From: Loxodes magnus
Lineage: Eukaryota > Ciliophora > Karyorelictea > Loxodida > Loxodidae
Reading direction: 5' to 3'
Assembly: GCA_946699065.1 (NCBI GenBank)
Contig: CAMPDV010000323.1
Coordinates: forward strand, 62,001-126,000
Length of the DNA: 64,000 nucleotides
Shown here: positions 1 through 64,000 of the stretch, piece after piece
Position numbering within the stretch: position 1 is the first letter of the stretch
Layout: each line of letters opens with the position of its first letter
Program-made: the position numbers and the translations under genes
Notes under the pieces: model-generated
The model's input: the letters and a program-made list of their open reading frames with translations, nothing else
The model's database searches: none
Told to the model about the DNA's origin: nothing

Positions 1-1688
1 AAGAATCCTTAGAATATCTATTTTTCTTACCTATAAAAGATTTTTCCATAACCATGTGGTTTGTTTTGTGAATCTAATTCTCCTTCATAGATTTCTTATT
101 AATTAATATTAATTAAGCAAAGTCTATTTTTTCCTATAGCTACCTTTGTATTCATTATTTCAGTAAATCTTTCTATTAGTTTCTTTATCCTTAAATCATT
201 AATTTATAGTTATGGAAAGTATATTTTAGTATCTATAATTGAGATATCTAGCTTGTAGTTTAGATTTAGTATTAGTTATTAGTATATTTTTTTATCATAC
301 TCATAATAAACTCTTTCTATAGTTTTGTTCTCTAGGTTAATGAGAATTCCATTTCCATTTTTAAATCCATTTCTAAATTCTCCTTCATAATACATTTCTT
401 CATATAAAAGTCTTCCCATTCCCTCAGGAAATAATTAGGAGCTAACTTATCCAATATAAACTTTCGATTGATAGACAACTTAACTAGAAATGAAGTATTT
501 AGTATATTGTTATGTATAAAGCTTTTACTACTATAGGTAAATCAAATAAAAGGATTAAGAATAATTAGATTCTATTTCATCTAGTTTAAGATAAGGAATT
601 TTCTCTAATTTATATAAAATTTACAAACTATTTTTTAAGGTATAAGACAATTAAATTGTCTTTGTAAGTTTAGAAGTTCCTAAATTGCTATTTTAATATT
701 TTATTAAGTCAGATACTTAAGAAACCTATTGCTAACTAACTGACTAATCCTCACTTTAAATTAATGAAAAAACTGGAGTTTCTTAGGTAGTTTCTACAGA
801 CATAGACTATTATATACCTTCATTATTTATGATGTAATCACTATTTGTTTAGATTTCTACCTTTTACTTTAAGTTATACTATTTTATATTATACTTTAGA
901 TAATCTATGGCTTAATTCCTATAAGCTTGCTATAATTATTTAAAGTCACATCTCATTTCTTCATCATACTAAAGCATTAGAAATAGACTCCATTATAAGA
1001 GTTCTCTATTTTAGTTGGGATAGCAATCATTTATTAGCTATCCTATTAAATCATATAGCTCTTAGCTATCTATTTTTACTTCATTCAGTTTAAGATGATC
1101 TTGGTTTCTAAGAGTTATAACTTCAAGTAAAGTAATTCCTAATGAAAATGCATCTGACTTATATAAATTTCTATCTTTATAGAATATTTAAGGAGATTGG
1201 TAGCCTTAAGTATAGATAGTTGAAGTAGACTCTTGAATCTAACTTTAAGGATCTGAGTAATCAAAATCTCCTATTTTTAAATTTCCTTGCTAGTCAATGA
1301 AGATGTTATGAGGCTTGATATCTTAATGGGAAATTTCTAAATTTTAAAGAAAAGCAAATGCATCTATAAGAAATAGAGTGACTCTATTAATTCAGTCAAA
1401 CTCAAAGTTTGATTAATTTCTATTATTGCTCAGTTGATATAAGGATCCTTGCTCACAATATTACATTTCTATCCAATACTAATTCTTTTGAGAGATATCA
1501 TAGCTATAAATTTGAACACAGTACTATTAGTATGTTTCATTAGAATTTCATAGTTTTTTGATGATTTACTCAATTCTCTGATGATTTCTAGCTGATTTAA
1601 TAAACTTTATAATTCTAACTTCCTATTATCAGTTTAATACTTTTATGATGTAAACTTTATCTGTTTCATATACTTTAACATTTAGCAT
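1..1688 (-). CDS. Protein kinase with C-terminal MORN repeats (3' end cut by window)
   Basis: Ser/Thr-type kinase domain followed by MORN repeats. With TAA/TAG as Gln and TGA as Trp the frame is unbroken for about 562 codons. Seen: YIIK (Lys16, ATP site), YWIEMQYCEQGSLY hinge (71-84), catalytic loop HQDIKPHN (121-128; Asp123, Lys125, Asn128), DFD in place of DFG (141-143), GYQSPQ in place of the APE block (162-167), and KSDAFSLGITLLE (177-189). A Gln/Ser-rich linker follows, then MORN units near 430-475 and 545-562 (YYEGEFRNGFKNGNG; EIYEGELDSQNKPHGYG). Three TGA codons fall at Trp20, Trp47 and Trp99 (the W..R of subdomain VIa); two TGG are also used. TGA is otherwise absent, far below chance, so this is real coding sequence. 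The glycine loop is not clear and the true start may lie upstream or across an intron. The DFG and APE changes make full activity uncertain. MORN repeats usually tether proteins to membranes or the cortex. Confidence 0.85.
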
Positions 1689-2199
1689 TTATAAATACTT
1701 TAAAGTTCCATAATTTATATAAAAATAAAAATATATACAGTAGAGATTATTTCATCTTATAAGATTTTATATTTTATAGTTTTGATTTAACTTATAAATT
1801 TTTTTCGTTAATCTAAAAAATTAAAATTTTAGAAGAAATTAAATTTCAAAAGATTAAAATAGAGAATAAAGTATTTATTTTATCCAAGCAAATTCTTTGT
1901 ATTTTTACGAATTTGTCCTTTGTAATTTTTTTAATAATTACAAGAGGCTTTAAATCATAATACTAAAATCTAAAATTGTTCAAATTTCAAAAATGAACTA
2001 AAAAGATTTAAAATATAGTAAAATAATTTCAAAAATATACTAAATAAATCTAAAGACTATTTTAAAATATTACTGTTTATAAAGGAAGCAAAAATTATAT
2101 TTTATTTCAGTTTAAAATTTTTAAATATCTTTCAGATATCATAAGATATCAAAAAATATAATTATTTAAAATAAATGTCTATTTTTAATAGAAAATTTA

Positions 2200-2480
2200 T
2201 GATAGAAAAAAATATAATTGAGGAAAGAAAATTATGTAATAGCTATGCGAGAAATAAATAAGAAGAAAATTGAAAATAAGAAAAGAGTTTGGAGTTCGTG
2301 GGAACACAATTTATAACTAATATAGAAGAAACAAAAAAACAGGAGCAGTAAGTATTAAATAAAGGTTGATTTTAAGCTTACATAAACTCTTTATACTTAA
2401 CATAATTCGCATGAAATATAACTATAAAAAGTGCATTTATGTCCTAATACTCAAAGTATTGAAACTTTTTTAATTTATTG
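2200..2480 (+). pseudogene. LINE 3' end, plus-oriented
   Basis: Remnant of the last codons and 3' untranslated end of a retroelement. A Lys/Gln-rich frame (about 2220-2370) is related to the one at 2740-2960 on the other strand. It is followed by the conserved 3' segment with CATAATTCGC, TATGTCCTAATAC and a perfect palindrome (AATACTcaaAGTATT, 2446-2460), then a T-rich tail. The same 3' segment recurs at 2615-2700 and, more diverged, at 17000-17075. No reverse transcriptase remains attached. Confidence 0.5.
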
Positions 2481-2880
2481 TATTTTTTTATACTAGAGTA
2501 GCAATATTAAATTACAGTAATTATAAAGTTTATTGTCTTAATCAACTAAAAGATATTTGTTGCTTATATATTTTCCAATACCTTATAGTAAATATTTTAT
2601 AAGTGATTTTAATAAGATAAAAGAGCTTCAATACTTTGAGTATTGGGACATAATTGCACACTTTTAAATATATTTTGTGCGAATTAAGTTAAGTATAAGA
2701 TTTTATGTAAGTTTTAATCAACTTTTAGTTAATTCTTCCTGTTCTGCTTTTTTTTCTTCTATATTATTTCTTAGTTGCACACTCGCTTTTCTTCTTTCTT
2801 TTTATTTTCAATTTTCTTCTTATTTATTTTTTTGTATAACCATTACTTAAGTTCCTTTCTTAAATTATATACTTTCTCAC
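2220..2880. repeat. Imperfect inverted repeat made of two convergent LINE 3' ends
   Basis: The left arm (about 2220-2480) and right arm (about 2615-2880) are reverse complements with scattered mismatches over some 260 bases, around a spacer of about 135 bases. The left edge of the 15.8-kb direct repeat (2521) falls inside this spacer, so copy B carries only the right arm. Confidence 0.65.
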
Positions 2881-2960
2881 ATCAATTTATCTTTTTGCTT
2901 TCTCTATTATATTTTTTAATATCTATCATTTTTGAAGCAATTTTTGATGAAAATGTTTGA
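2615..2960 (-). pseudogene. LINE 3' end, minus-oriented (copy A)
   Basis: Mirror-image partner of the 2200-2480 element. Reading on the minus strand, a Lys-rich C-terminal frame (INKKKIENKKKEEK, around 2800) is followed by the conserved 3' end and the hairpin CAATACTttgAGTATTG (2629-2645). The two elements lie tail to tail with about 135 bases between them. Any plus-strand ATG frame at 2775-2960 is the antisense of this low-complexity coding end. Confidence 0.5.
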
Positions 2961-3224
2961 TGTATTTTTCAATATTTTAATATAATATTTATATATTTTA
3001 TGCTAGTATAATAAATCTAGCTTTTATTCTGCTAACACAATTTTATAAACTAAGTTTCTGAGTTTATTGATCATTAAAATAAATGCTCATTCTTATAAAA
3101 ATTTATATCTTACTATCTAGAAATTTAGCCTTATTAAAATTAATCTTATGGAATGACTTAAAAGCGCATTTTAATTTAAAAAAAAGATAAAAAAAGCAAA
3201 ATTTAAAGTCAGACTTTTAGATTA

Positions 3225-3520
3225 TTCTCATTCGATATTATCTTACCAACTGTAATTGTTCAAGGGGTTAACGAAATTATCTTACCATCTTTCGTACTTA
3301 ATCAGAAAAGCCTTTAGTGGCTTAATATTCTAATTCTTATATAATTTAATTCCATTTTGACCGAAATCAAATCTTTTAAGCTGGATTATTTTAAATTCGC
3401 AAGTTTAGTCAAAGAAATATAGAGATTAATAGTTCTGACCTTTAAAGAGGTTTAGATGGTAACTTAATATAAGTTACTATCTTTTAGCAAAAATGTGTAC
3501 TGTATAGTTAAGACTCTGAT
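3225..3520 (-). other. Possible coding remnant, unassigned
   Basis: A minus-strand frame here has a protein-like composition unlike the flanking AT-rich DNA (for example CEFKIIQLKRFDFGQNGIK near 3370-3400). The LKRFDF core is faintly like the box around the catalytic His of ubiquitin-specific proteases, but the His is Gln and nothing else supports that family. Since no codon is a strict stop in this genome, openness proves nothing. A shifted copy lies at about 48889-49184. Confidence 0.2.
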
Positions 3521-3571
3521 TTTTAGTAAAAAGAAATTTGCTTATTTCCGGTGAAAAGATTATGAGTAAGT

Positions 3572-3760
3572 ATGCCGAGAAAGAAAAAACTCAGAGATGA
3601 GCAAGCTCAGAGGAGATAATACTTTAGTAATAAATTTAATTATTTAAGATAAGGCAAAAAATTGTCGGAGTGATTCTGTCTTTTCTGTATAACATTTAAG
3701 AAAGCAAAAATATAAATTAGGTTAATGGTAATATTTAGAAGAAACTAATTCTAAAAATAT
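3572..3760 (+). other. Possible short coding remnant, unassigned
   Basis: A plus frame starting at ATG 3572 reads a basic N-terminus (MPRKKKLRDEQAQRRQ), then a run with Cys and Trp residues, and loses coherence after about 50 codons. It is duplicated at about 49236. It could be the start of a retroelement ORF; there is no motif to identify it. Confidence 0.15.
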
Positions 3761-4589
3761 TGCTCTTATATTATAATTTTTGAACCAAAAATCATTAAAA
3801 ATTTAATCAGAAAATCTTAGACTTGAAGCACATAATAATAATCATTAATTTTAAAGTGAAACATTTAAAATTGTTTTAAACTTGTATTATATTGAAAAAC
3901 TACACGACTCTTTCAATATAAAAATGCATTAGAACTAAAAAATTCAGAGGGACTAAAAACTATGTATGCATAGACGAATTTAAGTCCACATTTCAATTCA
4001 TCAATCTAAAGCTTATTCTATTTTTTCTTCAACCATTAATCATTTCTTATCATCATTTTATATATAAACTATAAATAGAAAATTCAAAAAGCTTTAAATT
4101 TACTATTCCACAATAAAAAGTTCTATTAAAACTTTTAGTTATTTCGTGCAAAATTTATCAGTAGATTAATCAATCATAACTGAAAAATTTACTCAATAAT
4201 TTAAACTTAATTAAACAAAGTTAATTCAGAAAAAGAAAGATTTTTAATCTAAGAAAAATAATGTGAATAGAAATAAAATTTCTAATCTATAGTAATATTA
4301 GAATTTTTATTTGCTTATAGTAAATTTTACCTTTTATATATAAAAGATAGATTAAAAGCGAATTTACTTATTTATCAAAATTATTACTTTTTCTTCGAAA
4401 GTTAATTTTCCAACATAACCAAATATAAAGTAAGTAGATAGTGTATTTTCAAACTTAGTTTCGACTGTTTTGCTTGGTGTCAAATCGATTACTTCTAATT
4501 TCAAAAATAGATCTGGACAAATTTTTAAATTATAAACCTTTTCTCTAATATGCTATTTATAAAAAATATTGCTTGTAGGTTTATTAAAA

Positions 4590-5390
4590 AGATTTTTAGA
4601 AGCTGCTAAAGAAACAGGAGCACATGACATCTTAATAGATCTAAAAAATGGAAAAAAACGTCCCAAAATGCATCTTAACTCTGAAGAAAAGCCTAAAAAT
4701 TAGAATAAGTCCATATTGAATTAAAAGGTTTCTGAATTTACTACGGTTTAATAAACAAATTTTAATCAATTTGTCAAAGTTATATTAAACTTACAAGAAG
4801 AGGTTAATAGACTAAAGAAGAAAGCGAATAAATTAATGGAAGATTTCTTAAGCATGAAGCATATTCTAAAGATGAAAGCCTAAGAGCGAAATCTTAGTAG
4901 GTTTATACTATTCAGTAAAGTTAAAATAGTCAATCTATCAAATGAGTTTCGGATCTTAAAAAGATGAAAAAAGAAGTATAAAAATAGCGATTGAATTAAA
5001 GCAAAATTAAATTGAAATATTAAAGGAGAATTGCAAATAGAGGAAATAAAGATCAAAAATAAAAAAAGAGAATAAAGTTGATATTTTGTAATTCACATAA
5101 GCTTCTTCTCAGAAAATATCAAAATAAGGCAATGAAATAGATTGGTAGAATCAATAATCTTCAGTAAACATTACCGAAAGAATGTAAAAGGTAACAGGAG
5201 AAATTATATTGTAATTAAATAGGATAAATCGTAGAATAACGACATAGTACTACTATCAAAGAGTAAATGAAAAACTTGAGTAAATAAATGATACCACCCA
5301 TCAAAGAATCTTAAACTTTTTTATTAAATTCCTGATACAATGGGAGATCAATTTAAATGACTCCGAAGCCACTAAACTAAGCCTATTCTA
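4590..5390 (+). pseudogene. Decayed zinc-knuckle ORF1 (copy A)
   Basis: Retroelement ORF1 remnant. The coiled-coil stretch VSEF....QFVKVILNLQEEVNRLKK (about 4735-4825) aligns closely with the minus-strand ORF1 at 30.3-31.0 kb (VSEF....QLIKVVLNLQEEIKRLKK), including the later QERNL/QERDL block. The zinc knuckle near 5085-5110 is degenerate: only CNSHK remains of the usual CX2CX4HX4C. The frame breaks at least twice. The start is uncertain; candidates are an ATG at 4668 in the coiled-coil frame or one near 4624 in another frame. The antisense ATG frame in the copy B equivalent (50216-50446) is a shadow. Confidence 0.65.
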
Positions 5391-6169
5391 TTGATATATA
5401 ATATAATTTCAAAAAGGATTTTAGTTTGTTAGAATTATGAAATGCTAGACTTGCTCTCACCATTTTTATTCTTTTATTAAATATCATAAATAAATTACAT
5501 TTTTGACTTAAAAAACAATAATACTCTAAAGTTATAACTTTAAAAACAATCTATAATATAAAAAAAAGTAAATTATCTATAAAAGCTTGCCTTACTGATA
5601 ATAAAATGAATACAAAAAAAATTATTTGAATACTAATTATTTATAATATGCTTAAAAATATTTCTTTAAAAAAGAATAAAAAATTACAATTATTTTGAAT
5701 ACTTTTTCATTATATTTAATTTATTTAACGTAAAGACGTGAGATTTAGATAATATTCGAGTTAGTTAAAAGGCAATTGGAAATTTGGTAAATAAATTAAA
5801 ATGATAGTTTTAATCAGTTATAAAAGTAAAAATTAATAATTGGAGCCTAAAAAAGAACAGCAAGAAAATACAAATCGCAACGGAGATAAGTTGAAAGATG
5901 AAAAGAACGAAGCTTGAACTTAATGAACATAATTAAAATGAAGTATATGATTCATATCCGTAACTTAATCTCATTAACATTTTTATTAAAGTGATTTCTT
6001 TTTCTATGGAAAGTTTATTTATTTTTTTTAGAAAATTTTTGATTATTTGAGCAAAAACCACAAAAAAAAACGATACACTTTAATTTATATGATCTATTTT
6101 AATAAAGCTGGACTAAAATGCAAAAATATTTAAATGAGTATTTATAATTTATTTAAAAAATAGCTTAAA
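5391..6169. other. AT-rich interval, little recognisable
   Basis: Mostly A/T runs. At 5720-5950 a plus frame is Arg/Lys/Gln-rich (for example QKRTARKYKSQRRQ), somewhat like the C-terminal tail of an ORF1 protein, but no knuckle or conserved block is attached. Nothing else is supported. Confidence 0.3.
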
Positions 6170-6600
6170 AAGAAATTATTATGTATCTTCTTTACGACTA
6201 GTAAAGTATTCTTTAATTGAATTACTTAATGACTTAGTTGATGTACTAAAATGCATTAAGCCAGCATTATCATAATAAATATCATCATTTTGGTTATAGT
6301 TATCTAGTATTTTAAGTCTGGTTACATAATGTCTATTTTATCTATCTCCATAAATGATTTAGTTAGCCATCTACATAAATAATGCTTTTATTTATATATT
6401 TATATGCTTTTAATTGCCATTTTACCACTGCTTCAGAAAAACTTTAACTTAAAAAAGCCATGTAATATAGATCCAACATATGAATTAGCAGCTATATAAT
6501 CACCGTCACCACATATAGCTCTTTCAAAAAGACCATCTGTATTAATAAATTATTCTGTAACTTCAGCTCATGCATAACCAGCTGTGATAATATTTATTTA
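6170..6600 (-). pseudogene. Broken gene fragment, unassigned (copy A)
   Basis: The minus strand reads three protein-like segments in three frames. First is ITAGYAWAEVTEQFINTDGL followed by an acidic/Gly stretch (about 6590-6460). Then SEAVVKWQLKAYKYINKS (about 6440-6390). Last is VTRLKILDNYNQNDDIYYD (about 6330-6270), ending near 6180. They join with single-base frame changes, so this is probably one gene broken by indels or with short introns. The first segment has a faint likeness to TMEM147-type membrane proteins (GWA.AE), too weak to name it. A GGC-to-GGT difference in copy B is synonymous in the middle frame. Confidence 0.35.
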
Positions 6601-8012
6601 ATTTTTTTACTTATATTTTTACATTAATTTTGAGTATGTTTCATTTGTACTATAAAAGGAATTAAACAATCTTTATAAAATCAAAATTTATTTGAGTTTA
6701 TTTCCTCAAGTTTCCATTTCATTTTTCAAAATACAATAAATTTTCTCTAAAATTGGTATCTTAAAATATGAAATTTATCAGAATTTAGTAAGAAAGTATT
6801 AAAAAAGTTAATTTTTCAGAATTTTTTTAAAAATAAAATAATAAATTGAAAAATTCTAATTTAAATCACGGAAAAAAACTTGAACAAAAATTTAATTTCG
6901 AGACTTTTTTTAATCATAACTAGTTACGAATTTTATTTAATTCGAACAATTATAATCTCAAAACTTTATTTTCTAGTTAATGATAATTTTATTTTTCGCT
7001 CACTTTGAAAAATTGCATTAACAAAATTTTTATGTTTTACTTACTATTATAATAATTTATAATAATAACAAAAAAAATTGCACATTATAATATATAAATT
7101 AATTACATAACTTCATCCAAAAATTTAACTAAAAGCATATTATTATAGAAATAGAGAATAGTTAAACCTGAAAGTAAATATGAGATATAGTTATTTATTA
7201 TTACCAGTTGAATAGTTTAAAAATATTGTCATTTTAAATATAAATTTTAATTATAGAATCTTTAAATTAAGACTAATAGCCTTCTAAGTTTCCTTCCAAA
7301 TGTTAAAATTTTAAGTAAGAAATATATTTTATCATGCTTATACATAAAGAAAAGCAGCTAGAAGTAAAAATTTATAAATTTCGATTTAATTTTTCTTATT
7401 GGAGTTGGTATTAAAAGACAGAATTTAAAAAAAAGCTAGAAATTTATTTTTTTAATAGTAATTACAATCTTCTAAATCAATGCTGTGAGGCCAGTCTAAG
7501 ATTTATCTTTACTATATTAGATGGAACTATTAATATTTATAAGTATAATAGATTTTAATGAAATAGTTATGATTACTGAAATATTGGAAAAGGATTATAA
7601 ATTTAGTTTATAAGGATTATCATACACATTAATCGAAAATGTTAGAGAAAAATTGCTAATAATATAATCCTCTAAATTTAGAGTATAGAAATAAAATGGA
7701 TAGTTGAAAAACTCTAATTTAGTTGTCAATAACAGGATAATTTTAAAAGGAAAAAAGAACTTAATTTAATATGAATAAATTCACTTAAATGTTTAAGTAA
7801 AATGAAATTACATGTCTAAAATGGATATTTATTATATCAAGAAAATTAAAAAAAAAGTTAAAAAATTAATTTTATGAATAGTAAAGAAAATGAGAAATTA
7901 TATATAAAAATTTTTAACAGAAGTAAAAAAATATAAATATAAACGAAATAAATTAAAGAAGCATTTATACTAAATTAAATTAAAAAGTTTAAATTGGAGT
8001 TTAGTGAATTTG
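6601..8012. other. AT-rich interval without recognisable genes
   Basis: Both strands read as A/T-rich low-complexity sequence. No family motif, tRNA-like fold or GC-rich island was found. The same applies to the copy B equivalent (about 52280-53687). Confidence 0.4.
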
Positions 8013-8028
8013 GAGGACTTTCAACCTC
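8013..8028 (-). other. 3' stem-loop of ORF1 element
   Basis: On the minus strand, GAGG-TTGAAAGT-CCTC lies five bases after the ORF1 stop. The same loop with different, still paired, stem bases follows other ORF1 genes (30270-30285, 32479-32494, 23102-23116). The copy B equivalent is 53688-53703. Confidence 0.65.
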
Positions 8029-8032
8029 GTGT

Positions 8033-8737
8033 TCACAGGACCAGTTTGGTAACCTGACTAGAATCAGCTCCCTTCAGAACTCTTTCTTCAGTCGCCTTGG
8101 ATTGTGTACCACTTCGGTTTGTAGATTAAACTCCTGACGGATAAAATTAGTTACAGAATTCTCGTCTAATCTTATCCTAATATTAGTACTATTATTTTTC
8201 TTATTATTTTCTATTCCAGTACTATTATTTAATTAATTTCAATTTCTAGCATTGTCTATATTTATGTCCAGTTTGTTTGCATACAAAGCATCTTGGTTTA
8301 TTCCTAATTCATTTCTTGTCTGGACTCCTCGGTAACGTAGTAGCTCCTTCTATGTCCATTGGATCTTGAATTGTCCTAACTTTGAATTCCTACTACTGTT
8401 GCTACTTGCTGTTCTCTTCAAGCATAGTTGTTCTCTGCTGCAGCAATCCCATTTCCCTGAAGAAAGTGTTTTGCTCTCGATCGTAGACTTCCCAGAAGCT
8501 TTCTTTCCATTCCTTGAGCTCAGTAACTTGATTTTTTAGAGCTCTATTCTCTAATTGTAGCCTCTTTACTTCTTCCTTCAGGTCAGCGAATGCGACTAAA
8601 ATTTATGCCTGTTCTTCCTGGAACTATGGCATCACAAACTCTCGCACGACTGCTGCTTCTTGCGTCTCCAGCACCTTTCTAGGTCCTTCCTCTTCAGTTG
8701 ATGTCATCGGGGTAGCCTTTTGGCTCTTTTGTCCCAT
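8033..8737 (-). CDS. Zinc-knuckle ORF1 protein, copy A
   Basis: Nucleic-acid-binding ORF1 of a non-LTR-type retroelement, 234 aa. It starts MGQKSQKATP, followed by a coiled coil (about 40-115, LKEEVKRLQLENRALKNQ) and a Gln run (112-116). The CCHC knuckle CFVCKQTGHKYRQC (150-163) is a perfect CX2CX4HX4C. The tail is basic and Gln-rich, ending LVL then TGA. One in-frame TGA at residue 143 (8309-8311) precedes the knuckle; read as Trp the protein is whole. The start is the first ATG in frame; a block shared with the 31-kb element lies about 130 bases upstream. Base use is richer in G+C than the flanks. No reverse transcriptase follows, so the element may be non-autonomous. Confidence 0.75.
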
Positions 8738-8845
8738 CTTTTAGGTTGGTCTGGAAGTTCCTAGTTGAGTCTATTATTCTTGAAGGTTTTGAGAAGAAGA
8801 TGTGTGAGTTAAAGTTGAGAGTTCTTCCTTTCTCTCCCCTTTTTA

Positions 8846-8880
8846 GGAGGTGGTATAAAAGCCTTTCTTAAACCTTTCTA
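8846..8880 (-). promoter_or_regulatory. Conserved 5' leader block of ORF1 element
   Basis: Minus strand reads about GGTTTaagaaAGGCTTTTAT then ACCACCTCC. It matches the block at 31156-31190, also minus strand and also about 130 bases before an ORF1 ATG. It probably marks the element's 5' untranslated region or internal promoter (inference). Confidence 0.45.
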
Positions 8881-9589
8881 CCATTTTTATTTAAAGAAAG
8901 ATTTATTTAATAGAAATTAAGCAGATAATAAAGAAGAATTTTCTCATAATAAAAATATAATTTCGAAAGCTAAATTATTAAGTCCATAAAAAATTAAATA
9001 TTAAGAGACAATAATAAGTTATTTTATTATTCTGAAGATAAATTTACAGAATTATGTTAATTTTACGATATAAATTTGAGAGATAAGGTCCAAGAGAATT
9101 TAATAGCAGAATTTTGAAAATGTTAAATAGGTTTAATATTCAGAAAGAAATTATGATAAAAATTTTAAAATAAAAAGTTTAGAAAAACAGAAAAAATATC
9201 ATAATTTTTAAAATAATTATACAATTTGGAGCAAACGAAAATTTCATTTATTTAGTTAGAAAAACATCAAAAGAAAAAAGCCAACGTGTTATAAAAATTA
9301 GACATATTAATAATGATATTAGTAAATTTGAATGAAAAAATTGTTTGCATAAAACATAAAAATACACTTTACGTATCTACATTTCATTAAGAAGAAAACT
9401 TAAAACAGCAAGATTATCCAAAGTAAAGAAGTATTTTTTAATTTGCTAGTATAAATGTATTCTAAATTACGATATTAAAATTAAAGAACATAGAAATTAA
9501 TTACCATAAAAAGATAAATAATATAACATAATATATTAAAGTGATTTTACCTTTTTTTGACTAATCACAAAATTAGAGTTTGCATAAAT

Positions 9590-10281
9590 TTTTCTTATCA
9601 GAAATCTTCTTCAGAGTAGACTTGAATTACTTCTCACTTTCCCTTGTTTCCACTAAGACTTGCATTCATGAGCTTCCATACACCAAATCAATGTTGTCTT
9701 TTATTCCATTTTCTTGCTTCAATTAGTATTAGAGGTATTGCTTGGATGATTTATTGTTCTTTTTTTCTATATATTGTGCTTCTTTTGAACAGTATTTTTT
9801 AAACATTTTATTTAATGCCTTTCGTTCTTCTTTTTTTCTTTTTCCTTAAAATTCCAACAGTTTCTTACCTTGTGGTCTTATTTCTTACAGTATCAGCACC
9901 TAATTATTGGTCTTATTTATGTATAAATTAATGCTTAATTTATTTCTTCTCTCTGTGTCTCTACATCCATGGGATCATAATTTATCTTATTTTGCAGTTC
10001 CTAATATTTTCCATAATTTATTCTTTGTAATTTTTCTTCAGTCTGTTGGATTAATGAGTATATTTGCCGAACAGAAGGTCTTCTTACAATATCTTATTTT
10101 AATCCATTGTTTTCCTGTTTCAGTTAATCAACTTGCTAGATTAGCACGCATACTTAATTTTAAAGTTCTTAGAGTATCTGTTAGAGTTTAAGGTTTTCCT
10201 TTTTTTAGATGCTAAAATCAATCTAAATTTCTTATTATTTTTATTTGTCTAATTTGGAGATTGTTATTTTTTAGGTACCAT
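9590..10281 (-). pseudogene. Zinc-knuckle ORF1, frameshifted (copy A)
   Basis: ORF1 protein of the same broad family. ATG at 10281 reads MVPKKQQSPNQTNKNNKKF. After a one-base shift near 10200 a long coiled coil follows (LKLQQILQELQNQ to IQQTEEKLQRI), then DPMDVETQ and the CCHC knuckle near 9885-9845. The knuckle is Cys-[TGA]-Tyr-Cys-KKQD-His-KVRN-Cys, so TGA stands where relatives have an aromatic residue. Downstream, the frame IPLILIEARKWNKRQH then GVWKLMNASLSGNKG is coherent after another shift. At one TGA in this tail copy B has GGA, so not every TGA is ancestral Trp. The plus-strand ATG frame 9907-10191 is the antisense shadow. Confidence 0.65.
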
Positions 10282-10459
10282 TTTATATATCATAATAAAT
10301 ATTAAAAATTTAACAATCAAACATCTAATTAAATAATAAATTAATTTTTATTTTTATAAATTTTTTTAATTTTAGGCAATAAGAAAATAGCATTCATTAA
10401 AGGAAAAATAACAAAAAATTAATTAAGATTTACTATTAAAAAATTAATTTAGTATAAAA

Positions 10460-10500
10460 GGTCTGCATACCAACGATGTACTACGTGTTCTTTAATCAAA
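10460..10500 (+). other. 3' hairpin plus TTTA tail of a short retroelement
   Basis: The segment from GGTCTGCATACC to ACGTGTTCT is a diverged copy of the hairpin at 17576-17606 (opposite strand) and is followed by AATTTATTTATTTAT, the same tail type. Only the 3' end is seen here. The copy B equivalent is 56137-56167. Confidence 0.45.
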
Positions 10501-10699
10501 TTTATTTATTTATATGAATATTTAAGAGGTTTTAGATGAAAAAAAAATTCACTCAGACTTTTAAACAAAATAAAGTAAAATTAGAATTAGAAAATTTTTA
10601 TTTTATTTATCATTTACAGATTTAAAAAAAATATGTAAAATGCTATTCTGAAGATTATTGATTTTACAAATGATGAAATTATTTCCTAATTTCTGATTA

Positions 10700-11230
10700 G
10701 AAATGCTCAATTTTTTATTTATATTCAACTAGTAATTTCTAGAATGTATTTTGTTCCCAAAATAATATTTTTTTAAAGAATAAGAAGATGGTTCTCTATA
10801 AGATATTTAAATTGCGATTCTATGAATATTGATAATGTAAGCTTTATATATATATTGATTTATAAGTATCTAAAAAATTCTATTTATATAATGAAGAATA
10901 AAATTAACATCATCTTTTTAGCATAATTTTCATCGAATATGATTTAAATTATTAAATGTCATTAAAACCAGATTACAATTCTCTTTCTTGATTAATTAAC
11001 ACAGTGACTTCTAAAATCTTGATGATATCTTTATCTATATGTTCAATACAAAAAATATAGCAAAAATTATTTAAATAAAATTTCTTTTTGACTAAAACTC
11101 TTCCAAAGCAACAAGAAACTATTTAATTTATATTTTTATCTAAACATATGTAGTTATTATTATATTTTCGATATGATATCTTACTACCACATTCAACTTT
11201 TATCTCTTCAAATGCCTAAAATTATATTAA
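10700..11230 (-). other. Possible coding remnant, unassigned
   Basis: A minus frame running down from about 11220 has a balanced, protein-like composition (for example VECGSKISYRKYNNNYICLD, then CCFGRVLVKKKFYLNN) for about 100 codons before becoming low-complexity. No family is recognised. A near-identical copy lies at 56378-56908. Open frames are uninformative in this code, so this stays a guess. Confidence 0.2.
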
Positions 11231-12401
11231 ACTATTTTCGTTCTATAATCATTTATTTTGTCAGTTAAAGATATATTAAAAAAATATATTAATAAAGGTA
11301 ATTAAAATCTTTTAGTGAAACTAAGGCTAAAATTAATTTACTTATTATTCTATAAACTTACTTTATTTTAATTAAAAAACTTTATTTTTATTTTTGACAC
11401 TTTTTAAATATTAATATTCGATTAGTAATTTTAATTACTTTGAATATCTCTAACATAGTAAAATATCATTTATAAATAAAATATTTGTTTATATATTTTT
11501 GATGCTTCATTTCATAATTTTTCTTTGAGTATTTCATTTTATTGAGTTTATTTAAAATTTTTTTGTAAATTTTGTTTTTTTCGCTTTTATAAAATTATAT
11601 GATTGTTTTAGTTTTTTTATATAAGTGTATATAATACAATAAAAGAAAGGTTTTCTTCTTTTTTTATATATTTTAATGTAGACTTAACTTTTTTCCGAAT
11701 AGACTTTTATTTTTTAAGATTTTTTACTTTTTAAAGTATTTTTTGGAGCTTAAATAATTAGAAGAAACTATTTTAAGAAAATTTTTTTTTATTAAATCTT
11801 ACACTTTTTACCTAAATAAACTTCTCTTCTACCTTTTTGAATTGACTTGCATTACTATTATTATTGGCGCTTATTTATTTCCAAAAAGTTATTCTTAACA
11901 AAAATTGTTACTATATAGTGTTACTTTTATTATTTTAATTTTTAATTTTATTTATATAAAAATACCTTTTTGGTGCTTTATTATTTAACAATTACATAAA
12001 ATAAATACTTCAATGGTCCTTAATTGAAGATTTCAATTTATAGCTTAAAAATATTAGTAATTAATGACATTACTACCTGATAAGTTAAATTTTATATTTA
12101 TTTTATTTTAAAAACGAATGTATTTTGTATGTTATCTAAGCCAATACAAATTATGCTATAAAGAACCTTAAATTTTTTCTTTATAGTCTTTTGATATATT
12201 CCATTAGTTGAAATAATTTGCATTACAGATTTCAAATGAACTTCAATTTTTAAAAAATATTGGTAGTAACAAGAGATATTTTGTTACTTCATCTAAATAC
12301 TACAAAGAATTTACGAAAAATTTCGAAAAAAAACCAAAAAGTTTAAGTACATTTGACTCACTTTAATGTATCTTAAAATTTTTTTAATTTATCCAAGTTA
12401 A
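11231..12401. other. T-rich interval, nothing recognised
   Basis: Long T-rich runs on the plus strand and no coherent protein segment on either strand. There is no GC-rich structured element. Confidence 0.4.
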
Positions 12402-12740
12402 ATGAGTTTCATTGAAAAAATAAGCAGGCATATGCAAAAAATCAAAAGAGATTTAGGAGAGCTAACTTCAAACTACAAGAATAATAAACAGTACAAATAC
12501 GTAGAAAATTTTACCTTAGCTGCAGAATAGGTTATTTATTAATTATTTCTTAAGAGCTTTAAAATACCAAAAAACATTGTTATTAAGAAATAGAAAAATC
12601 ATTTATCAAATGAAAAATTTAGCGAAAATAAAATAAATCTCTTTTATACTCAAATTTTAGATATATTAAAACCTTATCTAAAAGCTTTTTTAAAATGCAT
12701 TAAATTTTCCAAAATATTCTTATAATGAAAGAAATTTATG
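12402..12740 (+). other. Possible small gene, hypothetical (copy A)
   Basis: The ATG at 12402 opens a protein-like frame of about 110 codons (MSFIEKISRHMQKIKRDLGE, later YKYVENFTLAAEQV). It has only Gln-type TAA/TAG codons until a TGA at about 12735, after which composition falls to AT-rich noise. No family is recognised. The same frame is intact in copy B from 58080. Confidence 0.3.
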
Positions 12741-12949
12741 TCTCTTAAGATCTTTTTTAATATTCCAAAAACTGTATCTTCTTACAAATAATCATCAATT
12801 AAAAAAATTATAATATTTGCATATACTATGAATTAACTTTACTGAAAGACAATAATTTTCTTAATTTTATATTAAAATCTTTTTTATTTGTAATTTAAAT
12901 TAATGCTTTCAATTTTTCACTATTTTTTATTAAAAATCAATAATAATAT

Positions 12950-15650
12950 AAAAAGTTTTGTTTAAAAAATTACCTAAAAAATACTTTTCAATAGCTTTTT
13001 TATATATTCCATTTTGTCAGCAAGCTATTAAATTTAATTATATTTAAACATTATAAAATATTATATAATTTGCAAATCTTCATCTTATATTTAAAACGAA
13101 CAGGAATTTTAAAATTAAATGTTTAGAAATAGTTTAATTTATTCTTAAAATCGGGTATTAACATTTTAATATAGTCGCTTTTTGTAAAAAATATCAAATG
13201 AAAACTAAGCCATTAAAAATATTTGATATATTTTTACTCTTTATTTATTAGATATTTTTTTCTTATTAGTTTTTAAAAGTTAAATAAAAAACTGTATAAA
13301 AGAATTAATAAAATCTTACTAAAAACGAAATGTATATCGTAACATGTTTTCAATATCGAAATATTAAAATCTTATAAATTGGCTTTAGAAAACTTATAGG
13401 CAAAAACTCTTAATAAAACAAGAGACTAAAATTATTTATTTTTTAAATATGAGTTATAAGAAATATAAATTAAGGGGTTTTAAGAATAAAATAAAAAAAG
13501 ATGAAAAATTTTATAATCAAGAGTAAAATAGTTTATAAAAAAATATTTTGTGCTTATAACTAGCAGTTTAATAAAATCTCATAAGAATCTTTATAAATTA
13601 GATTACAAAAATTTAATAAAAATTTCAGTTGTGAATTTTTTTAACTGAAATAGTGCAATTTTACTTTAAATATAGTTTCTTTTTTATGGAACTTTGCCTT
13701 TTTATCTATAAAGCATTTTATTTATCAATTTCACTTATTACTTTCTTTCAATTTTTTGTTTTCAAATATTCTTGATTTCTTATCGAATATTTAGAATTTT
13801 ATTATTAGTGATAATTTTTTCTTCTTTGGTTTTACCTTTTTTCTCATTCTGTATTTTTTATTTAATTATGATTTTTATGCTTTTGCTTATTTAAATAATT
13901 TATATTAGATTTTTAAATTTACTTCCGCTATCAATTTAATACGAATTCTTATAATCTTTTTAAAACTTTAATATTTCAGAATTTATAAACTCGAATATTC
14001 TATTTTTTGTAATTGCATTTTGTCTTTAATTATTTTAATTTAAAATAAATACAATTCCTATACTTTTTTCTTGCTGCTTTACTTTCATCTTACTCGTTTA
14101 ATTAAAATATTAAATCATTTTTTATTATTCTTAGAGCTATTTATCTGTGTTAATTTTCAAATAGCATTTTAGATTAAATATCTATTAATTTATTTCTCCT
14201 ACCTTTCTTAGACAAATTATAGTTTAAAAGAGTTTAAGAATAAAGATATTCTGTTTTATTTTCTTACAGTCTATTTTAAAAGCTTTCAAACTTTTTTATT
14301 TGTTTTAATTTTCTATAAAGCATACATGAAAAATTTCTAATCCTGAATATCTTAAATTACTTTATAGATTCAATTTAGTCATAATTAAACATTCGAAAGA
14401 TAGATTTACAATGAAGGAAAATCCCAAACAATTTTTTCTGCATTAATAAAAATTCAACAATCATTAGTTAAAAAAAATTTAATTTTCTTTAAATTATTAA
14501 AAATATATCCTAATTATTTTAATTAATGCCTTATATAAAAAATTATAATTTATTAATCTTAAATTTATCTTTCTCTCAGATATTTTAAACACATATATCT
14601 CATATATCTATGATTATACTTTATAAATTCATACTAGTTCTATATAAAATTTATTGCAAATATTTTTTAATTTCAAATAAAATTTTAACTCAAATAATTG
14701 TAAAGTTAATTTATTATTATTATGAAATTTATATCTTTATTAATGCTAGTTTTGATTTACTTAATAACTTGAATACATCTTTGCCAAATTATTCATTTCC
14801 AAATTTAATGTTTTATTTATAGTTATTTTAAAATATCGACTTCTTAATTTATTTTTTAACTTCAATCTTTAAATTAAGTTTTTTAATTTTGTTCTTTTTT
14901 TATTTCCTGCTTTACTTTTAAATTTATTTTTCTCTTATTTTATAAATAAATCTCAATTCTTTAATATAATTTATTTTTCTTCTATACTTTCTCATTCTAA
15001 ACTTTCATTTTTTTCATACCAACTCTAAGCACTTTTCCTTTTACTTCTTATTTTATTGCCTAAAGAAAAATCACCTATTAACTAATTTATTTAATTACAT
15101 TTATTTCACTATTTAATAGTCAACGCATATTTGTAATTTTTTATTGATAAGTTATGAAATTTCTTAGAATGTTTGCTTCCTTTTTTAATTATATTAGAAC
15201 TTAGTTTTTTATACTTTTAATTTTGGGCGATTTTTATGAATATAGCATAACTCAATATCTATATTTATTTCATTCTACATAACTTTAAGTATAGGATTTT
15301 TACATCTAATTTATTAAAGATGGAAAATACTAGAATGACGAAAAATTAGAGCATTAAAATATAATTTTTCGATTCTGAGCATAAAAAAGATAACATGCAG
15401 AATGTAAAAAAGCTAACAAAAAAATACAACAAATGCTCAATAATTTACCTTAATCTTATCTTCTCAAAAGCAAAGTTAAACATCACATAATTTATTTGTT
15501 TTATTACTTCCTCAGCAGTTTATATTCATTTTTTGTCATTATATATTTAATAGTTTTAGTTACCTTATAAAGTGCTTTATCTTTAATTGCTTCTAATTAA
15601 ATTTTCTAATTTTCTATTAATAATACTTTGAACATTACTTACTAGTGAAT
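12950..15650. other. AT-rich interval without supported genes
   Basis: The plus strand is T-rich, so the minus strand reads Lys/Asn/Gln-rich. Stretches near 13700-14200 and 14850-15060 read as long lysine-rich frames on the minus strand, which any A-rich strand would give. The plus ATG frame 14610-14822 is one of these low-complexity frames. Nothing is supported. Confidence 0.35.
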
Positions 15651-16199
15651 CTTTTTTCACCGATAATGTTAAAATATTGATAAATTATAGAAATAAAAGC
15701 ATTTTTTTCTTTTTTATAGGTTCAATAACATCAAATAATTAAAGTTGCTAAACTAATATAGAAGTCTATTTTTACTTAAAATTCTATAAGCTAACACTTT
15801 TTAATCGAAATATTGAAAGTATTTATATAAGAATACTTTCTAAGAAGAAAGATTATAGTTGGATAAGTAGAGGTTTATGTTTTTTCGCAAAAATAAGTAA
15901 AATTAATTTAACTAAACTTTGAAAAAATCAAGAGGGATTAAGAAACACTGAAGCAAAGATGAAAATTTAGAGAGTACTATTTATGTAAAAATTGAAGGAG
16001 ACAGATTTAATAACTAAAGACATAAAATAAATTTAAACTATATAATTGCTTCTTTAATATAGTTGCTATATAGATATGGAAAATGCTTTAGTTTCAAATA
16101 CATTAAAATAAATCTCTTCTAAATTTGATTTATTTTAATTGATCATATTAAAGGATAAAATTAAACTAAAGTCATTTAAGTTAAAAATTAATAATAAAA

Positions 16200-16760
16200 A
16201 TGGATCAAGATTGAGATTTTCTATTTAAATGTATATTAATTGGCTAATAAGGAACAGGAAGATGGAGTATAATGGAGAGATTGACAAAAAAATAAATTTA
16301 TGAATAACTAAAAGCAACAAATAGGACTTGATTTTTATGCTCACTAAATTAAAATAGAGTAAAATAAATTGAAACTATGAGATTGATGTTCATAAGGAAT
16401 TGAAATATTTCAATCTATAATCAAATTAAAAAAACATAAATAATTTTTTTAACTTACGACGTTACAAACTTAGATTACTTTGAGAGAATTAAAGATGAGC
16501 ATTTAATTGCAAAGTAATTAATTACTTTAAAAAATCAATTTATCTTAATAGGAGCGAAAGTAGATTTAAAAAAGAAAGATAAATATCATATGAAGAAGGA
16601 TTTGAATTAATAATTTAATTGGGAATGCCTTTTTTGAAATTTCATAAAAAAAGGCTTAAATTTAGTAGAAACATTCTAATAATCAGCGACAATGATATTA
16701 GAAGCCATTTATGACGAGAAAAATGATGAAGAACTTTAAAATCTTAAAAATAATAAGTGA
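16200..16760 (+). pseudogene. Rab-like GTPase, frameshifted (copy A)
   Basis: Small-GTPase paralogue of the 19.3-kb and 25.2-kb genes. It starts MDQDWDFLFKCILIG (the W is TGA), with P-loop GQQGTGRWS in which Lys is Arg and codon 22 is TGG where the 19.3-kb copy has TGA. The switch and IEQNKLKL blocks, then TYDVTNLDYFERIKDE, LIGAKVDL and a SxKKGLN block, lie in different frames, so at least four indels break it. The upstream 540 bases are homologous to those before the 19.3-kb gene, so a large unit was duplicated. In copy B the start codon is CTG. Confidence 0.8.
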
Positions 16761-16959
16761 ACTGATCCTTTTAAAAGCTATAACTATAAATATATTTTTT
16801 TAAGATTAGTAATAAAATAATTAATTTTTAATTTTTATTCTAAAATATCTAAATCATTTAACTTAAAGAATATAAAATTTGCAACTTTATATTTATTTTA
16901 AGTAAAAAATTTAAAATAGAAATTAAAAACAAATAAAGCTTATGAGAATTATTAATGGC

Positions 16960-17260
16960 ATGATTTGATATTTAATAATAATAATAATAAACTATAAGAG
17001 TTTCAATATTTGAAATATTGAGACATAATTACATATTTATTCTTTATTAACTATGTACATTATGTTAAATTTAAAGTTTCTACATTTTCAATCATGGCTC
17101 TCTTTCACTCTCATCTTGGTAAAGACTAGATTAGCTCATTAAATCTATTTATTGCTTTTTATTAGAATTTATTTCTTCTTCATTCTAGTATTTAATATTC
17201 TTTATATTCTTCAAAATAATCATTGACGAAATATTTTTTTATGTTTAACTAAATTTAAAT
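16960..17260 (-). pseudogene. LINE 3' end with (TTA)n tail (copy A)
   Basis: Minus strand: a C-terminal frame (ILEWRRNKFQQKAINRFNEL, the W being TGA) leads into a 3' end related to those at 2.4 and 2.6 kb. It carries the palindrome CAATATTTGAAATATTG (17004-17020) and TGTCTCAATA. A tail of TTA repeats lies at about 16967-16985. Hairpin plus short tandem tail is the usual end of a non-LTR element. Confidence 0.55.
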
Positions 17261-17559
17261 TATTTAATCTTTAAATATAGATTAAAAAATAATATAAATA
17301 AAGCTGCAATTTTATTTTTAGATTTTATATTATTTCTTATAAAAAAAGAAAAACACTTAAATATTTAAAATTATAGATCATTATTTCTTAATATCTTTAA
17401 GTTTTACTTTTAGTCAAGAAATAAGAAAAATTTTTTTATATAACGATGTATTTTGTTTAATAGATGAAAAATATAATTTTTTTTCTAAAAAAGAATAATA
17501 TAAAATATAATTTAAAAAGCACTTTATCAAACAAAAAAAGTTAAAAAATAGAATAAATA

Positions 17560-17975
17560 AATAAAAATTATTATAGAGTGCGTAGCACCTCATTGGTGCG
17601 CAACTCTTTCAATATTAATATTTAATATTAAGAAAAATGTTCTCATGTTTCTTGTTAAAATTCTAGAGGTCCGATAAGTCATGTCAACTTCTCCAAACTG
17701 GAATCTTCTTATTAAAAATTATTCTTAAATCTTGAGTCAAATGCTTCAGTCTTCTTGAATAAGGTCCAAATAAGAATTAGTTATTAAGTCTTTAATTAGA
17801 AGACCCATCAGTCAAACTTTCATACTGCTAGAGAGAATCCTCGGGGTAAGTTAGATATGTCTCAACGGAGCTTATCCACCCTTCTCCGTGGTGTCATCTA
17901 GTGCGAGATTACTCGCAATGCAGTATACACTGCACCAGATTACCTACTAATTTGTCTGACACGGGCAACATCCAT
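17560..17975 (-). mobile_element. Short structured repeat (SINE-like), copy A
   Basis: A GC-richer island in AT-rich DNA. On the minus strand it starts near 17975 (GTTGCCCGTGTCAGAC... AATCTGGTGCAG) and ends with a bulged hairpin (17576-17606; stems GAGT/ACTC, GC/GC and GCACC/GGTGC), then a TTTATT-rich tail. No protein is recognisable. Diverged relatives lie at 18410-18725, 28340-28870, 37175-37545 and probably 23597-23870. They share the 5' block (CTGGT/CCGGT after TGTCAG or its variant) and the 3' hairpin-plus-tail plan. A SINE is likeliest; a LINE 5' leader fragment or an ncRNA gene are alternatives. Confidence 0.6.
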
Positions 17976-18409
17976 TTTATAATATAATATATAATAAAAT
18001 TATATTTATTAGTCATTTCTATTTAATCTAGCCTAAATAAAAACCTATTGCTATTTAATTTTAAAAAACTATAGTTAATATTATAATTCTATTAAATATA
18101 AAAAAAGAATTTACTTTATTTAAAAAACTAAAAATTATGCAATAAGCAAAATGATAAAAATAAATTATAATATTTAAAAAAATTATAAAATGATTTATCT
18201 AAAAGAATTAGAATTTTAAAAATATTAAATTAGCTTGTGCATCTTATTTTGATGACTAGACTAGATATGTTATTAATAAGAATATTTAAATTAACATAAA
18301 CAGTAAATTTATATAAATACGAAAATTGATGATGTTGCATTATTTTATTATAATACTATTTATATATTTTTTAATTTTTATTGCTTATAATTAAATTTCC
18401 TAATTTTCT

Positions 18410-18725
18410 ATCAATAAATAAGATTAGAGAATGCGTAGCACCTCAATGGCACGCAGCTCTTTAATAAAGATTTTTATAGTAAAAAAAATTATTTTCTAAA
18501 GTCTTCCACGGTGCTCCCATCCTTTGTGAATCTTTTCTTCTAAAGGGCATGATCGGAAGGCTCCTTAAGAGATCTTAGTATCTGGCATCTTTCATCAATA
18601 GCGTTACTTGATTCCTCTTTAGTCTTTTTCTTCTCTCTTGGCTCCTTCCAAGATTCTAGTTAGGTTCTTCGTCTATGGGTACTTCCAAGAAACCAGATCT
18701 TAAGTCAATGTCAGTTGGGGGATTT
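18410..18725 (-). mobile_element. Short structured repeat, second member
   Basis: Same plan as 17560-17975: minus-strand 5' end near 18725 (CCCCCAACTGACATTGAC... ATCTGGTTTC), a body with CTTGGAAGTACCC and GGAAGGAGCC, then the 3' hairpin (18427-18459) keeping GCGTAGCACCTCA, then a TTATTTATT tail. It sits just upstream of the plus-strand Rab-like unit at 18.8-19.9 kb. Confidence 0.6.
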
Positions 18726-19342
18726 ATCTTCCTTATTTAATTATATATAATAATACAATAATCTTTATTTACTAGCGACTCTAATTTTAGCAGCAATGTT
18801 AAAATATTGAAAAATAGTAGAAATTTAAAACTTAAAATAATTTCTTTATAGCTATAGTAACTTTAGATAATTGGAGTTGCTAAATTAAAACTAGAAAACT
18901 ACTTAATATAAACATTTAATAAGTAAATTATTTTAGTTAAAAGGAATAAAAATAGTTATGTAAAACTACTTTCCAAATAGAAATATTATAGTTAGATATG
19001 AAGCAATTTATCTTTGTCTTTAAATTAAGTAAAATTACTTTCATTGTATATTAGAAGAACATAAAAGTGACCAGGAAATAGAAAAGTAAATATGCAAATT
19101 TAGAAACAAATAGTGATTATTTAAATTTGAAGGAATCTGATCTTAATAATTTCTGACGTAAAATAAATTTAAATCTTAAAATTGAAATTAATTTAACCAT
19201 TTCTTCTATAAGGTTGCTCAAAAGATAAGGCTTATAGTTTCATAAAAAAGTATTGAAATCCTTCTAAATTTATTTTATTTTAATTAGTCAAATTAAAGAT
19301 AAAAATTGAACTAAACTCATTTAATTAAAGTTAATAATAAAA

Positions 19343-19942
19343 ATGGAAAATGATTATGATTTTCTGTTTAAATATCTATTAATTGGAAAACGATAAGTTG
19401 GAAGATGAAGAATAATTTAGAGACTGACTGAAAATATATTTATAACTAACTTCAAGCTAGGAGTAGGAATAGGAATGGATTTTAAGTCTCATAAAATTAA
19501 AATTGAGTAAAATAAACTGAAATTATAAATTTGATTTCCAAAAGAATCCGAACGTTTTTAATCTTTATCATCTTATTATAGACGAACTTCTGTATTTTTT
19601 TTAGTTTATGATGTTACGGATTTAGATTCTTTTAAGTGAATTAAGGATGAGTATTTAGTTGCAAAGAAATAAGTTAATTTAAAAACTCAATTTATCTTAA
19701 TAGGAACGAAAGTAGATTTAAAACAGGAAAGATAAATAACTTACGAAGAAGGATTTGAATTAGCTATTTAGTTAGGAATACCTTTCTTTGAAGTTTCATC
19801 AAAAAAAGGCTTAAATGTAGTAGAAACGTTCTAATAATCAGCGATAATAATATTAGAAACTATTCATGGTTTGTAAGATGACGAAGAACTTTAGCGTCAC
19901 CTTATTAGTAACGCTAGAAGCTATTCTTTCTTAAAACTATAA
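19343..19942 (+). CDS. Rab-like small GTPase with degenerate G motifs
   Basis: About 199 aa, the usual Rab length, with no frame break. It begins MENDYDFLFKYLLIG. P-loop GKRQVGRWR has Arg for the catalytic-site Lys. Switch I reads GVGIGMDFKSHKIKI. The WDTAGQE block is W(TGA, 19532)-FPKESE, followed by RFQSLSSYYRRTS and VFFLVYDVTDLDSFKW. G4 is IGTKVDL (Asn of NKxD replaced, Lys and Asp kept) and G5 is EVSSKKG. There is no C-terminal Cys pair. Four sense codons for Trp here are TGA. The end is set at TAA 19940-19942 by length against relatives; no TGA follows for many codons, so TAA probably terminates here. GTP binding is doubtful; it may act as a scaffold or be dying. Confidence 0.8.
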
Positions 19943-20160
19943 CTTTAAACAAAATTTAAGTAAAAGTAAATATAAAATAAATTTATCATAATTATATACT
20001 AAAAAATTAATCTTCTAACTTCAAGCAAATAAATTTAAGATCTAATAATGCTTCTATAGTTATCTTTCAATTAACTAATAAAAAATATATCTCTTAAAAG
20101 GATAAAATAATTTAATTTAATTTTAAATGAATAAAGCTAATTTATCTTTGAATATATTAA

Positions 20161-20340
20161 GCAATGAAATGAGGAATTCCTTTTATAGAAACATCAGCTA
20201 AAGCAGGAATAAATGTAGATGAACTTTTTGAAATAACTTCATAATTATTTCTAGAGAAGATACATGGATTGGAAAATGATGAAGAACTAAATAGTTTCGT
20301 ATCTAGCAGATAGAAGATATATTCTTTTATACAGAATTAA
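20161..20340 (+). pseudogene. Rab-like GTPase, C-terminal fragment
   Basis: Only the last third of a Rab-like gene: AMK(TGA)GIPFIETSAKAG, NVDELFEITSQLFLEKI, then HGLENDEEL and a short tail. ETSAK is a canonical G5. The AMK-TGA-(G/E)IPF block recurs at 22.06 and 29.33 kb with TGA each time. The 5' part is missing; AT-rich sequence abuts at about 20160. It is closer to the 21.6-kb and 29.7-kb genes than to the 19.3-kb gene. Confidence 0.75.
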
Positions 20341-20950
20341 AAATTATATAAATTAAAAATTTTAACTTAAATAAATTTTGATTTCTAATGTTGAGTATTA
20401 TTTCATTCAATTATAGATGTTAATAAATTTCTTTTAATTTTTTTATACTTTTTTATTTCATCATTTTTCATTAATTTCGTTTTCTTCATATCTTTTAATT
20501 TTTCTTTTTTTGTCTTTTTCATTTCTAAATATTAAAAATTAATGATATTAACTCTCTAAAGTTAATATTTAATTAATTAATACTTTTTTCTAAAAAGCTA
20601 ATTTAAGTTTTATTTATCTTTAGTTTATTAAAAAAAATTTAATTTGGTATGGTTGTTATGCCTATGACATATTTTCAAAATTTTTTCTGAATTAATATAA
20701 TTATTTTCTTGGTAAAACCATAATACTGAGACAAAGCATCAATATATTATATTGTAGTATAAAAATTATTTAATTATGGAAGAGAGTTAGTATATCAAAA
20801 ATAAAAAAAATAAAATACTATATTATAATATTTGAAGTTTCATTACTCTTGCTTTAATACATTTTTATTATTTTAGCAATAATTATTTAATTATATTTAT
20901 AAAATTTCGTTAAATATTATTAATAGTAATGCTTTTCTTTATTAATTAAA

Positions 20951-21000
20951 GAGCTGCTCACCAAATAGGTGCTTCGCGTTCTAAAATAAAATTTATTTAT
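20951..21000 (+). other. 3' hairpin and tail of the short structured repeat
   Basis: The hairpin is built on CACC-AAATA-GGTG (20951-20981) and followed by AAAATTTATTTATTTAATT. It is the same 3' end as at 17576 and 18427 but on the plus strand. No body of the element is recognisable upstream, so it is a truncated or strongly diverged copy. Confidence 0.45.
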
Positions 21001-21642
21001 TTAATTAGTAAATATAAAATTAGTTTAATCTTTAGTTTTTTAGGTACAAACAAACATTTTTCTATTATTTTTTTATTCAAAAGTTTGTTATTAAATGTAT
21101 ATTAAATTTGATATTTAAATTTATTTGAATACAGCATTTAAAGAAAATTGATTTCTAAATAAAAAAATTAAACAAATTTGATTATTATAAAATAATTAAA
21201 ATATTTGCTTTTAAATTATTATAGCAATCAACTATTTTTAGAAAACTTCAAATTTTAGAAATTTAGTTATCTTCTTAAAGACTAAAAAGATTGAAACTTA
21301 TAGAAGTTGAAATAAATATAAATTATGCTTCTTTTAATAATTAATACTTTAGTTCTAATTTTAAAATATTTTAAGTCTTATAGAAGATATGTTTATTTAT
21401 TTATTCTTTACAATTACTTTTTTAACTAATTTAATTTTTTAATATGCTTAAAGCAATTAAGATTAGAAAAACATTTAAGATAGAATAAGCCTGTCAAAGT
21501 TTTAGATTATATGTTGATAAATAAAAAATCTTACTCTATACTTAGAAAAATTAAATATTTAATTTCTTTAAAAAAAATGGTTTTTGTTATATTTACCAAG
21601 CAAAACTTTTTATTTAAAAAATTTCAAATAAAATATAAAAAA

Positions 21643-22235
21643 ATGTAGAAAGAACCAAAATTTACGCTTAGAATTATTTTATCGTGCATTAAAGGAGTAG
21701 GTAGAGTTAGTTTAATATAAAGATTGATAGAAAGAAAATTCGGCCAAGACTATTGAAACACCTGAATTGACTTTAAAATTCGAAACATTAAAATAGGTTA
21801 AATCAAGTTTTAGTAGCAAATATGAGTTTCAAAAAAATTAGAAAAATTTTAAATGTTCCAGCTTGTTGATATAAACATTTATATATAATTTGCTTACTTT
21901 ATGATATATCAAATCTTCAATCTTTTTAAAACATATAAAACGAATTTCTAAGAGCAAAATAATATTCCAATCCTTTATCGACCTTAATTTTAGTAGGTAC
22001 TAAATTAGATAAATAATAAGAAAGATAAATATCCTTTGAAGAAGGTTTAGAGCAAGCAATGAAATGAGAAATTCCTTTTATAGAAACGTCAGCCAAAGCA
22101 GGATTTAATGTAGATGAACTTTTTGAAATAGCTTCATAGTTGTTTCTGGAGAAGATATATGGTGTGCAATAAACCGAAGAGCTCTAAATTTTATACCCTA
22201 ACAAGTAAAAAGATTATACTTTAAGACATAATTAA
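21643..22235 (+). pseudogene. Rab-like GTPase with one frameshift
   Basis: The ATG at 21643 reads MQKEPKFTLRIILSCIKG; P-loop IKGVGRVSL has Arg for Lys. Switch I is near WIDFKIRNIKIGQ. The WDTAGQE block is QQI-W(TGA)-VSKKLEKF. A one-base shift near 21865 leads into CWYKHLYIICLLYDISNL, LVGTKLDKQQERQ, then EEGLEQAMK(TGA)EIPF and IETSAKAG. The C-terminus ends near TAA 22233-22235, matching the family length. It is most like the minus-strand gene at 29.2-29.75 kb. The ORF1 element at 22.37 kb follows within 150 bases. Confidence 0.75.
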
Positions 22236-22373
22236 AAAGTAATTTAATAAATAATCTAGAAATAATAATTAAAAAAAATAAAGCCTGACTTTTTTACCAA
22301 ATAAAATTAGAAAGGTAAAAATTAATAAGAATCTGAAGAGAAAAAGTAGAAACAATCAAAACCTAGGAAGAGA

Positions 22374-23108
22374 ATGTCCGCACATCCAAAGTAATAAGAA
22401 ACTCCAGTTGACTAAGATCTTTCAGAAATTAATCTTAGTGAGGATCGAAATAGCATTGAATAACTTACAGAATTAGTAAAAATTTTGCTTAACGAGGTTA
22501 AAAAGCTTAAGGAGTAAAATCAAATATTGATAGAGAATCGTGAAAACGTAGAATATAGATTAATTAAATAAGAAAGAGAAATGGATGCCTATTAAAATAT
22601 TCAAACTGACTGCTCTTAGTAAATATAATAAATGAAATTAGACTCATAATCATAATTAAATAAATAAACAGAACGAGCATAATAGCCAGAACCAATTGCG
22701 ATATTGGGGCAAAATCAAATTTAAGAATAATTTTAAAATAATTAGCAAGGTTGTCAAATGGAAATTGAAAAAAGACCAAAAATTTATCAGAATACAATGA
22801 AGAGTAGAAAGTGCTATTACTGCAAGAAAAAAGGACATTAATACAAATAGTGTAGAAATTTCTATGTATTCAAGAATGAATTTAATTAAAGAGTTAAGAG
22901 GCTGATAGAAAGAATTCATATTACTGAGAAAGGATCTATTTATCAAATTAAAGAGACAAGCGCCAAAAGAATAGTAGCAAGGTAGATGGATGAAAGATGG
23001 AGAGAGAAGAGAAATGCAAGATTTAAGACAAGAAAAAATAGAAATGAAACAATAAACTTTTCTTTTTATTCACCAGACTATTCTGGTTGGAAAGAGGGAA
23101 ATTGGTGA
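22374..23108 (+). CDS. Zinc-knuckle ORF1 protein (intact)
   Basis: 244 aa with no internal TGA. It starts MSAHPKQQETPVD, followed by a coiled coil (about 32-80: ELVKILLNEVKKLKEQNQ, then RLIKQEREMDAYQNIQ, matching the 31-kb ORF1 QERDLNTFQNIS). A Gln-rich linker leads to a knuckle CYYCKKKGHQYKQC (147-160, exact CX2CX4HX4C). The C-terminal block RIHITEKGSIYQIKE is the family's R-I-x4-G-x-I-Y/F motif, and the protein ends SGWKEGNW then TGA. All Trp here are TGG. The ATG is chosen by likeness to other ORF1 starts; the frame is open further upstream, but that means little in this code. Antisense frames at 22564-22946 are shadows. Confidence 0.8.
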
Positions 23109-23150
23109 AAATCCAAGAAGACCTCTAAACAATTTTATCTATTATTATTA
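23102..23150 (+). other. 3' stem-loop and TTA tail of ORF1 element
   Basis: TTGG-TGAAAAT-CCAA (23102-23116) overlaps the stop codon, and TATTATTATTATAAATA follows at about 23136. The stem differs from that of the other elements but pairs; the loop is nearly the same. Confidence 0.6.
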
Positions 23151-23596
23151 TAAATAATCTAGAAAGAGCTAATTCTCATTTAAATTCATATAAAAACTTT
23201 GCTTTTAACATAAAAAAAGGTTTAACCCACCAATTGTAAATCTACTTTCTAACTTTTAGCATTTCATTATTAACAATATCTCCATCATTCATTTATTAAT
23301 TCATATACAAATAAAATCTAATTAGTTTCTATAATTTACTTTTTTATATACTTTATCAATAAGAATAAAATTTTTAACTACAGATCTAATTAAAAAATCA
23401 TGAATCTATAGCCAGAAGTTGTCTGATAGTTACTTTAAAAATAAAAATCTTTCAATAAATATTTAGAATAAAAACTTTACATTCAAATAATCTTATTCAA
23501 TTTTGTAGATTGAATGCTTAAATTTATAAAAGCAAATATTAAAAATAATTATCTCTATTAAATTAATTAGTTTCAACTAAAAAAGTTTTTTGAACC

Positions 23597-23870
23597 GGAA
23601 CGTTCTTTCCGATTGCACGACCCGACGCTCTCTTTTTATGGAATAACGGGGATATCCTGTTGCGCTCCAGGCACAGCTGCTAGGGAGCTCCATCGCTATG
23701 AGCAGCTAGGCTTCAAGCCCCTACCAAGAGCGGATAATCTCAAAGACAGCGTTCCCTTCAGAAAATGACTCTGACCAGGGACTTTCTCAGCGACAGGAAA
23801 GAAACTTATTCCTAGCCATAAAACCAGAAAGTTTAGTCACGAAGGTCATTCTCAACTCCCACCATCTTTT
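23597..23870 (-). mobile_element. GC-rich structured repeat, probable family member
   Basis: The most GC-rich stretch of the window. On the minus strand the 5' end (near 23870) includes TCCTGTCGCTGAGAAAGTC and CCTGGTCAGAGTC, alignable with the 28.8-kb and 17.9-kb repeats. The 3' end has the hairpin CGGAA-AGAACG-TTCCG (23597-23612), then an AT-rich stretch. It contains possible long stems (AGCTGCT... and GGGCTTGAAGCC). No protein or tRNA fold is seen. It could be a younger copy of the 17.6-kb repeat family or an independent ncRNA gene. Confidence 0.45.
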
Positions 23871-24199
23871 CAATTTATTATCTCTATTAAATCTTTTATT
23901 TTTACTTTTCACATACTTTTAGTATTAAATTTTAGTTAAAAAATAATGAAATTAGTTATATAAAATTACTTTCTAAGTAGAATAAATCATTAAAATTAGT
24001 CATAGTTATTTTTATATCACAATATATAGCAAATTATTTCATTGTTTAAATAGAGATAATTAGAGTGATATGAAACACTAAAATAAATACAACAAATTAA
24101 ATAAAATGTTTATATTTTAGGAATATAATCTTAAATCTAAAGACATTAAATAACTCTTTTAGCTTAAAATTTAAATTAATTTAACCATTTTTATTATAT

Positions 24200-25135
24200 A
24201 TTAAAAAAATGGCACATAAGAAATAATAGACCTCTATTAACGAATACTTGAAAAAATAAGAATAACCTAATTTAATTGAAGAATAGCCTTAATAAGATAA
24301 AGATTAATAATCTAAGGAATCCTTTGCATAATCAGTTCAGCAAAGGATATCAAATATCCAATATGACTTGAAAAAGCAAAGATAAAAAATAGAAAATTTA
24401 GAAAACTTACTAGAAAAATTAATGGAATAATTAAACCTATAATTCCCATCCATAGATGAATCATTAAATAAAATCTAATCGTAAATAGTAATTAAATTGG
24501 AATAAATTGATAAATAATTTAACAAAGTCCCTCAGATGTTCCAATTTCATTTTTCTTAAATTGAATATCAAATAAAGCAACTTTAAGAAAAACAAGAATA
24601 ATAACAAGTAATAATTTAAAAATTATAAGATTAATAAGATTAATAATCAAATATCCCAATGGAAATCGAATCGGAATTCTAATAATAAGAAATAAATAAG
24701 ATCAATTATTATCGCAAAAAGATTTGGTGCTATTTATGCTAGAAAAATCATTGCTGGAAAAAATGCTGGAAGAAGCAAGAAATTGAAAAAATTAACAAGT
24801 AATAAATATTAGACTAACTTTTCAGAATATGACCAACAAGAACAGGATAAGTGTACACAAAGAAATTCTAAAAACTCAAGAAACAACAAGTTTTATAAAA
24901 ATGGAAGAAGAAACTATAACGATAATTAGTGGATGAGGGAGAGACAAGGATGGCAGACTAATGTAGTCCTACGCAGTCCTTTAGTTCAGGAAAGAGCAGG
25001 AACAAAAACAAGTGAACCCTGGAGCTCTTTTCTAAGACTATAAACTTAATTTTATCCTTTTTTTATCCTTTTTATTATGTGCTTTGTAAAAGAAATAGAA
25101 ATAAAGTTTCATCTACTCAAAATTAAAGTTATTCG
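24200..25135 (+). mobile_element. ORF1 element inserted into a Rab-like gene leader
   Basis: The 270 bases before 24200 match the leader of the 19.3-kb Rab-like gene (ending AATTTAACCATTT). The bases after about 25135 resume that leader (TTTTAATTTTTTATAG... AATAATAATGG) up to the ATG of the 25.2-kb Rab-like gene. The ORF1 element therefore sits inside the leader. Exact ends and a target-site duplication could not be fixed by eye. Confidence 0.6.
24209..25015 (+). CDS. Divergent zinc-knuckle ORF1 with one in-frame TGA
   Basis: 268 aa if TGA 24830-24832 is Trp. It starts MAHKKQQTSINEYLKK in an A-rich start context (AAAAAAATGG). A long coiled coil (about 45-155; KIENLENLLEKLMEQL, LQEKQEQQQ) comes next, then a knuckle CYLCQKNHCWKKC (174-186, CX2CX3HX4C, one residue shorter than the usual spacing). 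Just past it is the family block R-I-(TGA)-PTRTGQVYTKKF. The TGA stands at the position that is Tyr or His in relatives, so it may be Trp or a nonsense mutation. The protein ends NKNK then TGA. A hairpin (AGGAAAGAGC with GCTCTTTTCT, about 24990-25035) overlaps the end. Confidence 0.7.
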
Positions 25136-25208
25136 TTTTAATTTTTTATAGATTAAATTGAAAATAAAAGTAGAACTAAATTCAATTAATGGAAATTTAA
25201 TAGTAATA

Positions 25209-25787
25209 ATGGATTATGACTATGATTTTCTTTTTAAATACTTATTATTTGGTAATTCATAAACAGGAAGATAAAGTATATTTGAGAGATTGACTGAAAA
25301 TAAATTTCTGAATGATTATTAGAACTGAATAGAAGATTTTAAGTTTCATGAAATTCAGATTGAATAAAATAAACTGAAGATATAAATTTGATGTCCAAAA
25401 AGATATGAACAATTTCGATCTTTAACAGCATTGTTCTAAAGATCAACTTAAGTAATTTTTTTAGTTTATGACGTTACAAACTTAGATTCTTTTAAGAGAA
25501 TTAAAGATGAGTATTTCTTTGCATAGAATTATATCACTATAAAAACTTAATTTAACTTAATAGGAGCAAAAGCAGATTTAAAAAAGTAAAGATAAGTATC
25601 TTACGAAGAAGGATTTGAATAAGCGATCAAGTTAAGAATACCTTTCTTTGAAGTTTCATCAAAAGAAGGCTTAAATGTAGTAGAAGCGTTCTTGTATTCA
25701 ATAATATCAGTTTTAGAAACTATTATTGGATTGAAAAGCGATAAAGAAAGTTAGGAATCTTAGTTTATTAATAAAAGCGAAACTTGA
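25209..25787 (+). CDS. Rab-like small GTPase with degenerate G motifs
   Basis: 192 aa, unbroken. It starts MDYDYDFLFKYLLFG. P-loop GNSQTGRQS has Arg for Lys and Gln for the usual Ser/Thr neighbour. The switch region reads DYQN(TGA)IEDFKFHEIQI; the WDTAGQE block is IQI-W(TGA, 25389)-CPKRYEQFRSLT. Then come VIFLVYDVTNLDSFKRI, G4 LIGAKADL and G5 EVSSKEG, and the protein ends NKSET then TGA. There are no prenylation cysteines. Its leader is interrupted by the ORF1 element at 24.2-25.1 kb, which may separate it from its promoter. The reading frame remains clean, so the insertion is recent or the gene still expressed. Confidence 0.8.
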
Positions 25788-25799
25788 AAAAATTTTAAC

Positions 25800-25836
25800 T
25801 TAAATTAAATTAAATTAAATTAAATTAAATTAAACA
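25800..25836. repeat. AAATT microsatellite
   Basis: About seven tandem copies of AAATT directly after the Rab-like gene's TGA. Confidence 0.85.
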
Positions 25837-26849
25837 GATAAAATACAATAAAATTTATCTTAATTAAGATTATTAAAAAAAGTTTAATTTAACTTCGAAT
25901 ACATAAAATTTACAATTATTTTAAATTAAAAAATGTTTTAATATAAAAAATAAAAAAAGTAGGGAAAACATTTTCATAAAAATAGTTTTATTTCACAAAA
26001 AAATAGCATCAAACTAATTTATCTTTGAATATAATTAAATAAATAAAAAATTAAATTAATAGTACTTTTAAGCTTTTACATTTATTTTAATAATTATTGT
26101 TTTTTATTTGATTTTATTTACTAATTTAATAAATTATTATCCTTCCAAAAAATTAAAAAAATTCTGGATAATAGAAATCATCACACTGGAACGAGCATTA
26201 TAATCAGTTAATTTGAATCAACTTTTCTTAGAATTTTATTTAGTCAAATTATTTAATATAACATATCAAACAGTATTTCTATCCACATTTATAACATAAA
26301 TCCATTTTTCTATAACTATCTTATGATAACTTTGAAAACTTACTTTCTTTCAATTTATAGTAATTTTATCCTCTAATTCAACGCTTTGTTAGATTAGGTT
26401 GTCAAATTAATGTAAATATATACGATTTAGAATTATTATTATTCATTTTAAATATTGGCCTATTTAATTCTTTATTTCATATGAGATAGATATATCTTGC
26501 TTAATTTAATAAAGAATAAGTTATAAATTTAAAATTAAATTGAATAAAAAAATTCTTACTATGTTTTATTTATTGTAATGTTTATATTTTCAGTGAATCT
26601 TTTAAAGTATTTTAAAAGCTTCATTTATAATAGTTGTGAACCAAGCAGTTTTATAAACAAAAAATATAATGGCATTATTCGTATATTTAATCATTTTTAT
26701 CTAATTATTTTGTAGTTTAATGCATTTTAAGTTCAATATTTTAGAGTTTTATTAATCTTACTATAATCAATATGTTTATTCTACTTATTTGAGCTTTTAA
26801 TTTTTTTCAATAGAAGATATCTAATTTTTCGTACTTTCTCGTTTTTTTA

Positions 26850-27370
26850 TTTATTCATTTACTTCATCATTAGATATGTATCCAATTCAAAAAGCTCTTC
26901 TATATTTATTCCTGTCTTTGCTAATGTTTCTAAAAAAGGTATTTCTTACTTAAATGCTTACTATAAACCTTCTTCACAAGATATTTATTTTTCTTTATCT
27001 TTATCTGCTTTAGTACCTAATAAAATAAGTTAAGATGTAGGTTTTTCAAAGTTGCTATTCTTTCATATTCATATTAAATTAGGAGAAAAGACTATAAATT
27101 AGAAACATCATAAATTAAGCATATTACTTATGCATGTTTGTATCAAGAACTTAAGAGACTTTAATATCGTTTTATGTATTTTATCATTCAAATTTTTAAG
27201 TTTATATAATTTTCATCAATCTGTACCTATTTATAACTTTATTCAATATCTATAGGAATAAAAGTTTTATTAAAATCACTTTCAGTGAACATAGAAATCA
27301 AATTTCATCCTCCTACTCCATTTCGACCAGTTAGAAAAATGTAGAATAAAAGATAATTATCCAACTACAT
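26850..27370 (-). pseudogene. Rab-like GTPase, minus strand, frameshifted
   Basis: The ATG at 27370 reads MQLDNYLLFYIFLTG. P-loop GRNGVGGWN has Gly in the Lys position. Switch I and interswitch sequence are weak; the WDTAGQE block is NLKI-W(TGA)-MIKYIKRYQSLLSS, then W(TGA)YKHAQVICLIYDVSNL. A one-base shift near 27030 leads into LILLGTKADKDKEKQIS, then EEGLQQAFKQEIPFLETLAK and TGINIEELFEL. The C-terminus decays. It is the most diverged member and is oriented opposite to the five upstream copies. Confidence 0.7.
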
Positions 27371-27399
27371 TTTTTATTTATATAAATATCTTAAAATTA

Positions 27400-28335
27400 A
27401 CTATTACTATCTTTTCATAAATTAATTTAATAATGTAATATTTATAAATTTATTTCATTGAGCTTCCTGATCTAAATATTTCTACGTGAAATAATATTTT
27501 TTAATAATTATATCATAACTTAAGAGAAATAATTTATATTAGATATAAATTATATTTAAGTATATTTTCTTTTACTTTTCTTTTCTATCATTTTATAAAT
27601 TTTATTTCCATTCTAGCTTATTGTTATAATTTCTCTCTAAATTCTTTAACAGTATGAAGCAATTTTTATTAGAGATGTTCTAAAAAGCAATTCAAATTTG
27701 ATGGAAAATAAGAATATTATATTTTTTAAATGTAATTATCATATATAATATTATAATTATTAATGAGACTTAACTAATTATTATTTCACTTTGTCCAATC
27801 ATTAATTTTATTGTCTTTACTCAAACTTTTTTATTTATGTCTTTAGCTTAATTTCCCTAAATGTTTCTCTAATAGATAACTTTCTCTTTTTAATTATTTT
27901 CTTATCTTACTGGTAATGAATAATTTATCATAACCAATTTTCATAAATAAAAAAATGACATAAAAAATAAGAATTTAATGATTATTTAGCTGAAAATATA
28001 TTTATTATAGCATTAGTTGCTATTAACTATATCTTAACTAATAAATTAAGCAATAGATATAAAACTTCTACTAATTTATTGCAAATATAAGTTTATTTTA
28101 GAATATACTATTTTAGTATAGTTTATATTGTATATATTTTGAGTATTTAATTAATATAGTTTTTTAATATTTTATTATAATTAATTGTTTACATTTATTT
28201 TACTTATTATCTATCGCTTCAGTTTTATCTATTTAGGTGTTTTTATATAATTATTATTTTACTTTATAGTATAATTTTTTTAATATATCTATCCTCAATT
28301 CAAATTTTATGTTATATATATAAAATAAATAATAA
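27400..28335. other. AT-rich interval, nothing recognised
   Basis: Very AT-rich; no motif or structured island on either strand. Confidence 0.4.
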
Positions 28336-28339
28336 TAAA

Positions 28340-28870
28340 TAATTAGTGTGGTACCATAATTATTTGGATCACCACGATTAATAAAGAAACCTGAATTTAC
28401 TATCAGTAGTAGTCTTGAAAATTTTCTTGCTTAACTTGGTCTCTTTGATCGACTTCTTTTTCACCGGTTTAATATCAAAATTTATTGCCTTTAATCTCTA
28501 ATTTTTGCAATTCTTTCAGAAGTTGGAGTTGGAAGAGATAAGAGGACATTCCAAACTTGCTTTAAATGTAGTAGTCGAAATAAATTATCCTAGATAAAGT
28601 TATAATTGTCTCATCTATGTGTTGATACTTACAAATTCCTGATCAAATTAATGAAAGGTGGATCAATATAACTCTGAGGCATAGACGTCAGTGCTACTAG
28701 TCAGATTCTCATACCGATAGGGAGAACACTCAAGCAAGTAAGGTTTATCACATAATAAGCATGTCCTTCCTTGTTTCTGGTAACAACTATTTCAAGAGCA
28801 CTTGCAATGAAAACATGACTTCACCGGATAACTTACTCAGCTGACGAGAGTCGAAGATCACCTAAAAAAT
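28340..28870 (-). mobile_element. Short structured repeat, long member
   Basis: Related to 17560-17975. On the minus strand the 5' end near 28870 has GACTCTCGTCAGCTGAGTAA, then TTATCCGGTGAAGTCATG. The interior shares the segment read on the plus strand as CATACCGATAGGGAGAACAC with CATACTGCTAGAGAGAATCC at 17.85 kb. The 3' end is a hairpin with GTGGT/ACCAC ends (28348-28375), then TAATTATTTATTATTATTTA. It is about 100 bases longer than the 17.6-kb member. Confidence 0.55.
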
Positions 28871-29163
28871 ATAATGATAATAATATACTTTTATGATATT
28901 AGACATAAAAAATTGACTTTAATATTTAATATTTAGAGTTTAAAAATAAATTATTATCTATCTAGATTTGAAGAAAATTACTAAGCTTGAAATAAACCCT
29001 TTTATTATATAAATTATTGAAGATTGCTATTATTTATAAATGCTAATTACTATAAATTAATCTCAGCAAATCTCTGATAAAATCTCTTAACTGTATTTTT
29101 AAATAAAGATATTGCTAAATTATAAGTAGTTATATAGACTAGATATTAAATTATCTTTTAATT

Positions 29164-29751
29164 CTATTTGAAATAGTATAACTTCTAATTGCTAGATACT
29201 AAACTTCTGAGTTCTTCATCACTTTCCAATCCATGTATCTTCTCTAGGAACAACTATGATGCTATTTCAAAAAGTTCATCTACATTAAATCCTTCTTTAG
29301 AAGATGTTTCTATAAAAGGAATTCCTCATTTCATTGCTTGTTCCAAACCTTCTTCAAATGATACTTCTCTTTCTTATTATTTATCTATTTTAGTACCAAC
29401 TAAAATTAAGATCGATAAAGGATTGGAATATTATTTTGCTCTTAGAAATTCATTTTATATGTGATAAAAAGACTTAAAGTTTGATATATCATAAAGTAAG
29501 CAAACTACTTATAAGAGTTTATATCAGCTAATTGGAACAATCTAAAATCTTTCTGATCCTTTTCAAAGTCATACTTACTAGTTAACCTTAACTTAGCCTA
29601 TTTAAATGTAATTAGATATAAAATTCATTCAGATATTTTATTAGTCTTTGTCAAATTTTCTTTTTGTAAATCTTTTAACTAAACTAATTCTTCCTATTCC
29701 TTTTAAACCTGGTAATAGAATTCTAAACATGAAATCATAATTCTGTTACAT
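29164..29751 (-). CDS. Rab-like small GTPase with degenerate G motifs
   Basis: 195 aa, unbroken. It starts MQQNYDFMFRILLPG. The P-loop is GLKGIGRISLVKRF, a Rab-like G1 except Arg for Lys. The interswitch FISNYIQIGQVKVN leads to the WDTAGQE block QQV-W(TGA, about 29570)-L-W(TGA)-KGSERFQ. Then come ISWYKLLQVVCLLYDISN, G4 LVGTKIDKQQEREVS, the AMK(TGA)GIPFIETSSKEG G5 block and NVDELFEIASQLFLEKI. The end is placed at TAG 29164-29166 by family length; no TGA follows for over 90 codons, so TAG probably terminates. There is no prenylation motif. The plus frame 29189-29464 is its shadow. A tRNA-Val lies about 50 bases upstream. Confidence 0.8.
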
Positions 29752-29799
29752 TTTATTTTTATTAAATACTTATAAAAATTAAAAAGCAAAATAAAAGTA

Positions 29800-29872
29800 T
29801 ACAGACAGCGGGGATCGAACCCACGACCTACTGCGTGTAAAGCAGTCGTCATAGCCACTAGACCATGTCTGC
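29800..29872 (-). tRNA. tRNA-Val (anticodon UAC)
   Basis: 73 bases fold as a full cloverleaf. The acceptor is GCAGACA/TGTCTGT (one G-U) with discriminator A. The D arm is GTCTAGTGGCTATGAC. The anticodon arm is ACTGC-TTTACAC-GCAGT with UAC at 34-36. The T arm is GTGGG-TTCGATC-CCCGC, a standard box B. There is no intron and no encoded CCA. The anticodon reads GUA (Val). It is not one of the stop-suppressing tRNAs (CUA, UUA or UCA anticodons) that the code here would need; none of those was seen in the window. Confidence 0.95.
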
Positions 29873-30269
29873 TTATATAAATAATCAAACGTTTATTTTA
29901 AACCTTATTTTATAAGTATCTTTTTATCTACTCGGTTGATAGTAATATTAGGTAAAATTAAACTATATGAATATTAATAAAATATTAACAAAAGCATCAT
30001 GATTAATTATTTTCGTTAGGAAAATAAAGTAAATAAAAAAGGATGCTTAGGTAAGTTAACTAAAAAGTAATAAAATGTAATAAATAATAAAAAGTGAAAA
30101 GATACTATTTATTTATAAAAATGATATTTAGGGTATAATATAAAATATTTTTTAAGATCATTACTAGAATTAAGAACCATGAATAAAACTAAGCAGTTAA
30201 TTCATAAGGTGATAAATTAATTTTATCAACTTTCACTAGTAATAATATTAATTTTAAGTTTTCCGTTTT

Positions 30270-30285
30270 AGGGATTTCCAACCCC
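30270..30285 (-). other. 3' stem-loop of ORF1 element
   Basis: Minus strand GGGG-TTGGAAAT-CCCT, a paired stem (one G-U) around the family loop, just after the ORF1 remnant. Confidence 0.6.
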
Positions 30286-31046
30286 ATCAGGAAGATAGCA
30301 GTTCATGTTCTCTGCTGTTAAATATAATAGTTCGGGTCGCCCAATTTTAGCAAGATTGGGAATTCTGATTTTTCCAGGTTTTCCCTCCTTTAACTTATCT
30401 TGGTTCCATCTTAATCTTGTGTATTGAACCATCCTGGTTGCAATACATTATTTTCATTCTTGCTTCTTTTTTTTCTTCTTTTGTTGTTCCTTTATCCAAT
30501 CGTTTCTTTATTTCTATTAAAATTTCTAAAACTTCCGATAAAATTGTCATACGCTTCCACAGCAGAAACATTTCCTTTTTATTTTGAATTATTCTCCTTG
30601 ATTTGTTTGCTCTTTCTAGGTTTCGATTTCCATTTATATAGCTCCAGTTTCGCTTTACTCTTTCTTAAAAGTTTACAATTTCTCTTCTACTTTTTCGAGT
30701 CTGTTATCCAGTTCAGTCTGTTTCTAAAGCTAATTTTAGGATTCGTTAGTCTGACTTTGTGAGATATTCTAAAAGGTGTTAAGATCTCTTTCCTAGGACA
30801 TAAGTCTTGACTCAATTCCTTCTGCTAGATCTAGCTTTGCCATCAGCATATCATTGTCCTTCTTCAATCTCTTTATCTCTTCCTGGAGGTTCAGTACCAC
30901 TTTGATGAGCTACTCCATGCTCATCTGGCCAGAAGGGTTGAACTCTGATACCTCCTGGTGGAGAACAGATTTCATCTGTTTCCTCGGTTTCTCGCTTGAG
31001 GTTGGAGTTTCCGTGTGTATATTCTTCAAGGTTGGGTTTCGTTCAT
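30286..31046 (-). pseudogene. Zinc-knuckle ORF1 with mutated knuckle
   Basis: ORF1 relative of the 4.6-kb remnant and the 22.4-kb gene. The ATG at 31046 (MNETQP) needs a one-base shift within about 20 bases to join the main frame. The coiled coil follows (MEQLIKVVLNLQEEIKRLKK, then RLMSQERDLNTFQNIS). The knuckle is damaged: Cys-Phe-Cys-Cys-Gly-Ser-Val-(TGA)-Gln instead of Gly-His, and Phe for the last Cys. Here TGA replaces a Gly codon, so it is decay, not Trp. A second shift near 30440 separates the C-terminal block (NQDGSIHKIK). The plus-strand frames 30424-30762, 30854-31054 and 30996-31184 are shadows of this gene and its leader. Confidence 0.75.
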
Positions 31047-31155
31047 TTTGTTAGATTCCAAGTTGTTAGTTCAGTGTTGGTTAAGGTTGTGATAGAGAAG
31101 ATTGTTAATATTATTAAGACTTGGTTTCTTGCTTCCTCCCTTCCTTTTTGGCTTA

Positions 31156-31190
31156 GGAAGAGGTGGTATAGAAGCCTGACTTGAAACCTT
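31156..31190 (-). promoter_or_regulatory. Conserved 5' leader block of ORF1 element
   Basis: Minus strand AAGGTTTCAAGTCAGGCTTC, then TATACCACCTCTTCC. It matches 8846-8880 at the same distance from an ORF1 ATG, so both elements probably have near-complete 5' ends. Confidence 0.45.
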
Positions 31191-31706
31191 CAACAATTTT
31201 TGAATTCTTGTATAAACTTTCAGTCAATAAAAATAAATGTTAGATTAAATAAGTGACTTTACAATTTTATATTTTAGTATTTTAAAGTAAAAGATAATAA
31301 ATAAAGTTTATAAAGCTATATCATATTATATAGTAAGATTAAGTGAATAATTATCTTTAATAATTTAATAGTAAGAGTATAAAATATATTTAATTATGTT
31401 TAAGTTTATATTACTAAGTTATCACTTATTAGTTCAAATATTTTTACATTTATATTATAATAAAGGGTAACTATTAATTTGCTATCTCTCATTTACATCA
31501 AAACATTTAAATAAGATAGTTTTAAAGCATTAATTATTAACTATAGTATATCTTACTTTAAGATAAATTAAAGCATAAACATTATAAAAATTGTAAGAAA
31601 CATAATAATTAACCAGACTTTGCTAATTATTTCTATTTGCTACAATTTAGTAATTAGAAACTAGCAGAAGAAGTTTAAGGTCTAAATAAATAACTTAATA
31701 AAAAAA

Positions 31707-32477
31707 ATGGCAGAAGGTCTCAGGAAGGGTTTTTTTCCAGCTCCATAGAAAAAGGAAAAAAAACCAGAGACTTCTAATTCTTCTCCTACCACGTCTTCTT
31801 TAATAATATAATAATTTTCTTAGGCTCTTTAACCCCCAAATTTAGAAAAATAAAGATAATCTTAAATTGAATAAGAAATTAAATCAACAGAAACTGACTA
31901 AAGTAAGCGAGACTTTTTACTCCCATAGCCACGATCAAGCAACTACATGAAAAGTGGTAACTAAAAAATAATGTAGAAATAGAAAAATGATGAATAGCTA
32001 ATAATAGAATAACTTATGAAATCTATCCGTAACCTATAAGAAGAAGTTTAAATATTAAAGAAAGAAAACCAAAAATTACTATAGAAAAGTTAAAACAATG
32101 AAGAAAGATTAATGAAACAGGAAATCGAAGTGAAACTTTTGGGAGAAAAAAGAATTTAACCTTAAACTTTAGCTGAAAATAAAATGGAACTAGAATACAC
32201 AAAACCCTTAGAGATAACTCCTCCCAGAAGGATCGTCAAGCTGTGCTACCTGTGCAAATCAAAATTCCACACATACAAGAGATGCAAGATATATTTGGAT
32301 AGACAGAGAAGAAACAGTGAAGAGATTTGGAGAGAACTTTCAAGAATTTATGTAGACAAGGATGGAAGAATATTTAGAAGGAGGCTTTTTCAAGGGAGTG
32401 CCAGAACTCCAAAAAAACTGGGAGTCCCGAACTTTTATTTTAAACCTCAAGGAACGAACTCTGGAGGTATGTATTGA
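31707..32477 (+). CDS. Zinc-knuckle ORF1 protein (intact)
   Basis: 256 aa, the cleanest ORF1 in the window, with no internal TGA. It starts MAEGLRKGFFPAPQKKEKKP in an A-rich context, with a Ser/Thr/Gln-rich N-terminus and a coiled coil (about 108-155, SIRNLQEEVQILKKENQKLL). The knuckle is CYLCKSKFHTYKRC (180-193, exact CX2CX4HX4C), and the C-terminal block is SRIYVDKDGRIFRRRLFQG. It ends SGGMY then TGA, one base before the 3' stem-loop. About 20 in-frame TAA/TAG read as Gln. The ATG frame from 32184 visible with the standard code is only its last 97 codons. No reverse transcriptase lies on this strand downstream, so this is an ORF1-only copy. The likely role is RNA binding as a retroelement chaperone. 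Confidence 0.85.
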
Positions 32478-32478
32478 A

Positions 32479-32546
32479 GGGGTTTAAAATCCCCGGAGAT
32501 ACGAACACTTTAATTTAGTATATTATTATTATTATTATAAATAACT
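32479..32546 (+). other. 3' stem-loop and TTA tail of ORF1 element
   Basis: GGGG-TTTAAAAT-CCCC (32479-32494) is followed after about 28 bases by six ATT/TTA repeats (about 32520-32540). Both features mark the 3' end of the inserted copy. Confidence 0.65.
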
Positions 32547-32599
32547 TAATCCCTCATGCTAACCATTAATAAATTTATAAATTAATAGAATCCTAATCA

Positions 32600-33172
32600 A
32601 GGAATTAAATAATAGACTATCTCTTAAGAGATGCTTGGTAGATTGGTCAAATCGATGGAATTTAAGATAAGACTTTGACTAGAAGATCGGTTAACTTGAG
32701 CATACCAAGCTCAATTAACTATCAAATCCGGAATAAAAAGAAGAAGGTAATACTCAAGCTTATCCTATTAGAAAGGAAAATTAAATATTGATATTGCTAT
32801 AAGTAAGGAGTAAGGTTAATTAATAATATAGATTTAAGAAGATGCAATCTTAAGTAACAGAAAGAGGAATCTTAAACCTATTCAAGATATATTGCTAGTC
32901 AATCAGTAAACTTTACAAGAAAAAAATATTTTAACTATTCTTAGCACCTCAAAAGAAATAAGGCACATTGGGACAAAACAAAAGATGAAATTCGGATTTA
33001 ACTTACAAGCATTAGCAGAGGATAAATAAGCAAGTTATAAGGATTTACGATAACCAGAAGAATACGATCTCGAAACCTATTGATTTATAAAAAACTCTAT
33101 AAGTTCTAATTCGTGGTAAACCAATCAAAGGTGACGCCACGCTAATATATTATTATTATTATATTTTTTAAT
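32600..33172 (+). pseudogene. Further decayed ORF1 copy with tail
   Basis: Directly after the intact ORF1 element. In one frame a knuckle-like segment (YCYKQG with a Cys 14 residues later, about 32790-32850) is followed by SRYIASQSVNFTRKKYF, alignable with the C-terminal block SRIYVDKDGRIFRRRLF. The end has CGTGG and CCACG able to pair (about 33110-33142), then ATATTATTATTATTATA (33147-33172). The two elements lie in the same orientation, as expected for repeated insertion at one AT-rich site. Confidence 0.45.
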
Positions 33173-33607
33173 AAATAAAATATTCTAGTTTCCATAAAAT
33201 ACTTAACCTCTTAACTATAATATCTTTTAATTTTAATATGAATTTTAGGCTTTTATTATTATATTGCTATTTTTATTGTCTTTTGATCTTCTTCTTGAAA
33301 ATTAAGGCAATCCTAAAATATATTTCTATTTTATTTAATTTCTCTTAGTTCATAATAAATAATCTTATCTTTTCCTTGTATTTAGTAAATATTTTAAATA
33401 TTTTAAACTTTTTACTTTTTTGATTATTTTATAACAAAGATATCTTAATTTTTTACTTTCAAGTTTTAGGTTATTGTCAGTTATGCTTTTACCAATTATT
33501 TGAGGTGTTATAATAAAGGATTTAAATTATTTATGATTATGATGGATTATTTTTAATTCTTATATAGCTGTTTTTATTAAATTAAATTTAACTAAAAAAA
33601 TTTGTGG

Positions 33608-33647
33608 TACCTTCAATTTTCAGAATATGTTCTTCTAATTGAAGGTA
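33608..33647 (-). other. 3' hairpin of the LINE
   Basis: A perfect 11-bp stem, TACCTTCAATT with AATTGAAGGTA, around an 18-base loop that itself contains AGAA/TTCT. It lies just past the C-terminus of the reverse transcriptase, where the RT-recognised 3' end of a LINE is expected. Confidence 0.65.
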
Positions 33648-33739
33648 TTATATTGTTTTTAAATGTTATTATATATCAAGTTTATTGTTCCTCAGAACTA
33701 ATTTTCTAGTTTGGGTTTTTTTTTCTTCTAAGTATCTCC

Positions 33740-35990
33740 TTTCTTGTTCATTTTCAAGCTAACTTTCATTTTTTTCTATTTTCTGTTGTCATTCTTCTTC
33801 TTCTTCATCTTCGCTATCGTTTTCCTCTTCGTTCCAATCTTCTTCTTCCTCATCATTTTTCATCTAATTTTGTTGGACATCTTATTCTTTGTTTTCTTGT
33901 TTTTATTATTCTTCATTCTCTTCATTAAAATTTTCTATTCTTAGATTTGCTTCTTTTTATTATTTCTCGTATTGCTCTTCTTCTTTCTCTTGTTATAGAA
34001 TTTCTCGCCTCCTTTTGATAAACATTTGAATGAATATTTTTATTTATTCATCCACCTTTTCTATTTTTTTCTTAGGAAAAGAGTTTATATATAGTTAATC
34101 GTAATTTATTAGTTTCAAAATATCACATTAACCAATTTTGGAGACCAATCATTCTCTTATATCAATGTAATATATACATTCCATTACATGTTGGAGAGTG
34201 TCATATTCTCCGCATATACAAAAAGGGTTTTCAATAATATAATTTCGATCTTTCAAAGTCTTTCGAAATGCCTAAGACTGGCTTCTAATCTTATAGATGC
34301 AAATTATTTTTTTCAAATATTTTTTGTTTAATTTCGTGTATGTTATTTTAGGGAATTATATTAGGTTTTAAAATTGTTCTGTATATATTTATGCAGTAGG
34401 CATTCTGCTTAATCTTGAAAGAGCTAATTCAAAATATGTCTTTTATATTTATGCCTACACATATCTACTGAATTAAGTTAAGTTGTTATTGTGCTCTTTA
34501 TTATCAATTTCTATTTTATTAAATTAGGCCAGTTTCTAAACTTCATCATAATATTGATATCCCTCTTTATAATTATTCTCAAACAATATTCCAATAGATG
34601 AATAAGGTTGATTTAACTTTCATTTCTAATCTTAAAGAAAAACCTGAAATACTTAAGAGCCATCATGTGTTTGAATGGTATACAGTTGAGGTTTACAAAG
34701 CATGATTCATTAAACGTATTTCCTGCTGATTAAAAGGTTTTTCTGGCTATTAACCTCATGCTCTTTTCAATTCTGTTCAAGATTCCATTTATTCCATACT
34801 GCATAGTCCAAGGTATTAAGTCCCCACCGTATTCTGCTTTAGGAAGCGGGAACAGTCTACAAAGCATTTTGAAATTTCAAGGTGTTACGTTTCTATATCT
34901 TGATAATGCAAACACTGCCTTTTTAATTGCTGAAAGATAGTTTGCAGCAACGTATTTGCAATGGTTAATTAGATTCTTCTTTTGGTGAAGGATCACCCCT
35001 AAATATGTGGCTTGCTGTTTCTAAATTATTGCTTGGTCTCCTATTTTTAAGTCTAGTTTTGTTTCTTTGCTTTTCTTTTTTAAATCTATAACGTTTCGCA
35101 TTTGGAGACATTTATTTTAAGAAATGTCTAATTGAAAATGGAGTTTGCTTCATTAATAAGTGACTACATATTTTTTATGAGTTCGATAATAGAGATTAAA
35201 TCGTCAGCTCAACCTCTACAAGTGAACCTATTCTTAAAATTAGCACATCTGAATCCTAATATTTCTCCTTTGTTTTCTATATGTCTAATGACAATGTCAT
35301 AGTATAATAATGCAAACACAGGTCCATGCGAACTTCCTTACATCACTCCATTGCTAAATTTCAATTTCTTAGAATTTGTTCCGTCTATAATAAAGGAAGC
35401 AGTTAAGTTATTATAAAATGATTCTAAAGCCAAGATGAGACCTAGTGGTAATTTGACTCTTCTTAGTTATTTAAAACAATTCTTCTTTCAATAGAATCAA
35501 ACATTTTCTCTACGTCAATTAAAGTTGCAATCATTTTAGTTTTTCCTTTCGCTTGTTTTCGATAAAGATCTATGATTTATTGGATCACTCATATTTATTA
35601 GGTGGTTTATTTGTTCTTCATAAACCCCATTTAGCTTGAGTGGATTAACTATCTTTCATAAATTATTGAGTTGAGTCTCTTCGTAAGGGCCTTATCATAT
35701 AATTTCAAAATAGTGCTGATAAGGGAAATAGGGCGTCAGTTTTTTCAATCGTCTTTACTTCCTTTTTTGAAAATGGGGATTATGATAGAAGTATTAAGCT
35801 CTTCAGGAATCCTTCCAATTCTAAGCATGTTATTTATAAAAGAATGAAGCATCAACGCTAGATAATATCCTGCATATTTTAGCAGTTCTCCTTTTCTTCC
35901 ATCTGGCCCTGCTGCTTTACCATTAGAAATTAGACTTATAAGTTAGGTAATCTCTTCTATTGACAAAAAGATTTATAGAAGCTTAAAAAA
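33740..35990 (-). pseudogene. LINE (non-LTR) reverse transcriptase, 5'-truncated
   Basis: ORF2 remnant starting in the RT domain. Order: NGKAAGPDG (about 35915); IPEELNTSIIIPIFKKGS (35800-35750); KDD(TGA)KN(TGA)RPISL (35750-35725), where both TGA stand at Trp of the LINE motif; QMGF with TAA as the conserved Gln; LIDVEKMFDSIERR (35520-35480); GVMQGSSHGPVFALLYYDI with TAA as the invariant Gln; RG(TGA)ADDLI, the catalytic ADD box (35205); YLGVILHQKKN; IPWTMQ; and the C-terminal zinc site FCICGEYDTLQHVMEC (34222-34175), then a Glu-rich tail. Three or more single-base shifts break it. The 5' end stops abruptly near 35990, a typical dead-on-arrival truncation; no endonuclease is present. Plus frames 33744-33944 and 34758-34940 are antisense. 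Confidence 0.85.
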
Positions 35991-35999
35991 TGATAGCAA

Positions 36000-37174
36000 A
36001 ACTTTTAAAATACTAAAGTCTTTATAAATAATATAGAAAAATAAAATTTACAGAATCAAATAATTCACTAAAATCTTTCACGAAAAAAAAATTACGATAG
36101 TGATTATATTTTACAAAGATTTTTAAAAAAAAGATTAAAAATTCTCAAAAAAATAATTAAACAAATTTTGTTTCTTTATTTTCAAGTGTGTAGATAAGTT
36201 TTCATTCAACCCGAAATTTTTATTTTACAAATTCTTGGATTAATTTTACTTGCTCAATTTATAATTTTATTAATTTTTTATCAGATTTGAATATTAAATA
36301 ATTAATTTTTAGTTCTTTTTAAGAACATTTGTATTTCAAATTTAGAAAAAAATAAGTATTGAAGATTTTAATTTTTTTAGTTTTTTTTCGCTTTTATAAT
36401 TTTCATTTTTTAAATTGATTTAATTATAAAGATATCTTTTTTATACATTATCTTTTTTTATAAATTATTTTATTTGGATCAAGCTTTTTATTTTCTTTAT
36501 TTTACGTTTCATTGTTTTTAACTATAAATTTTTACACTAAATTATTATAACTTTCACTAAGTTTTTTTATAGGAAAACAATTGTTCAGCTTTAAGATTAA
36601 ATTATCAAGCTTTCCAATCTTTTGAAAGAAGTTATTATCCTCTAAGCCTATAGACTATTTTTTTGTTCTTATTCTTTAACTTTTACTGATATTTTTAAAC
36701 TTTTTAATGAAAAGATTAGTGTCTTTTAGAGTTTTACCGAACGACTTAATATTAAATTTTATAATTGCTTACTAAGTTATTTACATTAGTAAAAGGTTCT
36801 AGTTTTATATCGAGTTCTATTATTTGATTTTATTTATTATTGGAAATAATATTTTAAACAACTAGATTTAAATTTTTAATGCAAACTCATTTTAGATTCA
36901 TTTAAAAGATTCTTTTATTTATCTTAATTGATCAAATATAAATTTTTTTGTGAGATTTTTTACATTTCTTTATTACTATCGAGATTTTAATACCTAATTA
37001 AAAAGATAAAAATTTAAGACTTTTTATTCACTTTAAGATTCAAAAATTTTAAGAATGACATTCTATTTTTATTAAACAAAACTTCACAAATCCTATTTAA
37101 TGTTTTTTAAATTATAAAATAATTAAAAAAATTATAAATTTTAAGTGATATTTCCAAATATTTAAATTAGAAAT
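36000..37174. other. AT-rich interval, nothing recognised
   Basis: Low-complexity AT sequence between the truncated LINE and the next short repeat. Confidence 0.4.
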
Positions 37175-37545
37175 AAGTATGATTATAGGGCGTGAAGCTC
37201 ATTCAATATTAATAAAAATGTTCTCGTATTTATTTTTGTCATTCTAGTCGTCTTATGATTCACTTCAGTTTCTCATATTGAGGAATCTGCTTATTAATAA
37301 TTATTCTTGAAATTTGAACCAAATATTCCAGTCTTCTTGAATATGATCCAAATAAGAGATAGTAATTAAGTTCTTAGTAGATCCGTCAGTCAAAAGTTCA
37401 TTCGCTAGAAAGAATCCTCGGGCAAAATAAGATTGTTTCTACAAAGCTTGTCCGAACTTCCTGGCGATGTTAACTGGTGATTACTCAAAATATAGTATAC
37501 ATCAGATTAACTACTAGTTCTCTCGACCGCGACTGACATTCGAAT
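37175..37545 (-). mobile_element. Short structured repeat, diverged member
   Basis: Aligns end to end with 17560-17975 on the same strand (shared plus-strand words: TTCAATATTAATA, AAATGTTCTCGTAT, CAGTCTTCTTGAATA, AGAATCCTCGGG, TAGTATACA). The 3' hairpin is reduced to GGGCGTGAAGCTCATTC. It is clearly older than the 17.6-kb copy. Confidence 0.6.
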
Positions 37546-38099
37546 CTCTTAATATTTAATATTACTAAATGAGTTAGTAAAGGAGATCATAATATATTCA
37601 TCACTTTACTTTAAGATCTGAATTTAAGATGTATGAATAATTAATCCTATTGAAGATTTAAGCTCTTTTTCTCAAAAAATATATAAAATAATAACTTTAA
37701 CAACTAAAATTTAATTTGCTAAAAAATCATTTTCAAACTTTAAATTTTTCGATTAAAAAAATTACAAATCGATAAGAAAAGAAAAATTAAGTTACTTCCT
37801 CCAAATCATAAAAAAAGTAAAATTAGTTTAAAAAATTTTATCTGAAAACTAATTTTTTTTAGGATTAAAAAAATTTAAGTTTCGAGAAAATGCTTAAAAT
37901 TATGAACTAAATTAAATAAAAATATGTTAACAAAATTTGAGTTTTATATAAATAGCCATTTTAATAAAGGAAAATGATTTATAAATAAAGAAATAAATTG
38001 CTTTAATTAGATACTATATACGATTAGAAAGTAATAAAAAGTAAAAAGGCTAATAATGATACTTATTAATATTAGAAATTAAATTAAATATTTTTTGAT

Positions 38100-38650
38100 T
38101 AAAATTAGTTAGTTCCGAATAGTAAAAGATGAATTGACTAAGAGAATTTTTAACACAAAATAAATAGACTTTCATCAAAAATTGTTAAAGGTAATGCTAA
38201 ACTTAGATAATGATTAAATATATTTACGAAGTAAGATAAATGGAAGAGAGAAATTTAAATATTAGTTAAATTTAATAAAGAGAGCTATATTTTATTTATT
38301 ATGAGGAAATGCTATATCTATATGAGAAAGACTTTAAAATTTAAGAAAACAAAAATTGAATTTAAATACTTCAAACTGATTGAAAAATATTTTTGAATGC
38401 TTTCTTATGAAAAGTAATATAATTTAATAAGCATTAATAAATGCAAAAAATAGAGTTCATAAATGCTTAAAATAAAAAATATACTAGCAGTGCAAAAAAG
38501 GCCATAAATCTAAATTAAGTGATAAATAAATATAAAACGGATTTATTCGCAATACTGAAAATAACCAAAGCATTAAGATTAAGTTGTAACCGAATTTCCA
38601 AGATTACCACTTAGAGACAATAAGCATTTAAAATGTTAAGGATTATACAA
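38100..38650 (+). pseudogene. Very decayed ORF1 remnant
   Basis: One frame reads YQQCKKGHKSKLSDKQ (about 38485-38530), half a zinc knuckle with the first Cys lost, then RNTENNQSIKIKLQPN, comparable to the family's R-I-x4-G-x-I-F block. The upstream coiled-coil part is not clear. Weak, but consistent with the many ORF1 copies nearby. Confidence 0.3.
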
Positions 38651-39340
38651 AATTAAGATAAACGTCGTAAAAAAATGACGTGATTATCTCATATAATCTA
38701 AAATCCCGATCACGACTGTACATAAAATAAAGCTTAGAAATTTTAGGGTCATAAACTGAATTTTAAACAAGGATATAACTTTATACTTCAATTGAATAAA
38801 AAAAAAGTAAAAAGTAATGAATTTTCTGTAGAATTTAAATCCAAAACTTATTACAAATTATTAAAATCAATAAATTTCTAATAAAAATAGCAAAAAAAAA
38901 ATTTGAATAAACAATATTTTAAATAATAATTAGCTTAGAAAAATAAAAAGACTCAAAGTAATGATTCAAAAATATTCAAGAGTATAACAAAATAATTAGA
39001 TCTAATCACTAAGTTATTAGAAATGAGATGATTAAAAAGATTGCAGAAATTCATTAAATATCTTCTCAATGCAGATAATAAAATAAATTTAAAAATCATA
39101 ATAAAACATCTAAAGAGTATTAAAAAAAGGAAAAATAGTTATTAAAATTATCAAATGTAGAAGACATTCAATGTTTAAAGATAAGTTGAGAAAGCCTATA
39201 TAAAACTTAACGGTTTATCAAATTATTTAAAAAACAAAAAGCAAACAGAAATCAAGATTGTAGATATAAAACATCTAATAAAAAATTTATCACAAAGAAA
39301 GCAACGGGATCAACTTAAATATAGGGTAGTTCTATGAACT

Positions 39341-39379
39341 CTAGAAGAGAATTTAACTGATAAAACTTTTCTCTTCTAG
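39341..39379. other. Perfect 11-bp hairpin, likely retroelement 3' end
   Basis: CTAGAAGAGAA pairs with TTCTCTTCTAG around a 17-base loop. Its design resembles the LINE hairpin at 33608-33647. The 300 bases before it read as a Lys/Gln-rich plus frame that could be an element's C-terminus. Confidence 0.4.
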
Positions 39380-39729
39380 TTTTATGAATAATGATCTCTA
39401 AATAATTTCAAAATAAAAAAGTGAACTTTAAACTAAAAGAATAATAATAATAGATTTAAAGGAATAAAAAGCTAAATAAGTAAAGATAATAAAGATAAAA
39501 CTAAGTAATAAAGTCATTTTATATAAACTTATTGTAATTTTTTCTCACTATCATTTAATTATATAGTAACATTATTAAAAGACAGATTTATTAGTAATAA
39601 ACCAGCAAATAATGCTTAATCATATAGCTTTATAAAATAAAATTAATACATGAAAATATCTTTAATATTAGTTAGGTTTAGTGGCTAAGGTTTTTTTTCA
39701 TATTTAAATAATTAGATAAAGTAGCTTAA

Positions 39730-40500
39730 ATGGAGTATTTATTAAGAGAAATAATTAAGATACTAAATAAGGTTGCGAATGAAATAAATAAAAAATCTAA
39801 ATTTTGGAATGCATAATGATAAATCTGCTATATAAGTTGGAATCTAAGAAGAGATTATTAAGTAGCTTATATTTTTAAGAACCAAGTTGATATGTTAAGC
39901 TTTTAAATTTAAGTTACTAATAAGTTGAACGAAAAGAAATAAGAATAATAGAAAGGAAAAAGAAATTTTTGCAGTCAAGAAGGTTTGCTTTAGAAAAAAG
40001 GAACTCCAACTAAATAAAGAATCTCCCAATATCTAATAAGCAATTAATGAATTAAACAGAAAAAAATAGGAAATTGATATATTGGAAAAATAAATGAAAA
40101 GTAACCTTAAAACATCAAAAAGTAAGGAAATTAAGATCCAAAAAAGTTTGAGGCGACTTCTGTTTTTAAACTATAAAGAATATCTGGTAAACTAAATAAA
40201 GATGACACCACAATAGTAAGAAATGCTATATTAGTAAAACTTTTCAATCTCAAATGATTTTGAATAGAAATAGACTTCGATATTTAAAACATGGAAACCA
40301 TATTATTTCCTTAAATAACTGGAGATTCTACTAGTAAATAAAGAAAAAAAATGTCAGTTTAATCGGAGGATTTAAAAATTTACTTTGATTAACTTTTAAT
40401 GATCTTAAAAAAAATATATATAAAGATTCGCAAAATACAATAGTTATAATGCAACTATAAAATATAAATTATAGAGTACATCTCAAGAACTAATTAAAAT
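39730..40500 (+). other. Possible gene, unassigned
   Basis: The ATG at 39730 (MEYLLREIIKILNKVANEIN) opens a protein-like plus frame of about 255 codons. Its later part, KFEATSVFKLQRISGKLNKD then TTIVRNAILVKLFNLK, has good amino-acid variety. It holds five or six TGA codons, more than the proven genes, so it is either decayed or not coding. No family is recognised. A GC-richer patch follows at 40540. Confidence 0.3.
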
Positions 40501-40539
40501 TGGAAAAAGATTAATTAAAGAAAATTGAACGATAAGTAA

Positions 40540-40760
40540 ATATAACAGCGGAGAGAAAGGTACAAGGGACCAAATTTCAGTTTATTAATAAGAAATCTTT
40601 CTTTTAATTATTTCTCGAGGAGACGTGCTTATTTAGATATTCCAGAAAGGTGGGGCTTGAATAGGACGATTTGAGTTAAATTTTTCGTAATATCTTCGAT
40701 TTGTTTCAGAAATGCTAGTGGTTTGGCATTGCCTAAAGATTAGGCGGAGAAAATCAATCA
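40540..40760. other. GC-richer patch, unassigned
   Basis: It stands out from the flanks in G+C. On the minus strand one frame reads YYEKFNSNRPIQAPPFWNIQ. This may be a retroelement coding fragment or part of a structured repeat; neither knuckle nor hairpin is seen. Confidence 0.25.
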
Positions 40761-41184
40761 TATAATATGATTTTTTGTAAAGACATTATATATTGTACTT
40801 AAGGACTTCTGAAAATACAAAATTCTAGACTTTTTAGCAAACTAAATTTTTATTAAGCAAATTTAAGAAAAAAACAGGAAAATATTTTGAAAATCTGTTT
40901 TAAAGAAGTCTATATAGCCTTAAGTTAACAACGTTAAGAAATTAGAAAAAGTATGAATGTTAACATTTCTAAAAATATTAAAGTGCTTTCGCAAAGAGCA
41001 AAAAAATAGCAAATAATTAACAAAAATAATATAGAATAGTATAGTAAAATAGTTGGTAGATAGCAACATTTTATTTAAATATTTGAATTGTTATTATTAG
41101 TAGGAGTTAAAGATCTTCCATGTTTATTTATAGAATTATCTTTAGCTAATATATGATAAAGTAATTGATATAATTTTAAGTTGG

Positions 41185-41460
41185 CGGCTTCAAGAGTAAT
41201 GTTTCATCTACACCTAGATACAGGTCACTAGCATGAATGTGATTCAAAGCCAAATTGAACTATATCCGATTTATCATCGGTAGTGACTTGACAACTGGTA
41301 ATCCATAGTGATGGAGCTTCTTGACTTCAGATATCAAAATATCAATTACCTATCCCCGCATATTCCACCGGTAATTGTTAGTACTTAAATACCGTATACT
41401 AGGAGTTATGGTTGAGCAAGTTCTGAGCTTCCAATCAGAAAAGATTTAACAACTCCAGTT
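41185..41460. repeat. GC-rich island, possible structured repeat
   Basis: A sharp rise in G+C with self-complementary words (for example CCGATTTATCATCGG, 41269-41283, and ACCGGTAATTG near 41370). It resembles the 17.6-kb repeat family in texture, but I could not align it convincingly, so family and strand are open. Confidence 0.3.
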
Positions 41461-41469
41461 TAAAAAAAA

Positions 41470-42365
41470 ATTAAAAGGTAAAGTAATCGATTGAAAAATT
41501 TTTACTTGTAAATAAACATTATAAACTTTACTGTTAAAACAACGATTCATTTTGATTCAATAAAATCCTCATGAAGTAAGTATCATATTTGATTACTTGA
41601 TTAAAGAGCTTTAATATACATTTACTAGAATGTTATAAGTTGAATCGTTTTGATGCATAATCGAATGTTAGAAAAAAGGTTCAGAATATTTTTTTATTTT
41701 AGTTTGTTGAAAATGCTCATGAAATTTCGAAACTGCTAAAAAATAATTAATAGATGTTTGAGAACATAATTAAGCATATTAGAATGTAGAATAAACTAAA
41801 TTTACGATTATGTGAAAAAAGAAAAAATAAGTTAGAAATTTATATTAAGAAGTCATGGTTTAAAAAGGTAAAAATGCAAAAATATAAGTAGAAAAATACC
41901 TTTATTTCGACTTAAATTCAGAAGTTCTTCAAAACTGTGAAATAATGCCTAAATAATTTATTGAAATAGAGAAAATTAAAATTCTTTTTTAATTTTTGTA
42001 ATTTTGTTAAAAACAAAAATAGCTAAAAGTGTTAAAAAATCAAGCAATAAATGTAAATTAGGAATACCATAATAGAAAAGAAAAAAATACACTGTAATTT
42101 ATATTTATAGGTTAAGATATAAGAAACAACTTAATTATTATAAAGCATTTATAAGAGCCGAATCGAAAGATGATTTTATATTATCTTTTATGAAATTTAT
42201 ATAAAAAATCTAACGAGTAAATGAAGATGCTTAACTTGCATTATATATTAATAATTTACTATAGTACATAATCAAAGGTATAGCAAAAAGTGAGTTTAAA
42301 GTAAAGAATTTCAAGAGATTTTGGCAATTAAAATTACTAATAAAATATTATAATTTAATATTATT
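41470..42365. other. AT-rich interval, nothing recognised
   Basis: A-rich plus strand with no coherent protein segment or structured island. Confidence 0.35.
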
Positions 42366-42369
42366 TTGT

Positions 42370-42785
42370 CTCCTACAGATCAATGCTTGAGTCTGTTTTG
42401 AAATTTTTTTTCAAGTATTTTAAGAGTTCTAATACTCTCAAGTTTTGTTTTTCTGATCCCCTTTTCAGTCTGTTATTTATTCTAGCTATATATCCTTGCT
42501 CTTCAGGTTCTAAATTTCTCTTTAGCCTATAGACAGATCCATTTCACTATATCAGATCTCATTTTTTATTTTCCTTATTTATTACTCCACTGATTTTCTT
42601 TATATTATTCTTTTAATCTACTAAACGTAGCACAAATCTTCCCAAAGGTACTATTGACTCTAGCAGTCTTATCACAATTTCTTTATTACAGGCGATTTTT
42701 CTGTTTCCTATGATTCATAGAAGTTTTCTCGATCTGTATTTAGTCAGTGTCCCTATTTCACTGTAGCACAATCTGCTAGCATTTT
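42370..42785 (-). other. Possible gene fragment, unassigned
   Basis: A single minus-strand frame of about 135 codons with good residue variety: RKIACNKEIVIRLLESIVPL, then GRFVLRLVDQKNNIKK, NGSVYRLKRNLEPEEQGYIA and RINNRLKRGSEKQNLRVLEL. Three TGA codons each sit where Trp would be plausible (for example IQ-TGA-NGSVYRL). The IVxxL...LGRFV part is faintly like DUF6824-type domains and NGSVYRL like the ORF1 C-terminal block, but neither is secure. It lies about 600 bases from an ORF1 fragment on the same strand. Confidence 0.4.
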
Positions 42786-43370
42786 GTATTTATTAAAACT
42801 ACTTTAATAAGGCATAGAAAATTAAAACATATTGGAAATAGCCATTTTTTCTAAAGACTAACGTTTTCGAAATTCTGGGAGTTTAGAAAATAAACCATTT
42901 GGTAAATATTCTCATTAATTTGTAAAACTAAATAGAGATAAATAACGAAAGCTTAACATTAATAAAAAATTGATTCAAACCAAATAAAATATTATTTATC
43001 CTTTTAGAAGAAGAAAATAAACTTAACTTTTTGGAGATAAATTATCAGATTGTTATGCACATGCATTTAAAACTAACTCTATTCCTTATTGATTATAATA
43101 AAGTAATAGTAACAATGCTGAAAAATATAACATGGTATGAACTTATTTTACTGACTGGAATAAAAAGGAGCAGTTGCTGTAAAAATCAAAAAGTTGTTAA
43201 GTATAATAATTTATATTAATTAAATAAACATCAAATATTACTAAAGATTTAGTAGATAGTTTGTCTCGCTATAACTAAATAGATTTAGTAATTTGTTTTA
43301 AATATTTAAAAGATAAAAAAAGGTTTATTATTGAAAACAAATTTAAGTGCTGATGACTTTAGAGATCTTA

Positions 43371-43640
43371 GAGGAATTTGAACTTCGTGGTTTTAGGACC
43401 AGTTTTACTACCTGTGAGAAACCAACTCCGTCTTCCTTCTCTCATTTCTCCACTTGTATTGGATATCACTTTGGTTTGTATTTCTATTCATCAGAATGAT
43501 GAAATTAGTTGCAATAGTCAAAACGCTCTTATGCTAACCTCTAACATTACTTTTCTTCTTATTTCTTTCTTTCCAGTAATGTTACTTAATCTTTCAGAAT
43601 TCCAACAATCTCATTAATCATGCCATTTACTGAATATATA
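43371..43640 (-). pseudogene. ORF1 C-terminal fragment with 3' stem-loop
   Basis: Homologous at DNA level to the last 230 bases of the 8.0-kb ORF1 (shared plus words GGACCAGTTTT, ACCTG, CACTTTGGTTTGTA). The minus frame shows a basic region (GKKEIRRKVM) with frame changes. The weak stem-loop GAAG-TTCAAATT-CCTC at 43371-43386 occupies the position of the 3' stem-loop. The knuckle and coiled coil are missing, so it is a 5'-truncated insertion. The plus ATG frame 43378-43617 is antisense. Confidence 0.6.
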
Positions 43641-44179
43641 GTTTAATAATGAATTATTTTTAAACCTAGAAAAATAATCTTTAGTACTTTATAAAAATAG
43701 GAACACTGCATATTTAAATCACTAGAAAAGGAAGTTAATACTTTTAATTTAGATGAATTGAACAAATGAAACAGAATTTTTATTTGCTTAAAGTATAAGA
43801 TCGAGGAAGCACTCGAAAATAATCTAGTGAAGCGTTTTAGGAATTGACATTTTTTTAATTATATGCTGAGGAGATAAAATTATGCTAAATAATAAAATAT
43901 TTACTTAAGCAGGTATTATAAATAGAGAATAGGTACAAAATAATCATAAAATGAAACAGCGAAAAAGATTATTCAATAAAAAGTTTTATAATGCTCAATT
44001 ATTGAGTTTGATAACTATAATGGACTTTTATTAGAAGCAAAACTTTCATAGATCTTAAGTAAACGTTTTTTAAATCTAATTCCAATGCTAGTAACAACTT
44101 TTTTATGTACATTAAAAAATTACAAAACGAAGCTTCTATTTTATTATGGTATTATAATAATATACTCAAATCATAAAAA

Positions 44180-44640
44180 ATGTCTGACTTAAATAAATGC
44201 CGTCTTGATATTGGAAAAAACGAATTAAATTATGAATTAAAAATAGAAGTTTTTTCTAGAGTTTAAAAAAGAAAAGATCTAGTATTAAATAAATTGAAAT
44301 TCTTAGACTAAAATAATACTAAAGGATTACAAGAAAGAATATATATTGAAAAGAAACTTGAAAGATTTTTTTGAATGTATATCAAAATTAAGAAACTTTT
44401 TATGTACAAACGAAAATAAATAAATTAACCTTTTTTTTACTTTTAGTCCAAAAAAAGTCTATGAAGGTAAGATAAATTAATATTAATTATAAAACTAATT
44501 AAGTTAATAAAGAAATATCCTAATAAATAAAAAAGGAGAATCAGAATTATCAAAAATTTAATCTTAAAGTTATAAAGATTTAAGTTACAAAAGTAAGACA
44601 AATTTGAGGAAAATAAATAAATTTAAACTTTATTAAGATA
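44180..44640 (+). other. Possible small gene, hypothetical
   Basis: The ATG at 44180 in an A-rich context (AAAAAAATGTC) opens MSDLNKCRLDIGKNELNYEL, KIEVFSRVQKRKDLVLNKLK and LDQNNTKGLQERIYIEKKLE, a balanced, helix-prone sequence of about 75 codons before the first TGA, then a Lys/Gln-rich continuation. No family is recognised. It is the best of the unassigned plus-strand frames in this part. Confidence 0.35.
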
Positions 44641-45219
44641 AAACTTGACAAGCTAATAGCAGTAAAAGTAATTAAAAAAAAATTTAACATTTAATAAATA
44701 AACTTTTCAACTAAGTATTTTATGATAATATATAAGAAAGTTAAATACTTTATAAAATGAACAAAAAATAATTATTACTAATTAGAAAAATTTTAATTAT
44801 TTTATGTAATTTTATTTAAATTATTTTAAATTATTTTATAGTAACGATAACTGAGATAATAAATTTATTCATATATTTACGATTAGATTGTACAGTCCCT
44901 ATTTGTAATGCTTATTAAAATCTTTTTTTTAATTTTTTTATGAAATGTGATGTAAATGAAAAAATTTTAGAACTGAACTTTTATAAGCAATATAATCTGT
45001 TAACTGCTATTATAAATTTTTTCGAATTCGAAAATACTAAAACAATATTTTAATTAGCATTATACATTTTTATATGTTATTAGAATTAAATTTCTAATAA
45101 AGGTTAATAAGATAACCTTGTATATTAACTTTCATTTTATAAAACTTATAACATGACAAATTTATTATTGTGGTGTCGTTTTTATTTAATATACCACATA
45201 TTAGTTTTTTGCTTAAAAA

Positions 45220-45879
45220 TAAGAATTCACCTCAAACTTGCTTGCAACTTCACTATCATAATTTTGATAATTTTAAATTATTTTTCTTAATTCTTTACGA
45301 TTGGTAAGATACTAATCATTTCTATTAAATTCATTAATTTCTTATTAAATTAAGGAGCTTTTTTATTCACTTTGAGTATTTTCTTTAAAGCAGTCTTATT
45401 TCGCACAACAAATTCAGAAAAAATGTCCTCATTAATTTTCTATTGTTCTCTTTTCTTTTTGCTTAAATATGTAGTAACTTCGTACTTTATATCCTAACCG
45501 CTTTCAGTATCAGTATAATATTACTCTTCGGTTTGAAATATCTTTTGTAAATGTTTATTGTTCTATTTTCATTAGGTTGTTGAGTATTTAGGATTGTACT
45601 GGCTTACAGTTTCTAATATTTTAAAATTTGCTCACTATCTATTCTGTCTATAAAATTCTCCCTTAAATTTGCCGTAATAGCGGATTCAGAGAGTTATTCC
45701 TTATCGTACTATTGATTTAAAAAAATTTTAAAATTCAACTTTGGTGAAGATCTGAGCTAATTTTCTATGTCCTACTTATTTATTAACAATCGATAATGTT
45801 TAGAAAAATTACACGAAGAATGGCTTTTATATGATTTAGCTTAAAATCCATTAATAAATAATTTAGCCATTTTTTTCAT
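45220..45879 (-). other. Possible gene with one frame change, unassigned
   Basis: The minus ATG at 45879 (MKKMAKLFINGFQAKSYKSH) reads about 95 codons without TGA. After a shift near 45590 a second coherent stretch follows: TEEQYYTDTESGQDIKYEVT, EDIFSEFVVRNKTALKKILK, then VNKKAPQFNKKLMNLIEMIS. The scarcity of TGA and the even composition suggest true coding, either with a small intron or an indel. No family is recognised; it could belong to an unidentified mobile element, given its surroundings. Confidence 0.45.
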
Positions 45880-46129
45880 AACTGACAAAAATTCTCGAAT
45901 TGCTTAAATATAAAATTAGATATATTTTCCAGTAAATTTTATGATACTTTTATAAAAAAAACTTCAAGTATAAATGAACTAAAAGAATGGGGTTTATAAT
46001 AGATTTTATAATCAAGCAAAAGGAGAACTGTTCATCTTGATGATTCTTCTAATATTAAAATTGTTCTTTTAATGATAACTAAATTAAAACAAAAATATAT
46101 ACGGAGGATAATTTTATTACGTTTAGGTT

Positions 46130-46440
46130 ATCTATATAGCTATTTAATTTAATCGAAGTTAGATTTTTGATGAGAAACTATTTTACATCTGATCTATCTT
46201 TCGATGGGTTTTTTGATCCGAAATGATTTTCTTGAAGGCTGCAAATCGTTTCAATATCGGTCTTAAAATAAATTTTGGAGACAAGTATGAGTTCTTGGAT
46301 CTTTTCTATCAAGCTTAAAGTCTAAAAACTTTCTATAAATCCTCCCGTTTGGATCGCAGAAATGTGTTTGCTGGTTATAAAGTCGTTGTTTTTCCCAGTT
46401 AACTCTCGATTATCCCGTTCTGACTCGTTTAATTACATAA
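46130..46440 (-). pseudogene. ORF1 C-terminal fragment
   Basis: The minus frame reads VNWEKQRLYNQQTHFCDPNG then RIYRKFLDFKLDRKDPRTH, matching the family C-terminal block (DKDGRIFRRRLFQG), followed by LFQDRY(TGA)NDLQPSRKSF. The zinc knuckle is not found upstream. A short 5'-truncated copy. Confidence 0.5.
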
Positions 46441-47029
46441 TAAAAAGCCAATTTAAGTTTTTAGCAAATAGGGTTATGAGTTGAGATCAAAATGTTGAGA
46501 CTATACTTTAAGAGTAGCCCAGATGATAAATGGCAGTTTTAGAGTTATGGAAGCGGAATTTAATAACTTATTAGAAGAAAGAAAATAAAATAATAAAAGC
46601 GAGTAAAAGGATGAGTGAGAGTGTTTTGAAAAGAGCTTGAAAAGAGCTATATTATTTAGGAATTTAAATTCAATAAAGAATTACTTAAAACTCAGATTCA
46701 TATTTTTCTTATTTTAAATTACTGAAGATAACTATCTATATTTAAGTGATCATTTTAATCCATAATAAAGTAATTCTTAACAATTACAAGTGAAGAAAAA
46801 AGTAAAATTTTAATTTACACTAGTAAAAAATTAATACATTGCTGATATTCAAGCTTATTATTAAAGAAAGCTTAAAAGAAAGTCAAATAATTACATTTCA
46901 TAGGTAATTATTAGACAATTTAAAAAACGAAAAAGCATATACAGTTAAAACTTTTATTTTATTATGCAATTAATGTATCAATTTTAAAATTTAAGATCAA
47001 AAAGGAATATCTATATGAATTAATTTACG

Positions 47030-47960
47030 TGACTACTCCATTGATAGGTTGATCATAAATTAAGAGAGAATCAAAAGTAAGAGTATTCTTGAAAATTATC
47101 TTTATTTCTAATTCTTCTTCCATTAGATTCATTATATCCTGATCTGAATAATTAGAATCAATCTCCATCATTAGGTCTTTTTAAAACAGTAGGATTCTAT
47201 TCTCTATCTATTATTTTTTAACTCTTTAATTTGTCTTTAGATAGTTAAGCTATCTGTTAATCTTTTCTGAGCGCATCGCAAGTTTCTTTCCACATTTTCT
47301 TAGAATTGTTATAAAGCTGCTAAATTAAGTTTTTATTTTTGTCCTCTTGATAAATGATTATAAATTCAAGTATGCTCGCTGGATTACTCTGTAGTTTTTA
47401 CCAATCGTTTTCTAATAAAAAATAATTTTTTATATATAATCTCGTTTTCTTTTCTCAAATATATCTTTCAGAAAATTTTTAATGTGATAATCTATTTCTC
47501 TTCTATTGCTCACTTGTAGAGTTCTTATCAAATTTTCGAATTTTTAATTTTCTCACGCGATTTATTCAAGTCTGAGGTTTAAGAAAGCTTATTTTTATTA
47601 GTTATTGCTGATATTTACGTTCGCGAGATTCTCTATTAACTATTCTCTTTCTTCTTTGTATTATCTACAATCTTCTATTATATGGTTCTCATCTTCCTTT
47701 CTATAATTGTAGAATCAGCATGCTTCACTCTCTATAAGCTTTCGTTCTTTCATTGTTTATACTGCTCCATTACATTTGGCTTGTAGTCTAAATAAGTAGC
47801 ATATTTCCTATTTTCTGTGTTTGCTGAATCTTAAATAATTTGAAATTCCTTGTATGAATAGCTCTATTCATTCACTTCAATATTTTTAGCAGGTAATCAT
47901 ATTCTATTTTCGTGTAATAGAATTAACATCATTATGGAACTTTATCGCTTTTTTATCATT
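47030..47960 (-). pseudogene. LINE ORF2 C-terminal fragment
   Basis: The minus strand reads ISNYLRFSKHRKQEICYLFR then LQAKCNGAVQTMKERKLIES, then EAC(TGA)FYNYRKEDENHIIEDC and RQYKEEREQLIENL. This is the C-terminal CxxC...H...C site of non-LTR ORF2 with Tyr in place of the second Cys and TGA where Trp is plausible. A helix-rich, acidic tail continues to about 47030 (DLMMEIDSNYSDQDIMNLME). The RT domain is absent, so it is a 5'-truncated copy of an element related to, but distinct from, the one at 33.7-36.0 kb. Confidence 0.7.
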
Positions 47961-48278
47961 ATTTTTCCATCTATTTCATATATAATAAAATAATAATTAA
48001 AATTAAAAGAAACAAAGGATGCATGAAAAGAAACTTAAAACTAGGAGAAAGATAATTCAGAAAATGAACGAAAATAACAAAAAAAAATAATTAACTTGCT
48101 TAAATATCTGTATATTAAGAGGTACTTAATCAAAAATAAAAAGAAGACATAAAAAGCATGATCACTTCTAACTTTTTTAACTTATTATAAAGTTTATTGT
48201 CTTAATCAACTAAAAGATATTTGTTGCTTATATATTTTCCAATACCTTATAGTAAATATTTTATAAGTGATTTTAATA

Positions 48279-48624
48279 AGATAAAAGAGCTTCAATACTT
48301 TGAGTATTGGGACATAATTGCACACTTTTAAATATATTTTGTGCGAATTAAGTTAAGTATAAGATTTTATGTAAGTTTTAATCAACTTTTAGTTAATTCT
48401 TCCTGTTCTGCTTTTGTTTCTTCTATATTATTTCTTAGTTCCACACTCGCTTTTCTTCTTTCTTTTTATTTTCAATTTTCTTCTTATTTATTTTTTTGTA
48501 TAACCATTACTTAAGTTCCTTTCTTAAATTATATACTTTCTCACATCAATTTATCTTTTTGCTTTCTCTATTATATTTTTTAATTTCTATCATTTTTGAA
48601 GCAATTTTTGATGAAAATGTTTGA
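48279..48624 (-). pseudogene. LINE 3' end (copy B)
   Basis: Copy of 2615-2960, differing at a few bases. The plus-oriented partner element of copy A is missing here because the repeat begins inside the spacer. Confidence 0.5.
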
Positions 48625-50267
48625 TGTATTTTTCAATATTTTAATATAATATTTATATATTTTATGCTAGTATAATAAATCTAGCTTTTATTCTGCTAAC
48701 ACAATTTTATAAACTAAGTTTCTGAGTTTATTGATCATTAAAATAAATGCTCATTCTTATAAAAATTTATATCTTAATATCTAGAAATTTAGCCTTATTA
48801 AAATTAATCTTATGGAATGACTTAAAAGCGCATTTTAATTTAAAAAAAGATAAAAAAAGCAAAATTTAAAGTCAGACTTTTAGATTATTCTTATTCGATA
48901 TTATCTTACCAACTGTAATTGTTCAAGGGGTTAACGAAATTATCTTACCATCTTTCGTACTTAATCAGAAAAGCCTTTAGTGGCTTAATATTCTAATTCT
49001 TATATAATTTAATTCCATTTTGACCGAAATCAAATCTTTTAAGCTGGATTATTTTAAATTCGCAAGTTTAGCCAAAGAAATATAGAGATTAATAGTTCTG
49101 ACCTTTAAAGAGGTTTAGATGGTAACTTAATATAAGTTACTATCTTTTAGCAAAAATGTGTACTGTATAGTTAAGACTCTGATTTTTAGTAAAAAGAAAT
49201 TTGCTTATTTCCGGTGAAAAGATTATGAGTAAGTATGCCGAGAAAGAAAAAACTCAGAGATGAGCAAGCTCAGAGGAGATAATACTTTAGTAATAAATTT
49301 AATTATTTAAGATAAGGCAAAAAATTGTCGGAGTGATTCTGTCTTTTCTGTATAACATTTAAGAAAGCAAAAATATAAATTAGGTTAATGGTAATATTTA
49401 GAAGAAACTAATTCTAAAAACATTGCTCTTATATTATAATTTTTGAACCAAAAATCATTAAAAATTTAATCAGAAAATCTTAGACTTGAAGCACATAATA
49501 ATAATCATTAATTTTAAAGTGAAACATTTAAAATTGTTTTAAACTTGTATTATATTGAAAAACTACACGACTCTTTCAATATAAAAATGCATTAGAACTA
49601 AAAAATTCAGAGGGACTAAAAACTATGTATGCATAGACGAATTTAAGTCCACATTTCAATTCATCAATCTAAAGCTTATTCTATTTTTTCTTCAACCATT
49701 AATCATTTCTTATCATCATTTTATATATAAACTATAAATAGAAAATTCAAAAAGCTTTAAATTTACTATTCCACAATAAAAAGTTCTATTAAAACTTTTA
49801 GTTATTTCGTGCAAAATTTATCAGTAGATTAATCAATCATAACTGAAAAATTTACTCAATAATTTAAACTTAATTAAACAAAGTTAATTCAGAAAAAGAA
49901 AGATTTTTAATCTAAGAAAAATAATGTGAATAGAAATAAAATTTCTAATCTATAGTAATATTAGAATTTTTATTTGCTTATAGTAAATTTTACCTTTTAT
50001 ATATAAAAGATAGATTAAAAGCGAATTTACTTATTTATCAAAATTATTACTTTTTCTTCGAAAGTTAATTTTCCAACATAACCAAATATAAAGTAAGTAG
50101 ATAGTGTATTTTCAAACTTAGTTTCGACTGTTTTGCTTGGTGTTAAATCGATTGCTTCTAATTTCAAAAATAGATCTGGACAAATTTTTAAATTATAAAC
50201 CTTTTCTCTAATATGCTACTTATAAAAAATATTGCTTGTAGGTTTATTAAAAGGATTTTTAGAAGCT

Positions 50268-51068
50268 GCTAAAGAAACAGGAGCACATGACATCTTAATA
50301 GATCTAAAAAATGGAAAAATAAAAATGGAAAAAAACGTCCCAAAATGCATCTTAACTCTGAAGAAAAGCCTAAAAATTAGAATAAGTCCATATTGAATTA
50401 AAAGGTTTCTGAATTTACTACGGTTTAATAAACAAATTTTAATCAATTTGTCAAAGTTATATTAAACTTACAAGAAGAGGTTAATAGACTAAAGAAGAAA
50501 GCGAATAAATTAATGGAAGATTTCTTAAGCATGAAGCATATTCTAAAGATGAAACCCTAAGAGCGAAATCTTAGTAGGTTTATACTATTCAGTAAAGTTA
50601 AAATAGTCAATCTATCAAATGAGTTTCGGATCTTAAAAAGATGAAAAAAGAAGTATAAAAATAGCGATTGAATTAAAGCAAAATTAAATTGAAATATTAA
50701 AGGAGAATTGCAAATAGAGGAAATAAAGATCAAAAATAAAAAAAGAGAATAAAGTTGATATTTTGTAATTCACATAAGCTTCTTCTCAGAAAATATCAAA
50801 ATAAGGCAATGAAATAGATTGGTAGAATCAATAATCTTCAGTAAACATTACCGAAAGAATGTAAAAGGTAACAGGAGAAATTATATTGTAATTAAATAGG
50901 ATAAATCGTAGAATAACGACATAGTACTACTAGCAAAGAGTAAATGAAAAACTTGAGTAAATAAATGATACCACCCATCAAAGAATCTTAAACTTTTTTA
51001 TTAAATTCCTGATACAATGGGAGATCAATTTAAATGACTCCGAAGCCACTAAACTAAGCCTATTCTAT
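50268..51068 (+). pseudogene. Decayed zinc-knuckle ORF1 (copy B)
   Basis: Copy of 4590-5390 with a 14-base addition near 50320 that repeats the local AAAATGG word and adds a further frame shift relative to copy A. Confidence 0.65.
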
Positions 51069-51846
51069 TGATATATAATATAATTTCAAAAAGGATTTTA
51101 GTTTGTTAGAATTATGAAATGCTAGACTTGCTCTCACCGTTTTTATTCTTTTATTAAATATCATAAATAAATTACATTTTTGACTTAAAAAACAATAATA
51201 CTCTAAAGTTATAACTTTAAAAACAATCTATAATATAAAAAAAAGTAAATTATCTATAAAAGCTTGCCTTACTGATAATAAAATGAATACAAAAAAAATT
51301 ATTTGAATACTAATTATTTATAATATGCTTAAAAATATTTCTTTAAAAAAGAATAAAAAATGACAATTATTTTGAATACTTTTTCATTATATTTAATTTA
51401 TTTAACGTAAAGACGTGAGATTTAGATAATATTCGAGTTAGTTAAAAGGCAATTGGAAATTTGGTAAATCAATTAAAATGATAGTTTTAATCAGTTATAA
51501 AAGTAAAAATTAATAATTGGAGCCTAAAAAAGAACAGCAAGAAAATACAAATCGCAATGGAGATAAGTTGAAAGATGAAAAGAACGAAGCTTGAACTTAA
51601 TGAACATAATTAAAATGAAGTATATGATTCATATCCGTAACTTAATCTCATTAACATTTTTATTAAAGTGATTTCTTTTTCTATGGAAAGTTTATTTATT
51701 TTTTTTAGAAAATTTTTGATTATTTGAGCAAAAACCACAAAAAAAAACGATAAACTTTAATTTATATGATCTATTTTAATAAAGCTGGACTAAAATGCAA
51801 AAATATTTAAATGAGTATTTATAATTTATTTAAAAAATAGCTTAAA

Positions 51847-52277
51847 AAGAAATTATTATGTATCTTCTTTACGACTAGTAAAGTATTCTTTAATTGAATT
51901 ACTTAATGACTTAGTTGATGTACTAAAATGCATTAAGCCAGCATTATCATAATAAATATCATCATTTTGGTTATAGTTATCTAGTATTTTAAGTCTGGTT
52001 ACATAATGTCTATTTTATCTATCTCCATAAATGATTTAGTTAACCATCTACATAAATAATGCTTTTATTTATATATTTATATGCTTTTAATTGCCATTTT
52101 ACCACTGCTTCAGAAAAACTTTAACTTAAAAAAGCCATGTAATATAGATCCAACATATGAATTAGCAGCTATATAATCACCGTCACCACATATAGCTCTT
52201 TCAAAAAGACCATCTGTATTAATAAATTATTCTGTAACTTCAGCTCATGCATAACCAGCTGTGATAATATTTATTTA
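51847..52277 (-). pseudogene. Broken gene fragment, unassigned (copy B)
   Basis: Copy of 6170-6600. The same frame breaks are present, so the damage predates the duplication. Confidence 0.35.
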
Positions 52278-53707
52278 ATTTTTTTACTTATATTTTTACA
52301 TTAATTTTGAGTATGTTTCATTTGTACTATAAAAGGAATTAAACAATCTTTATAAAATCAAAATTTATTTGAGTTTATTTCCTCAAGTTTCCATTTCATT
52401 TTTCAAAACACAATAAATTTTCTCTAAAATTGGTATCTTAAAATATGAAATTTATCAGAATTTAGTAAGAAAGTATTAAAAAAGTTAATTTTTCAGAATT
52501 TTTTTAAAAATAAAATAATAAATTGAAAAATTCTAATTTAAATCACGGAAAAAAACTTGAACAAAAATTTAATTTCGAGACTTTTTTTAATCATAACTAG
52601 TTACGAATTTTATTTAATTCGAACAATTATAATCTAAAAACTTTATTTTCTAGTTAATGATAATTTTATTTTTCGCTCACTTTGAAAAATTGCATTAACA
52701 AAATTTTTATGTTTTACTTACTATTATAATAATTTATAATAGTAACAAAAAAAATTGCACATTATAATATAAATTAATTACATAACTTCATCCAAAAATT
52801 TAGCTAAAAGCATATTATTATAGAAATAGAGAATAGTTAAACCTGAAAGTAAATATGAGATATAGTTATTTATTATTATCAGTTGAATAGTTTAAAAATA
52901 TTGTCATTTTAAATATAAATTTTAATTATAGAATCTTTAAATTAAGACTAATAGCCTTCTAAGTTTCCTTCCAAATGTTAAAATTTTAAGTAAGAAATAT
53001 ATTTTATCATGCTTATACATAAAGAAAAGCAGCTAGAAGTAAAAATTTATAAATTTCGATTTAATTTTTCTTATTGGAGTTGGTATTAAAAGACAGAATT
53101 TAAAAAAAAGCTAGAAATTTATTTTTTTAATAGTAATTACAATCTTCTAAATCAATGCTGTGAGGCCAGTCTAAGATTTATCTTTACTATATTAGATGGA
53201 ATTATTAATATTTATAAGTATAATAGATTTTAATGAAATAGTTATGATTACTGAAATATTGGAAAAGGATTATAAATTTAGTTTATAAGGATTATCATAC
53301 ACATTAATCGAAAATGTTAGAGAAAAATTGCTAATAATATAATCCTCTAAATTTAGAGTATAGAAATAAAATGGATAGTTGAAAAACTCTAATTTAGTTG
53401 TCAATAACAGGATAATTTTAAAAGGAAAAAAGAACTTAATTTAATATGAATAAATTCACTTAAATGTTTAAGTAAAATGAAATTACATGTCTAAAATGGA
53501 TATTTATTATATCAAGAAAATTAAAAAAAAAGTTAAAAAATTAATTTTATGAATAGTAAAGAAAATGAGAAATTATATATAAAAATTTTTAACAGAAGTA
53601 AAAAAATATAAATATAAACGAAATAAATTAAAGAAGCATTTATACTAAATTAAATTAAAAAGTTTAAATTGGAGTTTAGTGAATTTGGAGGACTTTCAAC
53701 CTCGTGT

Positions 53708-54412
53708 TCACAGGACCAGTTTGGTAACCTGACTGGAATCAGCTCCCTTCAGAACTCTTTCTTCAGTCGCCTTGGATTGTGTACCACTTCGGTTTGTAGA
53801 TTAAACTCCTGACGGATAAAATTAGTTACAGAATTCTCGTCTAATCTTATCCTAATATTAGTACTATTATTTTTCTTATTATTTTCTATTCCAGTACTAT
53901 TATTTAATTAATTTCAATTTCTAGCATTGTCTATATTTATGTCCAGTTTGTTTGCATACAAAGCATCTTGGTTTATTCCTAATTCATTTCTTGTCTGGAC
54001 TCCTCGGTAACGTAGTAGCTCCTTCTATGTCCATTGGATCTTGAATTATCCTAACTTTGAATTCCTACTACTGTTGCTACTTGCTGTTCTCTTCAAGCAT
54101 AGTTGTTCTCTGCTGCAGCAATCCCATTTCCCTGAAGAAAGTGTTTTGCTCTCGATCGTAGACTTCCCAGAAGCTTTCTTTCCATTCCTTGAGCTCAGTA
54201 ACTTGATTTTTTAGAGCTCTATTCTCTAATCGTAGCCTCTTTACTTCTTCCTTCAGGTCAGCGAATGCGACTAAAATTTATGCCTGTTCTTCCTGGAACT
54301 ATGGCATCACAAACTCTCGCACGACTGCTGCTTCTTGCGTCTCCAGCACCTTTCTAGGTCCTTCCTCTTCAGTTGATGTCATCGGGGTAGCCTTTTGGCT
54401 CTTTTGTCCCAT
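53708..54412 (-). CDS. Zinc-knuckle ORF1 protein, copy B
   Basis: Copy of 8033-8737: same 234-aa frame, same coiled coil, CFVCKQTGHKYRQC knuckle and same internal TGA before the knuckle. Only a handful of base differences. The 3' stem-loop is at 53688-53703 and the leader block just upstream at about 54521-54555. Confidence 0.75.
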
Positions 54413-55267
54413 CTTTTAGGTTGGTCTGGAAGTTCCTAGTTGAGTCTATTATTCTTGAAGGTTTTGAGAAGAAGATGTGTGAGTTAAAGTTGAGGGTTCT
54501 TCCTTTCTCTCCCCTTTTTAGGAGGTGGTATAAAAGCCTTTCTTAAACCCTTCTACCATTTTTATTTAAAGAAAGATTTATTTAATAGAAATTAAGCAGA
54601 TAATAAAGAAGAATTTTCTCATAATAAAAATATAATTTCGAAAGCTAAATTATTAAGTCCATAAAAAATTAAATATTAAGAGACAATAATAAGTTATTTT
54701 ATTATTCTGAAGATAAATTTACAGAATTATGTTAATTTTACGATATAAATTTGAGAGATAAGGTCCAAGAGAATTTAATAGCAGAATTTTGAAAATGTTA
54801 AATAGGTTTAATATTCAGAAAGAAATTATGATAAAAATTTTAAAATAAAAAGTTTAAAAAAACAGAAAAAATATCATAATTTTTTAAAATAATTATACAA
54901 TTTGGAGCAAACGAAAATTTCATTTATTTAGTTAGAAAAACATCAAAAGAAAAAAGCCAACGTGTTATAAAAATTAGACATATTAATAATGATATTAAGT
55001 AAATTTGAATGAAAAAATTGTTTGCATAAAACATAAAAATACACTTCACGTATCTACATTTCATTAAGAAGAAAACTTAAAACAGCAAGATTATCCAAAG
55101 TAAAGAAGTATTTTTTTAATTTGCTAGTATAAATGTATTCTAAATTACGATATTAAAATTAAAGAACATAGAAATTAATTACCATAAAAAGATAAATAAT
55201 ATAACATAATATATTAAAGTGATTTTACCTTTTTTTGACTAATCACAAAATTAGAGTTTGCATAAAT

Positions 55268-55959
55268 TTTTCTTATCAGAAATCTTCTTCAGAGTAGACT
55301 TGAATTACTTCTCACTTTCCCTTGCTTCCACTAAGACTTGCATTCATGAGCTTCCATACACCAAATCCATGTTGTCTTTTATTCCATTTTCTTGCTTCAA
55401 TTAGTATTAGAGGTATTGCTTGGATGATTTATTGTTCTTTTTTTCTATATATTGTGCTTCTTTTGAACAGTATTTTTTAAACATTTTATTTAATGCCTTT
55501 CGTTCTTCTTTTTTTCTTTTTCCTTAAAATTCCAACAGTTTCTTACCTTGTGGTCTTATTTCTTACAGTATCAGCACCTAATTATTGGTCTTATTTATGT
55601 ATAAATTAATGCTTAATTTATTTCTTCTCTCTGTGTCTCTACATCCATGGGATCATAGTTTATCTTATTTTGCAGTTCCTAATATTTTCCATAATTTATT
55701 CTTTGTAATTTTTCTTCAGTCTGTTGGATTAATGAGTATATTTGCCGAACAGAAGGTCTTCTTACAATATCTTATTTTAATCCATTGTTTTCCTGTTTCA
55801 GTTAATCAACTTGCTAGATTAGCACGCATACTTAATTTTAAAGTTCTTAGAGTATCTGTTAGAGTTTAAGGTTTTCCTTTTTTTAGATGCTAAAATAAAT
55901 CTAAATTTCTTATTATTTTTATTTGTCTAATTTGGAGATTGTTATTTTTTAGGTACCAT
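55268..55959 (-). pseudogene. Zinc-knuckle ORF1, frameshifted (copy B)
   Basis: Copy of 9590-10281. At the codon that is TGA in copy A (QH-TGA-FGVW) this copy has GGA, showing TGA arose there from Gly or the reverse. The plus frame 55585-55869 is its antisense shadow. Confidence 0.65.
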
Positions 55960-56136
55960 TTTATATATCATAATAAATATTAAAAATTTAACAATCAAAC
56001 ATCTAATTAAATAATAAATTAATTTTTATTTTTATAAATTTTTTTAATTTTAGGCAATAAGAAAATAGCATTCATTAAAGGAAAAATAACAAAAAATTAA
56101 TTAAGATTTACTATTAAAAATTAATTTAGTATAAAA

Positions 56137-56177
56137 GGTCTGCATACCAACGATGTACTACGTGTTCTTTAATCAAA
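56137..56177 (+). other. 3' hairpin plus TTTA tail (copy B)
   Basis: Copy of 10460-10500. Confidence 0.45.
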
Positions 56178-58079
56178 TTTATTTATTTATATGAATATTT
56201 AAGAGGTTTTAGATGAAGAAAAAATTTCACTCAGACTTTTAAACAAAATAAAGTAAAATTAGAATTAGAAAATTTTTATTTTATTTATCATTTACAGATT
56301 TAAAAAAAATATGTAAAATGCTATTCTGAAGATTATTGATTTTACAAATGATGAAATTATTTCCTAATTTCTGATTATAAATGCTCAATTTTTTATTTAT
56401 ATTCAACTAGTAATTTCTAGAATGTATTTTGTTCCCAAAATAATATTTTTTTAAAGAATAAGAAGATGGTTCTCTATAAGATATTTAAATTGCGATTCTA
56501 TGAATATTGATAATGTAAGCTTTATATATATATTGATTTATAAGTATCTAAAAAATTCTATTTATATAATGAAGAATAAAATTAACATCATCTTTTTAGC
56601 ATAATTTTCATCGAATATGATTTAAATTATTAAATGTCATTAAAACCAGATTACAATTCTCTTTCTTGATTAATTAACACAGTGACTTCTAAAATCTTGA
56701 TGATATCTTTATCTATATGTTCAATACAAAAAATATAGCAAAAATTATTTAAATAAAATTTCTTTTTGACTAAAACTCTTCCAAAGCAACAAGAAACTAT
56801 TTAATTTATATTTTTATCTAAACATATGTAGTTATTATTATATTTTCGATATGATATCTTACTACCACATTCAACTTTTATCTCTTCAAATGCCTAAAAT
56901 TATATTAAACTATTTTCGTTCTATAATCATTTATTTTGTCAGTTAAAGATATATTAAAAAAATATATTAATAAAGGTAATTAAAATCTTTTAGTGAAACT
57001 AAGGCTAAAATTAATTTACTTATTATTCTATAAACTTACTTTATTTTAATTAAAAAACTTTATTTTTATTTTTGACACTTTTTAAATATTAATATTCGAT
57101 TAGTAATTTTAATTACTTTGAATATCTCTAACATAGTAAAATATCATTTATAAATAAAATATTTGTTTATATATTTTTGATGCTTCATTTCATAATTTTT
57201 CTTTGAGTATTTCATTTTATTGAGTTTATTTAAAATTTTTTTGTAAATTTTGTTTTTTTCGCTTTTATAAAATTATATGATTGTTTTAGTTTTTTTATAT
57301 AAGTGTATATAATACAATAAAAGAAAGGTTTTCTTCTTTTTTTATATATTTTAATGTAGACTTAACTTTTTTCCGAATAGACTTTTATTTTTTAAGATTT
57401 TTTACTTTTTAAAGTATTTTTTGGAGCTTAAATAATTAGAAGAAACTATTTTAAGAAAATTTTTTTTTATTAAATCTTACACTTTTTACCTAAATAAACT
57501 TCTCTTCTACCTTTTTGAATTGACTTGCATTACTATTATTATTGGCGCTTATTTATTTCCAAAAAGTTATTCTTAACAAAAATTGTTACTATATAGTGTT
57601 ACTTTTATTATTTTAATTTTTAATTTTATTTATATAAAAATACCTTTTTGGTGCTTTATTATTTAACAATTACATAAAATAAATACTTCAATGGTCCTTA
57701 ATTGAAGATTTCAATTTATAGCTTAAAAATATTAGTAATTAATGACATTACTACCTGATAAGTTAAATTTTATATTTATTTTATTTTAAAAACGAATGTA
57801 TTTTGTATGTTATCTAAGCCAATACAAATTATGCTATAAAGAACCTTAAATTTTTTCTTTATAGTCTTTTGATATATTCCATTAGTTGAAATAATTTGCA
57901 TTACAGATTTCAAATGAACTTCAATTTTTAAAAAATATTGGTAGTAACAAGAGATATTTTGTTACTTCATCTAAATACTACAAAGAATTTACGAAAAATT
58001 TCGAAAAAAAACCAAAAAGTTTAAGTACATTTGACTCACTTTAATGTATCTTAAAATTTTTTTAATTTATCCAAGTTAA

Positions 58080-58418
58080 ATGAGTTTCATTGAAAAAATA
58101 AGCAGGCATATGCAAAAAATCAAAAGAGATTTAGGAGAGCTAACTTCAAACTACAAGAATAATAAACAGTACAAATACGTAGAAAATTTTACCTTAGCTG
58201 CAGAATAGGTTATTTATTAATTATTTCTTAAGAGCTTTAAAATACCAAAAAACATTGTTATTAAGAAATAGAAAAATCATTTATCAAATGAAAAATTTAG
58301 CGAAAATAAAATAAATCTCTTTTATACTCAAATTTTAGATATATTAAAACCTTATCTAAAAGCTTTTTTAAAATGCATTAAATTTTCCAAAATATTCTTA
58401 TAATGAAAGAAATTTATG
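58080..58418 (+). other. Possible small gene, hypothetical (copy B)
   Basis: Copy of 12402-12740, same frame and start. Confidence 0.3.
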
Positions 58419-61400
58419 TCTCTTAAGATCTTTTTTAATATTCCAAAAACTGTATCTTCTTACAAATAATCATCAATTAAAAAAATTATAATATTTGCAT
58501 ATACTATGAATTAACTTTACTGAAAGACAATAATTTTCTTAATTTTATATTAAAATCTTTTTTATTTGTAATTTAAATTAATGCTTTCAATTTTTCACTA
58601 TTTTTTATTAAAAATCAATAATAATATAAAAAGTTTTGTTTAAAAAATTACCTAAAAAATACTTTTCAATAGCTTTTTTATATATTCCATTTTGTCAGCA
58701 AGCTATTAAATTTAATTATATTTAAACATTATAAAATATTATATAATTTGCAAATCTTCATCTTATATTTAAAACGAACAGGAATTTTAAAATTAAATGT
58801 TTAGAAATAGTTTAATTTATTCTTAAAATCGGGTATTAACATTTTAATATAGTCGCTTTTTGTAAAAAATATCAAATGAAAACTAAGCCATTAAAAATAT
58901 TTGATATATTTTTACTCTTTATTTATTAGATATTTTTTTCTTATTAGTTTTTAAAAGTTAAATAAAAAACTGTATAAAAGAATTAATAAAATCTTACTAA
59001 AAACGAAATGTATATCGTAACATGTTTTCAATATCGAAATATTAAAATCTTATAAATTGGCTTTAGAAAACTTATAGGCAAAAACTCTTAATAAAACAAG
59101 AGACTAAAATTATTTATTTTTTAAATATGAGTTATAAGAAATATAAATTAAGGGGTTTTAAGAATAAAATAAAAAAAGATGAAAAATTTTATAATCAAGA
59201 GTAAAATAGTTTATAAAAAAATATTTTGTGCTTATAACTAGCAGTTTAATAAAATCTCATAAGAATCTTTATAAATTAGATTACAAAAATTTAATAAAAA
59301 TTTCAGTTGTGAATTTTTTTAACTGAAATAGTGCAATTTTACTTTAAATATAGTTTCTTTTTTATGGAACTTTGCCTTTTTATCTATAAAGCATTTTATT
59401 TATCAATTTCACTTATTACTTTCTTTCAATTTTTTGTTTTCAAATATTCTTGATTTCTTATCGAATATTTAGAATTTTATTATTAGTGATAATTTTTTCT
59501 TCTTTGGTTTTACCTTTTTTCTCATTCTGTATTTTTTATTTAATTATGATTTTTATGCTTTTGCTTATTTAAATAATTTATATTAGATTTTTAAATTTAC
59601 TTCCGCTATCAATTTAATACGAATTCTTATAATCTTTTTAAAACTTTAATATTTCAGAATTTATAAACTCGAATATTCTATTTTTTGTAATTGCATTTTG
59701 TCTTTAATTATTTTAATTTAAAATAAATACAATTCCTATACTTTTTTCTTGCTGCTTTACTTTCATCTTACTCGTTTAATTAAAATATTAAATCATTTTT
59801 TATTATTCTTAGAGCTATTTATCTGTGTTAATTTTCAAATAGCATTTTAGATTAAATATCTATTAATTTATTTCTCCTACCTTTCTTAGACAAATTATAG
59901 TTTAAAAGAGTTTAAGAATAAAGATATTCTGTTTTATTTTCTTACAGTCTATTTTAAAAGCTTTCAAACTTTTTTATTTGTTTTAATTTTCTATAAAGCA
60001 TACATGAAAAATTTCTAATCCTGAATATCTTAAATTACTTTATAGATTCAATTTAGTCATAATTAAACATTCGAAAGATAGATTTACAATGAAGGAAAAT
60101 CCCAAACAATTTTTTCTGCATTAATAAAAATTCAACAATCATTAGTTAAAAAAAATTTAATTTTCTTTAAATTATTAAAAATATATCCTAATTATTTTAA
60201 TTAATGCCTTATATAAAAAATTATAATTTATTAATCTTAAATTTATCTTTCTCTCAGATATTTTAAACACATATATCTCATATATCTATGATTATACTTT
60301 ATAAATTCATACTAGTTCTATATAAAATTTATTGCAAATATTTTTTAATTTCAAATAAAATTTTAACTCAAATAATTGTAAAGTTAATTTATTATTATTA
60401 TGAAATTTATATCTTTATTAATGCTAGTTTTGATTTACTTAATAACTTGAATACATCTTTGCCAAATTATTCATTTCCAAATTTAATGTTTTATTTATAG
60501 TTATTTTAAAATATCGACTTCTTAATTTATTTTTTAACTTCAATCTTTAAATTAAGTTTTTTAATTTTGTTCTTTTTTTATTTCCTGCTTTACTTTTAAA
60601 TTTATTTTTCTCTTATTTTATAAATAAATCTCAATTCTTTAATATAATTTATTTTTCTTCTATACTTTCTCATTCTAAACTTTCATTTTTTTCATACCAA
60701 CTCTAAGCACTTTTCCTTTTACTTCTTATTTTATTGCCTAAAGAAAAATCACCTATTAACTAATTTATTTAATTACATTTATTTCACTATTTAATAGTCA
60801 ACGCATATTTGTAATTTTTTATTGATAAGTTATGAAATTTCTTAGAATGTTTGCTTCCTTTTTTAATTATATTAGAACTTAGTTTTTTATACTTTTAATT
60901 TTGGGCGATTTTTATGAATATAGCATAACTCAATATCTATATTTATTTCATTCTACATAACTTTAAGTATAGGATTTTTACATCTAATTTATTAAAGATG
61001 GAAAATACTAGAATGACGAAAAATTAGAGCATTAAAATATAATTTTTCGATTCTGAGCATAAAAAAGATAACATGCAGAATGTAAAAAAGCTAACAAAAA
61101 AATACAACAAATGCTCAATAATTTACCTTAATCTTATCTTCTCAAAAGCAAAGTTAAACATCACATAATTTATTTGTTTTATTACTTCCTCAGCAGTTTA
61201 TATTCATTTTTTGTCATTATATATTTAATAGTTTTAGTTACCTTATAAAGTGCTTTATCTTTAATTGCTTCTAATTAAATTTTCTAATTTTCTATTAATA
61301 ATACTTTGAACATTACTTACTAGTGAATCTTTTTTCACCGATAATGTTAAAATATTGATAAATTATAGAAATAAAAGCATTTTTTTCTTTTTTATAGGTT

Positions 61401-61877
61401 CAATAACATCAAATAATTAAAGTTGCTAAACTAATATAGAAGTCTATTTTTACTTAAAATTCTATAAGCTAACACTTTTTAATCGAAATATTGAAAGTAT
61501 TTATATAAGAATACTTTCTAAGAAGAAAGATTATAGTTGGATAAGTAGAGGTTTATGTTTTTTCGCAAAAATAAGTAAAATTAATTTAACTAAACTTTGA
61601 AAAAATCAAGAGGGATTAAGAAACACTGAAGCAAAGATGAAAATTTAGAGAGTACTATTTATGTAAAAATTGAAGGAGACAGATTTAATAACTAAAGACA
61701 TAAAATAAATTTAAACTATATAATTGCTTCTTTAATATAGTTGCTATATAGATATGGAAAATGCTTTAGTTTCAAATACATTAAAATAAATCTCTTCTAA
61801 ATTTGATTTATTTTAATTGATCATATTAAAGGATAAAATTAAACTAAAGTCATTTAAGTTAAAAATTAATAATAAAA

Positions 61878-62438
61878 CTGGATCAAGATTGAGATTTTCT
61901 ATTTAAATGTATATTAATTGGCTAATAAGGAACAGGAAGATGGAGTATAATGGAGAGATTGACAAAAAAATAAATTTATGAATAACTAAAAGCAACAAAT
62001 AGGACTTGATTTTTATGCTCACTAAATTAAAATAGAGTAAAATAAATTGAAACTATGAGATTGATGTTCATAAGGAATTGAAATATTTCAATCTATAATC
62101 AAATTAAAAAAACATAAATAATTTTTTTAACTTACGACGTTACAAGCTTAGATTACTTTGAGAGAATTAAAGATGAGCATTTAATTGCAAAGTAATTAAT
62201 TACTTTAAAAAATCAATTTATCTTAATAGGAGCGAAAGTAGATTTAAAAAAGAAAGATAAATATCATATGAAGAAGGATTTGAATTAATAATTTAATTGA
62301 GAATGCCTTTTTTGAAATTTCATAAAAAAAGGCTTAAATTTAGTAGAAACATTCTAATAATCAGCGACAATGATATTAGAAGCCATTTATGACGAGAAAA
62401 ATGATGAAGAACTTTAAAATTTTAAAAATAATAACTGA
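61878..62438 (+). pseudogene. Rab-like GTPase, frameshifted (copy B)
   Basis: Copy of 16200-16760. The start codon is CTG instead of ATG and a few further substitutions are present. The shared frame breaks show it was already a pseudogene before duplication. Confidence 0.8.
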
Positions 62439-62637
62439 ACTGATCCTTTTAAAAGCTATAACTATAAATATATTTTTTTAAGATTAGTAATAAAATAATT
62501 AATTTTTAATTTTTATTCTAAAATATCTAAATCATTTAACTTAAAGAATATAAAATTTGCAACTTTATATTTATTTTAAGTAAAAAATTTAAAATAGAAA
62601 TTAAAAGCAAATAAAGCTTATGAGAATTATTAATGGC

Positions 62638-62938
62638 ATGATTTGATATTTAATAATAATAATAATAAACTATAAGAGTTTCAATATTTGAAATATTGAG
62701 ACATAATTACATATTTATTCTTTATTAACTATGTACATTATGTTAAATTTAAAGTTTCTACATTTTCAATCATGGCTCTCTTTCACTCTCATCTTGGTAA
62801 AGACTAGATTAGCTCATTAAATCTATTTATTGCTTTTTATTAGAATTTATTTCTTCTTCATTCTAGTATTTAATATTCTTTATATTCTTCAAAATAATCA
62901 TTGACGAAATATTTTTTTATGTTTAACTAAATTTAAAT
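62638..62938 (-). pseudogene. LINE 3' end with tail (copy B)
   Basis: Copy of 16960-17260, with the same palindrome and TTA repeats. The minus frame 63075-63269 further on is low-complexity and not supported as a gene. Confidence 0.55.
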
Positions 62939-63235
62939 TATTTAATCTTTAAATATAGATTAAAAAATAATATAAATAAAGCTGCAATTTTATTTTTAGA
63001 TTTTATATTATTTCTTATAAAAAAAGAAAAACACTTAAATATTTAAAATTATAGATCATTATTTCTTAATATCTTTAAGTTTTACTTTTAGTCAAGAAAT
63101 AAGAAAATTTTTTTATATAACGATGTATTTTGTTTAATAGATGAAAAATATAATTTTTTTCTAAAAAAGAATAATATAAAATATAATTTAAAAAGCACTT
63201 TATCAAACAAAAAAAGTTAAAAAATAGAATAAATA

Positions 63236-63651
63236 AATAAAAATTATTATAGAGTGCGTAGCACCTCATTGGTGCGCAACTCTTTCAATATTAATATTTA
63301 ATATTAAGAAAAATGTTCTCATGTTTCTTGTTAAAATTCTAGAGGTCCGATAAGTCATGTCAACTTCTCTAAATTGAAATCTTCTTATTAAAAATTATTC
63401 TTAAATCTTGAGTCAAATGCTTCAGTCTTCTTGAATAAGGTCCAAATAAGAATTAGTTATTAAGTCTTTAATTAGAAGACCCGTCAGTCAAACTTTCATA
63501 CTGCTAGAGAGAATCCTCGGGGTAAGTTAGATATGTCTCAACGGAGCTTATCCACCCTTCTCCGTGGTGTCATCTAGTGCGAGATTACTCGCAATGCAGT
63601 ATACACTGCACCAGATTACCTACTAATTTGTCTGACACGGGCAACATCCAT
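63236..63651 (-). mobile_element. Short structured repeat (copy B)
   Basis: Copy of 17560-17975, with the identical 3' hairpin at 63252-63282 and a few substitutions in the body. Confidence 0.6.
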
Positions 63652-64000
63652 TTTATAATATAATATATAATAAAATTATATTTATTAGTCATTTCTATTT
63701 AATCTAGCCTAAATAAAAACCTATTGCTATTTAATTTTAAAAAACTATAGTTAATATTATAATTCTATTAAATATAAAAAAAGAATTTACTTTATTTAAA
63801 AAACTAAAAATTATGCAATAAGCAAAATGATAAAAATAAATTATAATATTTAAAAAAATTATAAAATGATTTATCTAAAAGAATTAGAATTTTAAAAATA
63901 TTAAATTAGCTTGTGCATCTTATTTTGATGACTAGACTAGATATGTTATTAATAAGAATATTTAAATTAACATAAACAGTAAATTTATATAAATACGAAA

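Follow-up and report, generated by a model that had tools for sequence, protein, structure and literature searches.

What do TAA, TAG and TGA mean in a stretch of ciliate DNA in which all three appear inside conserved coding sequence, and what ends its genes? The window considered here, that is, the whole stretch of 64,000 nucleotides that was analysed, covers positions 62001-126000 of contig 323 of the Loxodes magnus assembly that we searched (705,730,643 bases in 7843 contigs). The number of frames of at least 150 codons that are open under the standard code in the window is zero, which alone is weak evidence. An initial annotation of this DNA had proposed that all three stop triplets act as sense codons, TAA and TAG for Gln and TGA for Trp, and had guessed at a code of the karyorelict or Condylostoma type. 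For Loxodes magnus, passages of PMC11441545 give assembly sizes of 848 Mbp for the MIC and 706 Mbp for the MAC; they describe abundant repeats and LINE-type retrotransposons, short 3' UTRs, and introns most of which are no longer than 25 bp. The same passages give UGA as Trp and stop, as in NCBI table 27, treat UGA as the only stop, and report that UGA and UAA, and not UAG, are depleted before stops. The code is therefore in print for this species and the finding already known. Very probably, the window is Loxodes magnus nuclear DNA, and judging from its sequence the ambiguous code of karyorelicts (NCBI table 27) would apply to it: UAA and UAG would stand for Gln, and UGA would be Trp within a coding sequence and the main stop where that sequence ends. 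The homology-anchored cases of UAA as a stop that we describe are a refinement and no new kind of code.

Stop triplets in genes of the window

A home-made codon model for coding segments was used solely to choose stretches for Pfam scanning, which covered 3500-7502 and 16050-26002 on the forward strand and 1-2903, 7500-10502 and 28300-38202 on the reverse strand. For the Rab-like genes, 39 Ras-family domains from this genome, with the three triplets masked, served to build a profile, with which all six frames of the window, masked likewise, were searched. Six independent Rab-like copies span the Trp of the G3 motif, and all six have TGA there, as the initial annotation had claimed; the coordinates held when checked letter by letter. 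On the forward strand, these codons lie at 16384..16386 (in the 16285-16425 piece of a copy at 16227-16637 that is split over two frames), 19532..19534 (in a gene at 19370-19843 whose translated frame scores 108.2 bits against Pfam PF00071), 21823..21825 (in a copy at 21673-22130; the Pfam Ras match near 21700, within the window parts scanned, is weak) and 25389..25391 (in a gene at 25236-25697, the best PF00071 stretch of its frame). On the reverse strand, they lie at 27188..27190 (in a copy at 27340-26886, split over two frames) and 29569..29571 (in a gene at 29724-29263, with 95.6 bits against PF00071). The instances at 19532, 25389 and 29571(-) had been singled out beforehand and are correct. 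A further TGA on the G3 Trp, at 62062..62064 on the forward strand, falls within a 99.5% duplicate of the 16384 copy and is not independent.

The usual Rab G3 motif is WDTAGQE. After the Trp, this motif is degenerate in the window copies, as in W-FPKESE at 19532, and we therefore regard them as diverged Rab-like genes; some are partial or frame-split. An exchange between paralogues at one codon, TGG at 16263 versus TGA at 19406..19408 (forward strand), had also been pointed out and is present. A second motif, AMKW-IPFIET, fared less well: AMK-TGA-xIPF occurs in three copies, but Trp does not characterize the corresponding position of the Ras profile.

Further instances had been placed in a LINE-type reverse transcriptase on the reverse strand, and these we could retrace. 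Both Trp positions of its DDWKNWRPISL-type motif (DD-KN-RPISL, 35736..35747) are TGA, at 35747(-) and 35738(-); TAA sits on the Gln of GVMQG (35338..35340, first letter 35340(-)) and of QMGF; and TGA immediately precedes the ADD motif at 35209..35211 (first letter 35211(-)), in a frame that differs from that of DD-KN-RPISL. This element is decayed and frame-broken, and we left it unjoined across frames; Pfam matches to it did not reach E 0.001. A protein kinase domain at 927..1634 on the reverse strand (PF00069, E 6.1e-24) carries in-frame TAA, TAG and TGA, and the 'Trp99' of a kinase W..R motif named in the initial annotation could not be located in the window. Across the assembly, the 150 reverse-transcriptase domains that were scored, out of 3403 candidates, contain TGA, TAG and TAA in frame, with 3 to 9 TGA each; the retroelements thus follow the host code as well.

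Sense meanings of the three triplets

A broken reverse transcriptase and Rab-like copies that are in part incomplete or split between frames are what one would expect if the code were the standard one or table 6 and the TGA triplets of the window marked pseudogenes and dead transposons. The splicing factor PRPF8, encoded at a single locus, argues otherwise: its 1948 aligned codons all lie in one frame. With TAA, TAG and TGA masked as X, it was aligned in three pieces, each to the best solved PRPF8 chain, and the facing residue was tallied for each codon. TGA faced Trp in 15/15 cases (binomial 6e-24) and TGG in 36/39; TAA faced Gln in 35/48 and TAG in 11/17, or 46/65 for the two combined (binomial 7e-47), as against 14/25 for CAA and 4/7 for CAG. 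TGA therefore acts like TGG, and TAA and TAG act like CAA and CAG. The assignment of TAA and TAG to Gln and of TGA to Trp is thus supported at the level of sequence, and the part of the initial annotation that concerned sense meanings stands. The Trp column that it had anticipated opposite in-frame TGA in conserved single-copy proteins is found in PRPF8, and TGA is not restricted to transposons, as this gene itself carries 15. The PRPF8 tally refutes the explanation by decayed genes, to which we attach a negligible probability; the eRF1 gene, described below, likewise aligns throughout.

A column test on the 39 Ras genes gave a similar answer for TGA, the majority residue of the paralogues being Trp for 28 of 32 TGA codons. 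Columns with fewer than 10 readable rows were excluded (1/33 TGA, 28/170 TAA and 10/86 TAG). The majority residue was Gln for only 15/142 TAA and 11/76 TAG in this test, probably because masking strips most Gln codons from the columns. Counted over the domains of 79 Ras genes, 173 codons are TGA or TGG, and 89 of them are TGA.

Triplets that end genes

Parts of PMC4967479 describe the use of the conserved C-terminus of histone H4 as an anchor. We read the identity of the stop at conserved C-termini of histones, actin-type proteins and Rab proteins with Cys-tails. Among the 96 genes anchored in this manner, 80 end in TGA, 10 in TAA without a nearby TGA and none in TAG, and 6 are undecided; these genes are paralogues, some nearly identical to each other, which means that the counts do not represent independent events. 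TGA also ends PRPF8 and eRF1, which are outside the 96. The proposal that all three triplets are sense codons therefore omitted TGA as the main stop, as well as the minority of genes in which TAA apparently stops.

The histones gave 31 matches, of which 20 were fetched and 14 had an anchored end. Histone H3 ends in RIRGERT followed by TGA in 5/5 genes and H2B in TGA in 3/3, while the six H3 variants comprise four that end in TGA, one (L006) with TAA and a TGA five codons later, and one (L009) with TAA TAA TAA, after which the rest of the locus is without TGA. From 96 actin-type matches, 20 C-termini were fetched, 2 of them not anchored; the 18 anchored ends are TGA in 16 genes and TAA in 2. 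The 150 scored Ras matches were represented by 79 fetched genes (the top 39 and 40 of the next 45), of which 15 lacked a usable Cys anchor. In the 64 anchored Rab genes, the Cys-tail is followed by TGA in 52, by TAA in 7 and by TAA and then TGA in the first five codons in 5, with TAG in 0 and neither in 0. The tail is in the frame of the domain in all 7 TAA-ending genes, and the same-frame counts are 31 TGA, 7 TAA and 1 undecided; it is in another frame, presumably across a short intron, in 21 of the 52 TGA-ending and 4 of the 5 undecided genes. Two further Rab genes considered as TAA cases (L093 and L100) were rejected and not counted, their in-frame reading being ...RAATANQ followed by TGA, and a third (L055) was set aside because its CC anchor is not in frame.

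Codon use just upstream of the stop was compared with that of the domain in the 31 of 52 TGA-ending Rab genes whose tail is in the domain frame. The last 25 codons contain no TGA (0/775, against 38/5055 in the domain; p 0.007), and TAA forms a lower share of Gln codons there (20/86 against 149/321; p 1e-4); counted per codon, TAA is not significantly rarer in these 31 genes (20/775 against 149/5055; p 0.65). TAG is enriched over the same interval (33/775 against 76/5055).

These results bear on the Condylostoma-type code (table 28), the other candidate of the initial annotation, in which all three triplets would be both sense and stop. The 10 anchored ends with TAA and no nearby TGA would fit such a code, but no anchored gene ends in TAG, TAG is enriched and not depleted in the last 25 codons, and TGA terminates 80 of the 96 genes. 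We therefore consider table 28 very improbable, and unsupported where TAG is concerned. The guess of a karyorelict code is, by comparison, well supported, and UAG looks to be a sense codon only.

UAA as an apparent second stop

In the 7 TAA-ending Rab genes, the next TGA lies from 16 to more than 55 codons further on. TAA falls within the first five codons past the Cys anchor in 7/7 Rab genes that have no TGA there; as a control for chance, TAA was sought in the first five triplets that follow, in frame, the stop of the 52 TGA-ending Rab genes and occurred in 12. The corresponding probability is 3.5e-5, a value weakened by the fact that the anchor rule was fixed after the first cases had been seen. 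The domains of these 7 genes contain both sense TAA and sense TGA, so that one and the same gene would use TAA both ways. TAA is found in tandem at the gene end in the H3 variant L009 and in two of these 7 Rab genes, L126 and L127.

A strict reading of table 27 would have UGA as the sole stop and would attribute the 10 TAA cases to extended proteins, hidden short introns, pseudogenes or assembly errors. It draws on the passages of PMC11441545 in which UGA is termed the only stop and introns are mostly 25 bp or shorter. We nevertheless find it unlikely. The proximity of TAA to the Cys anchor exceeds the control, with the reservation that the rule was post hoc; each of the 7 TAA tails shares the frame of its domain, and these domains themselves carry sense TAA and TGA; two actin-type genes end in the same manner, as does the H3 variant with TAA TAA TAA, whose locus has no TGA beyond that point; and Gln codons just upstream of TGA stops are less often TAA than in the domain. 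The presence of TAA at the expected end, with no TGA nearby, in about one in ten anchored genes most likely means that UAA too has a double meaning.

Decoding machinery

The eRF1 gene (L153, on C196) aligns from residue 4 to residue 431 with a solved eRF1 of 436 residues, at 512 bits. UAR codons stand at Gln positions, and the Gln of GGQ is itself encoded by TAA; the YxCxxxF motif reads FLCENTF. GGQ is the catalytic motif of eRF1. The best match to the eRF1_1 domain, C2, proved to be Pelota/Dom34 and not eRF1.

Genes for tRNA-Trp and for UAR-reading tRNA-Gln were not found in a family search that scored 63 of 42,786 candidates. ARAGORN, run on 90 loci, returned 46 tRNA genes, all Lys(ttt) or Ala(tgc), and a BLAST search with two tRNA queries, which had no positive control, gave no match.

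Discussion

Our data are best described by a code in which the sense and stop meanings of a triplet depend on its place in the gene. Loxodes magnus probably has two ambiguous codons: besides UGA, UAA would be Gln inside genes and, in roughly one gene in ten, a true stop, with both uses often combined in a single gene; UAG would be purely sense. Since eRF1 needs UAA to be read as Gln at its GGQ, its production could, in principle, act as a sensor of how reading and termination at UAA are balanced. Seah et al. reportedly suggested, in 2022, a UAA stop for a minority of karyorelict transcripts; our literature search on stop-UAA in karyorelicts found no paper. UAA apparently can still stop, and UAG is apparently a pure sense codon; this contrast is relevant to the question of whether the two UAR codons are reassigned jointly.

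Most likely, the model set out in parts of PMC4967479 applies to Loxodes magnus as well: triplets are read unless they lie close to the end of the transcript, where eRF1 gains the upper hand. Under such a scheme, UAA, UAG and UGA would by default be read, by Gln tRNAs and by a tRNA-Trp that accepts UGA; eRF1 would win only near the poly(A) tail, because the 3' UTRs are very short. The TAA-ending genes are a named set on which the role of distance from the poly(A) tail in the choice between stop and sense could be tested.

Several known codes offer points of comparison. The code described here shares with karyorelict table 27 (Loxodes, Parduczia) the assignment of UAA and UAG to Gln and of UGA to Trp and stop, together with the absence of UGA and the smaller share of UAA among Gln codons before the stop; it departs from the table in the 10 of 96 anchored genes that end in TAA without a nearby TGA, for which the table makes no provision. 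With table 28 of Condylostoma magnum it has in common, according to parts of PMC4967479, that all three triplets have sense meanings and that UAA is also a stop; it differs in having no TAG terminator in the 96 anchored genes and TGA as the main stop. As far as partial accounts of the nonstop code of Blastocrithidia go, there too all three stops are sense codons and UAA doubles as a stop, but UAR is Glu and UAA is the codon with the stop meaning, whereas here UAR is Gln and UGA is the main stop. Finally, the tandem TAA at the ends of the three Loxodes magnus loci resembles the tandem UAA stops that parts of PMC12153298 describe in Blastocrithidia.

Results

We found that in-frame TGA is denser in reverse-transcriptase (RVT_1) domains than in the Ras domains of the same genome: among the 150 RVT_1 matches scored out of 3403 candidates in the assembly, each domain carries 3-9 in-frame TGA, mostly 7-8 over ~262 codons, against 89 TGA in 79 Ras domains.

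Within the eRF1 gene (contig C196:19500-21300), the Gln of GGQ is encoded by TAA, and the sequence at the YxCxxxF motif is FLCENTF. A second eRF1_1 match lies at C196:54613, 35 kb from this gene.

Diverged Rab-like genes cluster at 16227-29724 of the window, with a G3 motif (usually WDTAGQE) that is degenerate past its Trp, as in W-FPKESE, and possibly represent a lineage-specific, non-canonical GTPase family. The window also contains a direct duplicate, in which 2520-18324 matches 48184-64000 at 99.5% over 15.8 kb, with an offset of ~45.66 kb and the second copy reaching the window end; this reflects either a segmental duplication or two haplotypes assembled together.

Elsewhere in the assembly, actin has ~40 full-length matches with almost equal scores, many of them concentrated on few contigs (C266, C437, C524, C707, C711 and C1162). 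Among the 63 tRNA matches scored out of 42,786 candidates, regular arrays occur on contig C103, with a spacing of 527 bp, and on contigs C78 and C158, with a spacing of 1752-1753 bp.
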